Below, in pieces: positions 1-64,000 of a stretch of DNA of 64,000 nt. Numbering within the stretch: the first letter of the stretch is position 1; each line of letters starts with the position of its first letter. The position numbers and the translations under genes are program-made. The notes under the pieces are model-generated. The model saw only the letters and a list, made by a program, of their open reading frames with translations. It had not been told where the DNA came from and made no database searches. The stretch is from Flavivirga eckloniae. GTDB taxonomy: Bacteria; Bacteroidota; Bacteroidia; Flavobacteriales; Flavobacteriaceae. The stretch is from contig NZ_CP025791.1 in assembly GCF_002886045.1 (NCBI RefSeq), positions 1,634,001-1,698,000 on the forward strand, written 5' to 3'.

Positions 1-360
1 CAAGCCGTAATTACAGCTCTTAATGCTTCTCCGAGCAAAGTACAATATATGATCGACGAATTTAAAGTACGTCGCGATCTTGTACTTGACTTATTAAATA
101 ATATTGAAGGCTTTAATTCTAACACACCAGAAGGTGCCTTTTATGTATTCCCAGATATTTCTTTTTACTTCGGAAAGACACTAAGAGGTAAAACAATAAA
201 TAATGCTACAGATTTTTCTTTGTATTTACTAGAAGAAGCTCTAGTAGCTACGGTAACTGGTGATGCATTTGGTAACCCTAACTGTATTCGTATATCTTAT
301 GCTGCTTCGCAAGAACAAATTATTGAAGCTATTAAGAGAATAAAGGAAGCTGTAAGCTAA
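1..360 (+). CDS. Class I/II pyridoxal-phosphate aminotransferase (aspartate aminotransferase type), C-terminal part
   Basis: The reading frame is open from base 1, so the 5' end lies outside the window. About 119 codons of the small C-terminal domain remain. The segment with NTPEGAFYVFPDIS and the following GNPNCIRISYAAS is typical of fold-type I aspartate/aromatic aminotransferases; the Arg in IRISYA is the residue that binds the substrate carboxylate. The catalytic lysine lies upstream and cannot be seen, so substrate specificity is open. The gene ends 30 bp before a palindromic element that could terminate it. Confidence 0.85.
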   Translation, partial: QAVITALNASPSKVQYMIDEFKVRRDLVLDLLNNIEGFNSNTPEGAFYVFPDISFYFGKTLRGKTINNATDFSLYLLEEALVATVTGDAFGNPNCIRISYAASQEQIIEAIKRIKEAVS

Positions 361-389
361 GAATAGTAAATAAACGATCAATATAATTT

Positions 390-529
390 AAAGGTCTAAA
401 AAGTTGAGACTGTCTAAGTGTCATTCAGAACATAGTGAAGAATCTCTTAAAATTAAACACCTGTTTATTAATATGTTGAGATTTTTCGACTGCGCTCAAA
501 ATGACAATTCAAGAACTTTTTAGACCTTT
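390..529. repeat. Dispersed palindromic element, copy 1 (16-bp perfect terminal inverted repeats)
   Basis: AAAGGTCTAAAAAGTT at 390-405 is the exact reverse complement of AACTTTTTAGACCTTT at 514-529. Between them lies a second, imperfect inverted pair: a TCATTCAGAAC...GAATCTC arm opposed to GAGATTTTTCGACTGC...AAATGACA. A longer relative is at 60743-60938. No ORF fits inside. The position just after a gene end and the T-rich flank suggest it also serves as a transcription terminator. Confidence 0.8.
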
Positions 530-530
530 T

Positions 531-800
531 TTAATATGCAGTAAAATAAAGAATCAATGAAGTTGAGACCAGAAATACCACTCCAAACAGTACAATTTGT
601 ATTAACCTGTTCTTTTGGTTTTCTTTACCCAGTCTTTCTTTAATTTCCTTTAATTGATCTGGTGTTGCTTTTGGAAATTCAGCTAGTTTAACATTAGCAT
701 AACTACCTCCCAAAGCCGATTTTTCTTTTCTTTTTGATAAAAGACTCCTATTATTCTTTAAAGAATTGTTAGCAGCCATCATTGCCCCTTCTCCTCCCAT
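531..800 (-). CDS. Small single-pass membrane protein, unknown function
   Basis: This encodes 89 residues. Residues 1-45 are polar and basic, starting MGGEGAMMAANNSLKNN. A short charged helix follows at about 46-62, then one hydrophobic segment at about 65-88 that ends the protein. This gives a C-tail-anchored or single-pass topology. I do not recognise a functional family; the N-terminal pattern resembles small conserved flavobacterial proteins. Its 3' end abuts the palindromic element at 390-529, so the aminotransferase gene and this gene converge on that element. Confidence 0.6.
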   Translation of the reverse strand: MGGEGAMMAANNSLKNNRSLLSKRKEKSALGGSYANVKLAEFPKATPDQLKEIKERLGKENQKNRLIQIVLFGVVFLVSTSLILYFTAY

Positions 801-998
801 AATTTCTAAGTATTTAAAATTTTACAATAAAATTGACACTTCAACAAAACACGTTTATTGAATGCAATTCAAAAAAATAAAAGATTATTTTGAGGTTAAG
901 CTCAAAAGATCATCAGTTAACAATCGTAAAAAGCTGCTTTATATAATATGTAGCTAGTTTTATAAAAACGTTACAGTTTTTACAGACTACAAGACTAT

Positions 999-1280
999 TT
1001 AAGAAAAGATTGTAATGAGAATAGTAGCAAAAACAGATACCTTTAAAAGGGTTTCTGCTCCGGAAGTAAATTTATGTTGACTATTTTTTAAGCGCTGCTT
1101 AATCCCAAAAAGAGTTTGTGACGTTATCTGGTTTAAATTCTTTGTTACTAATTTTTTGTAATTAGAGTTTAAGATACCTTCAGGCTTAATGTATTCAAAT
1201 ACTTTAGATTCAGGTAATGGTTCTAAATCTTGATCTGTTGATAATAATTCCATAATACTATTTTTAATTGGTTTATACAA
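999..1280 (-). CDS. Hypothetical 93-aa protein with a hydrophobic C-terminus
   Basis: This ORF of 93 residues has no recognised domain. The first 70 residues are mixed polar and include a basic stretch (KQRLKNSQHK). The last 17 residues are hydrophobic and could be a tail anchor. It stands alone between two intergenic regions of about 200 and 340 bases. Codon use looks like that of its neighbours. It may be a lineage-specific gene; expression is not proven by anything visible here. Confidence 0.4.
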   Translation of the reverse strand: MYKPIKNSIMELLSTDQDLEPLPESKVFEYIKPEGILNSNYKKLVTKNLNQITSQTLFGIKQRLKNSQHKFTSGAETLLKVSVFATILITIFS

Positions 1281-1406
1281 TGATGACGAACAAACAATTA
1301 AATTGTTACATAGAAGAAATTATTTACAAATAATTAAAATAGAAACAAAACAATTCTGTAATCACTTACAAACAAGATTTAAACCTGAAATCAAAAAACA
1401 AAAAAA

Positions 1407-1432
1407 AGCCACTGACTTAATCAGTGACTTTT
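1407..1432 (-). terminator. Rho-independent-type hairpin
   Basis: The stem pairs AAGCCACTGA with TCAGTGACTT (one mismatch) around a four-base loop. Read on the minus strand it is followed by a run of eight Ts, so it looks like a terminator for leftward transcription; on the plus strand the T-tract is weaker. No gene lies directly upstream on the minus strand, so its client is unclear. Confidence 0.45.
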
Positions 1433-1530
1433 ATAACAACCTTTTGTTTAAATAATGGAATTCAATATAATAGCCCTTATTGCCATCAAAAAAACAAAAC
1501 ACAAATGAATGATATTTATTTATGTATTTA

Positions 1531-1555
1531 TTGTGGTTTTACCACAATTTTTTCT
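1531..1555 (+). terminator. Hairpin with T-tract upstream of the response regulator
   Basis: TTGTGG at 1531-1536 pairs with CCACAA at 1542-1547 and is followed by TTTTTTC. This is a short terminator- or attenuator-like stem about 70 bases before the start of the response-regulator gene. It is too small to be certain. Confidence 0.35.
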
Positions 1556-1620
1556 TACATTAATAGGACTACAAAAAACAATCGATATTTTTGGTAGTAG
1601 AACAAAATAATTAGTTGAGC

Positions 1621-2277
1621 ATGAACCCAATCAGCATTAATCTACTTATAATTGAAGACTCTGCTATTATAGCAAATGCTTATAAAAACATATTAAAAGA
1701 GATATCAAATGTTTCTTTTAATGTAACCTTTGCTAAAGATTGCGATGAAGCTGTGCAAAAAATTCAACGAATTAAAGCACAATTAATTCTTCTCGACCTT
1801 CAACTTCCAATTTCTAAAAACGAGCGCTTTATTTGCGGAGAAGACTTAGGGCTTTTAATAAGAAAGGTAATGCCTAATGCAAAAATATTAATATTAACGT
1901 CTGTTACAGACCAAGCAAGGGTTCAAAGCATTATTAACGAAATCCGACCCGAAGGTTTCATGATTAAATCCGATATTGATGGCGTAGAATTGAAAAATGC
2001 CATTTTGCAAACCTTAAAAGGGAAGATCTATTATAGCAAAACAATTGAGGGATATACACGTAAAACATATGCTAATCGGGTAGTAATTGATGACTTCGAC
2101 AGACAGATATTATATCACTTATCTATGGGTGAAAAAACTAAGGATTTATCAAACTATATTCCGTTATCTACCAGAGCTATCGAAGTAAGAAAAACGAAAC
2201 TAAAAAACTTGCTGGATACCAAAAACAATAAAAATTTCAACTTGGTAAAAGAAGCAAAAAAACTAGGATTTATTTAA
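1621..2277 (+). CDS. LuxR/NarL-type response regulator
   Basis: The protein has 218 residues from the ATG at 1621; the frame also contains a TTG two codons earlier, which I consider less likely. The receiver domain (about 6-125) shows the acidic pair in LLIIEDSA, the phospho-acceptor Asp in LILLDLQLP, the Thr/Ser in ILILTSVTD and a Lys in GFMIKSD. The C-terminal 70 residues form a helix-turn-helix in which STRAIEVRKTKLK is the probable recognition helix, although the match to canonical LuxR is weak. No kinase gene is adjacent, so this is an orphan regulator of unknown signal. Confidence 0.8.
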   Translation: MNPISINLLIIEDSAIIANAYKNILKEISNVSFNVTFAKDCDEAVQKIQRIKAQLILLDLQLPISKNERFICGEDLGLLIRKVMPNAKILILTSVTDQARVQSIINEIRPEGFMIKSDIDGVELKNAILQTLKGKIYYSKTIEGYTRKTYANRVVIDDFDRQILYHLSMGEKTKDLSNYIPLSTRAIEVRKTKLKNLLDTKNNKNFNLVKEAKKLGFI

Positions 2278-2287
2278 AAACACTTGG

Positions 2288-3781
2288 TTATCTGTTTCGC
2301 CAGAAGAATGGTGTAAACAAAATAAGTACCGTAAAGAGTTCCAAACGACCAATAAGCATTAAAAAAGACGCCCACCACTGCGCTAGAGGAGGTAACGCCG
2401 AATAATTATTTACAGGACCAAATTCACCTAAAGCAGGCCCTACGTTTCCTAAACTGGAAGCGGCCAACCCTATTGACGATTTAAAATCGATTTCAAACAT
2501 GGAAAACCCTAAAGCGCCAATAATAAACGACAACATATAAAGAATAAAAAACCCTAAGATATTAAATACAATATCTCCAGAAATAGCCCTTTTATTATAA
2601 CGCACTGGTAAAATAGCATTAGGATGTAAGGTGCGCTTAAACTCTAAAAAGCCATTTTTTATCAATATTAAATGACGCACGACTTTTACGCCCCCAGACG
2701 TACTTCCCGCGGAACCACCTAGGAACATAATACCGAAAAAGAAAACCACCAACAGCGGTGTCCACATGGTATAATCTGCTGTAACAAAACCGGTTGTGGT
2801 AACAATAGCCAAAACTTGAAAAAGTGCATGCCTAAAAGCACTTTCCGCTTCACCCCAGACCATAGGATGCTCAATAGAAGATGCAGATACATCTGCTCTA
2901 AAATAAATAATGATTGCTGCTATAATTGTGAAAATTGCTATAAATTTAAAATAGAGCTTAAACTCTTCATCATTAATTATTTTTTGGACTTTTCCTTTAA
3001 AAGCAAAATAACTTAAAACAAAGTTAGTTCCTGCCAAAAACATAAATACAATAATAATGTACTGAATAATAGGCTGACCATTCCAATGTGCAATACTGGC
3101 ATTTTTAGTAGAAAACCCTCCTGTAGACAATGTGCATAACGAATGATTAATAGCATCAAAAAAAGACATCCCTGCAACACTTAACAACAACGTTTCTGCG
3201 GCCGTATACCCAAAATAAATGAGCCATAAACGTTTGGCAGTATCTGTTATTCTCGGGTGTAATTTATCTGCACTCGGTCCAGGAGCTTCGGCAGCAAAAA
3301 GCTGCATGCCTCCAATTCCTAAAAGTGGTAATATGGCAATAGCTAAAACGATAATTCCCATACCGCCTATCCAATGCGTTAAACTACGCCAAAACAAAAC
3401 ACCTTTGGGCACAGCTTCAATATCATTTAGAATAGAGGCTCCGGTTGTTGTAAAACCAGACATGGTTTCAAAAAAAGCATTTGTAAAACTTGGTATGCTT
3501 CCAGTTAACACATAAGGTAACGTGCCAGAAAGCGCCATAATAATCCAACCAAAAGACACTACAATATACCCTTCTCGCTTATTCATTTCCTTTTTATGAC
3601 GTCTGGTAAACACCATAGCCAAAAGGCCTGCGATTAAAGTAAAAATACCCGAAAAAAATAGTTGATAGGTTACCCCGTCTTTATAAAGTAAACTTACAAG
3701 AGCGGATAACAACATAAAACCGCCATTAAACAGCAGCAGTAGTCCGAAGAAATGAAAAATTATTTTATAATTTAACTTCAT
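2288..3781 (-). CDS. trkH: Trk-type potassium uptake protein TrkH
   Basis: A 497-residue polytopic inner-membrane protein of the TrkH/KtrB superfamily. These are built from four M1-P-M2 repeats, and pore-loop signatures are visible: MSGFTTTGAS near residue 110, LSTGGFSTKNAS near 220, TTTGFVTADY near 330 and a fourth loop with SSLGNVGPALG near 445. GGSAGSTSGGVK near 357 is typical of the family. It moves K+ across the cytoplasmic membrane under control of the cytosolic NAD-binding TrkA ring. Its gene lies 14 bp downstream of trkA on the same strand, so the two form an operon. Length is normal. Confidence 0.93.
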   Translation of the reverse strand: MKLNYKIIFHFFGLLLLFNGGFMLLSALVSLLYKDGVTYQLFFSGIFTLIAGLLAMVFTRRHKKEMNKREGYIVVSFGWIIMALSGTLPYVLTGSIPSFTNAFFETMSGFTTTGASILNDIEAVPKGVLFWRSLTHWIGGMGIIVLAIAILPLLGIGGMQLFAAEAPGPSADKLHPRITDTAKRLWLIYFGYTAAETLLLSVAGMSFFDAINHSLCTLSTGGFSTKNASIAHWNGQPIIQYIIIVFMFLAGTNFVLSYFAFKGKVQKIINDEEFKLYFKFIAIFTIIAAIIIYFRADVSASSIEHPMVWGEAESAFRHALFQVLAIVTTTGFVTADYTMWTPLLVVFFFGIMFLGGSAGSTSGGVKVVRHLILIKNGFLEFKRTLHPNAILPVRYNKRAISGDIVFNILGFFILYMLSFIIGALGFSMFEIDFKSSIGLAASSLGNVGPALGEFGPVNNYSALPPLAQWWASFLMLIGRLELFTVLILFTPFFWRNR

Positions 3782-3795
3782 GTTACAAATGCATC

Positions 3796-5145
3796 TTAGC
3801 GAAATAGTTTCTCGACGCCTTTTATCGATTTGAGCAGACTGCAGACCACAACAAGGTCGCCTTCTATAATTTTAAAATCTCCAAGCGCAATTACCCCTAA
3901 GCCATTTCTAATAACCCCCCCAATAATTGCAGATCTAGGAAAATCAATATCTTTAATATACTTATTGCAAATAGCCGAAGTGGATTTTACTTGAAACTCT
4001 AACAACTCAGCATTCATGTTGCTAAGTTTGGTCATGGCAACAACCTCTCCTTTTCTTATATATCTAAAAATATTGTTAGCCGCTAATAGCTTTTTGTTTA
4101 TCAGTGTTTCAATACCAACAGAATGCGATAATTCGAAATAATCCATATTTTCAACCAAAGCAACGGTTTTTTTAACCCCTTTAGATTTTGCTACTAAGCA
4201 AGACATAATATTGGTTTCAGAATTACCAGCAACAGCAATAAAAGCATCCATTCCACTAATATTCTCTTCATCAAGCGAATCAACATTTCGCCCATCGCTA
4301 TGAATCACTAAAACATTTGGTAAATCATCGGCTATTTCGAAAGCACGATCCTTATCTTCCTCAAAAAGCTTTACATTAAATCCTTGATCGCTCAAGTCCC
4401 TGGCCGATTTGTAACCTATTTGGCTACCGCCCAAAATCATCACATTTTTAATATCACTGTTTGATTTCCCTGTTAGTCTGCAAAGCTCTTCTCCTCCGCC
4501 TTCAGAAGTAACAAATACTACATTATCCCCTCGTTTAAACTCCGTATTACCCCGTGGGATAATCGTGTACTGCGTTCCAAAACGTTGAATCGCAATAGGC
4601 ACAAAATGAATTTCCGGGAATATTTTTGCAGCTTCTTTAACAGTCTTACCAACAAATGAAGCCGATCTGGACAATGTTAAACCTACCATAGTAAGTGCCC
4701 CGCCTTCAAATTCGTAAGTATCGTTAAAGGACGATTGTTTCAAAGATAATTTTATCTCAGACGCCGCCAAAGCTTCTGGAGAAATCAACTCATCAATACC
4801 AAACTTGGTAAATCCTACTTCATCCTTAAAGTTTATAAATTCTGTATTAGAAATTCTGGCAATGGTACGTTTGGCGCCTAATTGCTTAGCTAAAACACAT
4901 ACTGTAATATTAGTGGTTTCAATAGCAGTTACGGCAATAAACAAATCGCAATTGTTTACCCGAGCCTCTTTTAGTATAGAGATTGAAGTGGTATCTCCTC
5001 TAATAACTTTAATATCCAAATGGGCATCAGCATAAGCTAAACTTTCTTTATCTATGTCTATTAATGTTATTTCCTGAGATTCGTAAGACAGCAACTTTGC
5101 TAAATGAAACCCTACTTCACCAGCTCCTGCAATGATTATTTTCAT
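3796..5145 (-). CDS. trkA: Trk system regulatory protein TrkA
   Basis: A 449-residue cytoplasmic protein with the duplicated RCK architecture. An N-terminal Rossmann fold with GAGEVGFHLA (residues 6-15) is followed by a TrkA-C domain. A second Rossmann fold beginning VMILGGSQIGYKSA (about 235) and a second TrkA-C domain complete it. It binds NAD(H) and gates TrkH. It is the first gene of the trkA-trkH pair. The second dinucleotide loop is GGSQIG rather than GxGxxG, as often seen in the second RCK repeat. Confidence 0.93.
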   Translation of the reverse strand: MKIIIAGAGEVGFHLAKLLSYESQEITLIDIDKESLAYADAHLDIKVIRGDTTSISILKEARVNNCDLFIAVTAIETTNITVCVLAKQLGAKRTIARISNTEFINFKDEVGFTKFGIDELISPEALAASEIKLSLKQSSFNDTYEFEGGALTMVGLTLSRSASFVGKTVKEAAKIFPEIHFVPIAIQRFGTQYTIIPRGNTEFKRGDNVVFVTSEGGGEELCRLTGKSNSDIKNVMILGGSQIGYKSARDLSDQGFNVKLFEEDKDRAFEIADDLPNVLVIHSDGRNVDSLDEENISGMDAFIAVAGNSETNIMSCLVAKSKGVKKTVALVENMDYFELSHSVGIETLINKKLLAANNIFRYIRKGEVVAMTKLSNMNAELLEFQVKSTSAICNKYIKDIDFPRSAIIGGVIRNGLGVIALGDFKIIEGDLVVVCSLLKSIKGVEKLFR

Positions 5146-5346
5146 TATTCAATTATCATAAAAAGTAGAACAAATATACTATAAAATACACATGCTGCAT
5201 GAGATATTATAAATATAATGCTCACAACCCCTTTCATTATTGTCTTTTAAAAGCTTAAGGTTTCCCTCACAATATTTGTTTTAACAATTTTAGCCATTAT
5301 GATTCATTTTGCCTTGAGTTAATATATAAAGTAAAAATAAATTATG

Positions 5347-5354
5347 TAGGTTTG
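5347..5354 (+). promoter_or_regulatory. Probable -7 promoter box for menG
   Basis: TAGGTTTG fits the Bacteroidota TAnnTTTG box and lies 17 bases before the TTG start codon of menG. No good -33 TTTG was found at the usual 17-20 base spacing, so confidence is moderate. Confidence 0.4.
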
Positions 5355-5370
5355 CCAAAAATTTACAACA

Positions 5371-6096
5371 TTGTCGAAAATTAAACCCTACAAAAACAGT
5401 GATTTAGGCAAAAAAGAGCAGGTCACTAAAATGTTTGATACTATTTCTGGAGATTACGACGGACTAAACCGTGTGATCTCTTTTGGAATTGACATTAAAT
5501 GGCGAAAAAAAGTAGTAAAGATTGTTAAAGAAAATAGCCCCGAAACTATTCTTGACATTGCTACAGGAACAGGAGATTTAGCTATTAACCTTGCAGAAAC
5601 CAATGCCTCAAAAATTGTTGGTTTAGACATAAGCAGTGGTATGCTGGAAATTGGCAAAGAAAAAATTAAAAAGAAAGCCTTAGAGTCTAAAATTGAAATG
5701 GTTTTAGGTGATAGCGAAAATATGCCTTTTGAGGATAATTCTTTTGATGCTATTACTGTAGCTTTTGGCGTAAGAAACTTTGAAACTTTAGAAAATGGCT
5801 TAAAAGAAATCTTTAGAGTTTTAAAACCAAATGGTACTTTCGTGATTTTAGAAACTTCTGTTCCATCTAAAACACCATACAAACAAGGGTATAAATTTTA
5901 CACGAAATACATTTTACCCCTTATCGGAAAAATGTTTTCGAAAGATAGGAGCGCCTATAGATATTTATCAGAATCTGCTTCTGTTTTTCCATATGGTGAA
6001 GTTTTAAACAATATTTTGCGTAAAATTGGGTTTATTAATGTTGAGGATTTTCCACAAACTTTTGGTGTGGCAACAATTTATAAATCATCTAAGTAA
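5371..6096 (+). CDS. menG: Demethylmenaquinone methyltransferase (MenG/UbiE)
   Basis: A 241-residue SAM-dependent methyltransferase that performs the last step of menaquinone synthesis, C-methylation of demethylmenaquinone. The signature [25 protein letters not shown] fixes the family. The SAM loop is [12 protein letters not shown] (about residues 60-72), with [12 protein letters not shown] further on. The start is a TTG at 5371: it gives the family-typical N-terminus [17 protein letters not shown], an in-frame stop lies just upstream, and no ATG fits. The porT gene starts 5 bp after the stop, so they are co-transcribed, an arrangement known in flavobacteria. Confidence 0.93.
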
Positions 6097-6101
6097 TAAA
6101 C

Positions 6102-6827
6102 ATGAAGCAGTTTTTTGCATTAATATCATTTTTATTTATACTACAAACTTCTAACGCTCAACTTTTTAGCAAGGAAAAAGTTGTTTACGACGCGAACCAA
6201 GGAAGAGGTTCTACAGATAATAGATTATTGCGTTGGGGGTATTTTTTAGGAATAAACAGTTACGACTTTAATTTCGACTATAAAGAAGATTTACGTGATA
6301 TTTATGTAAAAAAGAGCCCAGGATTTAGTGTAGGTTTAATTGGAAACTTGCGTGTTAATAGTTTTATCGATTTACGCTTCGAGCCCGGTTTATTAATTAC
6401 AACAAGAGAATTACATTATAGTCAAACACATTTTCCTTCAGGCTTTAAAAACTCAGATTTAATAAGGGAAGTTAAATCTACCTATGTACATTTTCCTTTG
6501 TTGGTAAAAATATCAACCAAGCGTGTTAACAATTTTAAACCTTTTGTTATTGGTGGGATTTCTACGGCTTTAAACCTATCTAATAATCAAGATAATCCTG
6601 AAGATAATAGTAGCGGACAATTTAGATCTAAAAAAAGTGCACTGTTTTATGAACTAGGGTTTGGTATAGATTTATACTTATATAACTTTAAGTTCACCCC
6701 TTCCATTCGTGGGCTTTTTGGTATAAGCGACGAACTTGTTAGAGACAAAGATCCTAATAGTCCTTGGACTAGTAATGTTGCCAATATGAAAACGAGAGGA
6801 TTGTTTATTAATTTTACTTTTCAGTAG
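6102..6827 (+). CDS. porT: PorT-family outer-membrane beta-barrel, type IX secretion/gliding
   Basis: A 241-residue protein with a cleavable signal peptide (MKQFFALISFLFILQTSNAQ). It is then rich in alternating aromatic/polar beta strands and ends in FINFTFQ, a terminal aromatic residue pattern usual for outer-membrane barrels. Conserved features of the PorT family include RWGYFLGINSYDFNFDYK and the segment RFEPGLLITTRELHY. PorT is required for secretion by the type IX system, although its mechanical role is not settled. It sits 5 bp behind menG, the usual location in this family of bacteria, which supports the call. Confidence 0.85.
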   Translation: MKQFFALISFLFILQTSNAQLFSKEKVVYDANQGRGSTDNRLLRWGYFLGINSYDFNFDYKEDLRDIYVKKSPGFSVGLIGNLRVNSFIDLRFEPGLLITTRELHYSQTHFPSGFKNSDLIREVKSTYVHFPLLVKISTKRVNNFKPFVIGGISTALNLSNNQDNPEDNSSGQFRSKKSALFYELGFGIDLYLYNFKFTPSIRGLFGISDELVRDKDPNSPWTSNVANMKTRGLFINFTFQ

Positions 6828-6832
6828 ACCGT

Positions 6833-6867
6833 GTTCAGTGTTCAGTGTTCAGTGTTCAGTGTTCAGT
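6833..6867. repeat. Five perfect tandem copies of GTTCAGT
   Basis: Five 7-bp units run head to tail between the convergent porT and RNA methyltransferase genes. Degenerate copies in the opposite orientation (TTACTGA/ACTGAAC-like units) lie at about 7046-7100. The two arrays could pair in RNA as a long imperfect hairpin that ends transcription from both sides. Confidence 0.8.
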
Positions 6868-7045
6868 AAAGTAGTTATTTGATATTTATTCTTCGTGCCC
6901 ACCTACACGTAAAAATTTATTTTTTAGATATTCAAATCCTGTAATTCGAAAATTATATATTAATTCCAAGGATTATTAAACAAACACTTATCATAAGACT
7001 GATCACCAAAACTGCAAACACAACTGGCATACTGCTTACCAAACA

Positions 7046-7100
7046 CCGATTACTGTTTACTGATTTCTGATTACTGCTTACTGATTACTGATTACTGAAC
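7046..7100. repeat. Degenerate tandem array of TTACTGA-like units, inverted relative to 6833-6867
   Basis: About seven units of the type TTACTGA/TTTCTGA end in ACTGAACAC, the reverse complement of GTGTTCAGT found at 6831-6839. The array ends one base before the stop codon of the minus-strand methyltransferase gene. Confidence 0.65.
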
Positions 7101-7101
7101 A

Positions 7102-7827
7102 CTACAACAAACTCCTCCTAAACTCACTCAAAAGAATAGCCGTAGCCGTAGCAACATTTAAACTTTCGGTAGCTTGCAAATCACCAAATCTGGGAATAGA
7201 TATTTTTTCATTAATAAGAGCTTCAATGGCTTCTGAAACACCATTGGCTTCATTCCCCATTACCAAGACTCCTTTTTCCGGCAATTGCTTATTATAAACC
7301 GTTTCCCCTTCCATAAAAGCACCGTAAATTGGTAAACTTGTTTCATTTAAAAACAGTTCCAAGTCCACATAACTAATATTCACTCTGGTAACAGACCCCA
7401 TAGTGGCTTGTATTACTTTCGGATTAAAGCAATCTACAGTTTCTTTACTACAAACCAAATCCTTAACACCAAACCAGTCACAAAGCCTAATAATCGTGCC
7501 TAAGTTTCCAGGGTCCCTAATGGCATCTAAAGCTATAATAAGACCATTTTGTGCAATTGGTTTTTCCTCCGGAATTTTAAAAATAGCCAGTGCCTTGTTA
7601 GGGGTTTTTAAAAAGCTTATACGTTTCAGTTCTGCCTCAGAAATTAAAATTTCACTTTTGGCATCAATATTGAAAGACTCTACCGTATATAATGCATGAA
7701 GCGCTAATTTAGATTGCAATAGTTCTTTTATTGTTTTAACACCTTCTACAACAAAAAAACCATGCTGTAGTCTATATTTTTTTTGCTTTAGACTTGTTAT
7801 TAATTTTATATGGCTTTTAGAGAGCAT
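7102..7827 (-). CDS. SpoU/TrmH-family RNA 2'-O-methyltransferase
   Basis: A 241-residue SPOUT methyltransferase. Residues 1-90 form the substrate-binding part, including RLQHGFFVVEGVKTIKELL. The catalytic SPOUT knot carries three family motifs: ALDAIRDPGNLGTIIRLCDWFG (motif 1, about 99-120), LVMGNEANGVSE (motif 2, about 188-199) and ATESLNVATATAILLSEFRR (motif 3, C-terminal). It methylates a ribose 2'-OH in rRNA or tRNA using SAM; which nucleotide cannot be read from the sequence. It is a single-gene unit, convergent with porT and divergent from tamL. Confidence 0.88.
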   Translation of the reverse strand: MLSKSHIKLITSLKQKKYRLQHGFFVVEGVKTIKELLQSKLALHALYTVESFNIDAKSEILISEAELKRISFLKTPNKALAIFKIPEEKPIAQNGLIIALDAIRDPGNLGTIIRLCDWFGVKDLVCSKETVDCFNPKVIQATMGSVTRVNISYVDLELFLNETSLPIYGAFMEGETVYNKQLPEKGVLVMGNEANGVSEAIEALINEKISIPRFGDLQATESLNVATATAILLSEFRRSLL

Positions 7828-8017
7828 GTAATCTAAATTAACGTAATATTTAATTTTATAAAGAAATGAAAAATACAGTGGTTTGGACTAAAATTATTTA
7901 AATATTTTTTTTCAGAAAAAACATCAAAAACCAGAATTCCAATTGAAAAATTTTAATAAATAATTGATGTTATATAGGTCCTTTGAAAAAAAATAAAAAT
8001 AAACACTCGAAAAAATG

Positions 8018-8025
8018 TACTTTTG
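8018..8025 (+). promoter_or_regulatory. Probable -7 promoter box for tamL
   Basis: TACTTTTG matches TAnnTTTG and is placed about 76 bases before the preferred start at 8101. A matching -33 box is not obvious. Confidence 0.35.
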
Positions 8026-8100
8026 AGCCCATAATCAACAATATTTCTTTTAATTAAAGTCAACTTGTAAAACTTATAATTTGAATTGATTGAATATCAT

Positions 8101-10629
8101 TTGAAAAGACGACTCTCAAAAATATTAATACTTGTACTGTTAATAGGGTACTTTTTATCTTGTGATAGCGTAAAAAGAGTTGCAGATAATGAACACTTAC
8201 TTACCAATGCCAACGTTTTAGTAAATGAAAAAAAGGACAACACAGAAACCATAAATAATTTACTATACCAAAAGCCTAATAGAAAAATAGCAAGTATTCC
8301 GTTACGTTTGCACATCTATAACTTAGCACGTAATAATAGGGATTCGCTATTTGAAGTCTGGTTGGATAAAAATCCCAAGCGTAGGGCTCGATTAACCAAA
8401 AGACTATCTAAAAAACAATTAAACCAATTAAAAAACTCTGCCCTCGGGTTTAACAACTGGCTGCGAACCACAGGAGAACCTCCAGTAATTTTAGATGAAG
8501 TAAAAACAAAAAAAACTGTAAAACGACTTCAAGATTACTATATTAATCACGGTTGGTTTAATGTTAAAACCACTTACGATATTAAGCGAAATGAAAATAA
8601 GCGCGCTAGTATTAAATATCATGTAAAAACCGGAGTTCCCTTTATAATCGATTCTATTACAGAAAAAGTAAAATCACCCATTGTAGATTCTTTATACCAA
8701 AGAATAAAAAGAGAAGCCTTAATAAAATCGAACGAGCAGTACAAAACTGCTAATTTTGAGCAAGAACGAGATCGAATTTCTAACGAATTACGCAACTCTG
8801 GAGTATATCATTTCGATCAAGATTATATCACCTTCGAAATAGATACCGTTGGTACAAACAAGAAGGTTAATGTTGGCATTCAAATTCAAGACAGAGCCAT
8901 TAGAACGCAAGATTCTATTAAACGAGAACCTTTTAAAATACTCAAAATTAAAGATGTTAATATCATCACAGATTACGCATTTGAAAAAAGAGGACAACCT
9001 TTCAAGGACTCAATAACCTATGAAGGCTATAAGCTTTATAGCTATGATAAAATACGCTATAAACCAGAAGCATTAACAGACGCTATATTTATAACACCCG
9101 GATCTGTTTTTAGAGATTTGGACAGAACTCGAACTTATAGACATATAAACGAATTACGGACCTTTAAATATCCAAATATTGAGTATATAGAAAATGCCGA
9201 CAATACACTAACAGATACAATCAGGTTAACGCCTTTAAAAAAGTTCAGTTTAGGGTTTAGTGCCGATGCCTCGCAGAGTAATATCCAAACCGTTGGGTTT
9301 TCGTTAAACCCAAGTCTGTTAATTAGAAATATTTTTAGAGGAGCAGAAACACTGGAGGTTTCTGCAAGAGGATCTATTGGTGCTTCAAAAGATAAAAATA
9401 ATATTGACGATCCGTTTTTCGATATTAACGAAATTGGTATAGACTTTAAACTAACCATACCCAGGTTATTTTTGCCTTTTAACACAGAACGAATAATTCC
9501 TAAATACATGTCGCCTGCAACACGTATTAGTTTATCTTCTACTGGGCAAACTAATATAGGGCTAGACAAACAAACCTTTACCGGAACTTTTAATTACAAC
9601 TGGTATCCCAATGAAAAAGTAAGTAACAGACTCGATTTATTCAATGCACAATATGTTAGAAACCTTAATGTAAATAATTATTTTGGTATCTATCAGAATT
9701 CCTATAACACCTTAAATCAGGTTGCAAAAGATGTTAACTATATAGACTCGGATAGTGATTTAAATATTCCTGATGGTCAAACAGACGAGTTTTTAGAATA
9801 CGCTTTAGCCCCCGAAACCCCGAGTGAGATTTCAAGTAGTCAATTAGCAACAATAAATAGCATTAACGAACGTAAGAACAGGTTAACAGAAAACAACTTG
9901 ATTCTCTCATCAAGCTTTAGTTTTATTAACGACAAGCGTACTAACCTATTTGACGAAGACTTTTCAATTTTCCGTTTTAAACTAGAATCGGCAGGAAACC
10001 TACTTGCTAATGCTTCAAAACTCTTAGGGTTAAAAAAGGAAAGTAACGATAGGTATGAAATTTTTAATGTTGCCTATTCGCAATATCTAAAAACCGAATT
10101 AGATTATATAAAACACTGGGATTTAGGGAAAAAGAATGTACTGGCTATAAGAAGCTTTTTAGGCATTGCCATACCTTACGGAAACTCTACAAGTATACCT
10201 TTTTCTAAAAGTTTCTTTGCAGGAGGTCCAAACGACAATCGTGCCTGGACGGCGTATAGTTTAGGCCCTGGTAGCTCCAAAACCATTAATGAGTTTAATG
10301 AAGCAAACTTAAAAATAGCCTTAAGCGTAGAACAACGTTTTAATATATTCGAAAACTTAAATGGAGCCATCTTTGTTGATGCCGGAAATATATGGAATGT
10401 GCTGGATAATGTAGAAGATGAGAACGCCACGTTTACAGATTTCAATTCACTAGAAGATATTGCTATTGGTTCTGGTTTTGGTCTTCGCTACGACTTTAGC
10501 TTTTTTATATTCCGCTTCGATTTAGGGTTTAAAACCTATGATCCTTTTTATGGAGACAAAAACCGGTGGTTTAATGATTATAACTTCTCCAATGCCGTTT
10601 ATAATATAGGTATAAACTATCCTTTTTAA
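8101..10629 (+). CDS. tamL: TamL-like outer-membrane assembly lipoprotein (BamA/TamA superfamily)
   Basis: The frame runs from a TTG at 8086, but a second TTG at 8101 gives a clean lipoprotein signal (MKRRLSKILILVLLIGYFLSC, lipid-anchored Cys at about 21), so I place the start there (842 aa). N-terminal POTRA-like repeats occupy about 25-380. The C-terminal surface-antigen beta-barrel (about 410-842) carries the GGPNDNRAWTAYSLGPG motif typical of BamA/TamA barrels and ends in NIGINYPF. It probably helps insert or translocate outer-membrane proteins with TamB. No tamB gene follows; fbaA does. Confidence 0.85.
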   Translation: MKRRLSKILILVLLIGYFLSCDSVKRVADNEHLLTNANVLVNEKKDNTETINNLLYQKPNRKIASIPLRLHIYNLARNNRDSLFEVWLDKNPKRRARLTKRLSKKQLNQLKNSALGFNNWLRTTGEPPVILDEVKTKKTVKRLQDYYINHGWFNVKTTYDIKRNENKRASIKYHVKTGVPFIIDSITEKVKSPIVDSLYQRIKREALIKSNEQYKTANFEQERDRISNELRNSGVYHFDQDYITFEIDTVGTNKKVNVGIQIQDRAIRTQDSIKREPFKILKIKDVNIITDYAFEKRGQPFKDSITYEGYKLYSYDKIRYKPEALTDAIFITPGSVFRDLDRTRTYRHINELRTFKYPNIEYIENADNTLTDTIRLTPLKKFSLGFSADASQSNIQTVGFSLNPSLLIRNIFRGAETLEVSARGSIGASKDKNNIDDPFFDINEIGIDFKLTIPRLFLPFNTERIIPKYMSPATRISLSSTGQTNIGLDKQTFTGTFNYNWYPNEKVSNRLDLFNAQYVRNLNVNNYFGIYQNSYNTLNQVAKDVNYIDSDSDLNIPDGQTDEFLEYALAPETPSEISSSQLATINSINERKNRLTENNLILSSSFSFINDKRTNLFDEDFSIFRFKLESAGNLLANASKLLGLKKESNDRYEIFNVAYSQYLKTELDYIKHWDLGKKNVLAIRSFLGIAIPYGNSTSIPFSKSFFAGGPNDNRAWTAYSLGPGSSKTINEFNEANLKIALSVEQRFNIFENLNGAIFVDAGNIWNVLDNVEDENATFTDFNSLEDIAIGSGFGLRYDFSFFIFRFDLGFKTYDPFYGDKNRWFNDYNFSNAVYNIGINYPF

Positions 10630-10840
10630 TGTCACAAGAACCCAATCTCCTAGTATTAAGTTCCATACAAAAACCTTTATTACATCTACCATAACCAACT
10701 TCCTTGTACTAGGCTTGTTTTCTATAGCAGAAAAAAGTAGTAATTCGATTACAGGTAATAAAAAATAAAAACTATAACGTTTTAGTGTTTTTTTAGTGTT
10801 TTCAAGTCATTAAATCACATTTATTTATTCAAAAAATGAT

Positions 10841-10848
10841 TACTTTTG
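10841..10848 (+). promoter_or_regulatory. -7 promoter box for fbaA
   Basis: TACTTTTG (TAnnTTTG) lies inside the first codons of the longest possible ORF. Transcription would therefore begin near 10855, after the ATG at 10836. This argues for translation from the ATG at 10884. Confidence 0.5.
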
Positions 10849-10883
10849 GCAACAATTATATACTAACTCAAAATTTAAAAAAA

Positions 10884-11951
10884 ATGGGACATAATATAAA
10901 ACCAGGAGTTGCTACAGGTCATGAAGTACAGGCAATTTTTAAACTTGCAAAAGAAAAAGGCTTTGCATTACCAGCTGTTAATGTAATAGGCTCAGATACA
11001 ATTAATGGTGTATTAGAAACTGCTGCAGCTTTAAATGCTCCCGTAATTATACAATTCTCAAATGGAGGTGCTCAATTCAATGCCGGTAAAGGCTTAAGCA
11101 ACGAAGGTCAAAAATCTGCTATCGCAGGGGCTATTGCAGGAGCAAAACATGTACATACTATGGCAGAAGCTTATGGTGTTCCTGTAATTTTACATACAGA
11201 TCACTGTGCTAAAAAACTACTACCTTGGATAGACGGTTTATTGGATGCCAGCGAAAAACATTTTGAAGAAACTGGAAAATCACTTTTTAGTTCGCATATG
11301 ATCGATCTTTCTGAAGAACCTATCGAAGAAAACATCGAAATATGTAAAACCTATTTAGAGCGTATGAGCAAAATGGGTATGACACTGGAAATTGAGCTTG
11401 GTATTACAGGAGGTGAAGAAGATGGTGTTGACAATACAGACGTAGACGATTCTAAATTATATACACAACCAGAAGAAGTTGCTTATGCATACGAAGAATT
11501 AAGTAAAGTAAGTGATCAATTTACTATTGCAGCTGCATTTGGTAATGTTCATGGTGTTTACAAACCTGGAAATGTAAAATTAACTCCAAAAATCTTAAAG
11601 AATTCTCAAGAATACATTTCTGAGAAATATGGTGTAGGAGAAAATCATATCGATTTTGTATTCCATGGTGGTTCTGGTTCATCTGTTGAAGAAATTCGCG
11701 AAGGTATCAGCTACGGTGTTATAAAAATGAATATCGATACCGATTTACAATATGCTTTCATGAGCGGTATTCGCGATTATATGGATGAAAAATCTGAGTA
11801 TTTAAAATCACAGATAGGAAACCCTGACGGTGACGACGTACCAAATAAGAAATTCTATGATCCACGTGTATGGTTACGCTCTGGTGAAGTTTCTTTTATA
11901 GAACGTTTAAAAAAGGCCTTCGAAGATTTAAACAATGTAAATACGTTATAA
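10884..11951 (+). CDS. fbaA: Class II fructose-1,6-bisphosphate aldolase
   Basis: A 355-residue zinc-dependent glycolytic/gluconeogenic aldolase that interconverts fructose-1,6-bisphosphate with glyceraldehyde-3-phosphate and dihydroxyacetone phosphate. Class IIa hallmarks: HTDHCAKKLLPW (catalytic Asp and zinc-binding His), ELGITGGEEDGVDN, AFGNVHGVYKPGNVKL and FVFHGGSGSS. An upstream ATG at 10836 would add 16 residues not found in the family and overlaps the promoter -7 box, so the start is the ATG at 10884 (MGHNIKPGVATGHEV). A clear terminator follows. Confidence 0.95.
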   Translation: MGHNIKPGVATGHEVQAIFKLAKEKGFALPAVNVIGSDTINGVLETAAALNAPVIIQFSNGGAQFNAGKGLSNEGQKSAIAGAIAGAKHVHTMAEAYGVPVILHTDHCAKKLLPWIDGLLDASEKHFEETGKSLFSSHMIDLSEEPIEENIEICKTYLERMSKMGMTLEIELGITGGEEDGVDNTDVDDSKLYTQPEEVAYAYEELSKVSDQFTIAAAFGNVHGVYKPGNVKLTPKILKNSQEYISEKYGVGENHIDFVFHGGSGSSVEEIREGISYGVIKMNIDTDLQYAFMSGIRDYMDEKSEYLKSQIGNPDGDDVPNKKFYDPRVWLRSGEVSFIERLKKAFEDLNNVNTL

Positions 11952-11978
11952 TTATAAGTAAATTTACTACAGTAATAT

Positions 11979-12013
11979 AAAAAAAAGGCTCTGTAAAACG
12001 CAGAGTCTTTTTT
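11979..12013 (+). terminator. Rho-independent terminator of fbaA
   Basis: An A-tract, then CTCTG pairing with CAGAG (extended by G-C and A-T pairs) around a TAAAACG loop, then TCTTTTTT. It works in both directions in principle and lies 28 bases after the fbaA stop. Confidence 0.8.
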
Positions 12014-12282
12014 ATTTACGTTCTTATAATTCAAATAGTTATAAGTATTAAACTAAAAAAACATTAGGCTGTTACCTCTAAATTAAAAAAAGGTTTAATT
12101 TTGCGCTTAAGCTTTTGTTAATCATATCTAAGTAAAATTAGGGATACTTTAATAAATGCTACAAACAGTAATAATTTTATTTATAAATAAAATTATAAAA
12201 AGACAATTAATCCTTAACACGAATAACGTTTACTTAAGATTAAAAAAATCCAACAACCGTTAATCTAAAATCGTAAATCACT
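12014..12282. other. Intergenic region before accD
   Basis: This A+T-rich leader lies between the fbaA terminator and accD. I see no ORF, strong palindrome or clear TAnnTTTG box. It presumably contains the accD promoter. Confidence 0.4.
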
Positions 12283-13140
12283 ATGTCTTGGTTTAAAAGA
12301 AAAACAAAGGGAATTACCACAACAACCGAGGAGAAAAAAGACACCCCAAAGGGTCTTTGGTACAAATCTCCCACAGGTAAAGTTGTAGACGCAGAAGAAT
12401 TAGAAAAAAATTTCTATGTAAGTCCAGAAGACGGATACCATGTACGCATAGGAAGTAAAGAATATTTCGAAATATTATTTGACGATAATAAATTTAAAGA
12501 ACTAGACGCTAATTTAGAGTCTAAAGATCCACTTAAATTTGTTGACACAAAAAAGTATCCAGAGCGTTTAAAAGCAGCTCAGGACAAAACCAATTTAAAA
12601 GACGCCGTTCGTACAGCAGTAGGAAAATCTAAAGGAAAAGATTTAGTAGTGGCCTGTATGGATTTTGCTTTTATTGGTGGTTCTATGGGAAGTGTTGTAG
12701 GCGAAAAAATAGCCCGTGCAGCAGATTACGCATTAAAGAAAAAAATTCCTTTAATGGTTATATCCAAATCTGGAGGAGCAAGAATGATGGAAGCCGCATT
12801 GTCTTTAATGCAATTGGCTAAAACATCTGTAAAACTTGCACAGTTGGCAGAACAACAAATTCCATATATTTCTTTATGTACAGACCCTACTACAGGAGGT
12901 ACCACCGCATCATTTGCCATGTTAGGCGATATTAACATTAGTGAGCCTGGTGCTTTAATTGGATTTGCTGGGCCTCGAATTGTAAGAGACACAACAGGAA
13001 AAGAATTACCAGAAGGTTTCCAAACAGCTGAGTTTTTGTTAGAACATGGTTTCTTAGATTTTATTACCGTAAGAAACGAGTTAAAAAATAAGGTAAATAA
13101 ATATCTGGATTTAATTACAAATCAACCCTTAAGAGCTTAA
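12283..13140 (+). CDS. accD: Acetyl-CoA carboxylase carboxyltransferase subunit beta
   Basis: A 285-residue subunit that with AccA transfers carboxyl from carboxybiotin to acetyl-CoA to make malonyl-CoA, the first step of fatty-acid synthesis. The crotonase-like core shows [54 protein letters not shown] and [13 protein letters not shown]. In the N-terminal segment that normally forms a four-Cys zinc ribbon, the cysteines are absent: [13 protein letters not shown] and [14 protein letters not shown] stand where C-x2-C pairs are expected. The rest is complete, so the enzyme is probably active without that zinc site. Confidence 0.93.
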
Positions 13141-13145
13141 AGCTA

Positions 13146-13240
13146 GAGGGCTGTATAAAACATAATGTCTGCTCGAGTACTTCGCTACTTGAGCAGACAT
13201 CTTTAATTTATAAGCAGTTTTATACAACCTCGCTTCTTTT
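13146..13240. repeat. Nested palindromic element after accD, probable terminator
   Basis: Outer arms: GAGGGCTGTATAAAAC at 13146-13161 pairs with GTTTTATACAACCTC at 13217-13231. Inner arms: ATGTCTGCTCGAGTA at 13165-13179 pairs almost perfectly with TACTTGAGCAGACAT at 13186-13200. The right arm is followed by GCTTCTTTTT. The structure sits between accD and rpsO and ends about 30 bp before the rpsO promoter. Confidence 0.75.
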
Positions 13241-13252
13241 TAACAGATTCGC

Positions 13253-13281
13253 TTGCAAATCATTTTAAATTACTATATTTG
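13253..13281 (+). promoter_or_regulatory. Promoter of rpsO
   Basis: A -33-like CTTG (TTG at 13253-13255) and a -7 box TATATTTG at 13274-13281 are separated by 18 bases. This is a good fit to the Bacteroidota consensus. The 5' leader of about 45 bases before the ATG at 13336 could carry S15 autoregulation. Confidence 0.6.
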
Positions 13282-13335
13282 CCGCTCGAAAGAGACACTT
13301 TCGGTTACATAACAATTATTTACAAAAATATTAGC

Positions 13336-13605
13336 ATGTATTTAGATCAAAAAGAAAAAGAATCCATCTTTAAAAAGCATGGAAAAAATGCAAAAGACAC
13401 TGGTTCTGCAGAAGGACAAATCGCATTGTTCACTTACAGAATCAATCACTTAACAGAACACTTAAAAAATAATCGTAAAGATTTTAACACAGAGCGTTCG
13501 TTAGTAAAATTAGTAGGTAAGCGTCGTGCTTTACTTGATTACTTAACTAAGAAAGATATCTTAAGATATCGTGCAATAGTAAAAGAATTAGGATTAAGAA
13601 AATAA
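13336..13605 (+). CDS. rpsO: 30S ribosomal protein S15
   Basis: An 89-residue S15, the normal length. Recognisable blocks are KHGKNAKDTGSAEGQIALFTYRINHLTEHLK and SLVKLVGKRRALLDYL, which contact 16S rRNA helix 22. The in-frame longer ORF from 13279 overlaps the promoter and adds a non-family extension, so the start is the ATG at 13336. pnp follows, the classic rpsO-pnp order, but a strong terminator lies between them. Confidence 0.96.
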   Translation: MYLDQKEKESIFKKHGKNAKDTGSAEGQIALFTYRINHLTEHLKNNRKDFNTERSLVKLVGKRRALLDYLTKKDILRYRAIVKELGLRK

Positions 13606-13607
13606 TG

Positions 13608-13632
13608 AAAAGAGGCTTAACAGCCTCTTTTT
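13608..13632 (+). terminator. Terminator of rpsO
   Basis: GAGGC at 13612-13616 pairs with GCCTC at 13623-13627, extended by A-T pairs to the T-run at 13627-13632. It directly overlaps the end of rpsO. Read-through may feed pnp. Confidence 0.85.
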
Positions 13633-13829
13633 TGTTTTAGTATCACTATAAATAAAAGTGGTATAAAACAATATAACTCGAGCGTGAGAGTTTAAATTAA
13701 CGCATTTTATGATTAAGCAGATCCTGTCTCACACTCTAGCAATCAAGAGGTCAGGGCACATAGTTTTTCATTGGTCACAACAACTACAACAACACAACGA
13801 CCATTGTTTAATTAGAATTAAAAAAATTT

Positions 13830-16088
13830 ATGATTCCACAAGTTTTTAAAGAGGTCATAGACCTAGGTGACGGTAGGGAAATTTCTATCGAAACCGGAAA
13901 ATTAGCAAAACAAGCACATGGTAGCGTTGTTGTTCAATCTGGAAAATGTATGCTTTTGTGTACAGTTGTTTCCAATTATAAATCTTCGGATGTAGATTTC
14001 TTACCGTTAACGGTTGACTATAGAGAAAAATTTGCTGCAGCTGGACGATACCCTGGAGGTTTCTTTAAAAGAGAAGCAAGACCAAGTGATGGTGAGGTTT
14101 TAACCATGCGTTTGGTAGATCGTGTTTTACGCCCGTTATTCCCAAAAGATTATCACAGTGAAACACAAGTAATGATTCAGTTAATGTCTCATGACGAAGA
14201 CGTTATGCCAGATGCTATGGCAGGACTAGCCGCTTCTGCTGCTATTCAATTGTCCGATTTCCCATTCGAATGTCCAATTTCTGAAGTAAGAGTTGGTCGT
14301 ATTAATGGTGAATTCATCATCAATCCATCACTGGCTCAATTAGGAGAATCTGATCTCGATATGGTTATTGGAGCTTCAGCAGATTCAGTAATGATGGTAG
14401 AAGGTGAAATGGATGAGATTTCGGAAGAAGAAATGACCGAAGCTATCAAATTTGCACACGAAGCTATTAAAGTACAGTGTGAGGCTCAAGTTAAATTGGC
14501 AGAAGCTTTTGGTAAAAAAGAAACTCGCGAGTACGAACCAGAAAGAGAAGATGAAGCATTAGCTCAAAAAATTCATGACATGGCATACGATAAAGTATAT
14601 GCTGTGGCAAAAGCAGGATCTTCTAAACATGAAAGAAGCGATGCATTTGAAGCTATTAAAGAAGAAATATTAGAAACTTTTACCGAAGAAGAATTAGAAG
14701 ATTTCGGAGATTTAGTATCTAAATATTATAGAAAAGCAGAAAAAGAGGCTGTTCGCGACCTTACCTTAAATGAAGGGTTACGTTTAGACGGACGTAAAAC
14801 CACAGATATCAGACCTATTTGGTGTGAGGTAGATTATTTACCATCAACTCACGGTTCTGCTATTTTTACACGTGGGGAAACTCAAGCATTAGCTACAGTT
14901 ACTTTAGGAACTTCTAGAGAAGCTAACATGATAGATATGCCGTCATTCGAAGGCGAAGAGCGTTTCTATTTACACTATAACTTCCCTCCTTTCTCAACCG
15001 GTGAAGCAAGACCAATTAGAGGAACATCAAGACGTGAGGTAGGTCATGGTAATTTGGCTCAACGTGCTTTAAAAGGTATGGTTCCAGAAGACTGTCCATA
15101 TACCGTTCGTGTAGTAAGTGAGGTGTTAGAATCTAACGGTTCGTCCTCAATGGCAACCGTATGTTCTGGTACTATGGCACTTATGGATGCTGGTGTTAAA
15201 CTTAAAAAACCAGTTTCTGGTATCGCAATGGGACTAATCTCTGATGCCGAAACCGGAAAGTATGCTGTTTTATCAGATATCTTAGGAGATGAAGATCACT
15301 TAGGTGATATGGACTTTAAAGTTACCGGTACAGAAGATGGTATTACTGCATGTCAAATGGACATTAAAGTAAAAGGATTATCATACGAAATTCTTGTAAA
15401 TGCATTAAAACAAGCCCGTGATGGCCGTTTACATATCTTAGGAAAATTAACAGATACCATAGCAGCTCCAAACGAGGATGTTAAATCTCATGCTCCTAAA
15501 ATGGTAACACGTACGATTCCTAACGAGTTTATTGGAGCTCTAATTGGTCCTGGTGGAAAAGTAATTCAAGAATTACAAAAAGAAACCAATACCACTATTG
15601 TTATAAACGAAGACCCAGTTACTGAAGAAGGGATCGTTGAAATCTTAGGAACAGGACAAGAAGGTATCGATGCCGTTTTAGCAAAAATAGACTCATTAAT
15701 GTTTAAGCCAGAAGTTGGTAGCGTTTATGAAGTAAAAGTTATTAAAATGCTTGATTTTGGTGCCGTAGTAGAATATATGGATGCTCCTGGAAATGAAGTA
15801 TTATTGCACGTAAGCGAACTAGCTTGGGAACGTACAGAAAATGTATCTGATGTTGTTAACATGGGAGATGTTTTTGATGTGAAGTATTTTGGAATAGATT
15901 CCAGAACACGTAAAGAAAAAGTATCTCGTAAAGCTATTTTACCAAAACCGGAAGGTTATGTTGCAAGACCGCCTAGAGACAGCAATGGTCGTGATAACAG
16001 ACGTAAAGATAATCGTGGACGCGACAATCGTAATAGAGACAATCGCAGAGACGATAGAAAACCAAAAGAAAATAATACAGAAGATTAA
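13830..16088 (+). CDS. pnp: Polyribonucleotide nucleotidyltransferase (PNPase)
   Basis: A 752-residue phosphorolytic 3'-5' exoribonuclease of the RNA degradosome. Order: RNase PH domain 1 (about 10-145, [16 protein letters not shown]), alpha-helical linker, RNase PH domain 2 (about 325-550; [64 protein letters not shown]), KH domain ([14 protein letters not shown], about 570) and S1 domain (about 630-700). The last 45 residues are a charged low-complexity tail rich in Arg, Asn and Asp (RDNRR/RDNRN units). The gene has its own terminator. Confidence 0.96.
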
Positions 16089-16113
16089 TTCCTCAAATTT
16101 TATTTTGGAATAT

Positions 16114-16154
16114 AAGCCCCAACCAATTTTAACTGGTTGGGGCTTCTTTTTTTT
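16114..16154 (+). terminator. Terminator of pnp
   Basis: AAGCCCCAACCA and the mirrored GGTTGGGGCTT form a long G+C-rich stem with a short A/T loop, followed by eight or more Ts. A textbook rho-independent terminator 26 bases after the pnp stop. Confidence 0.92.
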
Positions 16155-16367
16155 ACCATATTCTTAAACAAGACTCTTACAACTTCCATATAACTATTTG
16201 ATTATAAAAGTTATTATTTTCAAAAATATACAAGATGAATTTATCTTATGGTAATAAAAACGTTTAGCATATACATAATAGTCATTTTATGAGAAGCTCT
16301 ACAGCATAAGAAGCAAAACTACCCTACTTGTAAAACACTAATAATCTTACCTTTATATTATTTTTAC

Positions 16368-16375
16368 TATTTTTG
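16368..16375 (+). promoter_or_regulatory. Probable -7 box for the hybrid kinase gene
   Basis: TATTTTTG matches TAnnTTTG and lies 33 bases before the preferred ATG at 16409. This makes the upstream TTG at 16373, which overlaps it, unlikely as a start. Confidence 0.4.
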
Positions 16376-16408
16376 TACCTCCCACCAGTATTTAAAAACC
16401 CTCGTTTA

Positions 16409-18598
16409 ATGAAAAAAAAGCTATCGTTATTTTTCGTTGTGCATACCTTTTTATGGTTTCAAAATGTACAATCCCAAGATTTTTCAATCTCAAAAGATAG
16501 CGTTACAGAAATACTCACACAATCATTTTTCGAATCTACTCATAATGAATATGAAGCAGCCTTAAAACTGCAAAATTTTGCTTTAGAATGGGGTAAAAAG
16601 AAAGCAAACGATTCTATAATTGGAGAAGCCTATGATTGCATAGGTAGCACTTTTTATATGATGGAGAATTATGATAAAGCTGAACTTAATTACAAAAAGT
16701 CTAAAGAATTTTTACAAAAAGCCAATTATACATCATATATGGTATACCATTATAATAATATGGCGAGTTTATACTATCAATTAGAAAAATTTGAGGAATG
16801 CAAACAACAATTTCTATTATCAAGAAAAATTGCACTGGAAATTGAATCTACCGTCCATGCCCTTGGACCAACATACAACATTGCACTTTTATACTATAGA
16901 GAAAAAAAATATGATGAAGCTTTTCCTTTATTCCAAGAGGCCATAACATACTACCAATCTAATGCGGGGCAACAACCTAATATTTTAGAAGAATGTTATA
17001 ATAATATTGCTGCTATATATAAAGAAAGAAAACAATATGAAAAAGCTTTAAAAACACTAACTATAGTTGATTCATTAGGTAAATCGAGGAATAATTATTC
17101 TGAATTAATTAAGGCTGAGAGGCTGAAATATAAGATTTATCAAATAAAGAATGATTATAAATTAAGTGATAAATCCCTTACAAAACAAATTGAATATCTA
17201 GAACTTTTTTCAAAAGAAAATGCTATAAAGCTTCAAAAAAAAACCAAGCTTGAGCAGCAGCTTATGGATCAAGAAAAAACAATAACATTAACTAAACAAA
17301 TAAATAAGGCTCAAACAAACACCATAGTCCGCACTAAACTTTTTAGTATTATTCTATTTATATTATTTATTACCACCTCTATTATATCATACTTATTATC
17401 TAGAAGTAACCAAAAACGAAAAAAACTTAATAAAAAGCTTATTAAAAAAAATTCACAACTTATTAAAGTCAAGAAAAAAACAGAATATGCATCTAAACTA
17501 AAAACAAATTTTTTCTCTACGATTAGCCACGAATTAAGAACACCTTTATATGCCGTTACTGGCATTACTGATATCCTAATTGAAGAAAATCCTAAAACAG
17601 AACAAAAGCATTATCTAAAAACTTTAAAGTCCTCTGGTGAATATCTACTTGCTTTAATTAATAATGTACTACAAATCAATAAATTTGATTCGGACGAGAT
17701 CGAAATAAACACCATAAGTTTTAATTTAAAAATTTTAGTAGGTAACATAAAAAATTCTTTAAAATATTTAAAAAAAGAAAATAATAATGTTATTGATATA
17801 GATATAAAAGATAACGTACCTCTCCTTCTAAAAGGAGACTCTCTAAAACTTAATCAAATTATTATCAATTTATTAAGTAACGCCTTAAAGTTTACACATA
17901 ATGGAAATGTTATATTATCAATTAGATTAAAAGAAAAAATAGGCAATAAAGTAAAACTAAAATTTAGCGTAAAAGACAATGGTATAGGTATTTCTAAAAA
18001 ATTACAGCATCGTATTTTTGATGATTTTTATCAAGAATCAATACTTTTAGAACGTAATTATGAAGGCACTGGTTTAGGGTTAGCTATAGTTAAACGATTA
18101 CTCAAAGCTATGGGGAGTGATATTAATGTAAAAAGCAACAGAGGTGAAGGTTCAAATTTTTATTTTGATCTGGTTCTAGAAGAAGCAAGCGAACGTTATA
18201 GAACAAATTCCAATGTTAGTACACATGTCGATCTATCCTCCAAGCACATTCTTGTAGTTGATGATAATAGTGTTAATCAAATGATTACGAAACGTATTCT
18301 TGAAAATAAAAAAGCAAAAGTCACTGTTGCAGATTCTGGTATTAAAGCCATAAAATATGCAGAAGATAATTTATATGATGTTATTTTAATGGATATACAT
18401 ATGCCTAAAATGAATGGATATACGGCAACTCAAAATATTAGAAGGTTTAATTCTACGATTCCTATTATTGCATTAACAGCAATAAAACTAGACGAGAATA
18501 AAGAAAAAATTTATACATCGGGAATGAACGGTATCATTGTAAAACCTTTCAGATTAGAAAACTTCCTTACCGAAATACAAAAAGCAATTTCATTATAA
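16409..18598 (+). CDS. TPR-containing hybrid sensor histidine kinase
   Basis: A 729-residue membrane kinase. Order: signal sequence (MKKKLSLFFVVHTFLWFQ), tetratricopeptide repeats in the periplasm (about 30-260), coiled coil, one transmembrane helix (about 312-331), HisKA with the H-box FFSTISHELRTPLY (His374), HATPase (NLLSNALKFT, DNGIGIS, GTGLGLAIVK) and a C-terminal receiver (HILVVDDNSVNQM, phospho-acceptor in ILMDIHMPKMNGY, Lys in IVKPFR). It signals by intramolecular phosphorelay; the next partner is not in the window. The ATG at 16409 gives a proper signal peptide, unlike the longer ORF. Confidence 0.9.
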   Translation: MKKKLSLFFVVHTFLWFQNVQSQDFSISKDSVTEILTQSFFESTHNEYEAALKLQNFALEWGKKKANDSIIGEAYDCIGSTFYMMENYDKAELNYKKSKEFLQKANYTSYMVYHYNNMASLYYQLEKFEECKQQFLLSRKIALEIESTVHALGPTYNIALLYYREKKYDEAFPLFQEAITYYQSNAGQQPNILEECYNNIAAIYKERKQYEKALKTLTIVDSLGKSRNNYSELIKAERLKYKIYQIKNDYKLSDKSLTKQIEYLELFSKENAIKLQKKTKLEQQLMDQEKTITLTKQINKAQTNTIVRTKLFSIILFILFITTSIISYLLSRSNQKRKKLNKKLIKKNSQLIKVKKKTEYASKLKTNFFSTISHELRTPLYAVTGITDILIEENPKTEQKHYLKTLKSSGEYLLALINNVLQINKFDSDEIEINTISFNLKILVGNIKNSLKYLKKENNNVIDIDIKDNVPLLLKGDSLKLNQIIINLLSNALKFTHNGNVILSIRLKEKIGNKVKLKFSVKDNGIGISKKLQHRIFDDFYQESILLERNYEGTGLGLAIVKRLLKAMGSDINVKSNRGEGSNFYFDLVLEEASERYRTNSNVSTHVDLSSKHILVVDDNSVNQMITKRILENKKAKVTVADSGIKAIKYAEDNLYDVILMDIHMPKMNGYTATQNIRRFNSTIPIIALTAIKLDENKEKIYTSGMNGIIVKPFRLENFLTEIQKAISL

Positions 18599-18792
18599 TT
18601 TACTCTTTAAAATATAGCACAGCTTCTTAACAAAAGTTAAGAATGGTGACTTTTTTAGCTTTTTTGGGTCTAAGTTATAGTAAATGAAAAATAATTTGAA
18701 ACTTTTTGTAACATTATACGACATATATACGTATAACCACTGAAAGCCCAAATAATCAGATATTCAATAAAAAAATCACAGGAGAACTTTAG

Positions 18793-19656
18793 ATGAGACA
18801 ACTTAAAATTACGAAGCAGGTAACTAATAGAGAGACTGCATCGTTAGATAAATATTTGCAGGAAATAGGCAAGGTTGATTTAATTACTGCCGACGAAGAA
18901 GTAGAATTAGCTCAACGTATAAAAGCGGGAGATCAGGTGGCTTTAGAAAAGTTAACCAAAGCTAATTTACGTTTCGTAGTATCGGTAGCTAAGCAATATC
19001 AAAACCAAGGTTTAACATTACCAGATTTAATTAATGAAGGTAACCTAGGTTTAATTAAAGCGGCACAACGCTTTGATGAAACTCGTGGTTTTAAATTTAT
19101 ATCTTATGCCGTATGGTGGATTCGTCAATCGATTTTACAGGCTTTAGCCGAACAATCTCGTATTGTACGTTTACCATTAAACAAAATTGGTTCTATTAAT
19201 AAAATTAATAAAACATTTGCTTTTCTTGAGCAAAGTCATGAGCGTCCTCCAAGTGCAGAGGAAATTGCAAAGGAGTTAGACATGACTATTAACGACGTTA
19301 AAGAGTCTATGAAGAACTCTGGTCGTCACGTAAGTATGGATGCGCCTTTAGTTGAGGGTGAAGATTCTAATTTATACGACGTATTAAATAGTGGTGAATC
19401 TCCAAATCCAGATAGAGAATTATTACATGAGTCTTTACGTACCGAGATTGAGCGTGCTTTAGAAACTTTAACGCCTAGAGAAGCTGATGTTATTCGCTTA
19501 TACTTTGGTTTAGGTAACCAACACCCAATGACTTTAGAAGAAATTGGTGAAACATTTGATTTAACACGTGAACGTGTAAGACAAATTAAGGAAAAAGCGA
19601 TTAGAAGACTTAAACATACTTCCAGAAGTAAAATATTAAAAACATATTTAGGATAG
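18793..19656 (+). CDS. rpoD: Housekeeping RNA polymerase sigma factor (RpoD/SigA type)
   Basis: A 287-residue group 1 sigma-70. Region 1.2-2 begins [20 protein letters not shown]; region 2.4 contains [16 protein letters not shown]; region 3 is [14 protein letters not shown]; region 4 contains [28 protein letters not shown]. It lacks region 1.1 and the long non-conserved insert of proteobacterial RpoD, the normal compact form in Bacteroidota, whose promoters use TTTG/TAnnTTTG rather than TTGACA/TATAAT. The gene is monocistronic with a 3' terminator. Confidence 0.95.
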
Positions 19657-19828
19657 AGCTTCGGCTCATTTCAGCTACCATTATAGTAGTTTGAGACCTA
19701 ACAGATGCTCACTGAACGTAATTGAAGTGACATTTTTAAAATATATATTTAGGTCAGTAAAGTTTTTACGACTAAATATTACCACAACAAACAGTTACAC
19801 ATAACTGTTCGTTTTTTGATTGATGAAA
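19657..19828. other. Noncoding stretch after rpoD
   Basis: This 170-base stretch lies between the rpoD stop and its terminator. I see no ORF or strong repeat. It is probably an unusually long rpoD 3' untranslated region. Confidence 0.4.
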
Positions 19829-19862
19829 GAACCCCCGGCTGATTACCGGGGGTTCACTTTTT
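19829..19862 (+). terminator. Strong terminator after rpoD
   Basis: GAACCCCCGG (19829-19838) and CCGGGGGTTC (19846-19855) form a perfect 10-bp stem with a 7-base loop, followed by ACTTTTTA. It ends the rpoD transcript and insulates the BLUF gene. Confidence 0.92.
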
Positions 19863-19964
19863 ATACACCTATAGTAAAGAAAAGATTACGCAGATTAATA
19901 GAAATTAGTTCTACTATTAAGCTATTTCATATTTTTTTGTATTTTAGATTAAATCAACCACTCG

Positions 19965-20384
19965 ATGTTAAAGACAATTTGCTATATCAGTGATTCATGT
20001 CAAGATGAATCACTAACCGCTCTCAAAGCTTTATATGCTCAAGCAAAAAAGAATAATTCAAAATATAATATAACAGGGGTCTTAATCTACTCTAACGAAA
20101 ACTTCCTGCAAGTTCTCGAAGGTGATTCAGATAGTGTTGATGCTACTTTTAAAAGAATAAGTTTAGACAGAAGGCACAAAAATATTTTTAAAGTTATTAA
20201 TATTGATATCCAGCAACGTATTTTCGAAGATTATAATTTTGGCTTCACAATTGTTAATGACAGCAAAGAACTTGACAAACTTTACGAATACCTAGAATGG
20301 TTAAGAAAGGCAGAGAATACACTGGCTAACAAAGTTGTTAACATGGTTGAAAATTTTATTGCTCAAAAACTACCCAAAGGTTGA
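19965..20384 (+). CDS. BLUF-domain blue-light photosensor
   Basis: A 139-residue single-domain protein. The BLUF fold binds FAD and senses blue light through a Tyr/Gln/Asn hydrogen-bond switch. All three residues are present: Tyr7 (ICYIS), Asn35 (KYNITGVLIY) and Gln49 (NFLQVLEG). The C-terminal 45 residues form helices but no output domain such as EAL, so it must act through a partner protein. It is followed 37 bp later by rpe; a separate TATTTTTG box between them suggests independent transcription of rpe. Confidence 0.9.
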   Translation: MLKTICYISDSCQDESLTALKALYAQAKKNNSKYNITGVLIYSNENFLQVLEGDSDSVDATFKRISLDRRHKNIFKVINIDIQQRIFEDYNFGFTIVNDSKELDKLYEYLEWLRKAENTLANKVVNMVENFIAQKLPKG

Positions 20385-20394
20385 GTAAAACAAT

Positions 20395-20402
20395 TATTTT
20401 TG
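20395..20402 (+). promoter_or_regulatory. Probable -7 box for rpe
   Basis: TATTTTTG (TAnnTTTG), 19 bases before the rpe ATG. The upstream -33 element is not clear. Confidence 0.4.
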
Positions 20403-20421
20403 CCGAATAAACTAAAATTAA

Positions 20422-21084
20422 ATGGGTTCTAAATTAATTGCACCGTCAATTCTGGCAGCAGACTTTGCAAATCTTCAACGCGATATAGAAATGGTTAACG
20501 TTAGTGATGCCGACTGGTTTCACATCGATATTATGGATGGTGTATTTGTGCCTAATATTTCTTTTGGGATGCCTGTTTTACAAGCCATAGCAAAGCATGC
20601 TAAAAAAACCATAGATGTGCATTTAATGATTGTTGACCCAGATAGGTACATTAAAACTTTTGCAGAATTAGGCAGCGATATACTTACCGTACATTACGAA
20701 GCTTGTACACATTTACACAGAACCTTGCAAGCCATAAAAGCCGAAGGCATGAAAGCTGGCGTAGCACTAAATCCGCATACCAATATAAACGTGTTGGAAG
20801 ACACTATAAATGATATAGATTTGGTTTGCATAATGAGCGTAAACCCTGGTTTTGGTGGCCAAAGCTTTATAGAGAACACTTACAATAAAGTTTCTCAATT
20901 AAAAGAATTAATTACGCGTAAAGGAGCTTCAACAATCATTGAAATTGATGGAGGCGTTACAAACAAAAATGCAAAATCACTTGTTGATACTGGCGCAGAT
21001 GTTCTGGTTGCCGGAAGCTATGTATTTAAAAGTAGCGATCAAGTTAAGACTATAAAAGACTTAAAAGCATTGGCTAATTCTTAA
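20422..21084 (+). CDS. rpe: Ribulose-phosphate 3-epimerase
   Basis: A 220-residue TIM-barrel enzyme interconverting D-ribulose-5-phosphate and D-xylulose-5-phosphate in the pentose phosphate pathway. Family motifs in order: APSILAADFANL, WFHIDIMDGVFVPNISFG (metal-binding His and catalytic Asp), IDVHLMI, MSVNPGFGGQSF, IEIDGGV (second catalytic Asp) and ADVLVAGSYVF (phosphate loop). Its TAA stop overlaps the stop codon of the convergent CBS gene by three bases. Confidence 0.95.
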   Translation: MGSKLIAPSILAADFANLQRDIEMVNVSDADWFHIDIMDGVFVPNISFGMPVLQAIAKHAKKTIDVHLMIVDPDRYIKTFAELGSDILTVHYEACTHLHRTLQAIKAEGMKAGVALNPHTNINVLEDTINDIDLVCIMSVNPGFGGQSFIENTYNKVSQLKELITRKGASTIIEIDGGVTNKNAKSLVDTGADVLVAGSYVFKSSDQVKTIKDLKALANS

Positions 21085-21497
21085 AACTGCTTTAGCAAAT
21101 AGTTTATTAAATCTGTAGTCGTTACAATACCAACCAAGAGCGAGTCATCTACAACCGGTAATGCATGAAATTCATTTTTAGATAAAATTTCTGCCACTTC
21201 CTTTATTGTTGTATCACTTGAAACACTTATCAGGTTTTTAGTCATTACCTGCTCTAAGGAAAACATATTGTAAACTACTGTATCAACACCATATTCATCG
21301 TCTGTAGCATCGGCAAAACTAATTCTAAGTAAATCGGTATAACTTAACATACCTAGTATTGACTCATTGCTAACTACTGGAATATGTCTAATTTTATGCT
21401 TTTTGAAAAGTTTTTCAGCTCTTTCTAAAGTATCTGATCTCCTCAATGCAATAATATCCGTACTCATTATCTCTGAAACTGGAGTTCTTCTTTTCAT
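21081..21497 (-). CDS. Two-CBS-domain protein
   Basis: A 138-residue protein made of a tandem CBS pair (Bateman module). CBS1 covers about 8-65 (MSTDIIALRRSDTLERAEKLFKKHKIRHIPVV), CBS2 about 82-138 (MTKNLISVSSDTTIKEVAEILSKNEFHALPVV, ending GIVTTTDLINYLL). Such stand-alone modules bind adenine nucleotides and regulate partners; none is evident from context. The gene converges on rpe with interlocked stop codons and has no room for a terminator between them. Confidence 0.88.
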   Translation of the reverse strand: MKRRTPVSEIMSTDIIALRRSDTLERAEKLFKKHKIRHIPVVSNESILGMLSYTDLLRISFADATDDEYGVDTVVYNMFSLEQVMTKNLISVSSDTTIKEVAEILSKNEFHALPVVDDSLLVGIVTTTDLINYLLKQF

Positions 21498-21618
21498 CGT
21501 CCTAGATTTTAAATTCTACCTTAAAAATAAACAGGAATACGAAAATAAAGTATGATAAAAATCATACGTGTATTCAAAAAGCATATCGTGTTATTTGTTA
21601 AAATCACGCTAAAAACAT

Positions 21619-21632
21619 ACAGACTTGTCTGT
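21619..21632. promoter_or_regulatory. TetR operator, site 1
   Basis: ACAGACTTGTCTGT is an inverted repeat with 6-bp arms and a TT centre, 30 bp before the TetR start codon. The same sequence recurs at 22255-22268 before the neighbouring oxidase gene. A TAAATTTG -7 box follows at 21650-21657. Confidence 0.75.
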
Positions 21633-21661
21633 TTTTGCTTTTTTTGACATAAATTTGCCCA

Positions 21662-22216
21662 ATGAAAAAATTAGGAGTAAAAGAACGCATTATTGAAACC
21701 GCTTCAGATTTGTTTTACCATAATGGTTTTAACCAAACGGGTATTAATCAAATTATTGCAGAAGCAGGAGTGGCTAAAGCTAGCATGTATCAGCATTTTA
21801 AGTCTAAAGAAGACATTGCCGTAGCTTACTTGGTTAAAAGACATGCACTGTGGATGGAGCAATTATTAAATTTTCTTTCAACAAAAAATACACCTAAAGA
21901 CAAGGTCATTGGCTTATTTGATTTTTTAACAGATTGGTTATGTGAAGTAGATTTTAGAGGCTGTGGTTGGCAAAATATTATTACAGATTTACCAAACGAT
22001 CATGATAAAATCAGAAATCAAGCCATAAATCATAAAAATGAAGTAAGGAGCCATATTCACACCATCTTAAAAGACGAATATTCAGAAGAGCAGTCCAAAG
22101 AATTAGGAGATCAGATATTAGTGCTCATTGAAGGCGCCATTATTTTATCTCAAATACAAAAAAACAAATGGCCAGTCCTTACTGCTAAAAATGCAGCAAT
22201 CTGTTTATTAAAATAA
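21662..22216 (+). CDS. TetR/AcrR-family transcriptional regulator
   Basis: A 184-residue regulator. The N-terminal helix-turn-helix (about 8-54) is canonical: IIETASDLFYHNGFNQTGINQIIAEAGVAKASMYQHFKSKED, interrupted here only for description. The ligand-binding domain follows and resembles the subgroup with a GCGWQNI segment (YcdC/LmrA-like). It is flanked by identical palindromes upstream of itself and of the next gene, so I infer that it represses both. The inducing ligand is unknown. Confidence 0.9.
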   Translation: MKKLGVKERIIETASDLFYHNGFNQTGINQIIAEAGVAKASMYQHFKSKEDIAVAYLVKRHALWMEQLLNFLSTKNTPKDKVIGLFDFLTDWLCEVDFRGCGWQNIITDLPNDHDKIRNQAINHKNEVRSHIHTILKDEYSEEQSKELGDQILVLIEGAIILSQIQKNKWPVLTAKNAAICLLK

Positions 22217-22252
22217 AAATGAAAACTAAACCATAACAATTTTATCAAAAAA

Positions 22253-22270
22253 GAACAGACTTGTCTGTTC
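22253..22270. promoter_or_regulatory. TetR operator, site 2 (perfect arms)
   Basis: GAACAGACTTGTCTGTTC is an inverted repeat with 8-bp perfect arms around TT, sharing its 14-bp core with 21619-21632. It covers the TTG (22261-22263) that, 17 bases before the TAAATTTG box at 22281-22288, serves as the -33 element. Binding here would block polymerase. Confidence 0.8.
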
Positions 22271-22280
22271 AAAATAAAAC

Positions 22281-22288
22281 TAAATTTG
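22281..22288 (+). promoter_or_regulatory. -7 promoter box for the FMN-oxidase gene
   Basis: TAAATTTG matches TAnnTTTG. Spacing of 17 bases to the TTG inside the operator gives a complete promoter, and translation then starts at 22303. Confidence 0.6.
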
Positions 22289-22302
22289 AAAAAGTTAATA
22301 CC

Positions 22303-22905
22303 ATGAAAAACACTAGTGATATTGCATTCACTCCAGCAGTGAAAGAGCTTCAAGAAAAATTTGGATCAAGAAAAACATATGAACACATGGAACTATCGGG
22401 AGGGTGGCAACACGAAATCAATTCAAACTTGTTCCACATACTAAAAAACATGGACTCCTTTTATTTCGGTACTTCAAATAGTAACAATCAACCTTATATA
22501 CAACACAGAGGCGGCCCAAAAGGTTTTCTAAAAGTGCTTGATAATAAAAGATTAGCCTTTGCAGATTTCTCCGGAAACAAACAATACATTTCTATTGGAA
22601 ACCTCAGCGAAAACAATAAAGCCTATATTTTCTTGATGGATTATGCCAACTTAACCAGAATTAAGATTTGGGGAACAGCAGAAATTGAGGAAGGCGATAC
22701 AGAATTAATTAATTCTTTATTTGATGAAGGCTATAATGCTAAACCTGAAAGAGCCATCATTTTTACAGTTGAAGCTTGGGATGTCAATTGCAGACAACAT
22801 ATTCAACGTCGTTTTACACTAGAGCAGATTGAAGAAGTAACAAAGCCTTTATACGATACAATTAAAGCTTTAAAGAAAGAAATAAACAACTTAAAGATTA
22901 ATTAG
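22303..22905 (+). CDS. Pyridoxamine 5'-phosphate oxidase-family (FMN split-barrel) protein
   Basis: A 200-residue protein of the PNPOx-like split-barrel fold. SFYFGTSNSNNQPYIQHRGGPKGFLKVLDNKRLAFADFSGNKQYIS is the characteristic flavin-binding beta region. A C-terminal segment with CRQHIQRRF follows, as in the general-stress-like group. These proteins bind FMN or F420/haem and often reduce reactive compounds; the substrate is unknown. The longest ORF starts at a TTG inside the operator, so the ATG at 22303 is used. It is probably the target of the TetR upstream. Confidence 0.82.
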   Translation: MKNTSDIAFTPAVKELQEKFGSRKTYEHMELSGGWQHEINSNLFHILKNMDSFYFGTSNSNNQPYIQHRGGPKGFLKVLDNKRLAFADFSGNKQYISIGNLSENNKAYIFLMDYANLTRIKIWGTAEIEEGDTELINSLFDEGYNAKPERAIIFTVEAWDVNCRQHIQRRFTLEQIEEVTKPLYDTIKALKKEINNLKIN

Positions 22906-22967
22906 CTTTAATAGTAGTAGTAAAACTCTAATCTAGGATATAGACAATAAAATGTTAAATTTTTCAG

Positions 22968-22991
22968 CAAATGTTGCATATGCAACATTTG
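22968..22991. promoter_or_regulatory. 24-bp perfect palindrome, probable MarR operator
   Basis: The core AATGTTGCATATGCAACATT is extended by CA/TG to 24 perfectly self-complementary bases. Within it lies a TTG (22974-22976) that, 20 bases before TATGTTTG at 22997-23004, makes a -33/-7 promoter for the MarR gene. A decayed copy lies at 23423-23444 before the exporter genes. Confidence 0.8.
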
Positions 22992-23008
22992 TTTTATATG
23001 TTTGCCGC

Positions 23009-23410
23009 ATGAAATATGATTACGCACATTGTATAGGGAACAGACTAAGATGCTTATCTAGAACTGTAGATAGAGATTTTAGAGCAAGTTTGTAGGACTA
23101 TGGTATAACCGAAAGCCAGTTAAGCATACTGTTCGCATTAAAAAAATTAGGAAAAGTTGAACAAGGCAAAATTGGGGAAACCTTAATTTTAGAAAGATCG
23201 ACTGTGAGTAGAAACGTGAAATTGTTAGAAAAAATTGAGGTCATTACAAAAACATCTAACTATCGCCCAGAAATAGAGTTAACAAAAAAAGGACAAGGCT
23301 TAATAAATACCCTGACCCCTATTTGGGAAAAATTAATGGATAATTTTATAGAAAAGCTAGGAGAAAATGGCCTTGAAAGTATCAAGTATTTAGAAGAAAA
23401 GTTAAGGTAA
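23009..23410 (+). pseudogene. MarR-family regulator interrupted by an in-frame amber stop
   Basis: Reading from the ATG at 23009 gives MKYDYAHCIGNRLRCLSRTV and on to RASL, then TAG at 23093-23095 (codon 29). The same frame then continues DYGITESQLSILFALKKLG and runs through a complete winged-helix (LERSTVSRNVKLLEKI) to the stop at 23408-23410. Removing the single stop restores a typical full-length MarR protein of about 133 residues. A single-base change (for example from CAG or GAG) would explain it; a sequencing error is also possible. The 3' fragment alone (a GTG at 23204) lacks the dimerisation helix and should not bind DNA normally. Confidence 0.8.
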
Positions 23411-23422
23411 AAAAATTTATCA

Positions 23423-23444
23423 CAAATGTTGCATATACAACTTA
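23423..23444. promoter_or_regulatory. Imperfect copy of the MarR palindrome before the exporter operon
   Basis: CAAATGTTGCATATACAACT matches the left arm and centre of the palindrome at 22968-22991 and departs from it on the right. It sits 12 bases before the RND gene start, suggesting that the MarR protein once controlled both genes. Confidence 0.65.
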
Positions 23445-23455
23445 AACATTAAACC

Positions 23456-25783
23456 ATGAAACAACAAAACAAAGTAGCTAAATTTTTCAATTTCATAACA
23501 TCTTATCATAAGATGATATTGACATTAAGTATCATAATAATGATAGGTATTGCTTCCTTTATTCCTAAAATGACAAAAGATACTAGTTACGATGCCTTCT
23601 TACCAAAAGATGACCCCATCTTGGTTTTTAGAAATCAAACTAAAGAAACTTTTGGATTAAAAGATCCCATGGTAATTGCCATAGTAAATGAACAGGGAGT
23701 CTTTAACAAAAAAACCTTAGAGTTAGTTCATGAATTGAGTGAACGTTTAAAAACTATTCCTGGCATAGATCCAGATGAAATTACAAGTTTATCGACAGAA
23801 AATAATATTGTTGGTACAGATGATGGTCTTGAGGTTGATACTTTTTTTGAAATTAGCGAATTAACCGAAAACAAAGCAATTGAAGTCGCTAAGGCTATAG
23901 ATGATTTTGAATTATATCAAGGTAGTCTAGTTTCTAATGATCATACCACTACCCTAGTCGTAGCAGAAATGTTAGATAGCTATGACAAAAAACAACATGA
24001 AGTTTATAAAAGTTTAATAGCTCTGTTAGATGAATATAAAGCTCGCAATGAACAGTTTTATTTAGCAGGCGAAGGTGCTATTAGTGGTTATCTAATTAGA
24101 TATATTGATGAAGATGCCATAAAAACGAACCCTTTTGCAGCACTTATCATTTCAATTATACTAATTTTTGCATATAGAAGGCTACGCGGTCTTATTTTAC
24201 CAAACATCATGGTATTGGCCTCTGTAGGTATCGCACTTGGGGCCATGGCAGCTTTTGGTGTGGATTTCTTTGTTATCACCAATGGTCTGCCTGTGGTACT
24301 TATCTCGATAGCAGTTGCAGACGGCATTCATATACTTGGGGAATACTATGAAACAGCAGCAAAGCACCCTGAATATACCCAAAAGGAATTGGTTGTTTTA
24401 ACCATGATTCATATGTGGCGCCCTATTACAATTACGTCCATTACTACCATAGCTGGTTTCTTAGCAATTGCAGCTTCGGCATATATGCCACCAATGACTT
24501 ACTTTGGATTATTTGGGGCATTGGGTGTTTTCGCAGCACTTGTTTATGCCATTTTTATGATTCCATCTGCCATGATGTTTTTAAAACCTCAATTAAGTAG
24601 TGCTTATAAACCTAATCAAAAAATGGACGCTTTCGGTAAGATCATGGTACGTATAGGAGTACTCGTTTTAAACTATCCGAAAACAATAGTTACAATTGCT
24701 TTAATCATTATTGCTTTTGGTCTTAATGGCGCTTTTAAACTTGTTATCAATGAAGATCGTATTAAGAATTTCCAATCGGATGAACCTATTGTAAAATCGG
24801 ATGCTTTAATAAACAATAAAACAGATGGTACCTCTTATTTAGATATCCTTATAGAAACACCAGAATCTGAAGATATTTTTGACCCAAAAAACCTTCTTAA
24901 AATGGAAGCTTTGCAAAATTACGTTGAAACCTTACCTCATGTTAAGGGAAGTATTTCAATTGTAGATTTCTTAAAAAAAATGAATCAATCATTAAATGAA
25001 AATAATCCTGATTTTTATACAATTCCAGATGATAAAGAATTAATAGCACAATATTTTCTCCTCTATTCAGCAAGTGGTGACCCAACAGATTTTGATAATT
25101 ACGTAGACTACGATTACCGTTTGGCTAATATTAGATTAAGCATGGACACAGGAGAATATTTATTCGAAAAACCCGTAGTAGAACAAACCCAAGCATATAT
25201 AACTGAACATTTTAATAATGGTGACATTAAAGCAACAACAACAGGAAAAGTAACAGTAGATAGTTATTGGATAAACCGATTAGGTTATAACCATTTTATA
25301 GGTGCTGGACTTGCTTTATTAGTTGTTTTAATTTTTTCAGCTTTAAGCTTCAAGTCATTTTGGGCCGGCGTATTAACCATCATTCCTGTATCGATATCTG
25401 TATTATTTATATATACTGTTATGGGCTTACTAAATATTTGGTTAGCCGTAGGAACTTCTATGTTTGCTGCAATTGCTATTGGTATTGGAGTAGACTTTGC
25501 AGTGCATACTGTTGATAAACTAAAATTTCTCTTAAACGAAAAAAGGTTATCTACTAAAGAGGCTTATAGCGAATTCTACAAATCTGCAGGACGTGCATTA
25601 CTATTTAATTTTTTAGCTCTAGCCTTAGGCTTTAGTGTTTTAATGACAAGCTCTGTTCCTCCTTTAAGTCAATTTGGCTTTTTAGTAGCTGTAGCTGTAA
25701 CTGTTAGCTTTATTGGTAGTTTAACATTGCTTCCAGCTATCATCCTTCTATTAAAACCAAAATTTTTAAACATAGCAAAATAA
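23456..25783 (+). CDS. RND-superfamily exporter (MMPL type)
   Basis: A 775-residue inner-membrane transporter with two homologous halves. Each half has a single N-terminal helix (about 20-37; about 400-420), a large periplasmic loop and a five-helix bundle (about 220-375; about 620-770). VADGIHILGEYYE in half 1 and GIGVDFAVHTVDKLK in half 2 are the conserved fourth-helix motifs bearing the proton-relay acidic residues. MMPL-type RND proteins move lipids or other hydrophobic molecules. It leads a three-gene set with a LolA-like periplasmic protein and a beta-barrel. Confidence 0.88.
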   Translation: MKQQNKVAKFFNFITSYHKMILTLSIIIMIGIASFIPKMTKDTSYDAFLPKDDPILVFRNQTKETFGLKDPMVIAIVNEQGVFNKKTLELVHELSERLKTIPGIDPDEITSLSTENNIVGTDDGLEVDTFFEISELTENKAIEVAKAIDDFELYQGSLVSNDHTTTLVVAEMLDSYDKKQHEVYKSLIALLDEYKARNEQFYLAGEGAISGYLIRYIDEDAIKTNPFAALIISIILIFAYRRLRGLILPNIMVLASVGIALGAMAAFGVDFFVITNGLPVVLISIAVADGIHILGEYYETAAKHPEYTQKELVVLTMIHMWRPITITSITTIAGFLAIAASAYMPPMTYFGLFGALGVFAALVYAIFMIPSAMMFLKPQLSSAYKPNQKMDAFGKIMVRIGVLVLNYPKTIVTIALIIIAFGLNGAFKLVINEDRIKNFQSDEPIVKSDALINNKTDGTSYLDILIETPESEDIFDPKNLLKMEALQNYVETLPHVKGSISIVDFLKKMNQSLNENNPDFYTIPDDKELIAQYFLLYSASGDPTDFDNYVDYDYRLANIRLSMDTGEYLFEKPVVEQTQAYITEHFNNGDIKATTTGKVTVDSYWINRLGYNHFIGAGLALLVVLIFSALSFKSFWAGVLTIIPVSISVLFIYTVMGLLNIWLAVGTSMFAAIAIGIGVDFAVHTVDKLKFLLNEKRLSTKEAYSEFYKSAGRALLFNFLALALGFSVLMTSSVPPLSQFGFLVAVAVTVSFIGSLTLLPAIILLLKPKFLNIAK

Positions 25784-25823
25784 AAATAGTACTTAATAAC
25801 ATTCACAACTTAAAAAAGTAAAA

Positions 25824-26627
25824 ATGAAAACAATATTAGTTTTAGGGCTTTTAACAATAGGATTGTTATTCCCAGCAAACAGCATCGCACAATCTTTACC
25901 TTCTGGTAAAAATATAGCCGATAACACTTACGCTAGAAATGAAGGTATTTCCCTTAATCGAACATTAACTATGGAACTTAAAGATAAAAGAGGTAAAACT
26001 CGAATACGTAAAACAACCTCACTTCGTAAATATTTTGGAGACGAAAAGCGTTTAGCCATTTTTTACCTAACACCTAAGAGTGTGATGGGAACTGCATTTT
26101 TAACATACGATTATCCTGATGCTTCTGTTGACGACGATCAATGGTTATACATGCCTGCTTTAAGAAAAACAAGACGTATCTCTGCTTCCAATAGGGGTGA
26201 TTATTTTCTAGGAACCGACTTAACCTATGAGGATATTAAACTAGAAACTAGAATTAGTAAAGATGATTACAACTATAAAACGATAGGTTTAGAAACGGTT
26301 GATGGAAAAACTTGTTATGTTTTAGATGGTACTCCAAAAAATAATACCATAGCAAAAGAATTGGGATATAGTAAAGTTAAACTTTGGGTAGATACTAACA
26401 TTTGGATGCTTCGAAAAGCAGAAAGCTGGGATGTTGCAGGAAATCATTTAAAAACAACCTTGATAAGTGACATTAAAAAGGTTCAGGGTATCTGGACGTA
26501 TCATAAAATAGAAGTGAAAAACCATAAAACCAATCACGAAACCATTTTTAGAATTAGTGATGTAGATTATAAAACAGAACTCAACGATGATGTTTTCACA
26601 AAAGAGACATTGGTTAACGGCTTATAG
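25824..26627 (+). CDS. LolA-like outer-membrane lipoprotein-sorting family protein
   Basis: A 267-residue periplasmic protein with a signal peptide (about 1-23, ending SIAQ). The body matches the LolA-like/DUF1329-like group: KTTSLRKYFGDEKRLAIFYLTPKSVMGTAFLTYDYP, DDDQWLYMPALRKTRRIS, GTDLTYEDIKLE and KLWVDTNIWMLRKAE. These half-barrels hold a hydrophobic ligand. Placed between an RND pump and an outer-membrane barrel, it probably ferries a lipid-like substrate across the periplasm. It lies 40 bp after the pump gene. Confidence 0.82.
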   Translation: MKTILVLGLLTIGLLFPANSIAQSLPSGKNIADNTYARNEGISLNRTLTMELKDKRGKTRIRKTTSLRKYFGDEKRLAIFYLTPKSVMGTAFLTYDYPDASVDDDQWLYMPALRKTRRISASNRGDYFLGTDLTYEDIKLETRISKDDYNYKTIGLETVDGKTCYVLDGTPKNNTIAKELGYSKVKLWVDTNIWMLRKAESWDVAGNHLKTTLISDIKKVQGIWTYHKIEVKNHKTNHETIFRISDVDYKTELNDDVFTKETLVNGL

Positions 26628-26657
26628 ATTCAATTATCAACTTATAAACCTAAAACT

Positions 26658-27995
26658 ATGTCATTAAGATATTCTGTATTCATGATCTTACTCTGCTTTT
26701 TTTTAGGAGTACATGGGCAAGAAAAACAAAACAAATTTAAAAAATCCTTTAAGGCAAGTCTAGTTATCGACTCCGATTTCTCATATGAGTTTAAGTCAGA
26801 AAAAAGTCAAAAATCCGAAGTCATTTTAAAACCGGAATTCTCATACAAACTTAATAGAAACTCAAAATTTATATTAAAAGGACAACTTTATACAGATTTT
26901 AGTGACAACCTTGAAGTTGGAGTACCAAAAGAAGAGACTGTTTCTAATTTTAGTAAACGTCTCTTCATTGGAGATAGAACAAGTTTAGAATTAAGAGAAT
27001 TTTATTTTCACACTAAGATTCAAAAAAAACTAGATTTAACTATTGGTAAACAGCAAATTGTTTGGGGAGAAACGGATGGTTTGAAATTATTAGATGTTGT
27101 AAATCCTCAAAATTTCCGTGAGTTTATTTTAGATGACTTTGAAGATAGTCGAATTCCACTTTGGTCATTAAAAGCAGAGTTCGATATTAAAAGCATTGAT
27201 ATACAAATAGTTTGGATTCCAGATAACACATATCACATAACACAAGGCTTTGACGCTCCTTTTTTCACTAAAAGTCTATTTAAGAGTCCACCAGAAGGAG
27301 TTCAATCAACTTTAAATGAGGTTAAAAGACCAAAACGTTTTTTTGCAGATTCAGATGTTGGCTTTAAATTAAACACTTTCAATAAGGGATGGGATGTATC
27401 GTTAAACTATTTCTATTACTTTGATGACTTACCGGTTTTTTACAATAAACTTCAGTTCAATGAAAACAATGATCCATTAATTGTAATCAACCCGAAATTT
27501 GAACGGCAACATCTGCTTGGTGGTACTTTCAATAAAGTCTTTGGATCATCAACATTTAGAGGAGAAATAGCTTATATCTTTAATCAAAATTTCGCTTCCA
27601 ATAAACCAGAAGCCAATTTAGGAATTGAAACAAGTGATCAATTTAAGTCTGCCATTGGAATCGATTATATAAAGGGAGAACATATTATTAGCGCACAATT
27701 ATTTAGCGATATAATAACTCATGATATTTCACCATATAATCGTGATATATTTGAAACCAATATATCCTTAAAAGTGTCTCAAGAAATGATGAATGATAAC
27801 CTTAATTCGGAAGTTATTTGGGTTCATAATGCAAATCATGGGGATGGGTATATTAAACCACAAATAAGCTATTGGTTAAACACAAATACGCAGTTATTTT
27901 TAGGAAGTAGTATTTTTTATGGTAATGAAACTAATCTTTTCGGCCAATTTAAAGATAGAAGTAGAACCTCTTTAGGAATGCGTTGGGGTATTTAA
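26658..27995 (+). CDS. Outer-membrane beta-barrel (DUF1302-like)
   Basis: A 445-residue protein with a signal peptide (MSLRYSVFMILLCFFLGVHGQ), then alternating amphipathic strands to a terminal SLGMRWGI. KKLDLTIGKQQIVWGETDGLKLLDVVNPQNFREF is the recognisable block of the DUF1302-type barrel. It is third in the RND/LolA-like/barrel operon, 30 bp after the LolA-like gene, and is likely the outer-membrane end of that transport route. The direction of transport cannot be told from sequence. Confidence 0.8.
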   Translation: MSLRYSVFMILLCFFLGVHGQEKQNKFKKSFKASLVIDSDFSYEFKSEKSQKSEVILKPEFSYKLNRNSKFILKGQLYTDFSDNLEVGVPKEETVSNFSKRLFIGDRTSLELREFYFHTKIQKKLDLTIGKQQIVWGETDGLKLLDVVNPQNFREFILDDFEDSRIPLWSLKAEFDIKSIDIQIVWIPDNTYHITQGFDAPFFTKSLFKSPPEGVQSTLNEVKRPKRFFADSDVGFKLNTFNKGWDVSLNYFYYFDDLPVFYNKLQFNENNDPLIVINPKFERQHLLGGTFNKVFGSSTFRGEIAYIFNQNFASNKPEANLGIETSDQFKSAIGIDYIKGEHIISAQLFSDIITHDISPYNRDIFETNISLKVSQEMMNDNLNSEVIWVHNANHGDGYIKPQISYWLNTNTQLFLGSSIFYGNETNLFGQFKDRSRTSLGMRWGI

Positions 27996-28004
27996 AAACA
28001 AGAA

Positions 28005-28856
28005 TTAATACCCCTTTACGTTAAAATTAAGCATTTGCCTTATTTTATTGTAAATCTCGGGAAATTGGGTTCTGAACTCTTGTGGGGTTTCTATAAAGTT
28101 TTCGATAGCTACCGCTAAAAACTCAAACTGGTTTGTAAAGGCATATCTTCTAAAGTAATCAGACGCTTTTAATTCATCACGTAATGATTCATTTTTAGCA
28201 AACAACGCCGATAACTCTTTAAATGTATCGCTAAAAATAATAGAGCTTACATCGCGTTCCTTCATACTATTAATATGAATAGCGTGGGTGATCTCATGTA
28301 TTCCCAAGTTCAAATTATCATTCTCATCACTAAACCCCTGTACAAAATCTTCCCATGATAATACCAGAGCCTTTAATCTAGGATTAAATTCACCTTTATG
28401 ATTTGCTTTATTTATATTAGAATAAAAAGCTTTCGGATATATTACAATTTTCGAAATAATACCAATATAAAAATCGCGAAAACCAAAGGTTAACATAATA
28501 GCGGTAGCAGCTATTAAAACCTTCATCTCGTCTGTAACCGTAAGGCCATCCCTACCTATAAAATCTTTATCTATTATAAAAGAGGCTACACGATGTTCAA
28601 AATACTGTTTCTCTTTGTCGGTAAGTTTGTTATAAAAAGAAACCTGTTTCGTTAAAATATATTTTTGATTCTTATTTAAACGTCTTAAACGAAAATAAAA
28701 ATGATTGTATAATGGACGCTTGTATTTAAGTACAAAACCCATCTCTATCATTTTCATGCCATAGTTTATAAATATATACCCCATGGCGACAAAAAAAATG
28801 CCTAGAATGATTTTACTTCCTAAAGTATATTGTTCTATTAGTAGAATTTGGAACAT
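28005..28856 (-). CDS. MtfA-like zinc metallopeptidase, membrane-anchored
   Basis: A 283-residue protein with an N-terminal hydrophobic helix (about 15-33), then a gluzincin-like domain of the M90/MtfA family. The zinc motif HEITH is at 187-191, with a downstream FEFLAVAIENFIETPQEF helix that supplies the third ligand. E. coli MtfA is a peptidase linked to the Mlc glucose regulator; whether this role applies here is unknown. It converges on the barrel gene with only 9 bp between stops and is separated by about 120 bp from the sugar-acid operon. Confidence 0.8.
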   Translation of the reverse strand: MFQILLIEQYTLGSKIILGIFFVAMGYIFINYGMKMIEMGFVLKYKRPLYNHFYFRLRRLNKNQKYILTKQVSFYNKLTDKEKQYFEHRVASFIIDKDFIGRDGLTVTDEMKVLIAATAIMLTFGFRDFYIGIISKIVIYPKAFYSNINKANHKGEFNPRLKALVLSWEDFVQGFSDENDNLNLGIHEITHAIHINSMKERDVSSIIFSDTFKELSALFAKNESLRDELKASDYFRRYAFTNQFEFLAVAIENFIETPQEFRTQFPEIYNKIRQMLNFNVKGY

Positions 28857-28975
28857 ATGATGCTTAACGCTCTTAATTAAAATATAATATATACTAAATG
28901 TTAATTATTCGCGTAAAATAACTAATTAAAAAGCAGAGTTAAGCAACAATATTAGATTTTATTATGGTTTAAACT

Positions 28976-30103
28976 TTATTTTATATCAACCGATAAAACA
29001 AAATTATGTGCCGTCATAAATAGTTTCTTTTCATCTTTACCTAAAGCACAATTGGCTGTTAATTGCCCTGTATAAATTCTAGCCAATAGCTTGCCACTTA
29101 AATTAAAGATTAAAACACCTTTGGGTCCTGTGGCAAACATGTAGTTGTTTTTTGAGATTTTGAGTCCGTCTGGAAGTCCTTGATAGCCTTCTTTTTCTAA
29201 AAAAGGATTGGCATCGTAAAATACTTTTTTATTGGCTACTTTACCGGGTTCAACAATATCATACTCATACCAGGCAGCATTTTCTATGTTAGAAACTGCT
29301 ACATACAGTTTAGAATTATCGGGTGATAGACAAAGCCCATTTGGAAACTTTAAAGCATCATCAAGTAGCAACAATTCACCAGTAGAAAGCAAACAATAAA
29401 CACCCTGGAAATCTAATTCTTTGCCAGGATCTTTCAACATTAAAGGTAATCCATATGGTGGGTCTGTAAAATAAAGGTTACCGGCTTTATCAAAGGCACC
29501 ATCATTAGGACTGTTAAGTTTCTTTCCTTTATAATTATTAATTAAAAATTCATAATCTGGTTTGGGGTTAGACATTGATGGCTTCATTTTAGCCACTGCC
29601 CTATTACCATGTTGCATGAGTACTAATTCGCCTTTCGCATTTACCAATAAACCATTAGATCCTGGTTCTGAACCTGTAAAACTATCAGCAGACAACCCTG
29701 AAGGATGTAAATAGGTTATGGTATCTTTTTGAGCATCTAACTTATAGACTTTATTATTCGGAATATCAGAAAACAATAGATAATTACCATCTTTAACCCA
29801 AACAGGACCTTCCGTCCAAGAAAAACCACTAGCTAGAACCTCTATTTTTGAATTAGGATCAATGGCATTAAGCCCCTCATCGTCAAAGATTTCAATTTTA
29901 AAAAAGGCTTCCATCTCTTCTTTAGTCCTTGGTTTCCAATTGCCTTGTTGTATCTTCAGTTCTTCAATAGTATTTGCGACTTCCTCCTTATTACCTTCTT
30001 TTACAACCTCATTGTCTTCTTTTACAACTTTATTTTTATTTTCTTCTTTACAAGAATTTAAAAAGAATACAGCAACGATTAATATACTTAAGATATGTTT
30101 CAT
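28976..30103 (-). CDS. SMP-30/gluconolactonase-like lipoprotein
   Basis: A 375-residue six-bladed beta-propeller. The signal ends in a lipobox (FFLNSC), so it is a lipoprotein, followed by a Glu/Lys/Asn-rich linker (about 19-60). The propeller shows FSWTEGPVWVKDGNYLLFSDIPNNKVYKLD (metal-binding Glu), GSNGLLVNAKGELVLMQHGNRAV, LNSPNDGAFDKAGNLYFTDPPYG and FPNGLCLSPDNSKLYV. Family members hydrolyse sugar lactones to aldonates. It is the last gene of the sugar-acid operon, so it may produce the aldonate used by the enzymes encoded before it, outside the cytoplasm. Confidence 0.85.
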   Translation of the reverse strand: MKHILSILIVAVFFLNSCKEENKNKVVKEDNEVVKEGNKEEVANTIEELKIQQGNWKPRTKEEMEAFFKIEIFDDEGLNAIDPNSKIEVLASGFSWTEGPVWVKDGNYLLFSDIPNNKVYKLDAQKDTITYLHPSGLSADSFTGSEPGSNGLLVNAKGELVLMQHGNRAVAKMKPSMSNPKPDYEFLINNYKGKKLNSPNDGAFDKAGNLYFTDPPYGLPLMLKDPGKELDFQGVYCLLSTGELLLLDDALKFPNGLCLSPDNSKLYVAVSNIENAAWYEYDIVEPGKVANKKVFYDANPFLEKEGYQGLPDGLKISKNNYMFATGPKGVLIFNLSGKLLARIYTGQLTANCALGKDEKKLFMTAHNFVLSVDIK

Positions 30104-30121
30104 AGTGTTTTATAATTTATT

Positions 30122-31282
30122 CTACCATTCGTTAAAATTCCCATCAATTCCACGCCAGATAGGGTTTGACCAGTCGTGACCAATTTTTACGCCTTCTTTT
30201 AATTTTTCTTCATTGATTTCTACTCCCAAACCTGGTTTTTTAAAGAGCTCTATATAACCATCTTTTACTTCAAAAACTTCTGGGTTTAAAACATAATCTA
30301 ATAAATCAAACCCTTTATTGTAATGAATACCCAAACTACTTTCCTGAATAATAGCATTTGCAGAAACAAAATCCAGATGTAATGCTGAGGCTAAAGAAAT
30401 TGGCCCTAAAGGACAATGAGGAGCTAAGGTTACATCATAAGCTTCTGCCATAGTAGCTATACGTCTAACTTCTGAAATACCACCTGCATGACTTAAGTCT
30501 GGCTGAATAATATCAACCGTTCCCTGTTCTAACAGCGGTTTAAAATCCCATCTAGAAAACATGCGTTCTCCTGTAGCTATGGGAATACTGGTATATCCAT
30601 AAATATGTTTTAATGCTTCATTATTTTCACTTAGCACAGGTTCTTCAATAAATAAAGGTTCGTAGGGTTCTAATTCGTCTATAAGACGCTTTACCATGCC
30701 TTTGTGTATTCTGCCATGAAAATCTAAACCAATATCTAAATTGGTTCCAAATTCTTCTCTTAATAATTTAATATTATCTGCTACTTTTTTTACGTCTTTT
30801 ATAGAAGCTATCCAGTCCATGCCTCCAGTAGCGTTCATTTTTACTGCTTTATAACCTGCATTCACTTTTTCATGAGCCTGTTCTAATACAACATCTGGAT
30901 TATCACCGCCAATCCAACAATACATTTTCATTTTATGGCGTACAGCCCCTCCTAAAAGTTCGTATACAGGTACTCCTAAAGATTTACCTTTAATATCCCA
31001 CAAGGCTTGATCTATACCAGAAATTGCACTCATTAAAATAGGACCTCCTCTATAAAAACCTCCTCTATATAGAACCTGCCAAATGTCTTCAATGTGCTTA
31101 GCAGATTTTCCGATAAGGTATTTTTCTAACTCCTTTATACAGGCTTGTACTGTATCTGCTTTGCCTTCAACTACAGGCTCTCCCCATCCAATAATACCTT
31201 CTGCTGTTGTAATTTTAATAAATAACCACCTAGGAGGTACCTTGAAAAGTTCAATTTTTTCTATTATCAGCTCATTTTTCAT
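30122..31282 (-). CDS. dgoD: D-galactonate dehydratase-type enolase-superfamily enzyme
   Basis: A 386-residue protein that resembles enterobacterial DgoD along its whole length: PPRWLFIKITTAEGIIGWGEPVVEG, LYRGGFYRGGPILMSAISGIDQALWDIKGK, LAPHCPLGPISLASALHLDFVS and LGIHYNKG. Predicted metal/catalytic residues are Asp187 and His189 (GLDFHGR), Glu213 (FIEEP), Glu239 (ATGERMFS) and His289. It would dehydrate galactonate to 2-keto-3-deoxygalactonate. Its start overlaps the aldolase gene by 4 bases (translational coupling). The exact stereoisomer used is not proven. Confidence 0.87.
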   Translation of the reverse strand: MKNELIIEKIELFKVPPRWLFIKITTAEGIIGWGEPVVEGKADTVQACIKELEKYLIGKSAKHIEDIWQVLYRGGFYRGGPILMSAISGIDQALWDIKGKSLGVPVYELLGGAVRHKMKMYCWIGGDNPDVVLEQAHEKVNAGYKAVKMNATGGMDWIASIKDVKKVADNIKLLREEFGTNLDIGLDFHGRIHKGMVKRLIDELEPYEPLFIEEPVLSENNEALKHIYGYTSIPIATGERMFSRWDFKPLLEQGTVDIIQPDLSHAGGISEVRRIATMAEAYDVTLAPHCPLGPISLASALHLDFVSANAIIQESSLGIHYNKGFDLLDYVLNPEVFEVKDGYIELFKKPGLGVEINEEKLKEGVKIGHDWSNPIWRGIDGNFNEW

Positions 31283-31908
31283 GAATGAATCTTTTTTAAC
31301 ACTTGTTCTGCTAACTCGGCTATATCTTCAAAATCCTGTTGATTCTGTACTGGTTTTACCAAATTACCTCCCAGTCCAAAACCAGTTACTCCTGCATCTT
31401 TCCAATCTTGAAGGTCCTCTGGAGCAATGCCTCCAACTGCAAAAAAGTCGACTTTATCCAATGGCCCTTTTACTGCTTTAAAATAATTGACTCCCATTGC
31501 GGCACTAGGAAAAAGCTTTACAATATCTGCTTCACCCTCTACGGCATCACAAATTTCTGTTGGTGTAAGAGCTCCCATTAATACTGGCACTTCTTTTTTA
31601 TGAGCTAGCTTAACCACATTAATGTTGGTATTTGGCGTTACTAAAAATTGGGCTCCGGCATTAATGGCATCTGCTGCAATATTGGTATTTATAACTGTTC
31701 CTGCTCCAACAAGAATATTAGGATACTCATTACGAGTCCGCTTTATTTCTTCTAAATACCCGGGTGTATTCGATGTAATTTCCAACGCTTTTACTCCTCC
31801 TGCTACTAATGCTTCTACAACCTCAGCCACGTGTTTTTGTTGTTTCAATCGAATAACCACCACTAGTTTTTCTGCTTTAATACTTTTTACTATGTCTCTT
31901 CTACTCAT
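31279..31908 (-). CDS. eda: 2-keto-3-deoxy-6-phosphogluconate/galactonate aldolase
   Basis: A 209-residue class I aldolase of the KDPG/KHG family, cleaving the phosphorylated keto-deoxy acid to pyruvate and glyceraldehyde-3-phosphate. Active-site residues are visible: Arg20 (VVVIRL), Glu43 (ALEITSNTPG) and the Schiff-base Lys131 (DIVKLFPSAAMG). GAGTV (about 68-72) and FFAVGGI match the family. It overlaps both neighbours by 4 bases, so expression is tightly coupled with the kinase and the dehydratase. It could serve KDPG or KDPGal. Confidence 0.92.
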   Translation of the reverse strand: MSRRDIVKSIKAEKLVVVIRLKQQKHVAEVVEALVAGGVKALEITSNTPGYLEEIKRTRNEYPNILVGAGTVINTNIAADAINAGAQFLVTPNTNINVVKLAHKKEVPVLMGALTPTEICDAVEGEADIVKLFPSAAMGVNYFKAVKGPLDKVDFFAVGGIAPEDLQDWKDAGVTGFGLGGNLVKPVQNQQDFEDIAELAEQVLKKIHS

Positions 31909-32912
31909 CGTAATACGTGTCCTGATATGTTACCTTTTAAAATTGAAAGAATTTCTTCTTCTGTACTTGTATGTTGATCTCCTTTTATGGTATGTTTTAA
32001 TGCAAAGGCTGCTGTAGCGAAGCCTAAAGCTTTATCTAAATCCCACTCGTGACCTAAACCATGTAAAAACCCCGCTGCAAATGCATCGCCTGTTCCAAAG
32101 CGATCTTTAATTTCAACGTCATAACCATTGGAAACAGCTACTTCACCATCCATTGAAGCTACCCCAGACAACTTATTTTCACTGGCAGAATGGTGTTCCC
32201 GTACTGTAAATGCAAATTGATTTAACCCAAAAGTTTTTTTTGCTTTTTCTATGGTATTAATAGTCTTCTCGATAGGATTTGATCCTGTAACATCTATATC
32301 GTATACATCTTTAAGAACACCTGTGTTTCCGAAAAGTAAATCGGTATGTTCTAATATACCGTCGAATATATTTCTGGCATCCTTTTTATCTTTCCAAAGT
32401 GTTCTTCTAAAATTCATATCAAAACTTACTTTAACGCCCATTTGTTTGGCCATTTTTGCTACTAATAGCGTCTCTTCTGCACATGATTTAGACAGAGCTG
32501 GTGTAATTCCCGAAATGAATAACCATTTTTGATTTTTTAATATGGTTTCCCAATCCAACTCACCTTTAGTTATTTCGCTAATCGCGGAGTTGGCACGATC
32601 GTAAACAACACTGGATGGTCTTATAGAAGCTCCTATTTCTATAAAATAAGTTCCTATTCTATGACCTCCCCTAATAATGTTTTGCGTGGATATGCCAAAA
32701 CTTTGTAATGATCTTATCGCGCCATCACCCAAGGGATTCAAAGGCAGTTTAGTAACAAACTGCACCTGATTATTTAGAATTGCCAACGAGCTAGCTACAT
32801 TAGATTCCGAACCAGCATAGTGCACTCCAAAGGTTTGCGCCGAATTTATTTTCCCAGCATGGTCTCCAGGGGTTAATCGTAACATGATTTCTCCAAAAGT
32901 TATAAAACTCAT
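31905..32912 (-). CDS. kdgK: PfkB-family 2-keto-3-deoxy-sugar-acid kinase
   Basis: A 335-residue ribokinase-fold sugar kinase. The N-terminal block FITFGEIMLRLTPGDHAGKINSAQTFGVHYAGSESNVASSLAILN is KdgK-like. The C-terminal PfkB signature DRFGTGDAFAAGFLHGL carries the catalytic Asp and anion hole. It would phosphorylate 2-keto-3-deoxygluconate or -galactonate at C6 to feed the aldolase, whose gene overlaps by 4 bases. Length and motifs are complete. Confidence 0.88.
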   Translation of the reverse strand: MSFITFGEIMLRLTPGDHAGKINSAQTFGVHYAGSESNVASSLAILNNQVQFVTKLPLNPLGDGAIRSLQSFGISTQNIIRGGHRIGTYFIEIGASIRPSSVVYDRANSAISEITKGELDWETILKNQKWLFISGITPALSKSCAEETLLVAKMAKQMGVKVSFDMNFRRTLWKDKKDARNIFDGILEHTDLLFGNTGVLKDVYDIDVTGSNPIEKTINTIEKAKKTFGLNQFAFTVREHHSASENKLSGVASMDGEVAVSNGYDVEIKDRFGTGDAFAAGFLHGLGHEWDLDKALGFATAAFALKHTIKGDQHTSTEEEILSILKGNISGHVLR

Positions 32913-32916
32913 AGTC

Positions 32917-34080
32917 TTACCAATTTGTTAATGATCCATCATCTCTTCTTAAACGTGGAATGTCTACCAGAGTAAACGCTCTTTCCATAGCCAAATCTTC
33001 ATTGAACTCAACACCCAATCCAGGTGTATCTGTAACCGGATATCTGGCACCTTCCAATTTGGGCTGTTCCGGATAAAATTCTGGAGCATTAGTTCCCATA
33101 TATTGTGCAGGGGTATTTACTTCTTCCAAATAACTAAAATTAGGGCAAGCCGCGGCTACATGTATGGTTGCGGCTGTGCAAATAGGCCCTAACGGGTTAT
33201 GAGGCATTAAATCGATATAATGGGCTTCTGCCATGGCAGCTACCTTCATCGACTCTGTAATCCCCCCTACATTGCACACATCTATACGTGCGTATTGGGT
33301 TATATTTTTTTCTAAATATGGCATGAATTGCCATTTACTGGAAAATTCTTCTCCTATAGCAAAAGGCACATCTATCATATTACGCAAGCTTTGGTATGCT
33401 TCCGGACTTTCATCTCGAATAGGTTCTTCTATAAAGTCTATCGTGCCTACCGGCATACGTTGCATGAAGGAATACGTTTCTGCGGCCGTAAGTCTGGTGT
33501 GATAATCGATGCCAATAGTAATATCTGGCCCTACTTCTTCTCGAAGTTCGGTAACCCATTTAGACAACTTGGCAATAGATTCCCTTGGTTCAAATCTGCT
33601 AATATCTTCTTGCGATTCAAATTCGGCAGGGGCTAACCTTAAAACAGTCCAACCTGCTTTCACACAGGTTTTAGAATAATCGATCAACTCTTCTTTAGTG
33701 GCAAAACGTACTGATGCAAAACATGGCACATAATCTCTTTGTTTACCTCCCAATAATTCATAAACAGGTACACCAAGTGCTTTTCCTTTAATATCGTATA
33801 AAGCTATATCGATGGCAGAAATTGCAGCAGCAAAAACACGTCCGCCCTCAAAATATTGTCCTCGGTACAACTCTTGCCATATGGCTCCAATTTGCCTAGG
33901 GTCTTTGCCTATTAAAAAGGTTTTAAAGTGTTTTATTAAACCCACTACAGCCAATTCCCTACCGGAAAGCCCCGAAGCTCCCCAACCATAAAGACTTGAA
34001 TCTGTTTCTACTTTTACAACCAATTGAACTCCGGAAGCACCAATGTTAATTGGATATGTTTTAATGTCTGTTATTTTCAT
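32917..34080 (-). CDS. Second enolase-superfamily sugar-acid dehydratase
   Basis: A 387-residue mandelate racemase/muconate lactonizing family protein with the DgoD-like residue set: Asp192 and His194 (GIDYHTR), Glu218 (FIEEP), Glu244 (AIGEEF) and His294 (MPHNPLGP). Yet it differs clearly from the dgoD product of the same operon. In the strand where DgoD has KMN, this protein has LRLAP (Arg148), so the first catalytic Lys is replaced. It probably accepts another aldonate or epimer. It lies 4 bp before kdgK and 3 bp after the MFS gene. Confidence 0.78.
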   Translation of the reverse strand: MKITDIKTYPINIGASGVQLVVKVETDSSLYGWGASGLSGRELAVVGLIKHFKTFLIGKDPRQIGAIWQELYRGQYFEGGRVFAAAISAIDIALYDIKGKALGVPVYELLGGKQRDYVPCFASVRFATKEELIDYSKTCVKAGWTVLRLAPAEFESQEDISRFEPRESIAKLSKWVTELREEVGPDITIGIDYHTRLTAAETYSFMQRMPVGTIDFIEEPIRDESPEAYQSLRNMIDVPFAIGEEFSSKWQFMPYLEKNITQYARIDVCNVGGITESMKVAAMAEAHYIDLMPHNPLGPICTAATIHVAAACPNFSYLEEVNTPAQYMGTNAPEFYPEQPKLEGARYPVTDTPGLGVEFNEDLAMERAFTLVDIPRLRRDDGSLTNW

Positions 34081-34083
34081 TTT

Positions 34084-35397
34084 TTATTTTTTTGGAACTA
34101 TTCGTTCTACTTTGCCTACTAAAAATGTATAAGAGAAAAATCCTAAGAAGGCAATAGCCGCAATAAATATAAGTGCTGGACTAAAATCGCCATCCTTAAC
34201 CAAATATCCTATAACTATAGGTATAACAATTCCCGATAATCCCCCTATAAAGTTAAAAGCCCCTCCAACGAGCCCTAAGTTTTCCTTAGGTGCTATTAAC
34301 GAAACGAATACCCAGGCGATACTTGCCAGACCTGTTCCGAAGAATGCTATGGCTAAAAAGAGGATGATAAAAAATGTATCGTCGGTATAATTAGCTCCGA
34401 TAATGCTGGTTGACAATAACATGCCTATAATTATAGGTGCTTTTCTTGCTATTTCGTTAGACACGCCTTTTTTGATTAAAAAGTCTGAAGTAAAGCCAGA
34501 TAACAACACCCCTACAAAGGCTGCCAAGAATGGTAACGATGCCAAGTAACCCGATTTTATAAAATCCAGTCCTCTAAATTCTACTAAATATGTTGGAAAC
34601 CAGGTGAGGAAAAACATGGTGGTTGCTCCTAAACAAAACTGCCCCAGATAAATTGCCCAAAGCTTTCTATAAATAAATGCCTGACCAAAATATTTCAAAG
34701 CTTGTTGAAGCCCTGAAGCAGAAAATTCGACTTTTGTTTTTGTCTTTTCTTTAGGTTTTGCTTCTATAAGCCCTCCACCCTCTTCTATGTATTCTAATTC
34801 CGATTTACTTACCGATTTATGATTTTTCGGATCTCTATAAAACATATACCAAATCACGGCCCATATTATGCCTATAATTCCAGATACAACAAACAGACCA
34901 CGCCACCCCAAGGCATCTTGAATTAACGTGAGTACAGGCATTAAAAATGCTAGTCCTAAAAATTGTCCAGATGTATAAATTGCTATAGCCGATGCGCGTT
35001 CTTTTTCGGGAAACCAACGACTTACTACTAAGTTATTTATAGGATATGATGGTGCCTCAAAAACGCCTATACTGGCTCTTAGCCCTAATAATAAAGCAAA
35101 CGAATTTACCAATCCCTGTAATAATGTTGCTATGGACCAAAACGTTAATATAAACGCATATAATATTCTGGATTTTATCTTATCGGCTACAATGCCTCCA
35201 GGAATTTGTAAAGCGGCATAAAACCAACCAAAAGCAGAAAACACGTACCCCATTTGAATGGTGTCTATTTCTAAATCTTTTCTTAGTGCAAAGGCTGCTA
35301 CAGAAATATTGGTTCTATCAAGATAGTTTATTACAACTGTAACAAATATCATGGCTAGAATATTATAACGTTTTCTGGTTTCAGGAGTTTTAGACAT
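34084..35397 (-). CDS. MFS sugar-acid transporter (anion:cation symporter type)
   Basis: A 437-residue inner-membrane importer with 12 predicted helices. NYLDRTNISVAAFALRKDL in helix 1 and the RASIGVFEAPSYPINNLVVSRWFPEKERASAIAIYTSGQFLG block are signatures of the ACS family (ExuT/GudP/DgoT). A cytoplasmic central loop with KAKPKEKTKTK-like charge lies near 210. It is the first gene of the operon and by family and context imports a hexonate or hexuronate. Confidence 0.87.
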   Translation of the reverse strand: MSKTPETRKRYNILAMIFVTVVINYLDRTNISVAAFALRKDLEIDTIQMGYVFSAFGWFYAALQIPGGIVADKIKSRILYAFILTFWSIATLLQGLVNSFALLLGLRASIGVFEAPSYPINNLVVSRWFPEKERASAIAIYTSGQFLGLAFLMPVLTLIQDALGWRGLFVVSGIIGIIWAVIWYMFYRDPKNHKSVSKSELEYIEEGGGLIEAKPKEKTKTKVEFSASGLQQALKYFGQAFIYRKLWAIYLGQFCLGATTMFFLTWFPTYLVEFRGLDFIKSGYLASLPFLAAFVGVLLSGFTSDFLIKKGVSNEIARKAPIIIGMLLSTSIIGANYTDDTFFIILFLAIAFFGTGLASIAWVFVSLIAPKENLGLVGGAFNFIGGLSGIVIPIVIGYLVKDGDFSPALIFIAAIAFLGFFSYTFLVGKVERIVPKK

Positions 35398-35619
35398 TTC
35401 TTTGGTTGTTTTATATCACATTAAAATCAAGAATCTGTCTTAAATTTTATGTGATATTTTATTATTATCTCAAATATAGTTCTTTAACAATATCGTGATA
35501 CGTCCAAAACCAAAAAGAGTAACACTAATTCAACAAATAACATAACAAATGGTTATCATATATGTTAAAATAATAGCAATTTCGCAATAAAATATCTGAA
35601 TATCAATAACCTAACTGTA
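35398..35619. other. Intergenic region between the sugar-acid operon and the kinase gene
   Basis: It must contain the promoter of the minus-strand operon. On the minus strand a TATATTTG box (plus-strand 35471-35478) fits the -7 consensus 73 bases before the MFS start; a correctly spaced -33 box was not found. No regulator gene for this operon is in the window. Confidence 0.4.
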
Positions 35620-36987
35620 CTAAAAAATCAAACTAATACTAGTACCCAACTCTACTTTACTTTTAATTTGAATTTTCCCTTTATGAAGTAGCATAATTTC
35701 TTTACAGAGGCTAAGACCTACGCCACTACCGTTTTTCTTTGTGCTAAAAAATGGAATGAATACCTCTTCTTTAATTTCATTGGGAATGCCTTTTCCATTA
35801 TCGGTTATTTTTAATACGGCATGGCCTCCTATATTTTTAAAAGCTGAAAGATTAATTATTGGGTTTTCTTTTTCTTTACAGGCTTCTACCGCATTAAGTA
35901 TTAAATTAATTAATACCTGTTCTATTAAATAAGAATCCATTTCTATTTCTGTATCCGAATTATCAATGTCAAAATGGAGTTTAATATTTTTATTATTAAG
36001 AGAAGGCTCCATTAAAGTCTTGATGTTACCAAATAAACTTGATACCAAAACCCTACTCAGGTTTAGGTTTGTAACTTTATTAAGACTCCTGTATGTTTTG
36101 GCAAATTTTAATAAGCCTTCGCTTCGCTTTTTTATACTTTCTATACCATCTTCCAAATCGGTTATTTCAAGTTGGTGATCAACCGGATGTTCAATAGATT
36201 GTTGCACTTTTAACTGTAATGTTTCTGCCAATGAAGAAATAGGTGCTATGGAGTTCATAATTTCATGCGTCATAACACTAAGTAATTTCCGCCATGCTTC
36301 AGATTCAGTTCTGTTTAAAGTATCGTCGATATTTTGTAAAACGATCAATTTAAAAGTGGTTTCTTCTATTAAAAAGATAGAGCTTGAAATTAATACTTTT
36401 AAGTTTTCATTATCTACGTGAACTGTAATGCTATCCCCTTTTGTATAGCTATTTTCAAAAACAGTTTCGTAAAGTTCTGGGGTTCTTTTTTCAACAAAAT
36501 GTACCGTTTTCAAAGACGGAATACTCAATGTTTTTTTAAAAGAATCGTTAACCCATAAAACATCTCCGGACTCTATATTATAAGCAATAATACCCGTATC
36601 GATTAATTCCAGAATTTTTTGAAGGTATAGGTGTTGTGCTTCTTTTTCCTGATTAATTTCTTTGATGGTTTTATTTACCTCATTAAATCCTCTGTGAAGT
36701 TCTTTTATATCTTCTGCTCCCGATTGCTCTGAGTACCATCTGGAAAAATCTCTATATTTTACAGACTCGAAGAAATCATCCATTTCATCAAAACGCCTTT
36801 TATTAAACTTATAAAGGTTTGTGAAAAAATAAACAACAACAATAATGATAGGAATTATACTAATAACAGCAATTGGTGTATTGTCTTTATAATCTAGTTT
36901 ATCAATAGCAAATGCTAATCCTGCAAGCGATAAAAACAAAATAAAAACTCTAACAAGCAATGCCCATTTGTACTTTCTATAAGCCAT
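35620..36987 (-). CDS. Membrane sensor histidine kinase, NtrY-like
   Basis: A 455-residue kinase. Two transmembrane helices (about 8-27 and 40-57) enclose a very short periplasmic loop. A PAS-like domain follows (about 115-225), then the HisKA H-box VMTHEIMNSIAPI (His241), N-box NLILNAVEACKE and G-boxes DNGKGIPNE and GSGVGLSLCKEIM. It overlaps the sigma-54 regulator gene by 11 bases and is its cognate partner. With almost no periplasmic domain, it may sense membrane stress or an intramembrane signal, as Bce-type kinases do; that is inference. Confidence 0.88.
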   Translation of the reverse strand: MAYRKYKWALLVRVFILFLSLAGLAFAIDKLDYKDNTPIAVISIIPIIIVVVYFFTNLYKFNKRRFDEMDDFFESVKYRDFSRWYSEQSGAEDIKELHRGFNEVNKTIKEINQEKEAQHLYLQKILELIDTGIIAYNIESGDVLWVNDSFKKTLSIPSLKTVHFVEKRTPELYETVFENSYTKGDSITVHVDNENLKVLISSSIFLIEETTFKLIVLQNIDDTLNRTESEAWRKLLSVMTHEIMNSIAPISSLAETLQLKVQQSIEHPVDHQLEITDLEDGIESIKKRSEGLLKFAKTYRSLNKVTNLNLSRVLVSSLFGNIKTLMEPSLNNKNIKLHFDIDNSDTEIEMDSYLIEQVLINLILNAVEACKEKENPIINLSAFKNIGGHAVLKITDNGKGIPNEIKEEVFIPFFSTKKNGSGVGLSLCKEIMLLHKGKIQIKSKVELGTSISLIF

Positions 36988-38323
36988 ATTTATTTAATCT
37001 TCTATAGAGTGCCGTTCTCGTAATCCCTAATTCTTTGGCCGATTTGGTAATATTGCCATTATTCTTTTCTATAACTTTTAGAATGGTTGTTTTCTCTACT
37101 TCTTCCAAATTAAGCGTACTTTCTTTAATATGGCTTGTTCTTTTTTCTATAGGCGAAAAAACCAAATCTTCTTCTGTTAGCGTATTACCATCTGCCATAA
37201 TAACTGCTCTTTCCAAAGCATATTGAAGCTCGCGCACATTACCCGGAAAATAATAACTCTCTAGTTTTTTTATAAAACCGTCTTCTAAATTAAAACTTGA
37301 TTTTAAATATTTTTCGGCATACAATTCGATAAAATGATTGGCTAACAGTATAATGTCTTTTTCACGATTTCTTAGTGGAGGCATCATAATTTCCACTGTA
37401 TTAATTCGGTAGATAAGGTCTTTCCTGAATTTAGCTTCGTTTGCTAAAACCGAAATATCCAGATTTGTAGCACAAATGAGTCTAATATTTATTGGAATTG
37501 GTTTATTTGAACCAAGAGGTGTTATATGTCTGTTTTGAAGCGCCGTTAAAAGGCGTGCTTGTTGTTGTAAACTTATATTTCCTATTTCATCTAAAAATAA
37601 TGTACCGCCATCGGCTGCTTCAAATCGTCCTTTTCTATCTTCTTTAGCATCTGTAAAAGCACCTTTCTTATGCCCAAATAATTCACCTTCAAACAATGTA
37701 GAGGTTAAAGCACCAACATCTACTTTAACAAAAGGTTTGTTTTTTCGTAAAGAGTTATCGTGTATCGCTTTAGCTATTAAATCTTTTCCTGTACCGTTTT
37801 CTCCAAGAATTAAAATATTCGCATCTGTAGGAGCAATTTTTTTAACCTTTAAAAAAACGTCTTGCATAACATGGCTATTCCCTATAATCTCTACGCCTGC
37901 TATAACTGTAGCTTCTTTTTTATTTTTTCCGGATACTTTTTTCTTAAGAATATCGGTAATGGATTGAATTAACTTTTCATTCTTCCAGGGCTTAATTAAA
38001 AAATCCTGGGCACCCTCTTTCAAGGATTTTATAGCTAAATCCAATTCGCCATAAGCAGTAATTAATATAACGCTTAAATCTTTATCGATCTCTTTAATCT
38101 TATTAAGCCAGTAAATACCCTCATTACCGGTATTAACCAAACCATTAAAATTCATATCGAGTACAACAATATCAAATTTCTTTTTTCTAATTAAAGAAAT
38201 AATATTGTTTGGATTCTTCTCTGTAACGACTTCTTTAACTTTCGATTTTAATAGAAGACGCATGGCTGTTAATACATCTGTATCATCATCGACAACCAAT
38301 ATATTAGCATTTTTTAACAACAT
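36977..38323 (-). CDS. Sigma-54-dependent response regulator, NtrC family
   Basis: A 448-residue activator. The receiver (1-125) has Asp56 in IVVLDMNFNG and Lys111 in FLIKPW. The AAA+ domain (about 140-375) has Walker A GENGTGK (174-180), Walker B TLFLDE (241-246) and the sigma-54-contact loop as GAFTDA (221-226), where the classical sequence is GAFTGA. The Fis-type helix-turn-helix is at the C-terminus (SAKELGITRTALYRRLNKYGL, shortened here). It is first in its operon, divergent from the export locus, and most likely activates the two blocks that share a motif at 38406 and 58489. Confidence 0.92.
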   Translation of the reverse strand: MLLKNANILVVDDDTDVLTAMRLLLKSKVKEVVTEKNPNNIISLIRKKKFDIVVLDMNFNGLVNTGNEGIYWLNKIKEIDKDLSVILITAYGELDLAIKSLKEGAQDFLIKPWKNEKLIQSITDILKKKVSGKNKKEATVIAGVEIIGNSHVMQDVFLKVKKIAPTDANILILGENGTGKDLIAKAIHDNSLRKNKPFVKVDVGALTSTLFEGELFGHKKGAFTDAKEDRKGRFEAADGGTLFLDEIGNISLQQQARLLTALQNRHITPLGSNKPIPINIRLICATNLDISVLANEAKFRKDLIYRINTVEIMMPPLRNREKDIILLANHFIELYAEKYLKSSFNLEDGFIKKLESYYFPGNVRELQYALERAVIMADGNTLTEEDLVFSPIEKRTSHIKESTLNLEEVEKTTILKVIEKNNGNITKSAKELGITRTALYRRLNKYGL

Positions 38324-38405
38324 AAATACAATATTACAATTTTATTGCCCTCTTAAAGAATTAGTGCTCTATAAAATAAAGGTAAGTCCCATAGTGTTTT
38401 AATAC

Positions 38406-38436
38406 CGAACATGAGTGTATCAAAACCGTACACACC
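38406..38436 (+). promoter_or_regulatory. Putative upstream activating site A
   Basis: The sequence CGAACATGAGTGTATC, then four variable bases and CCGTACACACC, contains a TGTA-N9-TACA inverted repeat (38416-38432). It agrees with 58489-58519 at 22 of the first 28 positions. It lies about 80 bp before the TGGCAC box at 38486. A NtrC-type dimer site is the natural reading. Confidence 0.65.
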
Positions 38437-38484
38437 CCTTACTCCACACAAACATAAACCGCTCAAAATAAACCATTTAGTGTT

Positions 38485-38501
38485 TTGGCACAGTTATCAC
38501 T
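38485..38501 (+). promoter_or_regulatory. Sigma-54-like promoter for the adaptor-ATPase-permease operon
   Basis: TTGGCAC at 38485-38491 is a good -24 element. At the -12 position the sequence is AC instead of GC, so the match is incomplete. It lies 42 bp before the adaptor start and about 80 bp after activating site A. Confidence 0.5.
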
Positions 38502-38528
38502 TATAACAGAATAATATAATTAGTATTT

Positions 38529-39779
38529 ATGGACATCCCAATAGAAAAGAAAAGATTTACCAAGTCGAAAATTGCAATGATTGCAGGCTCAATCTTATTA
38601 GTATCATTTATAATTTATGTAATAGCGTCTTCTGGCGGAAAATCAAAATTAAATGTAGACACCGAACGCATTATGGTGAGTATAGTTAAAGATGGTGTTT
38701 TTCAGGAGAATATTCCTGTAAGTGGTATTGTATTACCTATTACAACCATTTATTTGGATGCTCTTGAAGGTGGGCGTGTTGATGAAATATTTGTTGAAGA
38801 TGGTGCCATAATGAAACAAAATGACCCCATACTTCGTCTTTCTAATACAGATTTGGAGTTGAGTTTAGTAAATCAGGAAACATCGGTTTATAATTTGCTT
38901 ACTCAAATGCAAATTTCTCAAAACGCGGCAAGACAGAATACCATTAACAAATTAAACCAAATGACCGATGTTGAAAATGCCTTAATTGAAGCAACCAGAG
39001 TATTTAAACTCAATAAAAAGTTATATGAACAAAAAGCAATAGGTCGTAACGAATTTAAAGAGTCTGAAAACAATTATAATTATCAGAAACAACGTATGCA
39101 GTTGGCAGTACAAATATTGAAACAAGATTCTATATCTGTAAAACAGGAAAGTGCACAAGCTAATAGTTCTTTTTCCAGAACCCAAAGTGCCTTGAAACTC
39201 ATGCGGAAAAAAGTAGGCGATTTAGTGGTAAGAGCACCCGTAGATGGTCAATTAACTTCTTTAGATGCCGAAATCGGACAGTCAAAAAACAAAGGCGAAC
39301 GTTTGGGGCAATTGGATGTTTTAAGTGGTTTTAAAGTACGTGCAGATATTGACGAACATTATATTTCCAGAATTTATACTGGACAATATGGTTCTTTTCC
39401 TTTTAATGGCAAGGACTATAAATTAAAAATTAAAAAAGTTTACACCCAAGTCACCAATGGACGTTTCCAGGTGGATATGATTTTCGAGGAAACCATTCCT
39501 GAGGGCATTCGTAGAGGTCAATCATTACAAATTCGATTAGCTTTAAGCGACGAAAAACAAGCTTTGCTTGTTCCTAAGGGAGGTTTTTTTCAACAAACTG
39601 GTGGTAATTGGATTTTCAAATTAAGTGATGATAGTAAAACAGCTTATAAAGCAGATATCCAACTAGGCAGTAAGAATACAGAATATTATGAAGTGTTACA
39701 AGGGTTACAACCTGGAGATAAAGTAATAACTTCCAGCTATGATAACTTTGGAGATAAACAAGAATTGATATTAAAATAA
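38529..39779 (+). CDS. HlyD/MacA-type periplasmic adaptor (membrane fusion protein)
   Basis: A 416-residue adaptor with one N-terminal transmembrane helix (about 15-33). A split lipoyl-like domain follows (IYLDALEGGRVDEIFVEDGAIMKQNDPILRLSN at about 75-115, resumed by VVRAPVDGQLTSLDAEIGQ at about 235). A helical hairpin lies between the halves (about 115-230), then a beta-barrel and membrane-proximal domain. It links the inner-membrane permeases to the TolC-like channel encoded at 59308. It is the only adaptor for seven permeases. An unusually long 131-bp gap separates it from the ATPase gene. Confidence 0.88.
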   Translation: MDIPIEKKRFTKSKIAMIAGSILLVSFIIYVIASSGGKSKLNVDTERIMVSIVKDGVFQENIPVSGIVLPITTIYLDALEGGRVDEIFVEDGAIMKQNDPILRLSNTDLELSLVNQETSVYNLLTQMQISQNAARQNTINKLNQMTDVENALIEATRVFKLNKKLYEQKAIGRNEFKESENNYNYQKQRMQLAVQILKQDSISVKQESAQANSSFSRTQSALKLMRKKVGDLVVRAPVDGQLTSLDAEIGQSKNKGERLGQLDVLSGFKVRADIDEHYISRIYTGQYGSFPFNGKDYKLKIKKVYTQVTNGRFQVDMIFEETIPEGIRRGQSLQIRLALSDEKQALLVPKGGFFQQTGGNWIFKLSDDSKTAYKADIQLGSKNTEYYEVLQGLQPGDKVITSSYDNFGDKQELILK

Positions 39780-39863
39780 AACAATATTTCGCCATTATGG
39801 GGAGGTTACCAGAATGCACTGAGTGCTTTCGAAATGTGATAATCTAACAGAACTAAAAATAAA

Positions 39864-39896
39864 CAGATTGCCACGTCGTCCCTCCTCGCAATGACA
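39864..39896. repeat. Dispersed-repeat fragment between adaptor and ATPase genes
   Basis: CAGATTGCCACGTCGTCCC, followed by TCCTCGCAATGACA, resembles the CAGATTGCTTCGTCG...CGCAATGAC dispersed intergenic repeats I know from many Bacteroidota genomes. The preceding bases (39795-39845, with CACTGAGTGCTTTCGAAATGTG) look like another decayed repeat. The two fill an otherwise functionless gap within the operon. Confidence 0.5.
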
Positions 39897-39910
39897 CAAA
39901 AAAACTAATT

Positions 39911-40588
39911 ATGATCAAAATAACAGATTTAGAAAAGTATTATAAAACAGACGAATTACAAACCATAGCTTTAAACAAATTGTCTTTTGAAGTAAAAAAG
40001 GGAGAATTCGTAGCCATTATGGGACCATCGGGATGTGGTAAATCAACATTACTTAACATTATTGGCATGCTAGATAGTTCTGATGGCGGGAGCTTTATTT
40101 TTAATGATGAGGAAATCATTCATTACAATGAACGTAAACGTGCCAATATTCGTAAGCATAATATTGGTTTTGTATTCCAAAGTTTTAATTTGATTGACCA
40201 ACTTACTGTTTTTGAAAACGTAGAGTTACCCTTAATATATACCGGAGTTAGTAAAGCAGATAGAAAAAAGAAAGTACACGAGGTTTTAGAAAAAATGCAG
40301 ATTATGCATAGACGTAAACACTTTCCGCAACAGCTTTCTGGTGGACAGCAACAAAGGGTAGCCGTAGCTAGAGCTGTAGTAAACAATCCGAAACTTATTC
40401 TAGCCGATGAGCCCACAGGAAATCTGGATAGTAGCAATGGTAATGAAGTTATGGATTTATTAACTGAATTAAACGAACAAGGAACCACCATCATTATGGT
40501 AACACATAGTGAGCATGATGCTAAATTTTCGCATCGTATTATACGTATGTTGGATGGTCAGAAAGTGACTGAAAACAGTTTGATATAA
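39911..40588 (+). CDS. ABC transporter ATP-binding protein (MacB/LolD type), ATPase 1
   Basis: A 225-residue nucleotide-binding subunit. Walker A is GPSGCGKST (38-46), Q-loop VFQSFNLIDQ, signature LSGGQQQRVAVARA, Walker B LILADEP followed by the D-loop TGNLDSS, and the switch His in MVTHSE. All catalytic elements are intact. It starts 9 bp before the first permease gene and would power the MacB-like permeases that follow. Confidence 0.94.
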   Translation: MIKITDLEKYYKTDELQTIALNKLSFEVKKGEFVAIMGPSGCGKSTLLNIIGMLDSSDGGSFIFNDEEIIHYNERKRANIRKHNIGFVFQSFNLIDQLTVFENVELPLIYTGVSKADRKKKVHEVLEKMQIMHRRKHFPQQLSGGQQQRVAVARAVVNNPKLILADEPTGNLDSSNGNEVMDLLTELNEQGTTIIMVTHSEHDAKFSHRIIRMLDGQKVTENSLI

Positions 40589-40596
40589 TTAAAACC

Positions 40597-42975
40597 ATGA
40601 TACGTAACTATTTCAAAATAGCGTGGCGGAACCTTATTAAGAACAAAGGGTATTCTCTAATCAATATCGGAGGCCTATCCATTGGTATGAGTTGTAGCAT
40701 TCTTATTTTTTTATGGGTTCAGGACGAAACGAGTTATGATAAATTTCACACCAACGCAAATCAAATTTGTAGACTTACGGTTGATGCAGGAAGTGGTGAT
40801 TTTAAAGCAGCAGTTAGTCCAGCTGGAATGGCATCTGGTCTTCAAGATGAAATCTCAGGAATAGAATCGACCGTGCGGATAAGTAAACCAATTACGTCTT
40901 TATTTGAAGCAAATGATCTTAAATTTGAGGAACAACGTGTTTTTTATGTTGATGCCAACTTTTTGGAGATGTTTGATTTTTCTTTACTTAAAGGTGATGT
41001 TAAAACCGCATTACAAAACCCTAATGGTATACTCATAACAGAGACCACTGCTATAAAATATTTTGGAAGCGAAGATGCTTTAGGGAAATTTATAAAGAAA
41101 GATAATAATGATGTCTTCACTATTACCGGAATACTAGCAGACACGCCCTCCAATTCTCACTTACAATTTGATATTATCTTACCCATGGCCTACTTAGCAA
41201 AAACAGACAGAGGCCTGATCAATAATACATGGAGTGATTTCAATTTTTATTCTTACATCCAATTTAATAAAGGTCATAATTTATCCTTTAAGGCACTCGT
41301 TGATCTTGAAGATAAAGTAAATCAAGTCTACGCTTCCAGAAGTCCCAAATTTCAACCTAAATTTAAGTTACAGCCTCTCACCGATATTCATTTGCATTCT
41401 TCTAATTTACAAATAGATCTTTCGGGTCATGGCAATATTCAATATGTAAATATTTTTATTATAATTGCCCTTATCGTTTTATTAGTAGCTTGTATTAATT
41501 TTATGAATCTTGCCACGGCTCAATCATCTCGAAGAGCTAAAGAAGTGGGGCTTCGAAAAGTAATTGGAGCCAAAAGAAATCAATTGATATTTCAATTTTT
41601 AAGTGAATCGATACTCATCTCATTTATTTCCTTATTCATTGCTATTTGTATTATATACTTAGTAATGCCTCTATTCAATAATTTGACTGAAAAACAGATT
41701 GTATTTCAATTGTTAGATAATAAAGTATGGTGGTTGTATTTAATTTTTATCGGAGCAATTACTGGTCTTATCTCAGGGAGCTACCCAGCATTATTCCTCT
41801 CCAGCTTTAAACCTATTAAAACAATTAAAGGGAGACTAGGATCTAATAATGAGAATTTGATATTTCGAAACGGATTGGTTATTACTCAATTTGTTGTTTC
41901 TGTTTTTCTTCTCGTAGGAACCGTTGTTGTATACAAACAGTTAAATTTTATAAAAGACAAAAATCTAGGATTTGATAAATCAAATCTTTTGTATGTCCCT
42001 GCAAAAGGTGAAATATATAATAAACGAGGTGCTTTAAAAACATTATTGCAACAAAACCCTCTTACCAGTAACTTCTCTATGGTATCCGATCTACCAACTA
42101 ATCTAATTTCGGGAGCTACTAATGTAAAATGGGAAGGGAAAGATCCTAATTCACTAATTGTGTTTCCTAGCATGTACATAGACGAGAATTTTACCGATGT
42201 TTTTCAAACGGAGATACTTCGTGGTCGTGGTTTTTCTGAAACATTTGGAACCGATGCGTCCAATTATGTTATCAATGAAAAAGCAATGGAAGTCATGGGT
42301 ATGAATTTAGAAACAGTTATTGGAAATACCATGACGTTTCAAAATAAAAAAGGAACTATTATTGGCGTTGTAAAAGATTTTAATTTTAAATCACTACAAT
42401 ATGCTATTGAACCTCTCGTATTACATTATACTAAAGAAAGCGAAATACTTGTAGTTCGCACACAGCCCGGAAAAACAGAAGCTACTATAAAAGCATTAAA
42501 AGAGATTTATGGCAACCTAAACCCTGCATTTCCTTTTGTATATAATTTTGTTGATAAGGATCTTGATAATCAATATCGTGGCGAGCAACGAATGGGCACT
42601 GTTTTTAACCTATTTGCTATTCTAGCCATTTTTATTTCCTGTATTGGTTTATATGGATTATCAGCATTTATTGCAGAACAACGTATTAAAGAAATTGGGA
42701 TACGAAAAGTTCTTGGAGCAAGTGTTTTTGGGTTAGTAAATATGCTTTCCAAAGACTTTTTTAAGCTTGTTTTAATTGCTTTGCTTATCGCTTCTCCAAT
42801 TGCATGGTATTTAATGGATATGTGGCTTCAGGATTTTGCTTTTCATATAGATATACATTGGTGGATGTTTGCGCTATCTGGTATGATAATAGTTGTTATA
42901 GCCTTAATTACTGTAAGTTTTCAAACTATTAAAGCTGCCATTGTTAACCCCATTAAAAGTTTACGAACCGAATAA
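40597..42975 (+). CDS. MacB/FtsX-type ABC permease 1
   Basis: A 792-residue permease. N-terminal helix (about 20-41) after MIRNYFKIAWRNLIKNKGYS; periplasmic MacB core domain 1 (about 45-275); FtsX bundle of three helices (about 280-305, 335-358, 378-400) with RAKEVGLRKVIGAKRNQL on the cytoplasmic side; a linker helix (about 425-447); periplasmic domain 2 (about 450-660); and a second FtsX bundle (IKEIGIRKVLGASVFG). It ends NPIKSLRTE. The duplicated FtsX layout is the Bacteroidota form that needs a separate ATPase. It is the first of seven tandem paralogues. Confidence 0.9.
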   Translation: MIRNYFKIAWRNLIKNKGYSLINIGGLSIGMSCSILIFLWVQDETSYDKFHTNANQICRLTVDAGSGDFKAAVSPAGMASGLQDEISGIESTVRISKPITSLFEANDLKFEEQRVFYVDANFLEMFDFSLLKGDVKTALQNPNGILITETTAIKYFGSEDALGKFIKKDNNDVFTITGILADTPSNSHLQFDIILPMAYLAKTDRGLINNTWSDFNFYSYIQFNKGHNLSFKALVDLEDKVNQVYASRSPKFQPKFKLQPLTDIHLHSSNLQIDLSGHGNIQYVNIFIIIALIVLLVACINFMNLATAQSSRRAKEVGLRKVIGAKRNQLIFQFLSESILISFISLFIAICIIYLVMPLFNNLTEKQIVFQLLDNKVWWLYLIFIGAITGLISGSYPALFLSSFKPIKTIKGRLGSNNENLIFRNGLVITQFVVSVFLLVGTVVVYKQLNFIKDKNLGFDKSNLLYVPAKGEIYNKRGALKTLLQQNPLTSNFSMVSDLPTNLISGATNVKWEGKDPNSLIVFPSMYIDENFTDVFQTEILRGRGFSETFGTDASNYVINEKAMEVMGMNLETVIGNTMTFQNKKGTIIGVVKDFNFKSLQYAIEPLVLHYTKESEILVVRTQPGKTEATIKALKEIYGNLNPAFPFVYNFVDKDLDNQYRGEQRMGTVFNLFAILAIFISCIGLYGLSAFIAEQRIKEIGIRKVLGASVFGLVNMLSKDFFKLVLIALLIASPIAWYLMDMWLQDFAFHIDIHWWMFALSGMIIVVIALITVSFQTIKAAIVNPIKSLRTE

Positions 42976-43030
42976 AACATCAATCAACAGACGCCGAAGC
43001 AAGTCTAGCATAAAAAAACAAACAGTTATG
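42973..43030 (+). repeat. Intercistronic spacer repeat, copy 1
   Basis: This spacer between permeases 1 and 2 aligns with those at 47833-47893 and 50834-50886 (ACGCCGAAGCAAGTCTAGCA against ACGCTGAAACAAGTTCAGTA). Here the small hairpin has lost base pairing. It is evidence that the gene units arose by tandem duplication including their spacers. Confidence 0.6.
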
Positions 43031-45457
43031 ATACGAAACTATTTAAAAATCGCATGGAGAAGCTTTATAAAGGACAAAAGCTTTTCTGCTATCAACTTAC
43101 TAGGGCTTGCAACTGGTTTTGCCATAGCTTTATTGATTATTCAATACGTTAGGTTCGAGCTTAGCTATGAGAATACGCATGAAAAGGCAAATAGAATTGT
43201 AAGGCTTACTTACGATATTATGGATGGAGAAACCATAAGTTCGCAAGACTGTGAAACAAACCCTCCTTTAGGAGCCAGGTTAAAAGCAGAATTAACAGAG
43301 GTCGAAAATTTTACCAGAGCCTATCAAATTGGAGAGCCCACTATAACTATAGAAGTTGATAATAAACCGTTCATTGTTGAAAAAACGTATGCTGCAGATC
43401 CTGCTTTCTTCGACGTATTCACATATCCTTTTTTGTACGGTAAAAAAGAAGATGCTTTTAGCAAACCCAATCAAGCTGTTTTAACAGAGACAGCAGCACT
43501 AAAATATTTTAATCGTAAAAATGTGATTGGAGAAACCATCACATTACCTGCATCAGGAATGGAAATTTTATTGGATGTAGTGGGAGTTATTCCAGACAGT
43601 CCAGCAAATACGCATTTAAAGTTTAATATGTTGATATCTTATGCCACTTTGCTAACAGACCCAATTATGCAAGCATTGTACGGTGAAACGGAGAATAATT
43701 GGAATGGAAACAACACATATACTTATGCTTTACTTGGTAAAAATGCGTCTTATGAAAGTTTTACAGATAAATTGGTAGGATTTAATAAACGCCTTAGGAA
43801 CGAAAAGAAAATGCTAACAGACCGTGTAATTGGTCAAAAAATAGAAGATATCCATCTATATTCCAATAAGCCTTTCGAGCCAGAACCAAACGGTAGCGCT
43901 TCAACCGTGTTCTTCTTATTAGGTGTCGCTTTTTTGGTTATTATTAGTGCTTTTGTTAATTATATTAATTTAACAACATCCAAGGCACTGGACAGAGCTA
44001 AAGAAGTAGGTGTTAGAAAAGTTGTAGGCTCCACTAAAAGTCAATTAAGAGTTCAGTTTTTAATAGAATCTTTATTAATGAACCTACTTGCTGGTTTATG
44101 TGCTTTAGTTATTATTTCCTTTGTTAAAGATCACTTCATTGAGATAGCAGGAGTTCCTGATAATTTTAACGTCTTTACAGATATGTTTTTCTGGGGTACT
44201 CTTGGCGTATTTTTAATTTTTGGAGTAACGTTTTCTGGCACATATCCTGCTTTACTGCTCTCTTCTTTTAAGCCTTCACTTATTTTAAAAGGCAAATTCT
44301 CACATTCGTTTAAAGGTGTTTTGTTACGTAAATCTTTGGTTGTATTTCAATTTACAGTTACCATAGTACTGTTAATTTTAGTATTTACTATTAAATCGCA
44401 ATTGAGTTTTTTAAGAACTATGGAGTTAGGTGTAGAGACAGATAATACGATAATAGTTAGAGCTCCTATACAAAATAATTCTGAACAACGATATAGTGTT
44501 TTTAAACAGAAATTATTGGCGAATTCCAGTATCATGAATGTTACTTTGTCTGGGGCTGTACCGGGAGAATTAGCAAGTCAAATGAGTACAACCGATGGTA
44601 TTAATCTTTCTGAATCTTCCGAGAAGCACAATCATAATTTTTACATCAATACCATTGATGAAAATTTTATCTCCGTAATGGGCATGCAGTTGTTAGCTGG
44701 GACAAATTTTGACGAGGCAAGCACTCCTGAAAAAAGAGAAGTTATCGTTAATGAAAAGGCTCTCAAGTTGTGGAATGTTCGGGATAATGCATCAGTCATT
44801 GGTAAAACAATAAAGATGTGGGATGCCGAGTGGTCTATCAAAGGCGTCCTTAAAGATTATCATCAAGAATCGGCAAAAACGCCATTCGTACCCATTATCC
44901 ATCGATTTTCGAACTCTTTTCATGGTTTAGCCAGTGTTAAGTTTCATCATGACAAACCGGAAAAACAGTTAGCCCAATTAGAAGAAATTTATAAATCGGT
45001 TTTTCCTGAAGCACCTTTTTCGTATTTTTTTATGGATACCGAATTTGATAAGCAATTTAAAGCAGACATCCGCTTTCAGTCCGTATTTAATATCCTTACT
45101 GGTTTTATCATATTAATTGCGTGTCTGGGCCTATTTGGCTTGGCATCTTTCACTGTTTTAAAACGTAAAAAAGAAATAGGAATTCGTAAAGTTGTTGGAG
45201 CAAGCATAGCAAATATCTTGGTACTACTATCAAAAAATTTCGTAAAAACAATTATGCTATCTATGCTTATTGGTACTCCCATAGCTTATCTACTGGCCAA
45301 TAATTGGCTTGAGAACTTTGCAACCAGAATACCCCTAAATATATGGTTATTTATGATCCCTTTATTACTAGTTATGGGGCTTGTTATTTTTTCAATTAGC
45401 GTAAAAACAGTTAATGCTGCTTTAGTAAATCCAGTGAATTCGCTTAAACAAGAATAA
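43028..45457 (+). CDS. MacB/FtsX-type ABC permease 2
   Basis: 809 residues from the ATG at 43028. The frame is open back to 42941, but that part overlaps permease 1, and the start MIRNYLKIAWRSFIKDKSFS matches the paralogues. Same eight-helix, two-periplasmic-domain layout; cytoplasmic motifs RAKEVGVRKVVGSTKSQL and KKEIGIRKVVGASIAN; end NPVNSLKQE. The first 30 bases are identical to the beginning of permease 3, showing recent common origin of at least the 5' ends. Confidence 0.9.
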   Translation: MIRNYLKIAWRSFIKDKSFSAINLLGLATGFAIALLIIQYVRFELSYENTHEKANRIVRLTYDIMDGETISSQDCETNPPLGARLKAELTEVENFTRAYQIGEPTITIEVDNKPFIVEKTYAADPAFFDVFTYPFLYGKKEDAFSKPNQAVLTETAALKYFNRKNVIGETITLPASGMEILLDVVGVIPDSPANTHLKFNMLISYATLLTDPIMQALYGETENNWNGNNTYTYALLGKNASYESFTDKLVGFNKRLRNEKKMLTDRVIGQKIEDIHLYSNKPFEPEPNGSASTVFFLLGVAFLVIISAFVNYINLTTSKALDRAKEVGVRKVVGSTKSQLRVQFLIESLLMNLLAGLCALVIISFVKDHFIEIAGVPDNFNVFTDMFFWGTLGVFLIFGVTFSGTYPALLLSSFKPSLILKGKFSHSFKGVLLRKSLVVFQFTVTIVLLILVFTIKSQLSFLRTMELGVETDNTIIVRAPIQNNSEQRYSVFKQKLLANSSIMNVTLSGAVPGELASQMSTTDGINLSESSEKHNHNFYINTIDENFISVMGMQLLAGTNFDEASTPEKREVIVNEKALKLWNVRDNASVIGKTIKMWDAEWSIKGVLKDYHQESAKTPFVPIIHRFSNSFHGLASVKFHHDKPEKQLAQLEEIYKSVFPEAPFSYFFMDTEFDKQFKADIRFQSVFNILTGFIILIACLGLFGLASFTVLKRKKEIGIRKVVGASIANILVLLSKNFVKTIMLSMLIGTPIAYLLANNWLENFATRIPLNIWLFMIPLLLVMGLVIFSISVKTVNAALVNPVNSLKQE

Positions 45458-45468
45458 AATACAAGAAT

Positions 45469-47835
45469 ATGATACGAAACTATTTAAAAATCGCATGGCG
45501 GAATTTGCAGCAACGAAAGGTGCATACAGCCATTAATATATTTGGGCTGACCATTGGTTTTGCTAGTAGTATGCTCATTTATCTTTTTATAAGTCATCAT
45601 TTATCTTTTGACACATTTCATTCTAATTCAGATAGTATTTACCGATTGAACACTGAAGAGCATATCAATCAGGTTTACCATACCGCTACAGTACCTCCAG
45701 GTTTTGCAAAAGTGTTTAGAGAAGAATTTACTTTTGCCGATAAAGTAGCCAAAATTGTAAAACAAGAAGAATTAATAATAGATATTGGCGATGTAAAGTT
45801 CAAGCAAGATATCTCTTTTGTAGAAGAAGATTTTTTTAAGATTTTCAATTTCCCATTAGTAAACGAAAATCGTAACGTATCTATTTCTAATCCTAATACA
45901 GCGCTTATAACAGAAAAAAAGGCATTGAGTTTATTTGGTAAAAAAGATGTTGTAGGAGAAACGTTTGTACTTGAAAATAATAAAACCGTAAAAATTACCG
46001 GAGTTTTAAAAGATCTACCTAAAGCCACATTTTTAGATACTGAAATCTTTATAGCCTTCCAGAATCTTAAAGATATTTCAAGGTTTGCATCATCAGAAGG
46101 TTGGAATGGTACTATGAGCAGTTTACAATGCTTTACACGCCTTAAACCCAATCAAAATATAGGAGCCATTGAAACCGCGCTTTTAGAGCTTCCTAAAAAA
46201 TACAGGCCAAAGGCCACAAACAGGCATGTTTACAAATTACAACCCTTGTCTAACATACATTTTAATAAAGATTACGGAGGACTTAACCCTAATTTCTTAA
46301 TCATTTTTGGCGCCATTGGTTTGTTTTTAATTGGTATAGCATCCATAAATTTCATCAATATCTCAACAGCTCAAGCCTTTTATCGTTCTAAAGAAATAGG
46401 CGTACGTAAAGTTTTAGGAGGGCTTAAACAACAATTATTCTGGCAGTTTTTAGTAGAAACCTTTTTAATTAGCCTGCTTGCTGCACTTTTGGGAACTTTA
46501 GTCACCGCATTGGCATTACCATATTTCAATAATTTATTTGACTTACAATTAACTTTTAAAAGTCTTTTTGATATTAAATTCTTTACTTTTTTCACTGTTT
46601 TGCTAAGTGTAGTATCATTTCTAGCAGGGAGTTACCCTGGGTTGTTAATTGCCCGTATTACCCCTGTATTAGCGCTAAAAGGAAAGTTGAATCATAATGA
46701 TGCGGGCGGTACTTCTACAAGAAAAATATTGGTAGTCACCCAATTTTCAATATCTATCATACTTATTGTAGCAACTCTGGTAATATCGAAACAAATTACC
46801 TATGCCATTAATGGTGAATTAGGCTTTGAGAAAGAGTCTATTGTCATGATGGATATTCCTCCTCATACAAAACACACCACACTAAATACTTTAAAAGAAC
46901 GCCTAAGTAATATTTCTGGTGTACAACAGATTTCTAACTGTTTTAGTAGTCCTGGCGGGGCAAAAAATGCTTGGGGATCCACATTTCAATATAATAACAA
47001 ATCAGAATCTGAAGAATTTCAGGTTTCAGTAAAAGCAGGAGATATAGATTTTATAAAACTATTTAATATTCCACTGGTTACTGGCCGTAGTTTCTTAAAA
47101 AATGATCAAACCACCGAGGTTATAGTTAACGAGAAATTTGTAGAAAAACTAGACGCTACTTCTGTTGAAGACGTTTTAGGGAAATCATTAGAATTACAAG
47201 GACATAAAACAACTATCGTAGGCGTATTTCGAAATTTTCATGATAGAAAATTCACAAAAGAAATAAATCCAATTGCAGTTATTCCTAATGCGGATTGGTA
47301 TAGAGAGATCGCTGTAAAAATAGATTATTCAAATGCAAAAACTGCATTGACACAAATTGATGAAATATGGTCCCAAACTTTTAATGATTACATTTTTGAT
47401 TATCGCTTTTTAGACGAACGCGTAGCAGAACAATATGAGTCTGAACAACGCTATCTTTTTCTTTCAAAATTATTTTCAGGGCTGGCTATTTTCATTGGGT
47501 GTTTAGGTATTTATGGCTTGATTCTCTTTTTTATAAATCAGCGCATTAAGGAAATAGGAATAAGAAAAGTATTAGGTAGCAATGTAAGGCACATTTTGGC
47601 TTTATTTTCCATAGATTTTGTAAAGCTCATTCTAATAGCCGGTATCATTTCTACTCCTATAGCCTGGTACATCATGGAACAATGGTTACAGGGTTATGTT
47701 TATAGAACCGACATTAAATGGTGGTATTTTGTAGTGGCCATCATGTTTACCTTAATAATAACTGTAATTACTATTAGCTATCAAACGGTTAGAGCTGCAT
47801 TAACGAACCCTATTAAAAGTTTACGAACGGAGTAA
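45469..47835 (+). CDS. MacB/FtsX-type ABC permease 3
   Basis: 788 residues, beginning MIRNYLKIAWRNLQQRKVHT and ending NPIKSLRTE, 11 bp after permease 2. FtsX cytoplasmic motifs are SKEIGVRKVLGGLKQQL and IKEIGIRKVLGSNVRH. Periplasmic domains at about 45-275 and 445-660 are divergent from those of its neighbours, whereas the membrane parts are conserved. If the permeases have different substrates or signals, they would be distinguished there. Confidence 0.9.
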   Translation: MIRNYLKIAWRNLQQRKVHTAINIFGLTIGFASSMLIYLFISHHLSFDTFHSNSDSIYRLNTEEHINQVYHTATVPPGFAKVFREEFTFADKVAKIVKQEELIIDIGDVKFKQDISFVEEDFFKIFNFPLVNENRNVSISNPNTALITEKKALSLFGKKDVVGETFVLENNKTVKITGVLKDLPKATFLDTEIFIAFQNLKDISRFASSEGWNGTMSSLQCFTRLKPNQNIGAIETALLELPKKYRPKATNRHVYKLQPLSNIHFNKDYGGLNPNFLIIFGAIGLFLIGIASINFINISTAQAFYRSKEIGVRKVLGGLKQQLFWQFLVETFLISLLAALLGTLVTALALPYFNNLFDLQLTFKSLFDIKFFTFFTVLLSVVSFLAGSYPGLLIARITPVLALKGKLNHNDAGGTSTRKILVVTQFSISIILIVATLVISKQITYAINGELGFEKESIVMMDIPPHTKHTTLNTLKERLSNISGVQQISNCFSSPGGAKNAWGSTFQYNNKSESEEFQVSVKAGDIDFIKLFNIPLVTGRSFLKNDQTTEVIVNEKFVEKLDATSVEDVLGKSLELQGHKTTIVGVFRNFHDRKFTKEINPIAVIPNADWYREIAVKIDYSNAKTALTQIDEIWSQTFNDYIFDYRFLDERVAEQYESEQRYLFLSKLFSGLAIFIGCLGIYGLILFFINQRIKEIGIRKVLGSNVRHILALFSIDFVKLILIAGIISTPIAWYIMEQWLQGYVYRTDIKWWYFVVAIMFTLIITVITISYQTVRAALTNPIKSLRTE

Positions 47836-47893
47836 AACATCATCAATCAATAGATACTGAAATAAATTCAGTACAAGAAAACGAACAACCATG
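47833..47893 (+). repeat. Intercistronic spacer repeat, copy 2, with hairpin
   Basis: It contains TACTGAA-ATAAA-TTCAGTA (47855-47873), a perfect 7-bp stem. It is homologous to the spacers at 42973 and 50834. It may stabilise mRNA segments or mark cleavage sites between cistrons. Confidence 0.65.
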
Positions 47894-48185
47894 ATACGAA
47901 ACTATTTTAAAATAGCCTGTAGAAACCTAGTAAATAACAAGGTATATTCTGTAATTAATATTGGCGGGCTAGTTGTTAGTATGACGGTAGCTATACATAT
48001 AGGGTTTCGGATTTACAACCAACTTTCGTTTAATAAGACTCACGAAAATTATAATCGAATTGCTCAGGTCATGCAGCATCAAACCTTTAACGGCATTATA
48101 GGTGCTCAAACAAACCCTGCTCACAGTGAGTTTCCAAGCCATAAAAGCGGCTAGATCTAATCCTATAAAAAGTTTTAAGGACTGA
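47891..48185 (+). pseudogene. Permease fossil 1: start and end of a permease gene joined, centre deleted
   Basis: 47891 onwards reads MIRNYFKIACRNLVNNKVYS and about 78 codons like the N-terminus of permease 6 (THENYNRIAQVMQHQT against NHENHDRIAQVLVHKT). Directly afterwards, in another frame, 48126-48185 reads VSFQAIKAARSNPIKSFKD and a stop, the exact C-terminal tail of the family. Some 700 codons are missing between. The out-of-frame junction leaves an 87-codon ORF ending at 48154. It is a deletion remnant, not a functional permease. Confidence 0.88.
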
Positions 48186-48207
48186 ATAGAAACTAATCAA
48201 TTAAAAA

Positions 48208-48366
48208 ATGGACATGAGTATTAGTATTAAAAAAATAAAGGATCTGGAAAAGGAAAATCTAGAGTTAAAATTAAGATTAAGTATTCTAAACCAAACTTTA
48301 ATTATGGATAGTGATGAGCTAATATATTTAAAACTTTTAATTGACGAAATAGTAAAAACAGCGTAG
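48208..48366 (+). CDS. 52-residue coiled-coil ORF within the permease array
   Basis: It starts ATG GAC ATG AGT and encodes 52 residues, largely a heptad-like helix (KKIKDLEKENLELKLRLSIL) followed by DSDELIYLKLLIDEIV. It ends one base before the ATG of permease 4, so it is well placed for translational coupling. No known domain is recognised. It could be a small partner of permease 4, which is also the most divergent one, or a chance ORF. Confidence 0.45.
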   Translation: MDMSISIKKIKDLEKENLELKLRLSILNQTLIMDSDELIYLKLLIDEIVKTA

Positions 48367-48367
48367 T

Positions 48368-50836
48368 ATGAAATCATATCTTTTAAAAACCGGTATTAGA
48401 AATTTAGCAAACAAGAAATTTTTGTCTTTAGCAAAAGTTTTAGGGCTTGTGGTTGGATTTACTGTTTTTATATTTTTAACAGTAAAAATTCAATACGAAA
48501 ACAGCTATGATGCATTTTGGGATGATTCAGAATCGATATACCGCGTCGCATTAAACATAAAATATCAAAATGGAGAGCAAGTACAATCTGCCAGAAACTT
48601 TGGAGGATCTTCAGAATTATTAGATTTAGAACGTCCTGAAGTAATAAGCCACTGTAATTTTGGTAAGGATGTCGTTACCATTTTTAATGGTCCGAAACAT
48701 AAAATACAAGATGTTGATTTTGTGTACAGCGACCCTACTTTTTTCGATGTTTTTAATAGAAAGATTATAAAATCTGAAAGCACAGCTGTGTTAGAAAACA
48801 TACACGGTGTGGCTATCTCTGAATCATTTGCCAAAAAACTATTTGGAGACGAAGATCCTATAAATAAAGAAATAACAGTAAATGAAGGTTGGAAATTTGT
48901 CGTGGATGCCGTTTTTGAGGACATACCAAGTAACAGTCACATGAAAATAGATGTGATAGCAACCTTTAAATCGCTTTTCTATTATTTACACAACTTTGAC
49001 AATACACGTCAGGTTTTAGTAGACAACCCAAATTACACATTTCGTGAACAAAATCCGTATTTAACAAACAGATGGCAAACACCCGCAGAATATCGTTCAT
49101 ACTGCTATATAAAACTTAAAAAAGGCACCAATATAAAGACTATAGAAGCCGATGTAGACCGCTTGTTAGCTAAAGTGCCTCTACCTCAAAATTTAAAGGA
49201 TGGGGATATGAATTTTATCTTTCAACCAATAAAGGATATTCATTTAAAATCTAACCTAGATCATGAGCAAGGTATCAATGGAGATACGAAACAAGTCTTT
49301 TTTCTATCCATTATTATTCTTGTAGTCTTATTTGTATGCCTAATAAATTTCATCAATTTAAATACTATTACAAGTATGGAAAGTATAAAAAACTATGCCA
49401 TACGTATATTTAACGGCTCTACTTATACTCAAATATTTCAACTCATGCTGGCAGAAAGTTTTCTGCTTAATATTCTAGCTATAGTTATTTCTATACCTCT
49501 TGCCTATATTCTAGTTAGCAAACAGTTGCCTATAAATATTATAAATCCGTCAATATTCTTATACTCAGCTGTTATTGTATTGGCTATAATACTAATTGCT
49601 GCTTTCATGCCTTTTTTCTCCGTTGTTAAAAATGGGTTTTCATCTGGATTAAAAATTGGTGGACAAAAAATAAGTCAAAAATGGAAAAGTCAAAAATTAC
49701 TGGTTACTATGCAATTTTCCATAACCATTATATTAATTGTTTGCACTATAGGAATTTATAAGCAAATGCAGTTTATGACGCATTCAGAGCTAGGATTTAA
49801 CGGCACTCAGACTCTATTTAGCTTTACACCTATGACCATGAATGGTCGTCCAGATCTTCCTAATAAGTTAAGTGCTTTTAGAAATGAATTAGAGTCATTA
49901 AAAGGTATTAAATCTTTTTCTACAAGTTCCAGTATTCCTGGAAAAATGGCACATCGTATAAACAATCAGGTAAAAGCAGCAAACGCTGCCGAGCCCTTTC
50001 CGGCATCCTTTAGCGAAATAAGTATCGATGATGCCTATTTAAAAGCCTATGATATTAATTTAATTGCCGGTGAGCGTTTAAGTTTTCAAAACAATTGGAG
50101 ATCAAACGAGATGTTAATCAATCAAACTGCATTGCAAGCCATGGGTATTTCAAACCCAAAAGAAGCGCTTAACAAATTAATTTTTATAGGAAATAACACT
50201 TATAAAATTAAAGGTGTTATAGAAGATTATCATCATGCTTCGTTACGTAATGCTATAAAACCAACTATTTATGTGCAAAATCTAAATTGGGATCATGGCG
50301 TAGGGTTTTATTCTTTTCAGCTAAGCTCTAACGATATTTCGGCTACAGTATCCGAAATAACCCAGATCTGGAATACCTTATATCCGAAGGAAGAATTTAT
50401 CTATAATTTTTCTGATGCCTCCTTTGCTTCCCAATATGAACGTGATCAAAAATTCAATCAAATTTTAACCTATTCGGCATGTCTTGCTTTATTCATTTCA
50501 TGCCTAGGGTTATTAGGTGTTGCTTTATTTAACACTAAAAAACGTATCAAAGAAATAGGTATTAGAAAAGTTAGTGGTGCTAAAGTGAGTCAGATAATCA
50601 TGATGCTCAATATGGATTTTCTAAAATGGGTTTTCATCGCTTATATCATAGCTGTTCCTGTTTCTTGGTACGCTATTAACATGTGGTTGCAAGATTTTGC
50701 ATATAGAACAACCATTAGCTGGTGGATTTTTGGTTTAGCAGGTACTATTTCTATTGCTATTGCCCTAGCTACTGTAAGTTGGCATAGTTTTAAAGCTGCT
50801 ACTAATAACCCCGTTAAGGCTCTTAAGGACGAATAA
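48368..50836 (+). CDS. MacB/FtsX-type ABC permease 4 (divergent)
   Basis: 822 residues. The N-terminus MKSYLLKTGIRNLANKKFLS differs from the MIRNYFKIAWRNL of the others, and the first FtsX loop reads MESIKNYAIRIFNGSTYTQI in place of RAKEVGxRKxxG, so the coupling helix that would touch the ATPase is altered. The second loop IKEIGIRKVSGAKVSQ is normal. Periplasmic domains lie at about 45-300 and 455-680. It ends NPVKALKDE. It follows a permease fossil and a 52-codon ORF and probably represents a separate lineage inserted in the array. Confidence 0.87.
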   Translation: MKSYLLKTGIRNLANKKFLSLAKVLGLVVGFTVFIFLTVKIQYENSYDAFWDDSESIYRVALNIKYQNGEQVQSARNFGGSSELLDLERPEVISHCNFGKDVVTIFNGPKHKIQDVDFVYSDPTFFDVFNRKIIKSESTAVLENIHGVAISESFAKKLFGDEDPINKEITVNEGWKFVVDAVFEDIPSNSHMKIDVIATFKSLFYYLHNFDNTRQVLVDNPNYTFREQNPYLTNRWQTPAEYRSYCYIKLKKGTNIKTIEADVDRLLAKVPLPQNLKDGDMNFIFQPIKDIHLKSNLDHEQGINGDTKQVFFLSIIILVVLFVCLINFINLNTITSMESIKNYAIRIFNGSTYTQIFQLMLAESFLLNILAIVISIPLAYILVSKQLPINIINPSIFLYSAVIVLAIILIAAFMPFFSVVKNGFSSGLKIGGQKISQKWKSQKLLVTMQFSITIILIVCTIGIYKQMQFMTHSELGFNGTQTLFSFTPMTMNGRPDLPNKLSAFRNELESLKGIKSFSTSSSIPGKMAHRINNQVKAANAAEPFPASFSEISIDDAYLKAYDINLIAGERLSFQNNWRSNEMLINQTALQAMGISNPKEALNKLIFIGNNTYKIKGVIEDYHHASLRNAIKPTIYVQNLNWDHGVGFYSFQLSSNDISATVSEITQIWNTLYPKEEFIYNFSDASFASQYERDQKFNQILTYSACLALFISCLGLLGVALFNTKKRIKEIGIRKVSGAKVSQIIMMLNMDFLKWVFIAYIIAVPVSWYAINMWLQDFAYRTTISWWIFGLAGTISIAIALATVSWHSFKAATNNPVKALKDE

Positions 50837-50886
50837 ATCATCAATATACGCTGAAACAAGTTCAGTACAAAAAACGAATAATCATG
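50834..50886 (+). repeat. Intercistronic spacer repeat, copy 3, with hairpin
   Basis: CTGAA-ACAAG-TTCAG (50851-50865) is a 5-bp stem in a spacer homologous to 42973 and 47833. The next spacer (53326-53346) keeps only the flanks (AATAAATC and AAAAACGAATAATC), as if the hairpin had been lost. Confidence 0.6.
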
Positions 50887-53325
50887 ATTAGAAACTATTT
50901 TAAAATCGCTTGGAGAAACCTCGTTAAAAACAGGGGATTCACATTCATCAATATTTTTGGATTAAGTATTGGTGTTGCAGCTTGTATCTTAATTTCGATT
51001 TACATTTCCCATGAAAGCAGTTACGATAAAGATGTATTAAACTCCGAAAACATATACAGAATAACCGGAACGTATATTGAAGACGGACGGTCTGAAACAG
51101 GAATTCATTGTTCTGCCAATACAGCCCGAACCATATTAGCAGATTTTGAAGAAGTTGAAAATTCTGGAAGACTAATGGCTAATGGGCTTTTTTACGGAGC
51201 TGGAAGTAATGATATACGCTTCGACGGCGAAGACACACAGCATTATGAAGAAGGATTTACTTATGCCGACCCTTCGATGATTGATATTATGGATATCCAA
51301 ATGGTTTTTGGAAATGCTAAAACTGCACTTTCAGAGCCAAAAACCATTGTTATTTCTGAAACTATGGCCAATAAATACTTTCAGGGTAGCAATCCGGTTG
51401 GGAGAGCCATGTATTTAAATGGAAATAATAAGGACCCATATAAGATTACAGGAGTTATGAAACCTTTTGCCAGTAACTCACATTTAAAATATGATTTTTT
51501 AATCACGTTATCGGGTGTAGAATTTGGAGAAGGCGAACAAAACAGATGGTTTCAAACTAATTACTTTACCTATCTCGTCTTAAAACCTGGTACAGATGTA
51601 GCAAATTTCGAAAAAAAGATGTCGAATAGGCTCATTCATAAATATATAAAACCGGCGCTCCTTTCTGCTGGTTTCTCTATGGGTGACACTTTGGAAGATA
51701 AACTCAGTATGTATTTACAACCCCTAACCCATATTAATTTACACTCTGCCCACATTAATTTTGAATCGAGCTCCAGAAACGACATAAAAATTATTTGGAT
51801 TTTTGGTATCGTGGCATTGTTTATCCTCGTTATTGCAAGTATTAACTTTATAAACCTTTCTACTGCTAAATCGGCCAATAGAGCTAAAGAAGTCGGGTTA
51901 AGAAAAGTAGTAGGTTCTACACGTACACAACTTATTGGCCAATTTTTAGCCGAATCCATACTCATTTCGCTAATCGCCTTTATTATAGGTACCGCCTTAT
52001 CTGTTGTTTTAATGCCGCTTTTTAGAAATATGTCGGGTATCGATTTGGTAATACCATGGTCTAGCTTTGGTTTTATGCCCTCTATTATTTTGTTTGCCCT
52101 TGCAGTTGGTGTATTAGCTGGACTTTACCCTTCCTTCTACCTTTCAAACTTTAATCCTATTAATGTGCTTAAAGGTAAACTTAGTTCTGGAAGTAAATCG
52201 AGCGGACTAAGAAGTAGCCTGGTTGTTTTTCAATTTACAATATCTATTATTTTAATTATTGGAACATTAATAGTAAACCAACAAATGAATTTTATTTTAA
52301 ACTCTAAAGTGGGGTTTGAAAAAGATCAGGTGGTTCAAATTTATAGTACCAATATACTCAATAACCGTGTTGAAACCTTTAAAGAAGAACTCAAAAAATT
52401 ACCAGGGGTAAACAATGTCTCTATTAGCGATTATTTACCTATTGAAGGTACCAAACGAAACGGAACCGGTTTTGTAAACGAGGATAAAGAAGGTATTGAT
52501 GAAACGGTTAGTGGGCAAGCCTGGGTTATCGATGAAGATTATCTGGAAACCCTGGGTATGAATTTAGTAGCAGGTCGCAACTTTATAGCTGGTCGAAGTT
52601 CTGATGAAAAAGCGATCATAATAAATCAAGCCATGGCTGAAGAATTGCGTTTAGAAGCCCCCATCGGGAAACGCATTTCCAGATATGATGATAGTGTTTC
52701 TTATGAAATTATTGGCGTAGTTGAAGATTTTAATTTTAATACGATGAAGGAAACCGTACAACCGCTTTGTCTTTTTACTGGTATTAGTCCTACCATTACT
52801 TCGGTTAAACTACGTACAACAGACGTAGCTACTACATTGGCATCTATAGAAGCTAAATGGAATGAATTTGTTCCTAATATGGCCTTTCGTTACGAGTTTA
52901 TGGATGCTTCTTTTGCAAAAATGTATAATAATGTAAGTAGAATAAAAGCCATTTTCACCTCCTTTGCCATACTGGCCATATTGGTAGCCTGTCTGGGATT
53001 ATTGGCGCTTTCGGCATACATGGTCGAGCAACGTAATAAAGAAATGAGCATTCGAAAAGTACTCGGAGCTTCGGTACAAACCATTTTTAAATTGCTCACA
53101 AAAAACTTTTTGGTTTTAGTTATAATAGCATTAATCGTAGCCATTCCTGTTTCTTATTATGTCATGCAAAACTGGTTACAAGACTATCAATACAGAATCG
53201 ATATGTCTTGGTCGGTATTTTTTGTTGCAGGTATTATAGCTGTTACTATTGCTTTAATAACAGTGAGCTTTCATGCTGTTAAATCTGCTTTAATTAATCC
53301 GGCGGAAAGCTTACGATCCGAATAA
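50884..53325 (+). CDS. MacB/FtsX-type ABC permease 5
   Basis: 813 residues, beginning MIRNYFKIAWRNLVKNRGFT and ending NPAESLRSE. Motifs RAKEVGLRKVVGSTRTQL and NKEMSIRKVLGASVQT are present. The usual eight helices and two periplasmic domains are seen. Its spacer and first codons are nearly identical to those of permease 6, the closest pair at the DNA level around the start codon. Confidence 0.9.
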   Translation: MIRNYFKIAWRNLVKNRGFTFINIFGLSIGVAACILISIYISHESSYDKDVLNSENIYRITGTYIEDGRSETGIHCSANTARTILADFEEVENSGRLMANGLFYGAGSNDIRFDGEDTQHYEEGFTYADPSMIDIMDIQMVFGNAKTALSEPKTIVISETMANKYFQGSNPVGRAMYLNGNNKDPYKITGVMKPFASNSHLKYDFLITLSGVEFGEGEQNRWFQTNYFTYLVLKPGTDVANFEKKMSNRLIHKYIKPALLSAGFSMGDTLEDKLSMYLQPLTHINLHSAHINFESSSRNDIKIIWIFGIVALFILVIASINFINLSTAKSANRAKEVGLRKVVGSTRTQLIGQFLAESILISLIAFIIGTALSVVLMPLFRNMSGIDLVIPWSSFGFMPSIILFALAVGVLAGLYPSFYLSNFNPINVLKGKLSSGSKSSGLRSSLVVFQFTISIILIIGTLIVNQQMNFILNSKVGFEKDQVVQIYSTNILNNRVETFKEELKKLPGVNNVSISDYLPIEGTKRNGTGFVNEDKEGIDETVSGQAWVIDEDYLETLGMNLVAGRNFIAGRSSDEKAIIINQAMAEELRLEAPIGKRISRYDDSVSYEIIGVVEDFNFNTMKETVQPLCLFTGISPTITSVKLRTTDVATTLASIEAKWNEFVPNMAFRYEFMDASFAKMYNNVSRIKAIFTSFAILAILVACLGLLALSAYMVEQRNKEMSIRKVLGASVQTIFKLLTKNFLVLVIIALIVAIPVSYYVMQNWLQDYQYRIDMSWSVFFVAGIIAVTIALITVSFHAVKSALINPAESLRSE

Positions 53326-53346
53326 ATCCAATAAAAACGAATAATC

Positions 53347-55737
53347 ATGATTAGAAACTATTTTAAAATCGCATGGCGAAACCTCATAAAAAATAAAGGT
53401 TTTTCTCTTATCAACATCGGTGGGCTTGCCTTAGGTATGGCCATTGTTATTCTTATTAGTTTATGGATACATGATGAGATTACTTTTAATCAAAATCATG
53501 AAAATCATGACCGCATTGCCCAGGTTTTAGTGCATAAAACAGCCAATGGAAAAAAAAGAACGCGTTATACAATGCCATACCCCATAGGCAACGAACTAAG
53601 AAATACGTATGTTGATGATTTCGAATATATTGTAATGAGTTCCTTCCATGGCGATAATATTTTGTCTTTTGGAGATAAAAATATTTCCAAATGGGGCGGA
53701 TTTATGGAGCCGGATGTTCTTAGAATGCTTTCGTTAAATATGATAAGTGGTAGCTTGGATGGATTAAAAACACCTAATTCTATTGTTATTTCAGAATCTA
53801 CTGCAAAAGTATTTTTTGGGGAACGCGACCCTATTGGCGAATTAATGACCATAAGCAATCAATTAAATGTACAGGTTACTGGTGTTTACCAAGACATTCC
53901 TTTTAATGCAAATTTTAATGAGCTTGAATTTATTGCTCCCTGGGATTTATATGCATCTTCCTTTGAATGGGTAAGGCACGCACGGGAAAATAATTTATGG
54001 GAGAATAGTTCCTATCAACTTTTTGTTCAAATTGCCGAGGGAACCACTATGAACGCGGTAAGCTCTAAAATTAAAAATGTAGTATACGATAATCTATCTG
54101 AATATAGTAAAAAAAGCCAACCGGAACTCTTTTTGTTTCCAATGAAAGATTGGCACTTACGATCTGATTGGAAAGACGGCATTAACGTTGGAGGATTTAT
54201 TCAATACGTATGGTTGTTTGGTATTATTGGTGCCTTTGTTCTATTACTGGCATGCATTAATTTTATGAATTTAAGCACCGCACAATCTCAAAAACGTGCT
54301 AAAGAAGTAGGTATTCTAAAATCGATTGGTTCTAATAAAAAACAGCTTATCAGTCAGTTTTTAAGCGAGTCGTTTTTGGTTGTCTTTATGGCTTTTTGTT
54401 TAGCTATATTGCTCGTTTTCTTAACCATACCGAGTTTTAATCAATTAGCAGACAAACAAATAGTATTTCCTTATTCGAGCATTTTCTTTTGGTTAGTAAG
54501 TGCTGGATTCATTATAATAACAGGTCTATTAGCCGGAAGCTATCCAGCCCTTTATTTATCATCATTTCAACCTGTAAAAGTTTTAAAAGGCTCCTTTAAA
54601 ACAAGTTATTCCGCTATATTTTCCAGAAAAACTCTGGTTGTTGTTCAATTTACGGTATCTATCATATTAATTGTTGGAACCCTAGTTATTGAAAAACAAA
54701 TTGATCATTCAAAAAACCGCCCTCTTGGATATGAAAAGAACGGATTGGTTATGATTGAAAAAGTTACCCAAGACTATGAAGGTAAATATAATGCACTTCG
54801 AAACGAACTTATAAGCAGTAATGCCGTGATAGAGATGTCTGAATCTTCAAGCCCATTAACGGGATCATGGAGCAGTAGCGGCGGTTTTGAATGGGCGGGA
54901 AAATCACCTGATTTTATTCCTAATATAAATACTATTTGTATTGGGCATGATTACGGTAAAACCATTAACTGGGAACTTGTTGAAGGACGCGACTTTTCCA
55001 GAGAGTTTTCAACAGATTCAACAGCTTTTATATTTAATGAAACTGCCATTAAATACATGGGAATCGAAAATGCTATTGGGAAAATTGTTAGATGGGGCAA
55101 TAAGGAACATAAAATTATTGGTGTTGTAAAAGACATTCTTTCCCAATCTCCTTTTGAGCCGGTGAAGCCATCTGTTTATATGATAAAATATACGAATACA
55201 AACTGGATAAACTTAAAATTAGATCCTGAAAAAAGTGCCGGAGCCTCTATAGCACTAATAGAAACCGTTCTAAAAAAACATGCTCCTAATGTACCTTTTG
55301 AATATCAATTCGTAGATGATGCCTTTGCCAAGAAATTTGTTGCTGTAGAGCGCATTAGAAAGTTATCTGCCATATTTGCCTTTTTCGCCATCTTTATAAG
55401 TTGTTTAGGGCTTTTTGGATTGGCTTCGTTTATGGCAGAACAGCGTACCAAAGAAATTGGTATTCGAAAAGTAATTGGTGCTTCTGTTTTTAATTTATGG
55501 CAGCTTCTATCTAAAGATTTTTTAAAACTGGTTATGATTTCTTGTGGTATCGCTATACCTATAGCTTATTATGCCATGTCTAACTGGTTAAACAATTACG
55601 AATACCAAACAAATATTTCCTGGTGGGTGTTTGCCATTGCTGGTATGGGAGCGCTCATAATTACAATATTAACAGTGAGTTTTCAAGCTATAAAAGCAGC
55701 AATTTCTAATCCCATAAAAAGTTTAAAAACAGAATAG
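53347..55737 (+). CDS. MacB/FtsX-type ABC permease 6
   Basis: 796 residues, beginning MIRNYFKIAWRNLIKNKGFS and ending NPIKSLKTE; 21 bp after permease 5. Motifs RAKEVGILKSIGSNKKQL (Arg replaced by Leu in the RK step) and TKEIGIRKVIGASVFN. Its first 80 residues are the best match in the window to permease fossil 1. Confidence 0.9.
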   Translation: MIRNYFKIAWRNLIKNKGFSLINIGGLALGMAIVILISLWIHDEITFNQNHENHDRIAQVLVHKTANGKKRTRYTMPYPIGNELRNTYVDDFEYIVMSSFHGDNILSFGDKNISKWGGFMEPDVLRMLSLNMISGSLDGLKTPNSIVISESTAKVFFGERDPIGELMTISNQLNVQVTGVYQDIPFNANFNELEFIAPWDLYASSFEWVRHARENNLWENSSYQLFVQIAEGTTMNAVSSKIKNVVYDNLSEYSKKSQPELFLFPMKDWHLRSDWKDGINVGGFIQYVWLFGIIGAFVLLLACINFMNLSTAQSQKRAKEVGILKSIGSNKKQLISQFLSESFLVVFMAFCLAILLVFLTIPSFNQLADKQIVFPYSSIFFWLVSAGFIIITGLLAGSYPALYLSSFQPVKVLKGSFKTSYSAIFSRKTLVVVQFTVSIILIVGTLVIEKQIDHSKNRPLGYEKNGLVMIEKVTQDYEGKYNALRNELISSNAVIEMSESSSPLTGSWSSSGGFEWAGKSPDFIPNINTICIGHDYGKTINWELVEGRDFSREFSTDSTAFIFNETAIKYMGIENAIGKIVRWGNKEHKIIGVVKDILSQSPFEPVKPSVYMIKYTNTNWINLKLDPEKSAGASIALIETVLKKHAPNVPFEYQFVDDAFAKKFVAVERIRKLSAIFAFFAIFISCLGLFGLASFMAEQRTKEIGIRKVIGASVFNLWQLLSKDFLKLVMISCGIAIPIAYYAMSNWLNNYEYQTNISWWVFAIAGMGALIITILTVSFQAIKAAISNPIKSLKTE

Positions 55738-55775
55738 AAGCCTAGAAGTAACCCCAATCATAAAAATTATCAATT

Positions 55776-58190
55776 ATGTTAAAAAACTATTTCAAAATCG
55801 CTTGGCGAAACCTTATTAAAGACAAAACATTTACCGTACTAAATATTACAGGTCTTTCAATAGCTTTTAGTGTGGCTATACTCCTGGCAATGGCTGGTTT
55901 TTTTGATTTATCGTATGATAAATTCCATGCAAACTTAGATAATCTTTACAAAGTATATTCCATTCAACAAACCCCAAAAGGTCCGGAAGCGAGTACAAGC
56001 CATCCTGCTCCTTTGTTAGAAGCCCTAAAAGCAGAAGTATTAGGTGTTGAAAAAGCATCCAGGTTTTTAGAAGATGAGGCCATTGTATCTTTTGGTGAAA
56101 AGGAAATCAATATGGATGCCGTATGGGTAGATCCTGATTTTTTCAGCATGTTTACCTTTCCAATACTTAAAGGGGAAATGAATAATCCTTTAGAAAAACG
56201 CTCATCTATTGTAATCACGGAAAGTAGTGCCAAAAAACTATTTGGTAGCTCAGATCCTATCGGGCAAACCGTTCAAATAATGATAAATGGTAAGGATCAA
56301 CCTTTTACCATAAATTCTATTGTGGCAGATAACCTACCACAAAGTACTTTAGAGTTTGAATTGGCTATTCCTTTTGAAAATGAGGCAGAATACCAATATA
56401 ACAAAGATGCCTGGGACTCTAGTTACCATAATGTTTATGTGCAGCTGGCCAATGGCGTTTTACCCGAACAGTTTGAAAAAGCGACCCGATCTCTTGTAGA
56501 TCGAAATCTTCTGGAACAAATTGAAAACGCTAAGCGAGATGGCGCTCAGACTAATACAGATGGACGGTTTTATAAATACAATATTTTACCTTTTATCGAT
56601 GTAAAATTTACCAAATTTAGAGATGGCTATGCCAAAGTAAGCAGAAGTACACCATACTTGGTTTTAGGCATTGCTTTTTTGATTCTATTTATTGCCTGTG
56701 TGAACTTTATTAACATGAGTATTGCAAAAAGCGGGCAACGCCTTAAGGAGATAGGCATGCGTAAAACATTGGGAGCAAAAAGAAAACAATTATTTCTTCA
56801 ATTTTGGAGTGAGAGTCTTTTTATTTTTACGATTTCTATTGTGCTAGGCTTGGTATTGAGTGTTTTATTAATTGATCAATTTAAAACCATTTTTAGAACG
56901 GCGGTGTCTTTTAATTTAGTAATGTCCCCTATAATTATCCTCTCCTTTTTTACTGCTGTTTTATTCATTACAATATTGGTAGGTGGTTACCCTGCGGTAT
57001 TGCTTAGTAGGTTAGGGACTATTCAATCCCTAAAAGGAAAACTCGATAATTCCGGAAAAAACAGGGTTCGGAATGTACTCATTATAACACAATTTAGCAT
57101 TGCAATTTTATTAATAAGTGGTACATTAGTACTAAGGGGGCAATTAGACTTTATGAGAAATAAAGATCTAGGTTTTAATAAAGAACAGGTACTTTCCTTT
57201 CCACTAGATGGAAAAAAAGATAGTTACAATGCGCTTGAGTTATTACGAAATGAACTAGCAGATAATCCTGATATTTTAAAAATAACGGGAGCAGACAATA
57301 ATTTAGGCCTTGGTAGAGACGGTAGTGCTTCTTCTAGCATATATGGCTTTGAATATAAGGGCAGGGGGATAAACACAAACTATTTAGTAGTAGACTATGA
57401 CTACGTTGAAACCTTAGACCTGGAAGTGATAAAAGGCAGAAACTTTAAAAGAGGTTTTGCCAATGATAGTTTAAGTGTAGTTATCAACGAAACAATGGCT
57501 AAAGAGTTTGGAGAAGAGAACCCTTTAACCGCCTATGTTAATGCCGAAGATAGTGTGAAATACCCAGTAATTGGAGTTGTAAAAGATTATCATTTTGAAA
57601 AATTAGACAAGTCTATCCAACCCATAACTATGTTTTTAAACAACAACGAGGATTTGTACTATGCTTATGTTAAAGTAACCCCTTATAACATGTCAAAATC
57701 TTATGATGCTATAGAAAAGGCTTGGGCCAAGATAGAGCCTAACGCTATCTTTTTAGGTTCTTTTTTGGATGAAAATATCAACAGGACTTTTAGAAAAGAG
57801 GAAAAGATGACCAAAATGATTACCACAGGGTCTATCATAGCTATAGTGTTAAGTTGCATTGGTCTTTTTGCTATTTCTTTATTAATCGTTGCCCAACGCA
57901 CCAAAGAAGTCGGGGTACGAAAAGTAATAGGTGCTAGTATAGCTAACATTACTTTTTTATTGACCAAAGATCTCTTAAAGTTAGTTGGTATTTCATTTTT
58001 AATAGCTACTCCTTTTGCTTGGTGGTTTATGAGGGAATGGTTGCAAAACTATCCTTTTAAAATCGACTTAAGTATATGGTTCTTTATAGCATCTGGACTA
58101 TTGGCTACTTTGATCGCTTTACTAACCGTAGGAGTTAGAACCTTAAAAGCTGCTGCTCAAAATCCAGCGAAAAGTTTAAAAACAGAATAG
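55776..58190 (+). CDS. MacB/FtsX-type ABC permease 7
   Basis: 804 residues, beginning MLKNYFKIAWRNLIKDKTFT and ending NPAKSLKTE. Motifs LKEIGMRKTLGAKRKQL and TKEVGVRKVIGASIAN. It is the last intact permease, 40 bp before permease fossil 2. Its first periplasmic domain (about 45-290) is the most distinct in sequence among the MIRN-type group. Confidence 0.9.
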   Translation: MLKNYFKIAWRNLIKDKTFTVLNITGLSIAFSVAILLAMAGFFDLSYDKFHANLDNLYKVYSIQQTPKGPEASTSHPAPLLEALKAEVLGVEKASRFLEDEAIVSFGEKEINMDAVWVDPDFFSMFTFPILKGEMNNPLEKRSSIVITESSAKKLFGSSDPIGQTVQIMINGKDQPFTINSIVADNLPQSTLEFELAIPFENEAEYQYNKDAWDSSYHNVYVQLANGVLPEQFEKATRSLVDRNLLEQIENAKRDGAQTNTDGRFYKYNILPFIDVKFTKFRDGYAKVSRSTPYLVLGIAFLILFIACVNFINMSIAKSGQRLKEIGMRKTLGAKRKQLFLQFWSESLFIFTISIVLGLVLSVLLIDQFKTIFRTAVSFNLVMSPIIILSFFTAVLFITILVGGYPAVLLSRLGTIQSLKGKLDNSGKNRVRNVLIITQFSIAILLISGTLVLRGQLDFMRNKDLGFNKEQVLSFPLDGKKDSYNALELLRNELADNPDILKITGADNNLGLGRDGSASSSIYGFEYKGRGINTNYLVVDYDYVETLDLEVIKGRNFKRGFANDSLSVVINETMAKEFGEENPLTAYVNAEDSVKYPVIGVVKDYHFEKLDKSIQPITMFLNNNEDLYYAYVKVTPYNMSKSYDAIEKAWAKIEPNAIFLGSFLDENINRTFRKEEKMTKMITTGSIIAIVLSCIGLFAISLLIVAQRTKEVGVRKVIGASIANITFLLTKDLLKLVGISFLIATPFAWWFMREWLQNYPFKIDLSIWFFIASGLLATLIALLTVGVRTLKAAAQNPAKSLKTE

Positions 58191-58230
58191 TAATTGAGGC
58201 GTACTTTATAAATTATAAAAATCATCAATT

Positions 58231-58448
58231 ATGTTCAAAAATCATTTAAAAATTGCTTTTAGATCTATTATAAGGCATAAAAAACATACGATAATCAACA
58301 TTTTTGGGTTGTCCATAGCCATGGCCAGTTTTATTTTTATTTTGTATTTGCAGGAGCGACTGCACTCTTTATCGCTTTCTTAACTGTTGGAGTCAAAATA
58401 TATAAAACCTCAACTACAAACCCAATAGAACACCTTAAGAATGAGTAG
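58231..58448 (+). pseudogene. Permease fossil 2: start and end of a permease gene joined, centre deleted
   Basis: 58231 onwards reads MFKNHLKIAFRSIIRHKKHT and then INIFGLSIAMASFIFILYLQ, a family N-terminus and first helix. At about 58350 it passes, in another frame, into AGATALFIAFLTVGVKIYK and TSTTNPIEHLKNE, a family C-terminus, ending at TAG 58446-58448. Around 730 codons are absent. The remnant peptide ends at 58383. This is the same type of event as in fossil 1 but involves a different parent gene. Confidence 0.87.
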
Positions 58449-58488
58449 ATATAAATTTTATAAGAACTATTTTTAAGTGTAATATTAT

Positions 58489-58519
58489 CGAACAGGATTG
58501 TATCGTTTCCGTACACCTA
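58489..58519 (+). promoter_or_regulatory. Putative upstream activating site B
   Basis: CGAACAGGATTGTATC, four variable bases, then CCGTACACCTA. It repeats site A (38406-38436) at 22 of 28 positions, including TGTATC and CCGTACAC and the TGTA-N9-TACA symmetry (58499-58515). It lies 78 bp before TGGCAT. Confidence 0.65.
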
Positions 58520-58565
58520 AAAAAAACAAAACCACATAACACCTTAACTTACAGCAAATTAAACA

Positions 58566-58581
58566 ATGGCATAGTATTGCA
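58566..58581 (+). promoter_or_regulatory. Sigma-54-like promoter for ATPase 2 and tolC
   Basis: ATGGCATAGTATTGCA has both -24 (TGGCA) and -12 (TTGCA) elements, but GG and GC are 9 bases apart instead of 10. It is 53 bp before the ATPase start. The match is suggestive, not proof. Confidence 0.45.
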
Positions 58582-58620
58582 TACTTATTAAACACAAACA
58601 GTAATCTGAAAAAATATAAA

Positions 58621-59283
58621 ATGATATTACAACTTAAAGGCCTATTTAAATGGGTAAACTCAGGAGGACATAGAATTTTCTTATTAAATGATATTGATCT
58701 TACTATTGAAGAAGGTGAATTTATATCTATCATGGGACCATCAGGATCTGGAAAAACAACTCTACTCAATGTTATTGGAATGTTAGACGGCTTCAATGAA
58801 GGTATGTATGAGTTTCTTGAAGAACCTGTGCATGAACTAAAAGAAAAACACCGTGCTAATTTATATAAAGAATACATTGGTTTTGTATTTCAATCCTATC
58901 ATTTAATAGATGAATTAACAGTATATGAGAATATAGAAACACCTTTGTTATACAAAAAGTATAGTTCTTCCGAACGAAAAGCAGCCGTTGCCGAGATTCT
59001 GGATCGCTTTAATATTGTTGGTAAAAAGGACCTCTTTCCTTCACAGCTTAGTGGCGGACAACAACAACTAGTGGGCATTGCACGTGCACTGATTTCGAAT
59101 CCCAAACTTATTCTTGCTGATGAACCAACTGGTAACCTGAATTCTAAACAAAGCACAGAAATCATGGAACTCTTCAAGGAATTAAATGATGAGGGTGTTA
59201 CCATTATTCAAGTAACACACTCTGAATCCAATGCTGCCTACGGATCGAGAATTATCAATTTATTGGATGGTAGAATTGTTTAG
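58621..59283 (+). CDS. ABC transporter ATP-binding protein (MacB/LolD type), ATPase 2
   Basis: A 220-residue subunit. Walker [10 protein letters not shown] (39-47), Q-loop [10 protein letters not shown], signature [14 protein letters not shown], Walker B LILADEP and switch His QVTHSE. Two deviations from ATPase 1: the D-loop is GNLNS (Asp replaced by Asn) and the signature continues QQQLV rather than QQQRV. The D-loop Asp contacts the opposite subunit, so turnover may be altered. It may serve the same permeases or form a mixed dimer with ATPase 1. Confidence 0.92.
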
Positions 59284-59307
59284 AACCTACTATCAAAACA
59301 AATAGTT

Positions 59308-60729
59308 ATGAGTAAAAAAATAATAGCTTTAATTGGGTTTTTAGTGCTTACTTCTGGCATTGGTTTTTCTCAAGATGCTAAAACAATACTAACTTTAAAC
59401 GACTGTATAGAAATTGCACTTAACAATAATTTGGATCTAAAAAGGTCGAAGTTAAATGCGGAATCTTCAACTGTAAATTATAAGCAATCCAGAGCCAACA
59501 TACTTCCGAATTTGAATGCGAATTACGACTTAGGGCTTAATGACGGGCGTAGTATTGATCCTTTCACAAATGATATCATCAATCAGCAACTTACATTTTC
59601 TAATGCGGGATTAAATCTAAATGCAACCATATTTAATGGTTTTAGAATATTAAACACCATCAAACAAAACCGATTTAATTTACAGGCCTCGGAAATGGAA
59701 ATTGAAGAAACTAAGCAAAACTTAGTTTTAGAGGTCTCACTGCGCTATATACAAATATTAAATAGCAGGGACGCATGGGAAATTTCAAAATCAAGGTTGG
59801 AAACCACCAAAAAACAGTTAGAAAGACTTCGAGTTCGTTATAATGAAGAAATTGGTAATCCTGCTGAATATACCGATATGCAAGGGCAATATACCAATGA
59901 TCAAGTAGGAATTATAAATGCTGAAAACAGTTTTAATCTAGCGGTTTCTGAACTGCTTAGGCTTTTAAATTTAGATACGCATTCTGAAAAAACATTTGAA
60001 AGTATTTTTGGATTAGTAAGTTCTGAAAAATATCCATTTTCGGCAGATTTAGTCTATAATAATGCTTTAGAAAATTTAGCTACTTTTAAATCTAAACAAC
60101 TTAGAATAGATGCTGCAAATTCGGGTATTAAGGTTGCAAGGTCTAATTACTTCCCTGAGGTATCAGTTTTTAGTAGACTAAACACTAATTATTCCAGTCT
60201 GGCCAAGACATTTACCGAAACTGGGACGGTTACTAATGAGACTGGGGATTTTGTAAATATTGCTAATCAAGAGTATCCTGTAATGCGAAATGAAAGCGTA
60301 TTTGAAAGTCATAAAATTGGTTATGAAGATCAATTCAATAACAACCTCAGTTCTGTTATCGGAGTTTCTGTTCGTGTACCCTTGTTTAATGGATTTCGAG
60401 CCAAAAACCAGGTATCACTACAAAAAATAGCCTTAGAAGACACTAAAGTTGAATTGGAAAACACCAAACTACTTTTTAAACAATCTATAGAACAGGCTTA
60501 TAATAATATGGAGGCTGCTTACGAACGTTATCAGGTTTTATTGGATCAGGTAATTGCTTTTGAAGAATCATTTCGAATCAACGAAGTTCGGTTTAATAAC
60601 GGCGTATCTAATATCGTGGAGTATTTAACTAGCAAAAATAATTTGGATAGTGCCAAACTAAATTTGAATCAAACGAAATATGAATACTTATTGCGAATCA
60701 AGATTTTAGATTATTACAGAGGTATATAA
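59308..60729 (+). CDS. TolC-family outer-membrane efflux channel
   Basis: A 473-residue protein with a signal peptide (about 1-21, ending GIGFSQ). Duplicated OEP repeats follow: LTLNDCIEIALNNNLDLKRSKLNAES for repeat 1 and the second half beginning near residue 245 (LVYNNALENLATFKSKQLRIDAANSGIKVARSNYFPEV). Long helices for the periplasmic tunnel include YERYQVLLDQVIAFEESFRINEVRFNNGVSNIVEYL. It is the outer-membrane end of the export machine. It lies 24 bp after ATPase 2 and is followed by the dispersed element at 60743. Confidence 0.92.
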   Translation: MSKKIIALIGFLVLTSGIGFSQDAKTILTLNDCIEIALNNNLDLKRSKLNAESSTVNYKQSRANILPNLNANYDLGLNDGRSIDPFTNDIINQQLTFSNAGLNLNATIFNGFRILNTIKQNRFNLQASEMEIEETKQNLVLEVSLRYIQILNSRDAWEISKSRLETTKKQLERLRVRYNEEIGNPAEYTDMQGQYTNDQVGIINAENSFNLAVSELLRLLNLDTHSEKTFESIFGLVSSEKYPFSADLVYNNALENLATFKSKQLRIDAANSGIKVARSNYFPEVSVFSRLNTNYSSLAKTFTETGTVTNETGDFVNIANQEYPVMRNESVFESHKIGYEDQFNNNLSSVIGVSVRVPLFNGFRAKNQVSLQKIALEDTKVELENTKLLFKQSIEQAYNNMEAAYERYQVLLDQVIAFEESFRINEVRFNNGVSNIVEYLTSKNNLDSAKLNLNQTKYEYLLRIKILDYYRGI

Positions 60730-60742
60730 CCGTTTAATAAAA

Positions 60743-60938
60743 AAGAGGGGGTCTAAAAAGTGTCATTCAGAACACCCGCCTGCCGGACGGGCAGGTAGTG
60801 AACCTGCCGGCAGGCAGGGAATCTCAAAAAAATTAAACACCTGTTTATTAAAGTGTTGAGATTTTTCGACTTTAGTTTATGCTGAGCATAGCCGAAGTAC
60901 TCAAAATGACAATTCAAGAACTTTTTAGACCCCCTCTT
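60743..60938. repeat. Dispersed palindromic element, copy 2 (19-bp perfect terminal inverted repeats)
   Basis: AAGAGGGGGTCTAAAAAGT (60743-60761) is exactly complementary to 60920-60938. Inside it shares with copy 1 TCATTCAGAACA, GAATCTC, AATTAAACACCTGTTTATTA, GTTGAGATTTTTCGACT and CTCAAAATGACAATTCAAGA. Two modules differ: a G+C-rich insert at about 60774-60819 with GCCTGCCGGACGGGCAGG and CCTGCCGGCAGGCAGG palindromes, and a TATGCTGAGCATAGCCGAAG module at about 60878-60897. It lies 13 bp after the tolC-like gene. Confidence 0.82.
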
Positions 60939-61187
60939 ACTAAAATAAATCAAATATGTTTTATAATTATTTTATAAAAGATATAATCTTCAAAAAACAG
61001 CTAAATAGTGTGCTATGTTTCGATTAATCAAAGATATATACCCATATTGAAACCGAGGTGCATTTATTGTTCAGATGTGAGTATGGTTTTTTTAATTTTC
61101 GGATGCCCTATATGCTATAGTTTATCCTGTAAACAAACATTCAAAGCTTCTTAAAGCATTAAACATTCAACTTTCATTTTTAAAAAA
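60939..61187. other. Noncoding stretch before the TetR gene
   Basis: About 250 bases without a credible ORF, of the same A+T-rich composition as other gaps. No strong repeat was seen apart from the element that precedes it. Confidence 0.4.
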
Positions 61188-61219
61188 TTTGGAATACTAT
61201 ATAATTATACATATGTTTG
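61188..61219 (+). promoter_or_regulatory. Promoter of the second TetR gene
   Basis: TTTG at 61188-61191 and TATGTTTG at 61212-61219 are 20 bases apart, matching the -33/-7 consensus. The operator at 61221-61235 covers the expected transcription start, and the gene starts at 61239. Confidence 0.65.
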
Positions 61220-61220
61220 T

Positions 61221-61235
61221 ACTGATTAGTACAGT
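61221..61235. promoter_or_regulatory. TetR2 operator, site 1
   Basis: ACTGATTAGTACAGT has ACTG-N7-CAGT symmetry with central TAG and overlaps a second inverted repeat TGTACT-GATT-AGTACA (61218-61233). The same 15-bp pattern occurs at 61836-61850. Confidence 0.65.
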
Positions 61236-61238
61236 TAA

Positions 61239-61820
61239 ATGAAAAAACACAATAAAGAAGACGTTATAAAAGTGGGTCAAAACCTATTTAAAACAGTAGG
61301 CTACCATAATACAGGTACCGAAGAAATACTTCAGGAATCAAATTATCCAAGAAGTTCATTTTACTATAATTTTAAAAGTAAAGAGCAGTTTGCCGAACAT
61401 GTTCTGGAATATTATGGCAACAATTCTGCAAAACTTTATAGTAGTATTCTGGAAGATCAAAATGTAAAAAGCCCATTGAAACGCTTTGAATTGTTCGCCA
61501 TTATAATAACCGACATGGCTGAAAAAAACAATTTCAAATCTGAATGCTTAATACAAAAGTTTTCGGTTGAATGTGCCGGGAATAATGAAAATTTAAGGGA
61601 TGCCTCTCAAAAGCAATTAGAAAAACTTTTACTAATATTTAAAAATTGCCTTGAAGAAGGCCAACATAAAGAAGAAATTAGAACAGATCTGGATACTCTA
61701 GACATGGCTAAATTTATTCATGCCCAATTATATGGAGGGTTCCTCCTATCAAGGCTTCAAAATGATATATCTGTTTTAAAAAACAACATGACATATGTTT
61801 TAGAATATATTAAAGCATAA
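61239..61820 (+). CDS. TetR/AcrR-family transcriptional regulator 2
   Basis: A 193-residue regulator. The helix-turn-helix is near 24-50 (TGTEEILQESNYPRSSFYYNFKSKEQF). The ligand domain carries the C-terminal TetR signature of the YcdC-like group (ECLIQKFSVECAGNNENLRDA, FIHAQLYGGFLLSRLQND). It is flanked by matching operators before itself and before the lipoprotein gene 49 bp downstream, so autoregulation and control of that gene are inferred. Confidence 0.9.
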   Translation: MKKHNKEDVIKVGQNLFKTVGYHNTGTEEILQESNYPRSSFYYNFKSKEQFAEHVLEYYGNNSAKLYSSILEDQNVKSPLKRFELFAIIITDMAEKNNFKSECLIQKFSVECAGNNENLRDASQKQLEKLLLIFKNCLEEGQHKEEIRTDLDTLDMAKFIHAQLYGGFLLSRLQNDISVLKNNMTYVLEYIKA

Positions 61821-61835
61821 AAAATTTATCTAATT

Positions 61836-61850
61836 ACTGTATAGATCAGT
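61836..61850. promoter_or_regulatory. TetR2 operator, site 2
   Basis: ACTGTATAGATCAGT shows the same ACTG-N2-TAG-N2-CAGT layout as 61221-61235 and lies 19 bp before the lipoprotein start codon. Confidence 0.6.
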
Positions 61851-61869
61851 TCATTCAAAAACTAAAATT

Positions 61870-62757
61870 ATGAAAACAATTAAACTAACAACAATCTTAA
61901 TTATTTGTGTTCTATTACTTCAAAGCTGTATGGCAGACATGCGAACGAAGATGATTAAAAGAGATGGTATTTCTCAATTGAATACGGTTAAAGGTGAAAA
62001 TTTACTTAAAGAGACCTGGAAAAAACATGGTTTCGAAAACCTGAACAGCCATAAGGTCTACTCTTTTACTGCAAACGATACTTGGAAGGGGCTTATGGGA
62101 AGAATGGGGAAACCCTGGCCGGAAGCCAAGTCTAAATTAAAGCTAAAATATGCTATAAATACTTTTGATAGTCAGGTGGAATTTTTAAACGGCAAAAAGG
62201 AAAACACTTTAGCAGGTTTACAAAGCTGGCAATATTATGAAAAAACCCCAGAATCGGATATTGGGTTTACAACATACAATAAACGTATTGCTTTTGGTCT
62301 TTCGGCCTATCATTATTTTTTCGAAATGCTGGACCGTCTAAAAAATGCTCCTATTATCTCTTACGCAGGTGAAAAAACATTTAATAGCAAACAATACCAT
62401 TTAATTTTTGTTACATGGAAAGATGCCAAACCACATATGCAACACGATCAGTACCTGTTATGGATAAATGCCGAAACCCAACTTTTAGAATATGCCGTAT
62501 ATTCTCTAAGAGATAATTATTTAAAAATACCCGGATATAAAGCATTTTATGGATCTATAAAATTTAGCGACTACAAAAGCGTCGATGGTATCTTAATTCC
62601 GCACAAACAAATCGTGTTTTTAAACCAACCCAGCAGAAAAGATAAGAGCCACCTTCATCAATTAATTGTAGAGGATTTTAAATTCGACGATTTTGATATT
62701 AGCGAGTTATATCCAAGTTCGGACATAGCAAAAATTGGAGATAAAAAACTACACTAA
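61870..62757 (+). CDS. Lipoprotein with a LolA-like/DUF6503-like fold, unknown function
   Basis: A 295-residue protein with a lipobox (LLLQSC, Cys at about 20), so membrane-anchored. The body has beta-rich segments such as GKPWPEAKSKLKLKYAINTFDSQVEFLNGK, FNSKQYHLIFVTWKDAKPHMQHDQYLLWINAETQLLEYAVY and GSIKFSDYKSVDGILIPHKQIVF, the pattern of LolA-like half-barrel proteins in this phylum. No enzymatic motif is evident. It is the presumed target of TetR2. Confidence 0.65.
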   Translation: MKTIKLTTILIICVLLLQSCMADMRTKMIKRDGISQLNTVKGENLLKETWKKHGFENLNSHKVYSFTANDTWKGLMGRMGKPWPEAKSKLKLKYAINTFDSQVEFLNGKKENTLAGLQSWQYYEKTPESDIGFTTYNKRIAFGLSAYHYFFEMLDRLKNAPIISYAGEKTFNSKQYHLIFVTWKDAKPHMQHDQYLLWINAETQLLEYAVYSLRDNYLKIPGYKAFYGSIKFSDYKSVDGILIPHKQIVFLNQPSRKDKSHLHQLIVEDFKFDDFDISELYPSSDIAKIGDKKLH

Positions 62758-62827
62758 AAAATAATACTAACACTAGATTAATTTCGTTAACCCTTTATTA
62801 ATGATTAACCCCCCAAATTATAATACT

Positions 62828-64000
62828 ATGAATAAATTATTAAAATGGCCTATCGTGATATGTTTGATATTATTAACGGCTTGTAGCTCGGATGACAAAC
62901 CTCAAGACCCTGATAATGGCAATGATCCCGATACCGAAAACCCTGACACAGAAAATCCGGAAAGTAAAATTAAAACGGTGCTAAAAGCCAGTAGAATTAG
63001 TGGTCCCGCTCCATTGGCAGTTCAATTTAGTACCTTAGGAACTTCTCACGAGAATAACGAGTTGGATACCTTTAGAGAATTAGGATATCACTTTACATTT
63101 GGTGATCCCGCGAGCGGCGTGTGGAAGTTTAGTAACAAATCTAAAAATTCGCAAATTGGCGGCCCCATTGCCTCTCATGTATTTGAATCGAGCGGTGTAT
63201 ACCTCGTTAAAGTGAGAGCTCAAGATAGTGATGGAAACTTTAGTGATGCGTCGATTGAAATTTCGGTAACCGATCCCGATAATGTTTACACCGCTGAGAA
63301 TACGGTAATAATAAGTAAAACCTCTAATGTTTCTGGCGCTCCAAATGGTGCTCTCGAATTAACAAACCAATCCAAGTGGCCTCAATGGGAGTCTGGCAAA
63401 CGTTATTTACTAATGTCTGGTCAAGATTTTACTTCATTTGGACCAATAAACCTAAAAAAGGTTCAAGATGTACAGGTTGGTAAAAACGGTACTGGTTCTA
63501 ATCCTATCGTGGATGAAATTAATATTGAAAGAGGAAGACCTTCTACTACTAATTGGGCTTCTCGTGTGGTTGTTTCAGATTTAAACTCTAAAGCCATAAA
63601 TATCCCTAATACCTCAGAGGATATTTATATTATTAGAGGAACAAATACCAGCTTTTATGTAGGTAATACGATTGAGCATTATGTTAAGAGTGGTTCTGCA
63701 AATGAATCTGATAGCATGCGCTTTCCAAAGAATATATTTATGTATGAAGCAACCAATACTTCGCCTACAACAGGTTTTAACTCCTATGTATTATCGAAAG
63801 GTTTTAGTATGATGGGTACAGAATTGGCTAATCCTTCACAACATAATATAAGACCAAAATATACTGTTAACACTTTTATTGGTCATAATTATTTTTACAA
63901 TGCTGGGCCTACTCATCATAATATTAAACTGCACAGTGATGGTGTAATACTAAATGAAGATGAAACATTGGCCAAAAATGGTTTGGAAGGTGCAAGTCGT
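62828..64000 (+). CDS. PKD-domain surface lipoprotein, partial (3' end outside window)
   Basis: The ATG at 62828 opens a frame that runs without stop to the window end (391 codons). It has a lipoprotein signal (ICLILLTACSSDD) and an acidic spacer with repeats of the form NDPDTENPDTENPE (about 24-46); a run of Asp/Glu after the lipidated Cys is associated with surface export in Bacteroidota. A PKD-like domain follows (about 50-152; SGPAPLAVQFSTLGTSHENN, YHFTFGDPASGVW, HVFESSGVYLVKVRAQDSDGNFSD). The rest resembles a right-handed beta-helix. A polysaccharide-active or adhesive role is possible but not shown. Confidence 0.75.
   Translation, partial: MNKLLKWPIVICLILLTACSSDDKPQDPDNGNDPDTENPDTENPESKIKTVLKASRISGPAPLAVQFSTLGTSHENNELDTFRELGYHFTFGDPASGVWKFSNKSKNSQIGGPIASHVFESSGVYLVKVRAQDSDGNFSDASIEISVTDPDNVYTAENTVIISKTSNVSGAPNGALELTNQSKWPQWESGKRYLLMSGQDFTSFGPINLKKVQDVQVGKNGTGSNPIVDEINIERGRPSTTNWASRVVVSDLNSKAINIPNTSEDIYIIRGTNTSFYVGNTIEHYVKSGSANESDSMRFPKNIFMYEATNTSPTTGFNSYVLSKGFSMMGTELANPSQHNIRPKYTVNTFIGHNYFYNAGPTHHNIKLHSDGVILNEDETLAKNGLEGASR

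Follow-up and report, generated by a model that had tools for sequence, protein, structure and literature searches.

In the NtrC/glnA- and NifA/nifH-type sigma-54 promoters, upstream dyads are combined with an AAA+ activator and a -24 box, and nif-type promoters carry in addition an IHF site between the dyads and the -24 box. The exporter locus described here has the same elements, including an IHF-like box that may act in this way, but differs in that G is absent at position -13, the sites lie at a fixed short distance, and the target is an exporter with a permease array. A parallel on the transporter side is BceRS-BceAB, where an FtsX-superfamily transporter likewise stands beside a two-helix, short-loop kinase; BceS-type kinases sense in the membrane or through a partner. 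Unlike BceRS-BceAB, the present locus encodes an activator of the sigma-54 type. The darobactin exporter, DarB/DarC/DarD, resembles it in that its families are the best-scoring NCBIfam models for the adaptor and the two ATPases. The scores are below the curated cut-offs, however, the top permease match is ADOP (TIGR03434), also below its cut-off, and the exporter described here has two ATPases, one to eleven permeases, its own channel and its own two-component system.

A general link between sigma-54 and permeases of the ABC antimicrobial-peptide type in Bacteroidia has already been proposed. Sigma-54 control of COG0577 permeases was predicted in 2025 from promoter matrices in Bacteroidia and two other classes, and the accessible part of that paper calls the prediction the first evidence for the FtsX-like family. 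For FtsX-like permeases that part names neither an activator nor an upstream site, and gives neither a promoter layout nor a multi-promoter island (PMC12316311). The main text of a 2011 survey (PMC3162934) contains no word beginning Bacteroid or Flavobacteri, and the literature searched, with most subscription papers outside it, held no description of the regulator, the dyad sites or the permease-array island. In the window (the whole stretch of 64,000 nucleotides from Flavivirga eckloniae that was analysed), two copies of a motif are, on the comparisons set out below, very probably upstream activating sites of the adjacent NtrC-type regulator, and the matched modules around them would raise both exporter units together.

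The exporter locus and its paired motif

The features of the locus are collected in Table 1. By domains, the tripartite set of the MacAB-TolC type is complete, with an HlyD adaptor, ABC ATPase, MacB_PCD/FtsX permease and OEP channel. Three of the seven permeases are assigned by Pfam (those starting at 40597, 48368 and 55776), NCBIfam also recognises that at 45469, and the basis for the remaining three (42941, 50884 and 53347) is solely phmmer matches to permease ORFs of relatives. Scores lie below the DarBCD equivalog cut-offs throughout: 181.5 bits against 450 for the adaptor, 303.5 against 375 for ATPase 1, 246.3 against 375 for ATPase 2, and 161.4 against 700 for the first permease.

Table 1. 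Genes and predicted regulatory features of the F. eckloniae exporter locus (window coordinates)
Feature	Position	Strand	Basis
Sensor histidine kinase, two N-terminal hydrophobic segments (10-28, 37-55), short loop	35620..36987	-	Domains; hydropathy only
NtrC-type response regulator, REC + sigma-54 AAA+ (GAFTDA) + Fis HTH; proposed activator	36977..38323	-	Domain search
Distal weak dyad, promoter 1, TGTTTTAATACCGAACA	38395..38411	+	12.5 bits; tandem dyads in relatives
Proximal dyad (putative upstream activating site), promoter 1, TGTATCAAAACCGTACA	38416..38432	+	26.8 bits; module in 29/29 islands
IHF-like box AATAAACCATTTA, promoter 1	38467..38479	+	Offset enriched in 50 named relatives; function inferred
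-24 TGGCAC and off-consensus -12 TCAC, promoter 1	38486..38500	+	Sequence; locked distance
Predicted transcription start, promoter 1	near 38512	+	Inferred
HlyD-type periplasmic adaptor, first gene of unit 1	38529..39779	+	Domain search
ABC ATPase 1	39911..40588	+	Domain search, NCBIfam
Seven intact MacB/FtsX-type permease genes (792, 838, 788, 822, 813, 796, 804 aa)	40597..58190	+	ORFs
Distal weak dyad, promoter 2	58478..58494	+	9.9 bits; 21 bp from proximal dyad
Proximal dyad, promoter 2, TGTATCGTTTCCGTACA	58499..58515	+	22.7 bits; counterparts before ATPase 2 in G019, G017, G207
-24 TGGCAT and -12 region TGCA, promoter 2	58567..58581	+	Sequence; weak core
Predicted transcription start, promoter 2	near 58593	+	Inferred
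ABC ATPase 2, first gene of unit 2	58621..59283	+	Domain search, NCBIfam
TolC-type outer-membrane channel, second gene of unit 2	59308..60729	+	Domain search, NCBIfam

The adjacent regulator had been described as NtrC-type in the first-pass annotation, and its domain order, REC-AAA+(sigma-54)-Fis, bears this out; among the best 80 of 558 relatives, its closest named orthologues are those of Gaetbulibacter (82%) and Flaviramulus (81%). The genome encodes one protein with a Sigma54_DBD domain (RpoN), two proteins of the HU/IHF family, and 12 AAA+ matches, four of which are strong sigma-54 activators. In a simple hydropathy scan, the two hydrophobic segments of the kinase fall within residues 10-55 and are separated by an 8-residue loop. 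At least two such segments are present in the first 81 residues of 26 of the 30 kinases, and one in those of genomes G143, G177, G195 and G066. The short loop suggests, by analogy with BceS-type kinases, that the signal is perceived within the membrane or by way of a partner.

Direct reading confirmed the 28-bp motif pair, with CGAACATGAGTGTATCAAAACCGTACAC at 38406-38433 and CGAACAGGATTGTATCGTTTCCGTACAC at 58489-58516, both intergenic and identical at 22 of 28 bases. As had been claimed, a TGGCA box follows each copy, starting at 38486 and 58567, 80 and 78 bp from the respective 28-mer starts. One detail of the motif needed correction, for the 28-mer amounts to 1.5 copies of a tandem dyad. Weight matrices built from named relatives give a dyad unit of 17 bp, TGTATC-N5-CGNACA, and the CGAACA with which the 28-mer begins belongs to a second, weaker dyad 21 bp upstream, whose right half it forms. 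Since the first six bases of the 28-mer are thus half of another dyad, there are two tandem sites per promoter. From the start of the proximal dyad to TGGCAY is 68-70 bp, the spacing in promoter 2 being 68 bp. The sigma-54-like boxes of the first-pass annotation stood only in their upstream half: TGGCA is clear at both promoters, but the -12 half departs from the expected TTGC at both. The core of promoter 2 is weak, with 9 bits when scored by the matrices from named relatives and 11 bits in the island scoring, where it ties for lowest with the second promoter of G017. A broken permease remnant directly precedes the second module.

Rarity in the genome and conservation in relatives

In the 5.67-Mb single-contig genome, searched with the reversed pattern as control, the exact core TGTATCNNNNCCGTACA is not scattered; it occurs at two places only, both at this locus. 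With one mismatch it is found at four genome places, at none of which the combined pattern of dyad and TGGCA matches. At up to two mismatches there is no excess, with 57 matches in the genome against 84 for the reversed control, so only the exact core is distinctive, and such loose matches were rejected as candidates for further sites. A loose form of the dyad and TGGCA pattern gave two genome matches, both of them the window sites, against three for the reversed control, and two against none once one more base was fixed. Across 61 stretches (244 kb) elsewhere in the same genome, the combined score reached a maximum of 18.9 bits. The significance of the motif comes from its conservation in relatives.

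Named relatives of the regulator were taken as the best 80 of 558 (loci L049-L128), whose names presumably place them in the Flavobacteriia, Chitinophagia and Cytophagia. A dyad with at most two mismatches lies 64-74 or 86-96 bp upstream of TGGCAY in 50 of the 61 loci L049-L109, where regulator identity is 57-82%. L071, one of the 50, is probably a chance match. At the threshold used, the other 11 are without the module. The adaptor gene is absent from the fetched stretch in five of them (L078, L084, L088, L092 and L101); dyads are present in L064 and L080, with CGGCA replacing TGGCA; L100 has tandem dyads 79 bp away; L089 and L105 have a different dyad; and nothing recognisable was found in the stretch fetched for L073. 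The 19 loci L110-L128 (52-56% identity) have a related but different layout.

A survey of 249 whole genomes of one family, with up to 40 kb fetched around 29 complete loci, allowed whole exporter islands to be compared. A regulator at least 65% identical is encoded in 30 of the 249 genomes, in one of which (G015) it is a fragment where the contig ends; below these, identity drops to about 50%. Adaptor orthologues at least 70% identical occur in the same 29 genomes as the complete regulator, and the next best adaptor in the 249 genomes is 39% identical. Islands usually have the kinase and regulator on one strand, followed divergently by the adaptor, ATPase 1, the permeases, ATPase 2 and the channel. 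Their MacB/FtsX permeases are duplicated, with one to eleven per island; ATPase 2 was not seen in the one-permease islands G082, G238, G219 and G179, nor in G066, which meets a contig end, and the outer-membrane channel was not seen in the G066 and G100 islands.

The motif is conserved across these related loci: scored as both dyads plus core, the module heads the adaptor unit in 29 of 29 islands at 49-88 bits, the maximum in 87 shuffled islands being 17.3 bits; training loci and islands overlap in some genomes, for example L050/G240. Dyads of at least 17 bits number 47 in the 1.08 Mb of the 29 islands, against 0.55 expected from Markov shuffles. The distance to TGGCA, which the first-pass annotation had singled out, is locked, with 34 of 45 island dyad-TGGCA pairs within 160 bp lying at 68-71 bp, a further 10 at 91-92 bp and one at 116 bp. 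In the 26 of 38 island promoters where both sites exceed 7 bits, the tandem spacing, searched from 17 to 26 bp, is 22 bp (19 promoters) or 21 bp (seven). An exact TGGCA stands before the adaptor unit in all islands except G024 (CGGCA) and G238 (a masked base); G100 and G030 have degenerate tandem dyads that were missed in the single-dyad scan, and in G082 a TPR/DUF2268 gene lies between module and adaptor. The module of G225 is found with the exporter, about 25 kb from the regulator and in the other orientation. That the module is solely the regulator's own site is disfavoured, as it stays with the exporter there.

Scanning the family for the dyad and TGGCA pattern returned 62 matches in 50 of the 249 genomes. 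By hand cross-reading, 32 of these are at the exporter, in 22 of the 30 regulator-bearing genomes; the other 30 are off-island, against 11 for the reversed control (counted by hand). The off-island matches vary in length (69-80 versus 73-76) and resemble coding sequence.

Internal modules did not form part of the matrix training, and another strong one is present in nine of the 29 islands, before ATPase 2 (the window genome, G019, G017 and G207) or before a permease (G206, G148, G157, G195 and G138). G094 has a weak internal candidate of 18 bits, within the control range, and G125 an internal dyad without TGGCA. A second promoter is not required, because 20 of the 29 islands are without a strong internal module, including the longest array (G144, with 11 permeases). 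Permeases tended to be more numerous in islands with internal modules, but the trend was not significant (p = 0.06); the idea that such modules track array length was dropped, and G144 has none. The weakness of the second core in the window, the 20 islands that manage with the first module, and the position of the second module just 3' of the permease remnant would all fit a reading in which only the first module works as a promoter, the second is decaying or dispensable, and unit 2 is expressed mainly by read-through from the permease array. We consider this rather unlikely, as the second window promoter has both dyads, TGGCA and gene start in place, and modules before ATPase 2 recur in three other genomes whose spacer sequence is divergent. 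Activation of both units through their own modules is the reading we carry forward.

The core promoter and a sister system

All 38 TGGCAY promoters of the islands have T at -15, and 29 of them have C at -12. G at -13 is found in none of the 38 (A in 23, C in 10, T in five), so the textbook GC of the -12 element is lacking. It is likewise missing from all 50 named loci and from all 37 promoters picked by dyad and TGGCA alone; since these sets were chosen without the core score, its absence is not caused by scoring. A -24/-12 spacing one base shorter was considered, and dropped once the sister promoters described below had fixed the register. The sigma-54 contact loop reads GAFTDA in 25 of the 29 island regulators and GAFTGA in four, so that, with the missing -13 G, two textbook signatures are altered.

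Both alterations would fit a regulator that binds the dyads while the housekeeping sigma transcribes, TGGCA being some other conserved element. A Dickeya GAFTDA protein points the same way, as RpoN was not found in a pull-down with it, a question that the authors left open (PMC10714721). A Desulfovibrio study nevertheless counts GAFTDA as a loop variant expected to remain active and lists targets of a GAFTDA protein, DVU2106 (PMC4641369). TGGCAY, the invariant T at -15 and the frequent C at -12 moreover keep the GG-N10-xC register, and in the sister system this architecture recurs together with G at -13. Transcription by the housekeeping sigma is therefore very unlikely, and the sequence is best read as that of a regulon under a sigma-54 activator, whose promoter is off-consensus and phase-locked.

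Between the enhancer and the -24 box, a candidate IHF site was sought with the IHF consensus, which we take to be WATCAANNNNTTR, loosened by one letter to WATCARNNNNTTR after the column counts had been viewed. At 19 to 7 bp before TGGCA, WATCARNNNNTTR matches exactly in 8 of the 50 named loci and within one mismatch in 22, with at most three matches at any other of the 60 offsets tested. By eye, the box in window promoter 1 differs from it at one position, and that in promoter 2 at two, with the register shifted by one.

The sister system has a regulator 47-50% and an adaptor 32-37% identical to those of the system under study. It was recognised at 14 of 40 fetched adaptors, drawn from 60 lower-scoring adaptor entries; the other 26 had no such module before the adaptor. 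For the closer sister adaptors, L260-L279 (38-40% identical), the 900 bp ahead of the gene contained none. The sister dyad, TGTTCG-N4-CGAACA, is repeated in tandem at a spacing of 22 bp in 13 of 14 loci. The distances of its copies to TGGCA or TGGTA are 78-80 and 100-102 bp, which places them a helical turn farther from the -24 box than in the system under study. G occupies -13 in 14 of 15 counted sister boxes, the fifteenth being a second TGGCA in L283, against none of the 38 own promoters (Fisher p = 6e-12). G082, G240 and G059 carry both systems, which in G082 stand back to back. A changed RpoN is disfavoured as the cause of the missing -13 G, as these three genomes have both kinds of promoter, and so is the GAFTDA loop, which 10 of 14 sister regulators share. 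The sigma-54 helix that bears R383 and E378 has reportedly been linked to -13 by earlier work. In an alignment, RpoN of F. eckloniae keeps the equivalent of R383 and has V at that of E378. In Klebsiella sigma-54, crosslinking to promoter DNA is reported for both residues, in the case of R383 only when polymerase is present (PMC5505868).

The two regulator families hardly differ in their recognition helices, so cross-binding is possible, and by eye the upstream dyads of some internal modules resemble the sister dyad. On these grounds the dyads could be operator sites for a repressor or for the sister regulator instead of the adjacent one. Such an assignment is highly improbable, however, given that the module accompanies the orthologue of the adjacent regulator in 29 of 29 islands and that, with six candidates scored per genome, 25 of 29 genomes have no second regulator at E <= 1e-120. 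The adjacent regulator remains our preferred activator.

Weak -12 regions are said to have been proposed as preventing cross-activation of nif promoters. As a tentative idea, which we rate as possible but short of probable, a promoter code would keep apart the two paralogous activator-exporter systems that share sigma-54. Its proposed elements are dyad spacing (TGTATC-N5-CGNACA versus TGTTCG-N4-CGAACA), distance to -24 (70/92 versus about 80/102 bp) and the -13 base (A/C/T versus G). The off-consensus -13 would then be a built-in weakness: the exporter promoter could be activated only through its own enhancer, and other activators would be shut out.

Proposed mechanism and significance

The first-pass annotation had proposed that one kinase-regulator pair switches on both units, and the 29/29 conservation of the module, the rarity of the core and the locked TGGCA distance support this. 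Joint switching of the two units would follow from a module that is shared between them and recurs in other genomes. From the conserved, regularly spaced modules, their link with the exporter and the domain make-up of the regulator, we infer the following sequence of events. The kinase would receive the signal; it seemingly lacks space for a sensor domain outside the cytoplasm, and what it senses may be the membrane or the transporter itself. Once phosphorylated, the regulator would bind the two tandem dyads, about two helical turns apart and on one face of the DNA, and a protein of the IHF/HU type may bend the DNA just upstream of the -24 box. The AAA+ ring would contact sigma-54 polymerase sitting on TGGCA, at a distance of 70 bp from the proximal dyad. 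The first module would start unit 1, comprising the adaptor, ATPase 1 and the permeases, and the second copy would start unit 2, comprising ATPase 2 and the outer-membrane channel, so that the whole tripartite exporter could be raised together despite the long permease array between its promoters.

These results provide a concrete candidate activator, a predicted site and a promoter layout for a class of Bacteroidota exporter that has received little study, and so offer a handle for finding both the inducing signal and the substrate. The paired systems also constitute a natural experiment on sigma-54 specificity, in which two paralogous regulons, adjacent in some genomes, are distinguished by the base at -13, by a shift of one helical turn and by a one-base difference in dyad spacing.

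ATPase 2 and the permease array

The 29 Flavobacteriaceae exporter islands carry between 1 and 11 duplicated permeases each, alongside a single adaptor. ATPase 2 is missing from all four islands with one permease, and is present in every complete island with at least two (24/24), the island in genome G066 stopping at a contig end. It is as if ATPase 2 accompanied the permease array. The array within the window includes two permease remnants, each, as judged by eye, formed of an N-terminal piece and an adjoining short C-terminal-like piece, and members of this array seem to have been lost through internal deletion.

Genes within and beside the islands

The group of genes adjoining the kinase in the window is probably a sugar-acid catabolic operon; its products are listed below, together with the features of the permease array.

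Additional features of the window (positions in nt)
Feature	Position	Strand	Description
Genes adjoining kinase	28976-35397	-	MFS transporter, two MR/MLE enolase-superfamily proteins, PfkB kinase, KDPG-type aldolase, SGL protein
Permease gene remnant	47891-48184		By eye
Small charged ORF	48208-48366		52 codons, flanked by two permease genes; by eye
Permease gene remnant	58231-58448		By eye

Islands sometimes hold additional genes (loci L192, L194, L208, L209, L218, L225 and L226; ten ORFs tested), encoding S41 peptidases, esterases, DUF2807 proteins, a TPR/DUF2268 protein, a PIN-domain protein and a DUF4440 protein. An S41 peptidase gene in genome G195 has a dyad and TGGCA box of its own.

Possible connections with the sister system

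In several of the modules found inside islands (genomes G148, G157, G195, G138 and G207), the distal dyad resembles TGTTCG-N4-CGAACA, the dyad of the paralogous sister system, and these sister-like dyads are a possible point of cross-regulation. Among the 14 promoter-bearing sister loci, six (L281, L285, L286, L287, L289 and L290) contain a 21-codon hydrophobic ORF that follows the sigma-54-like promoter and precedes the adaptor gene, with an additional upstream ATG in the same frame in L287. The product of this ORF could be the peptide that is exported.
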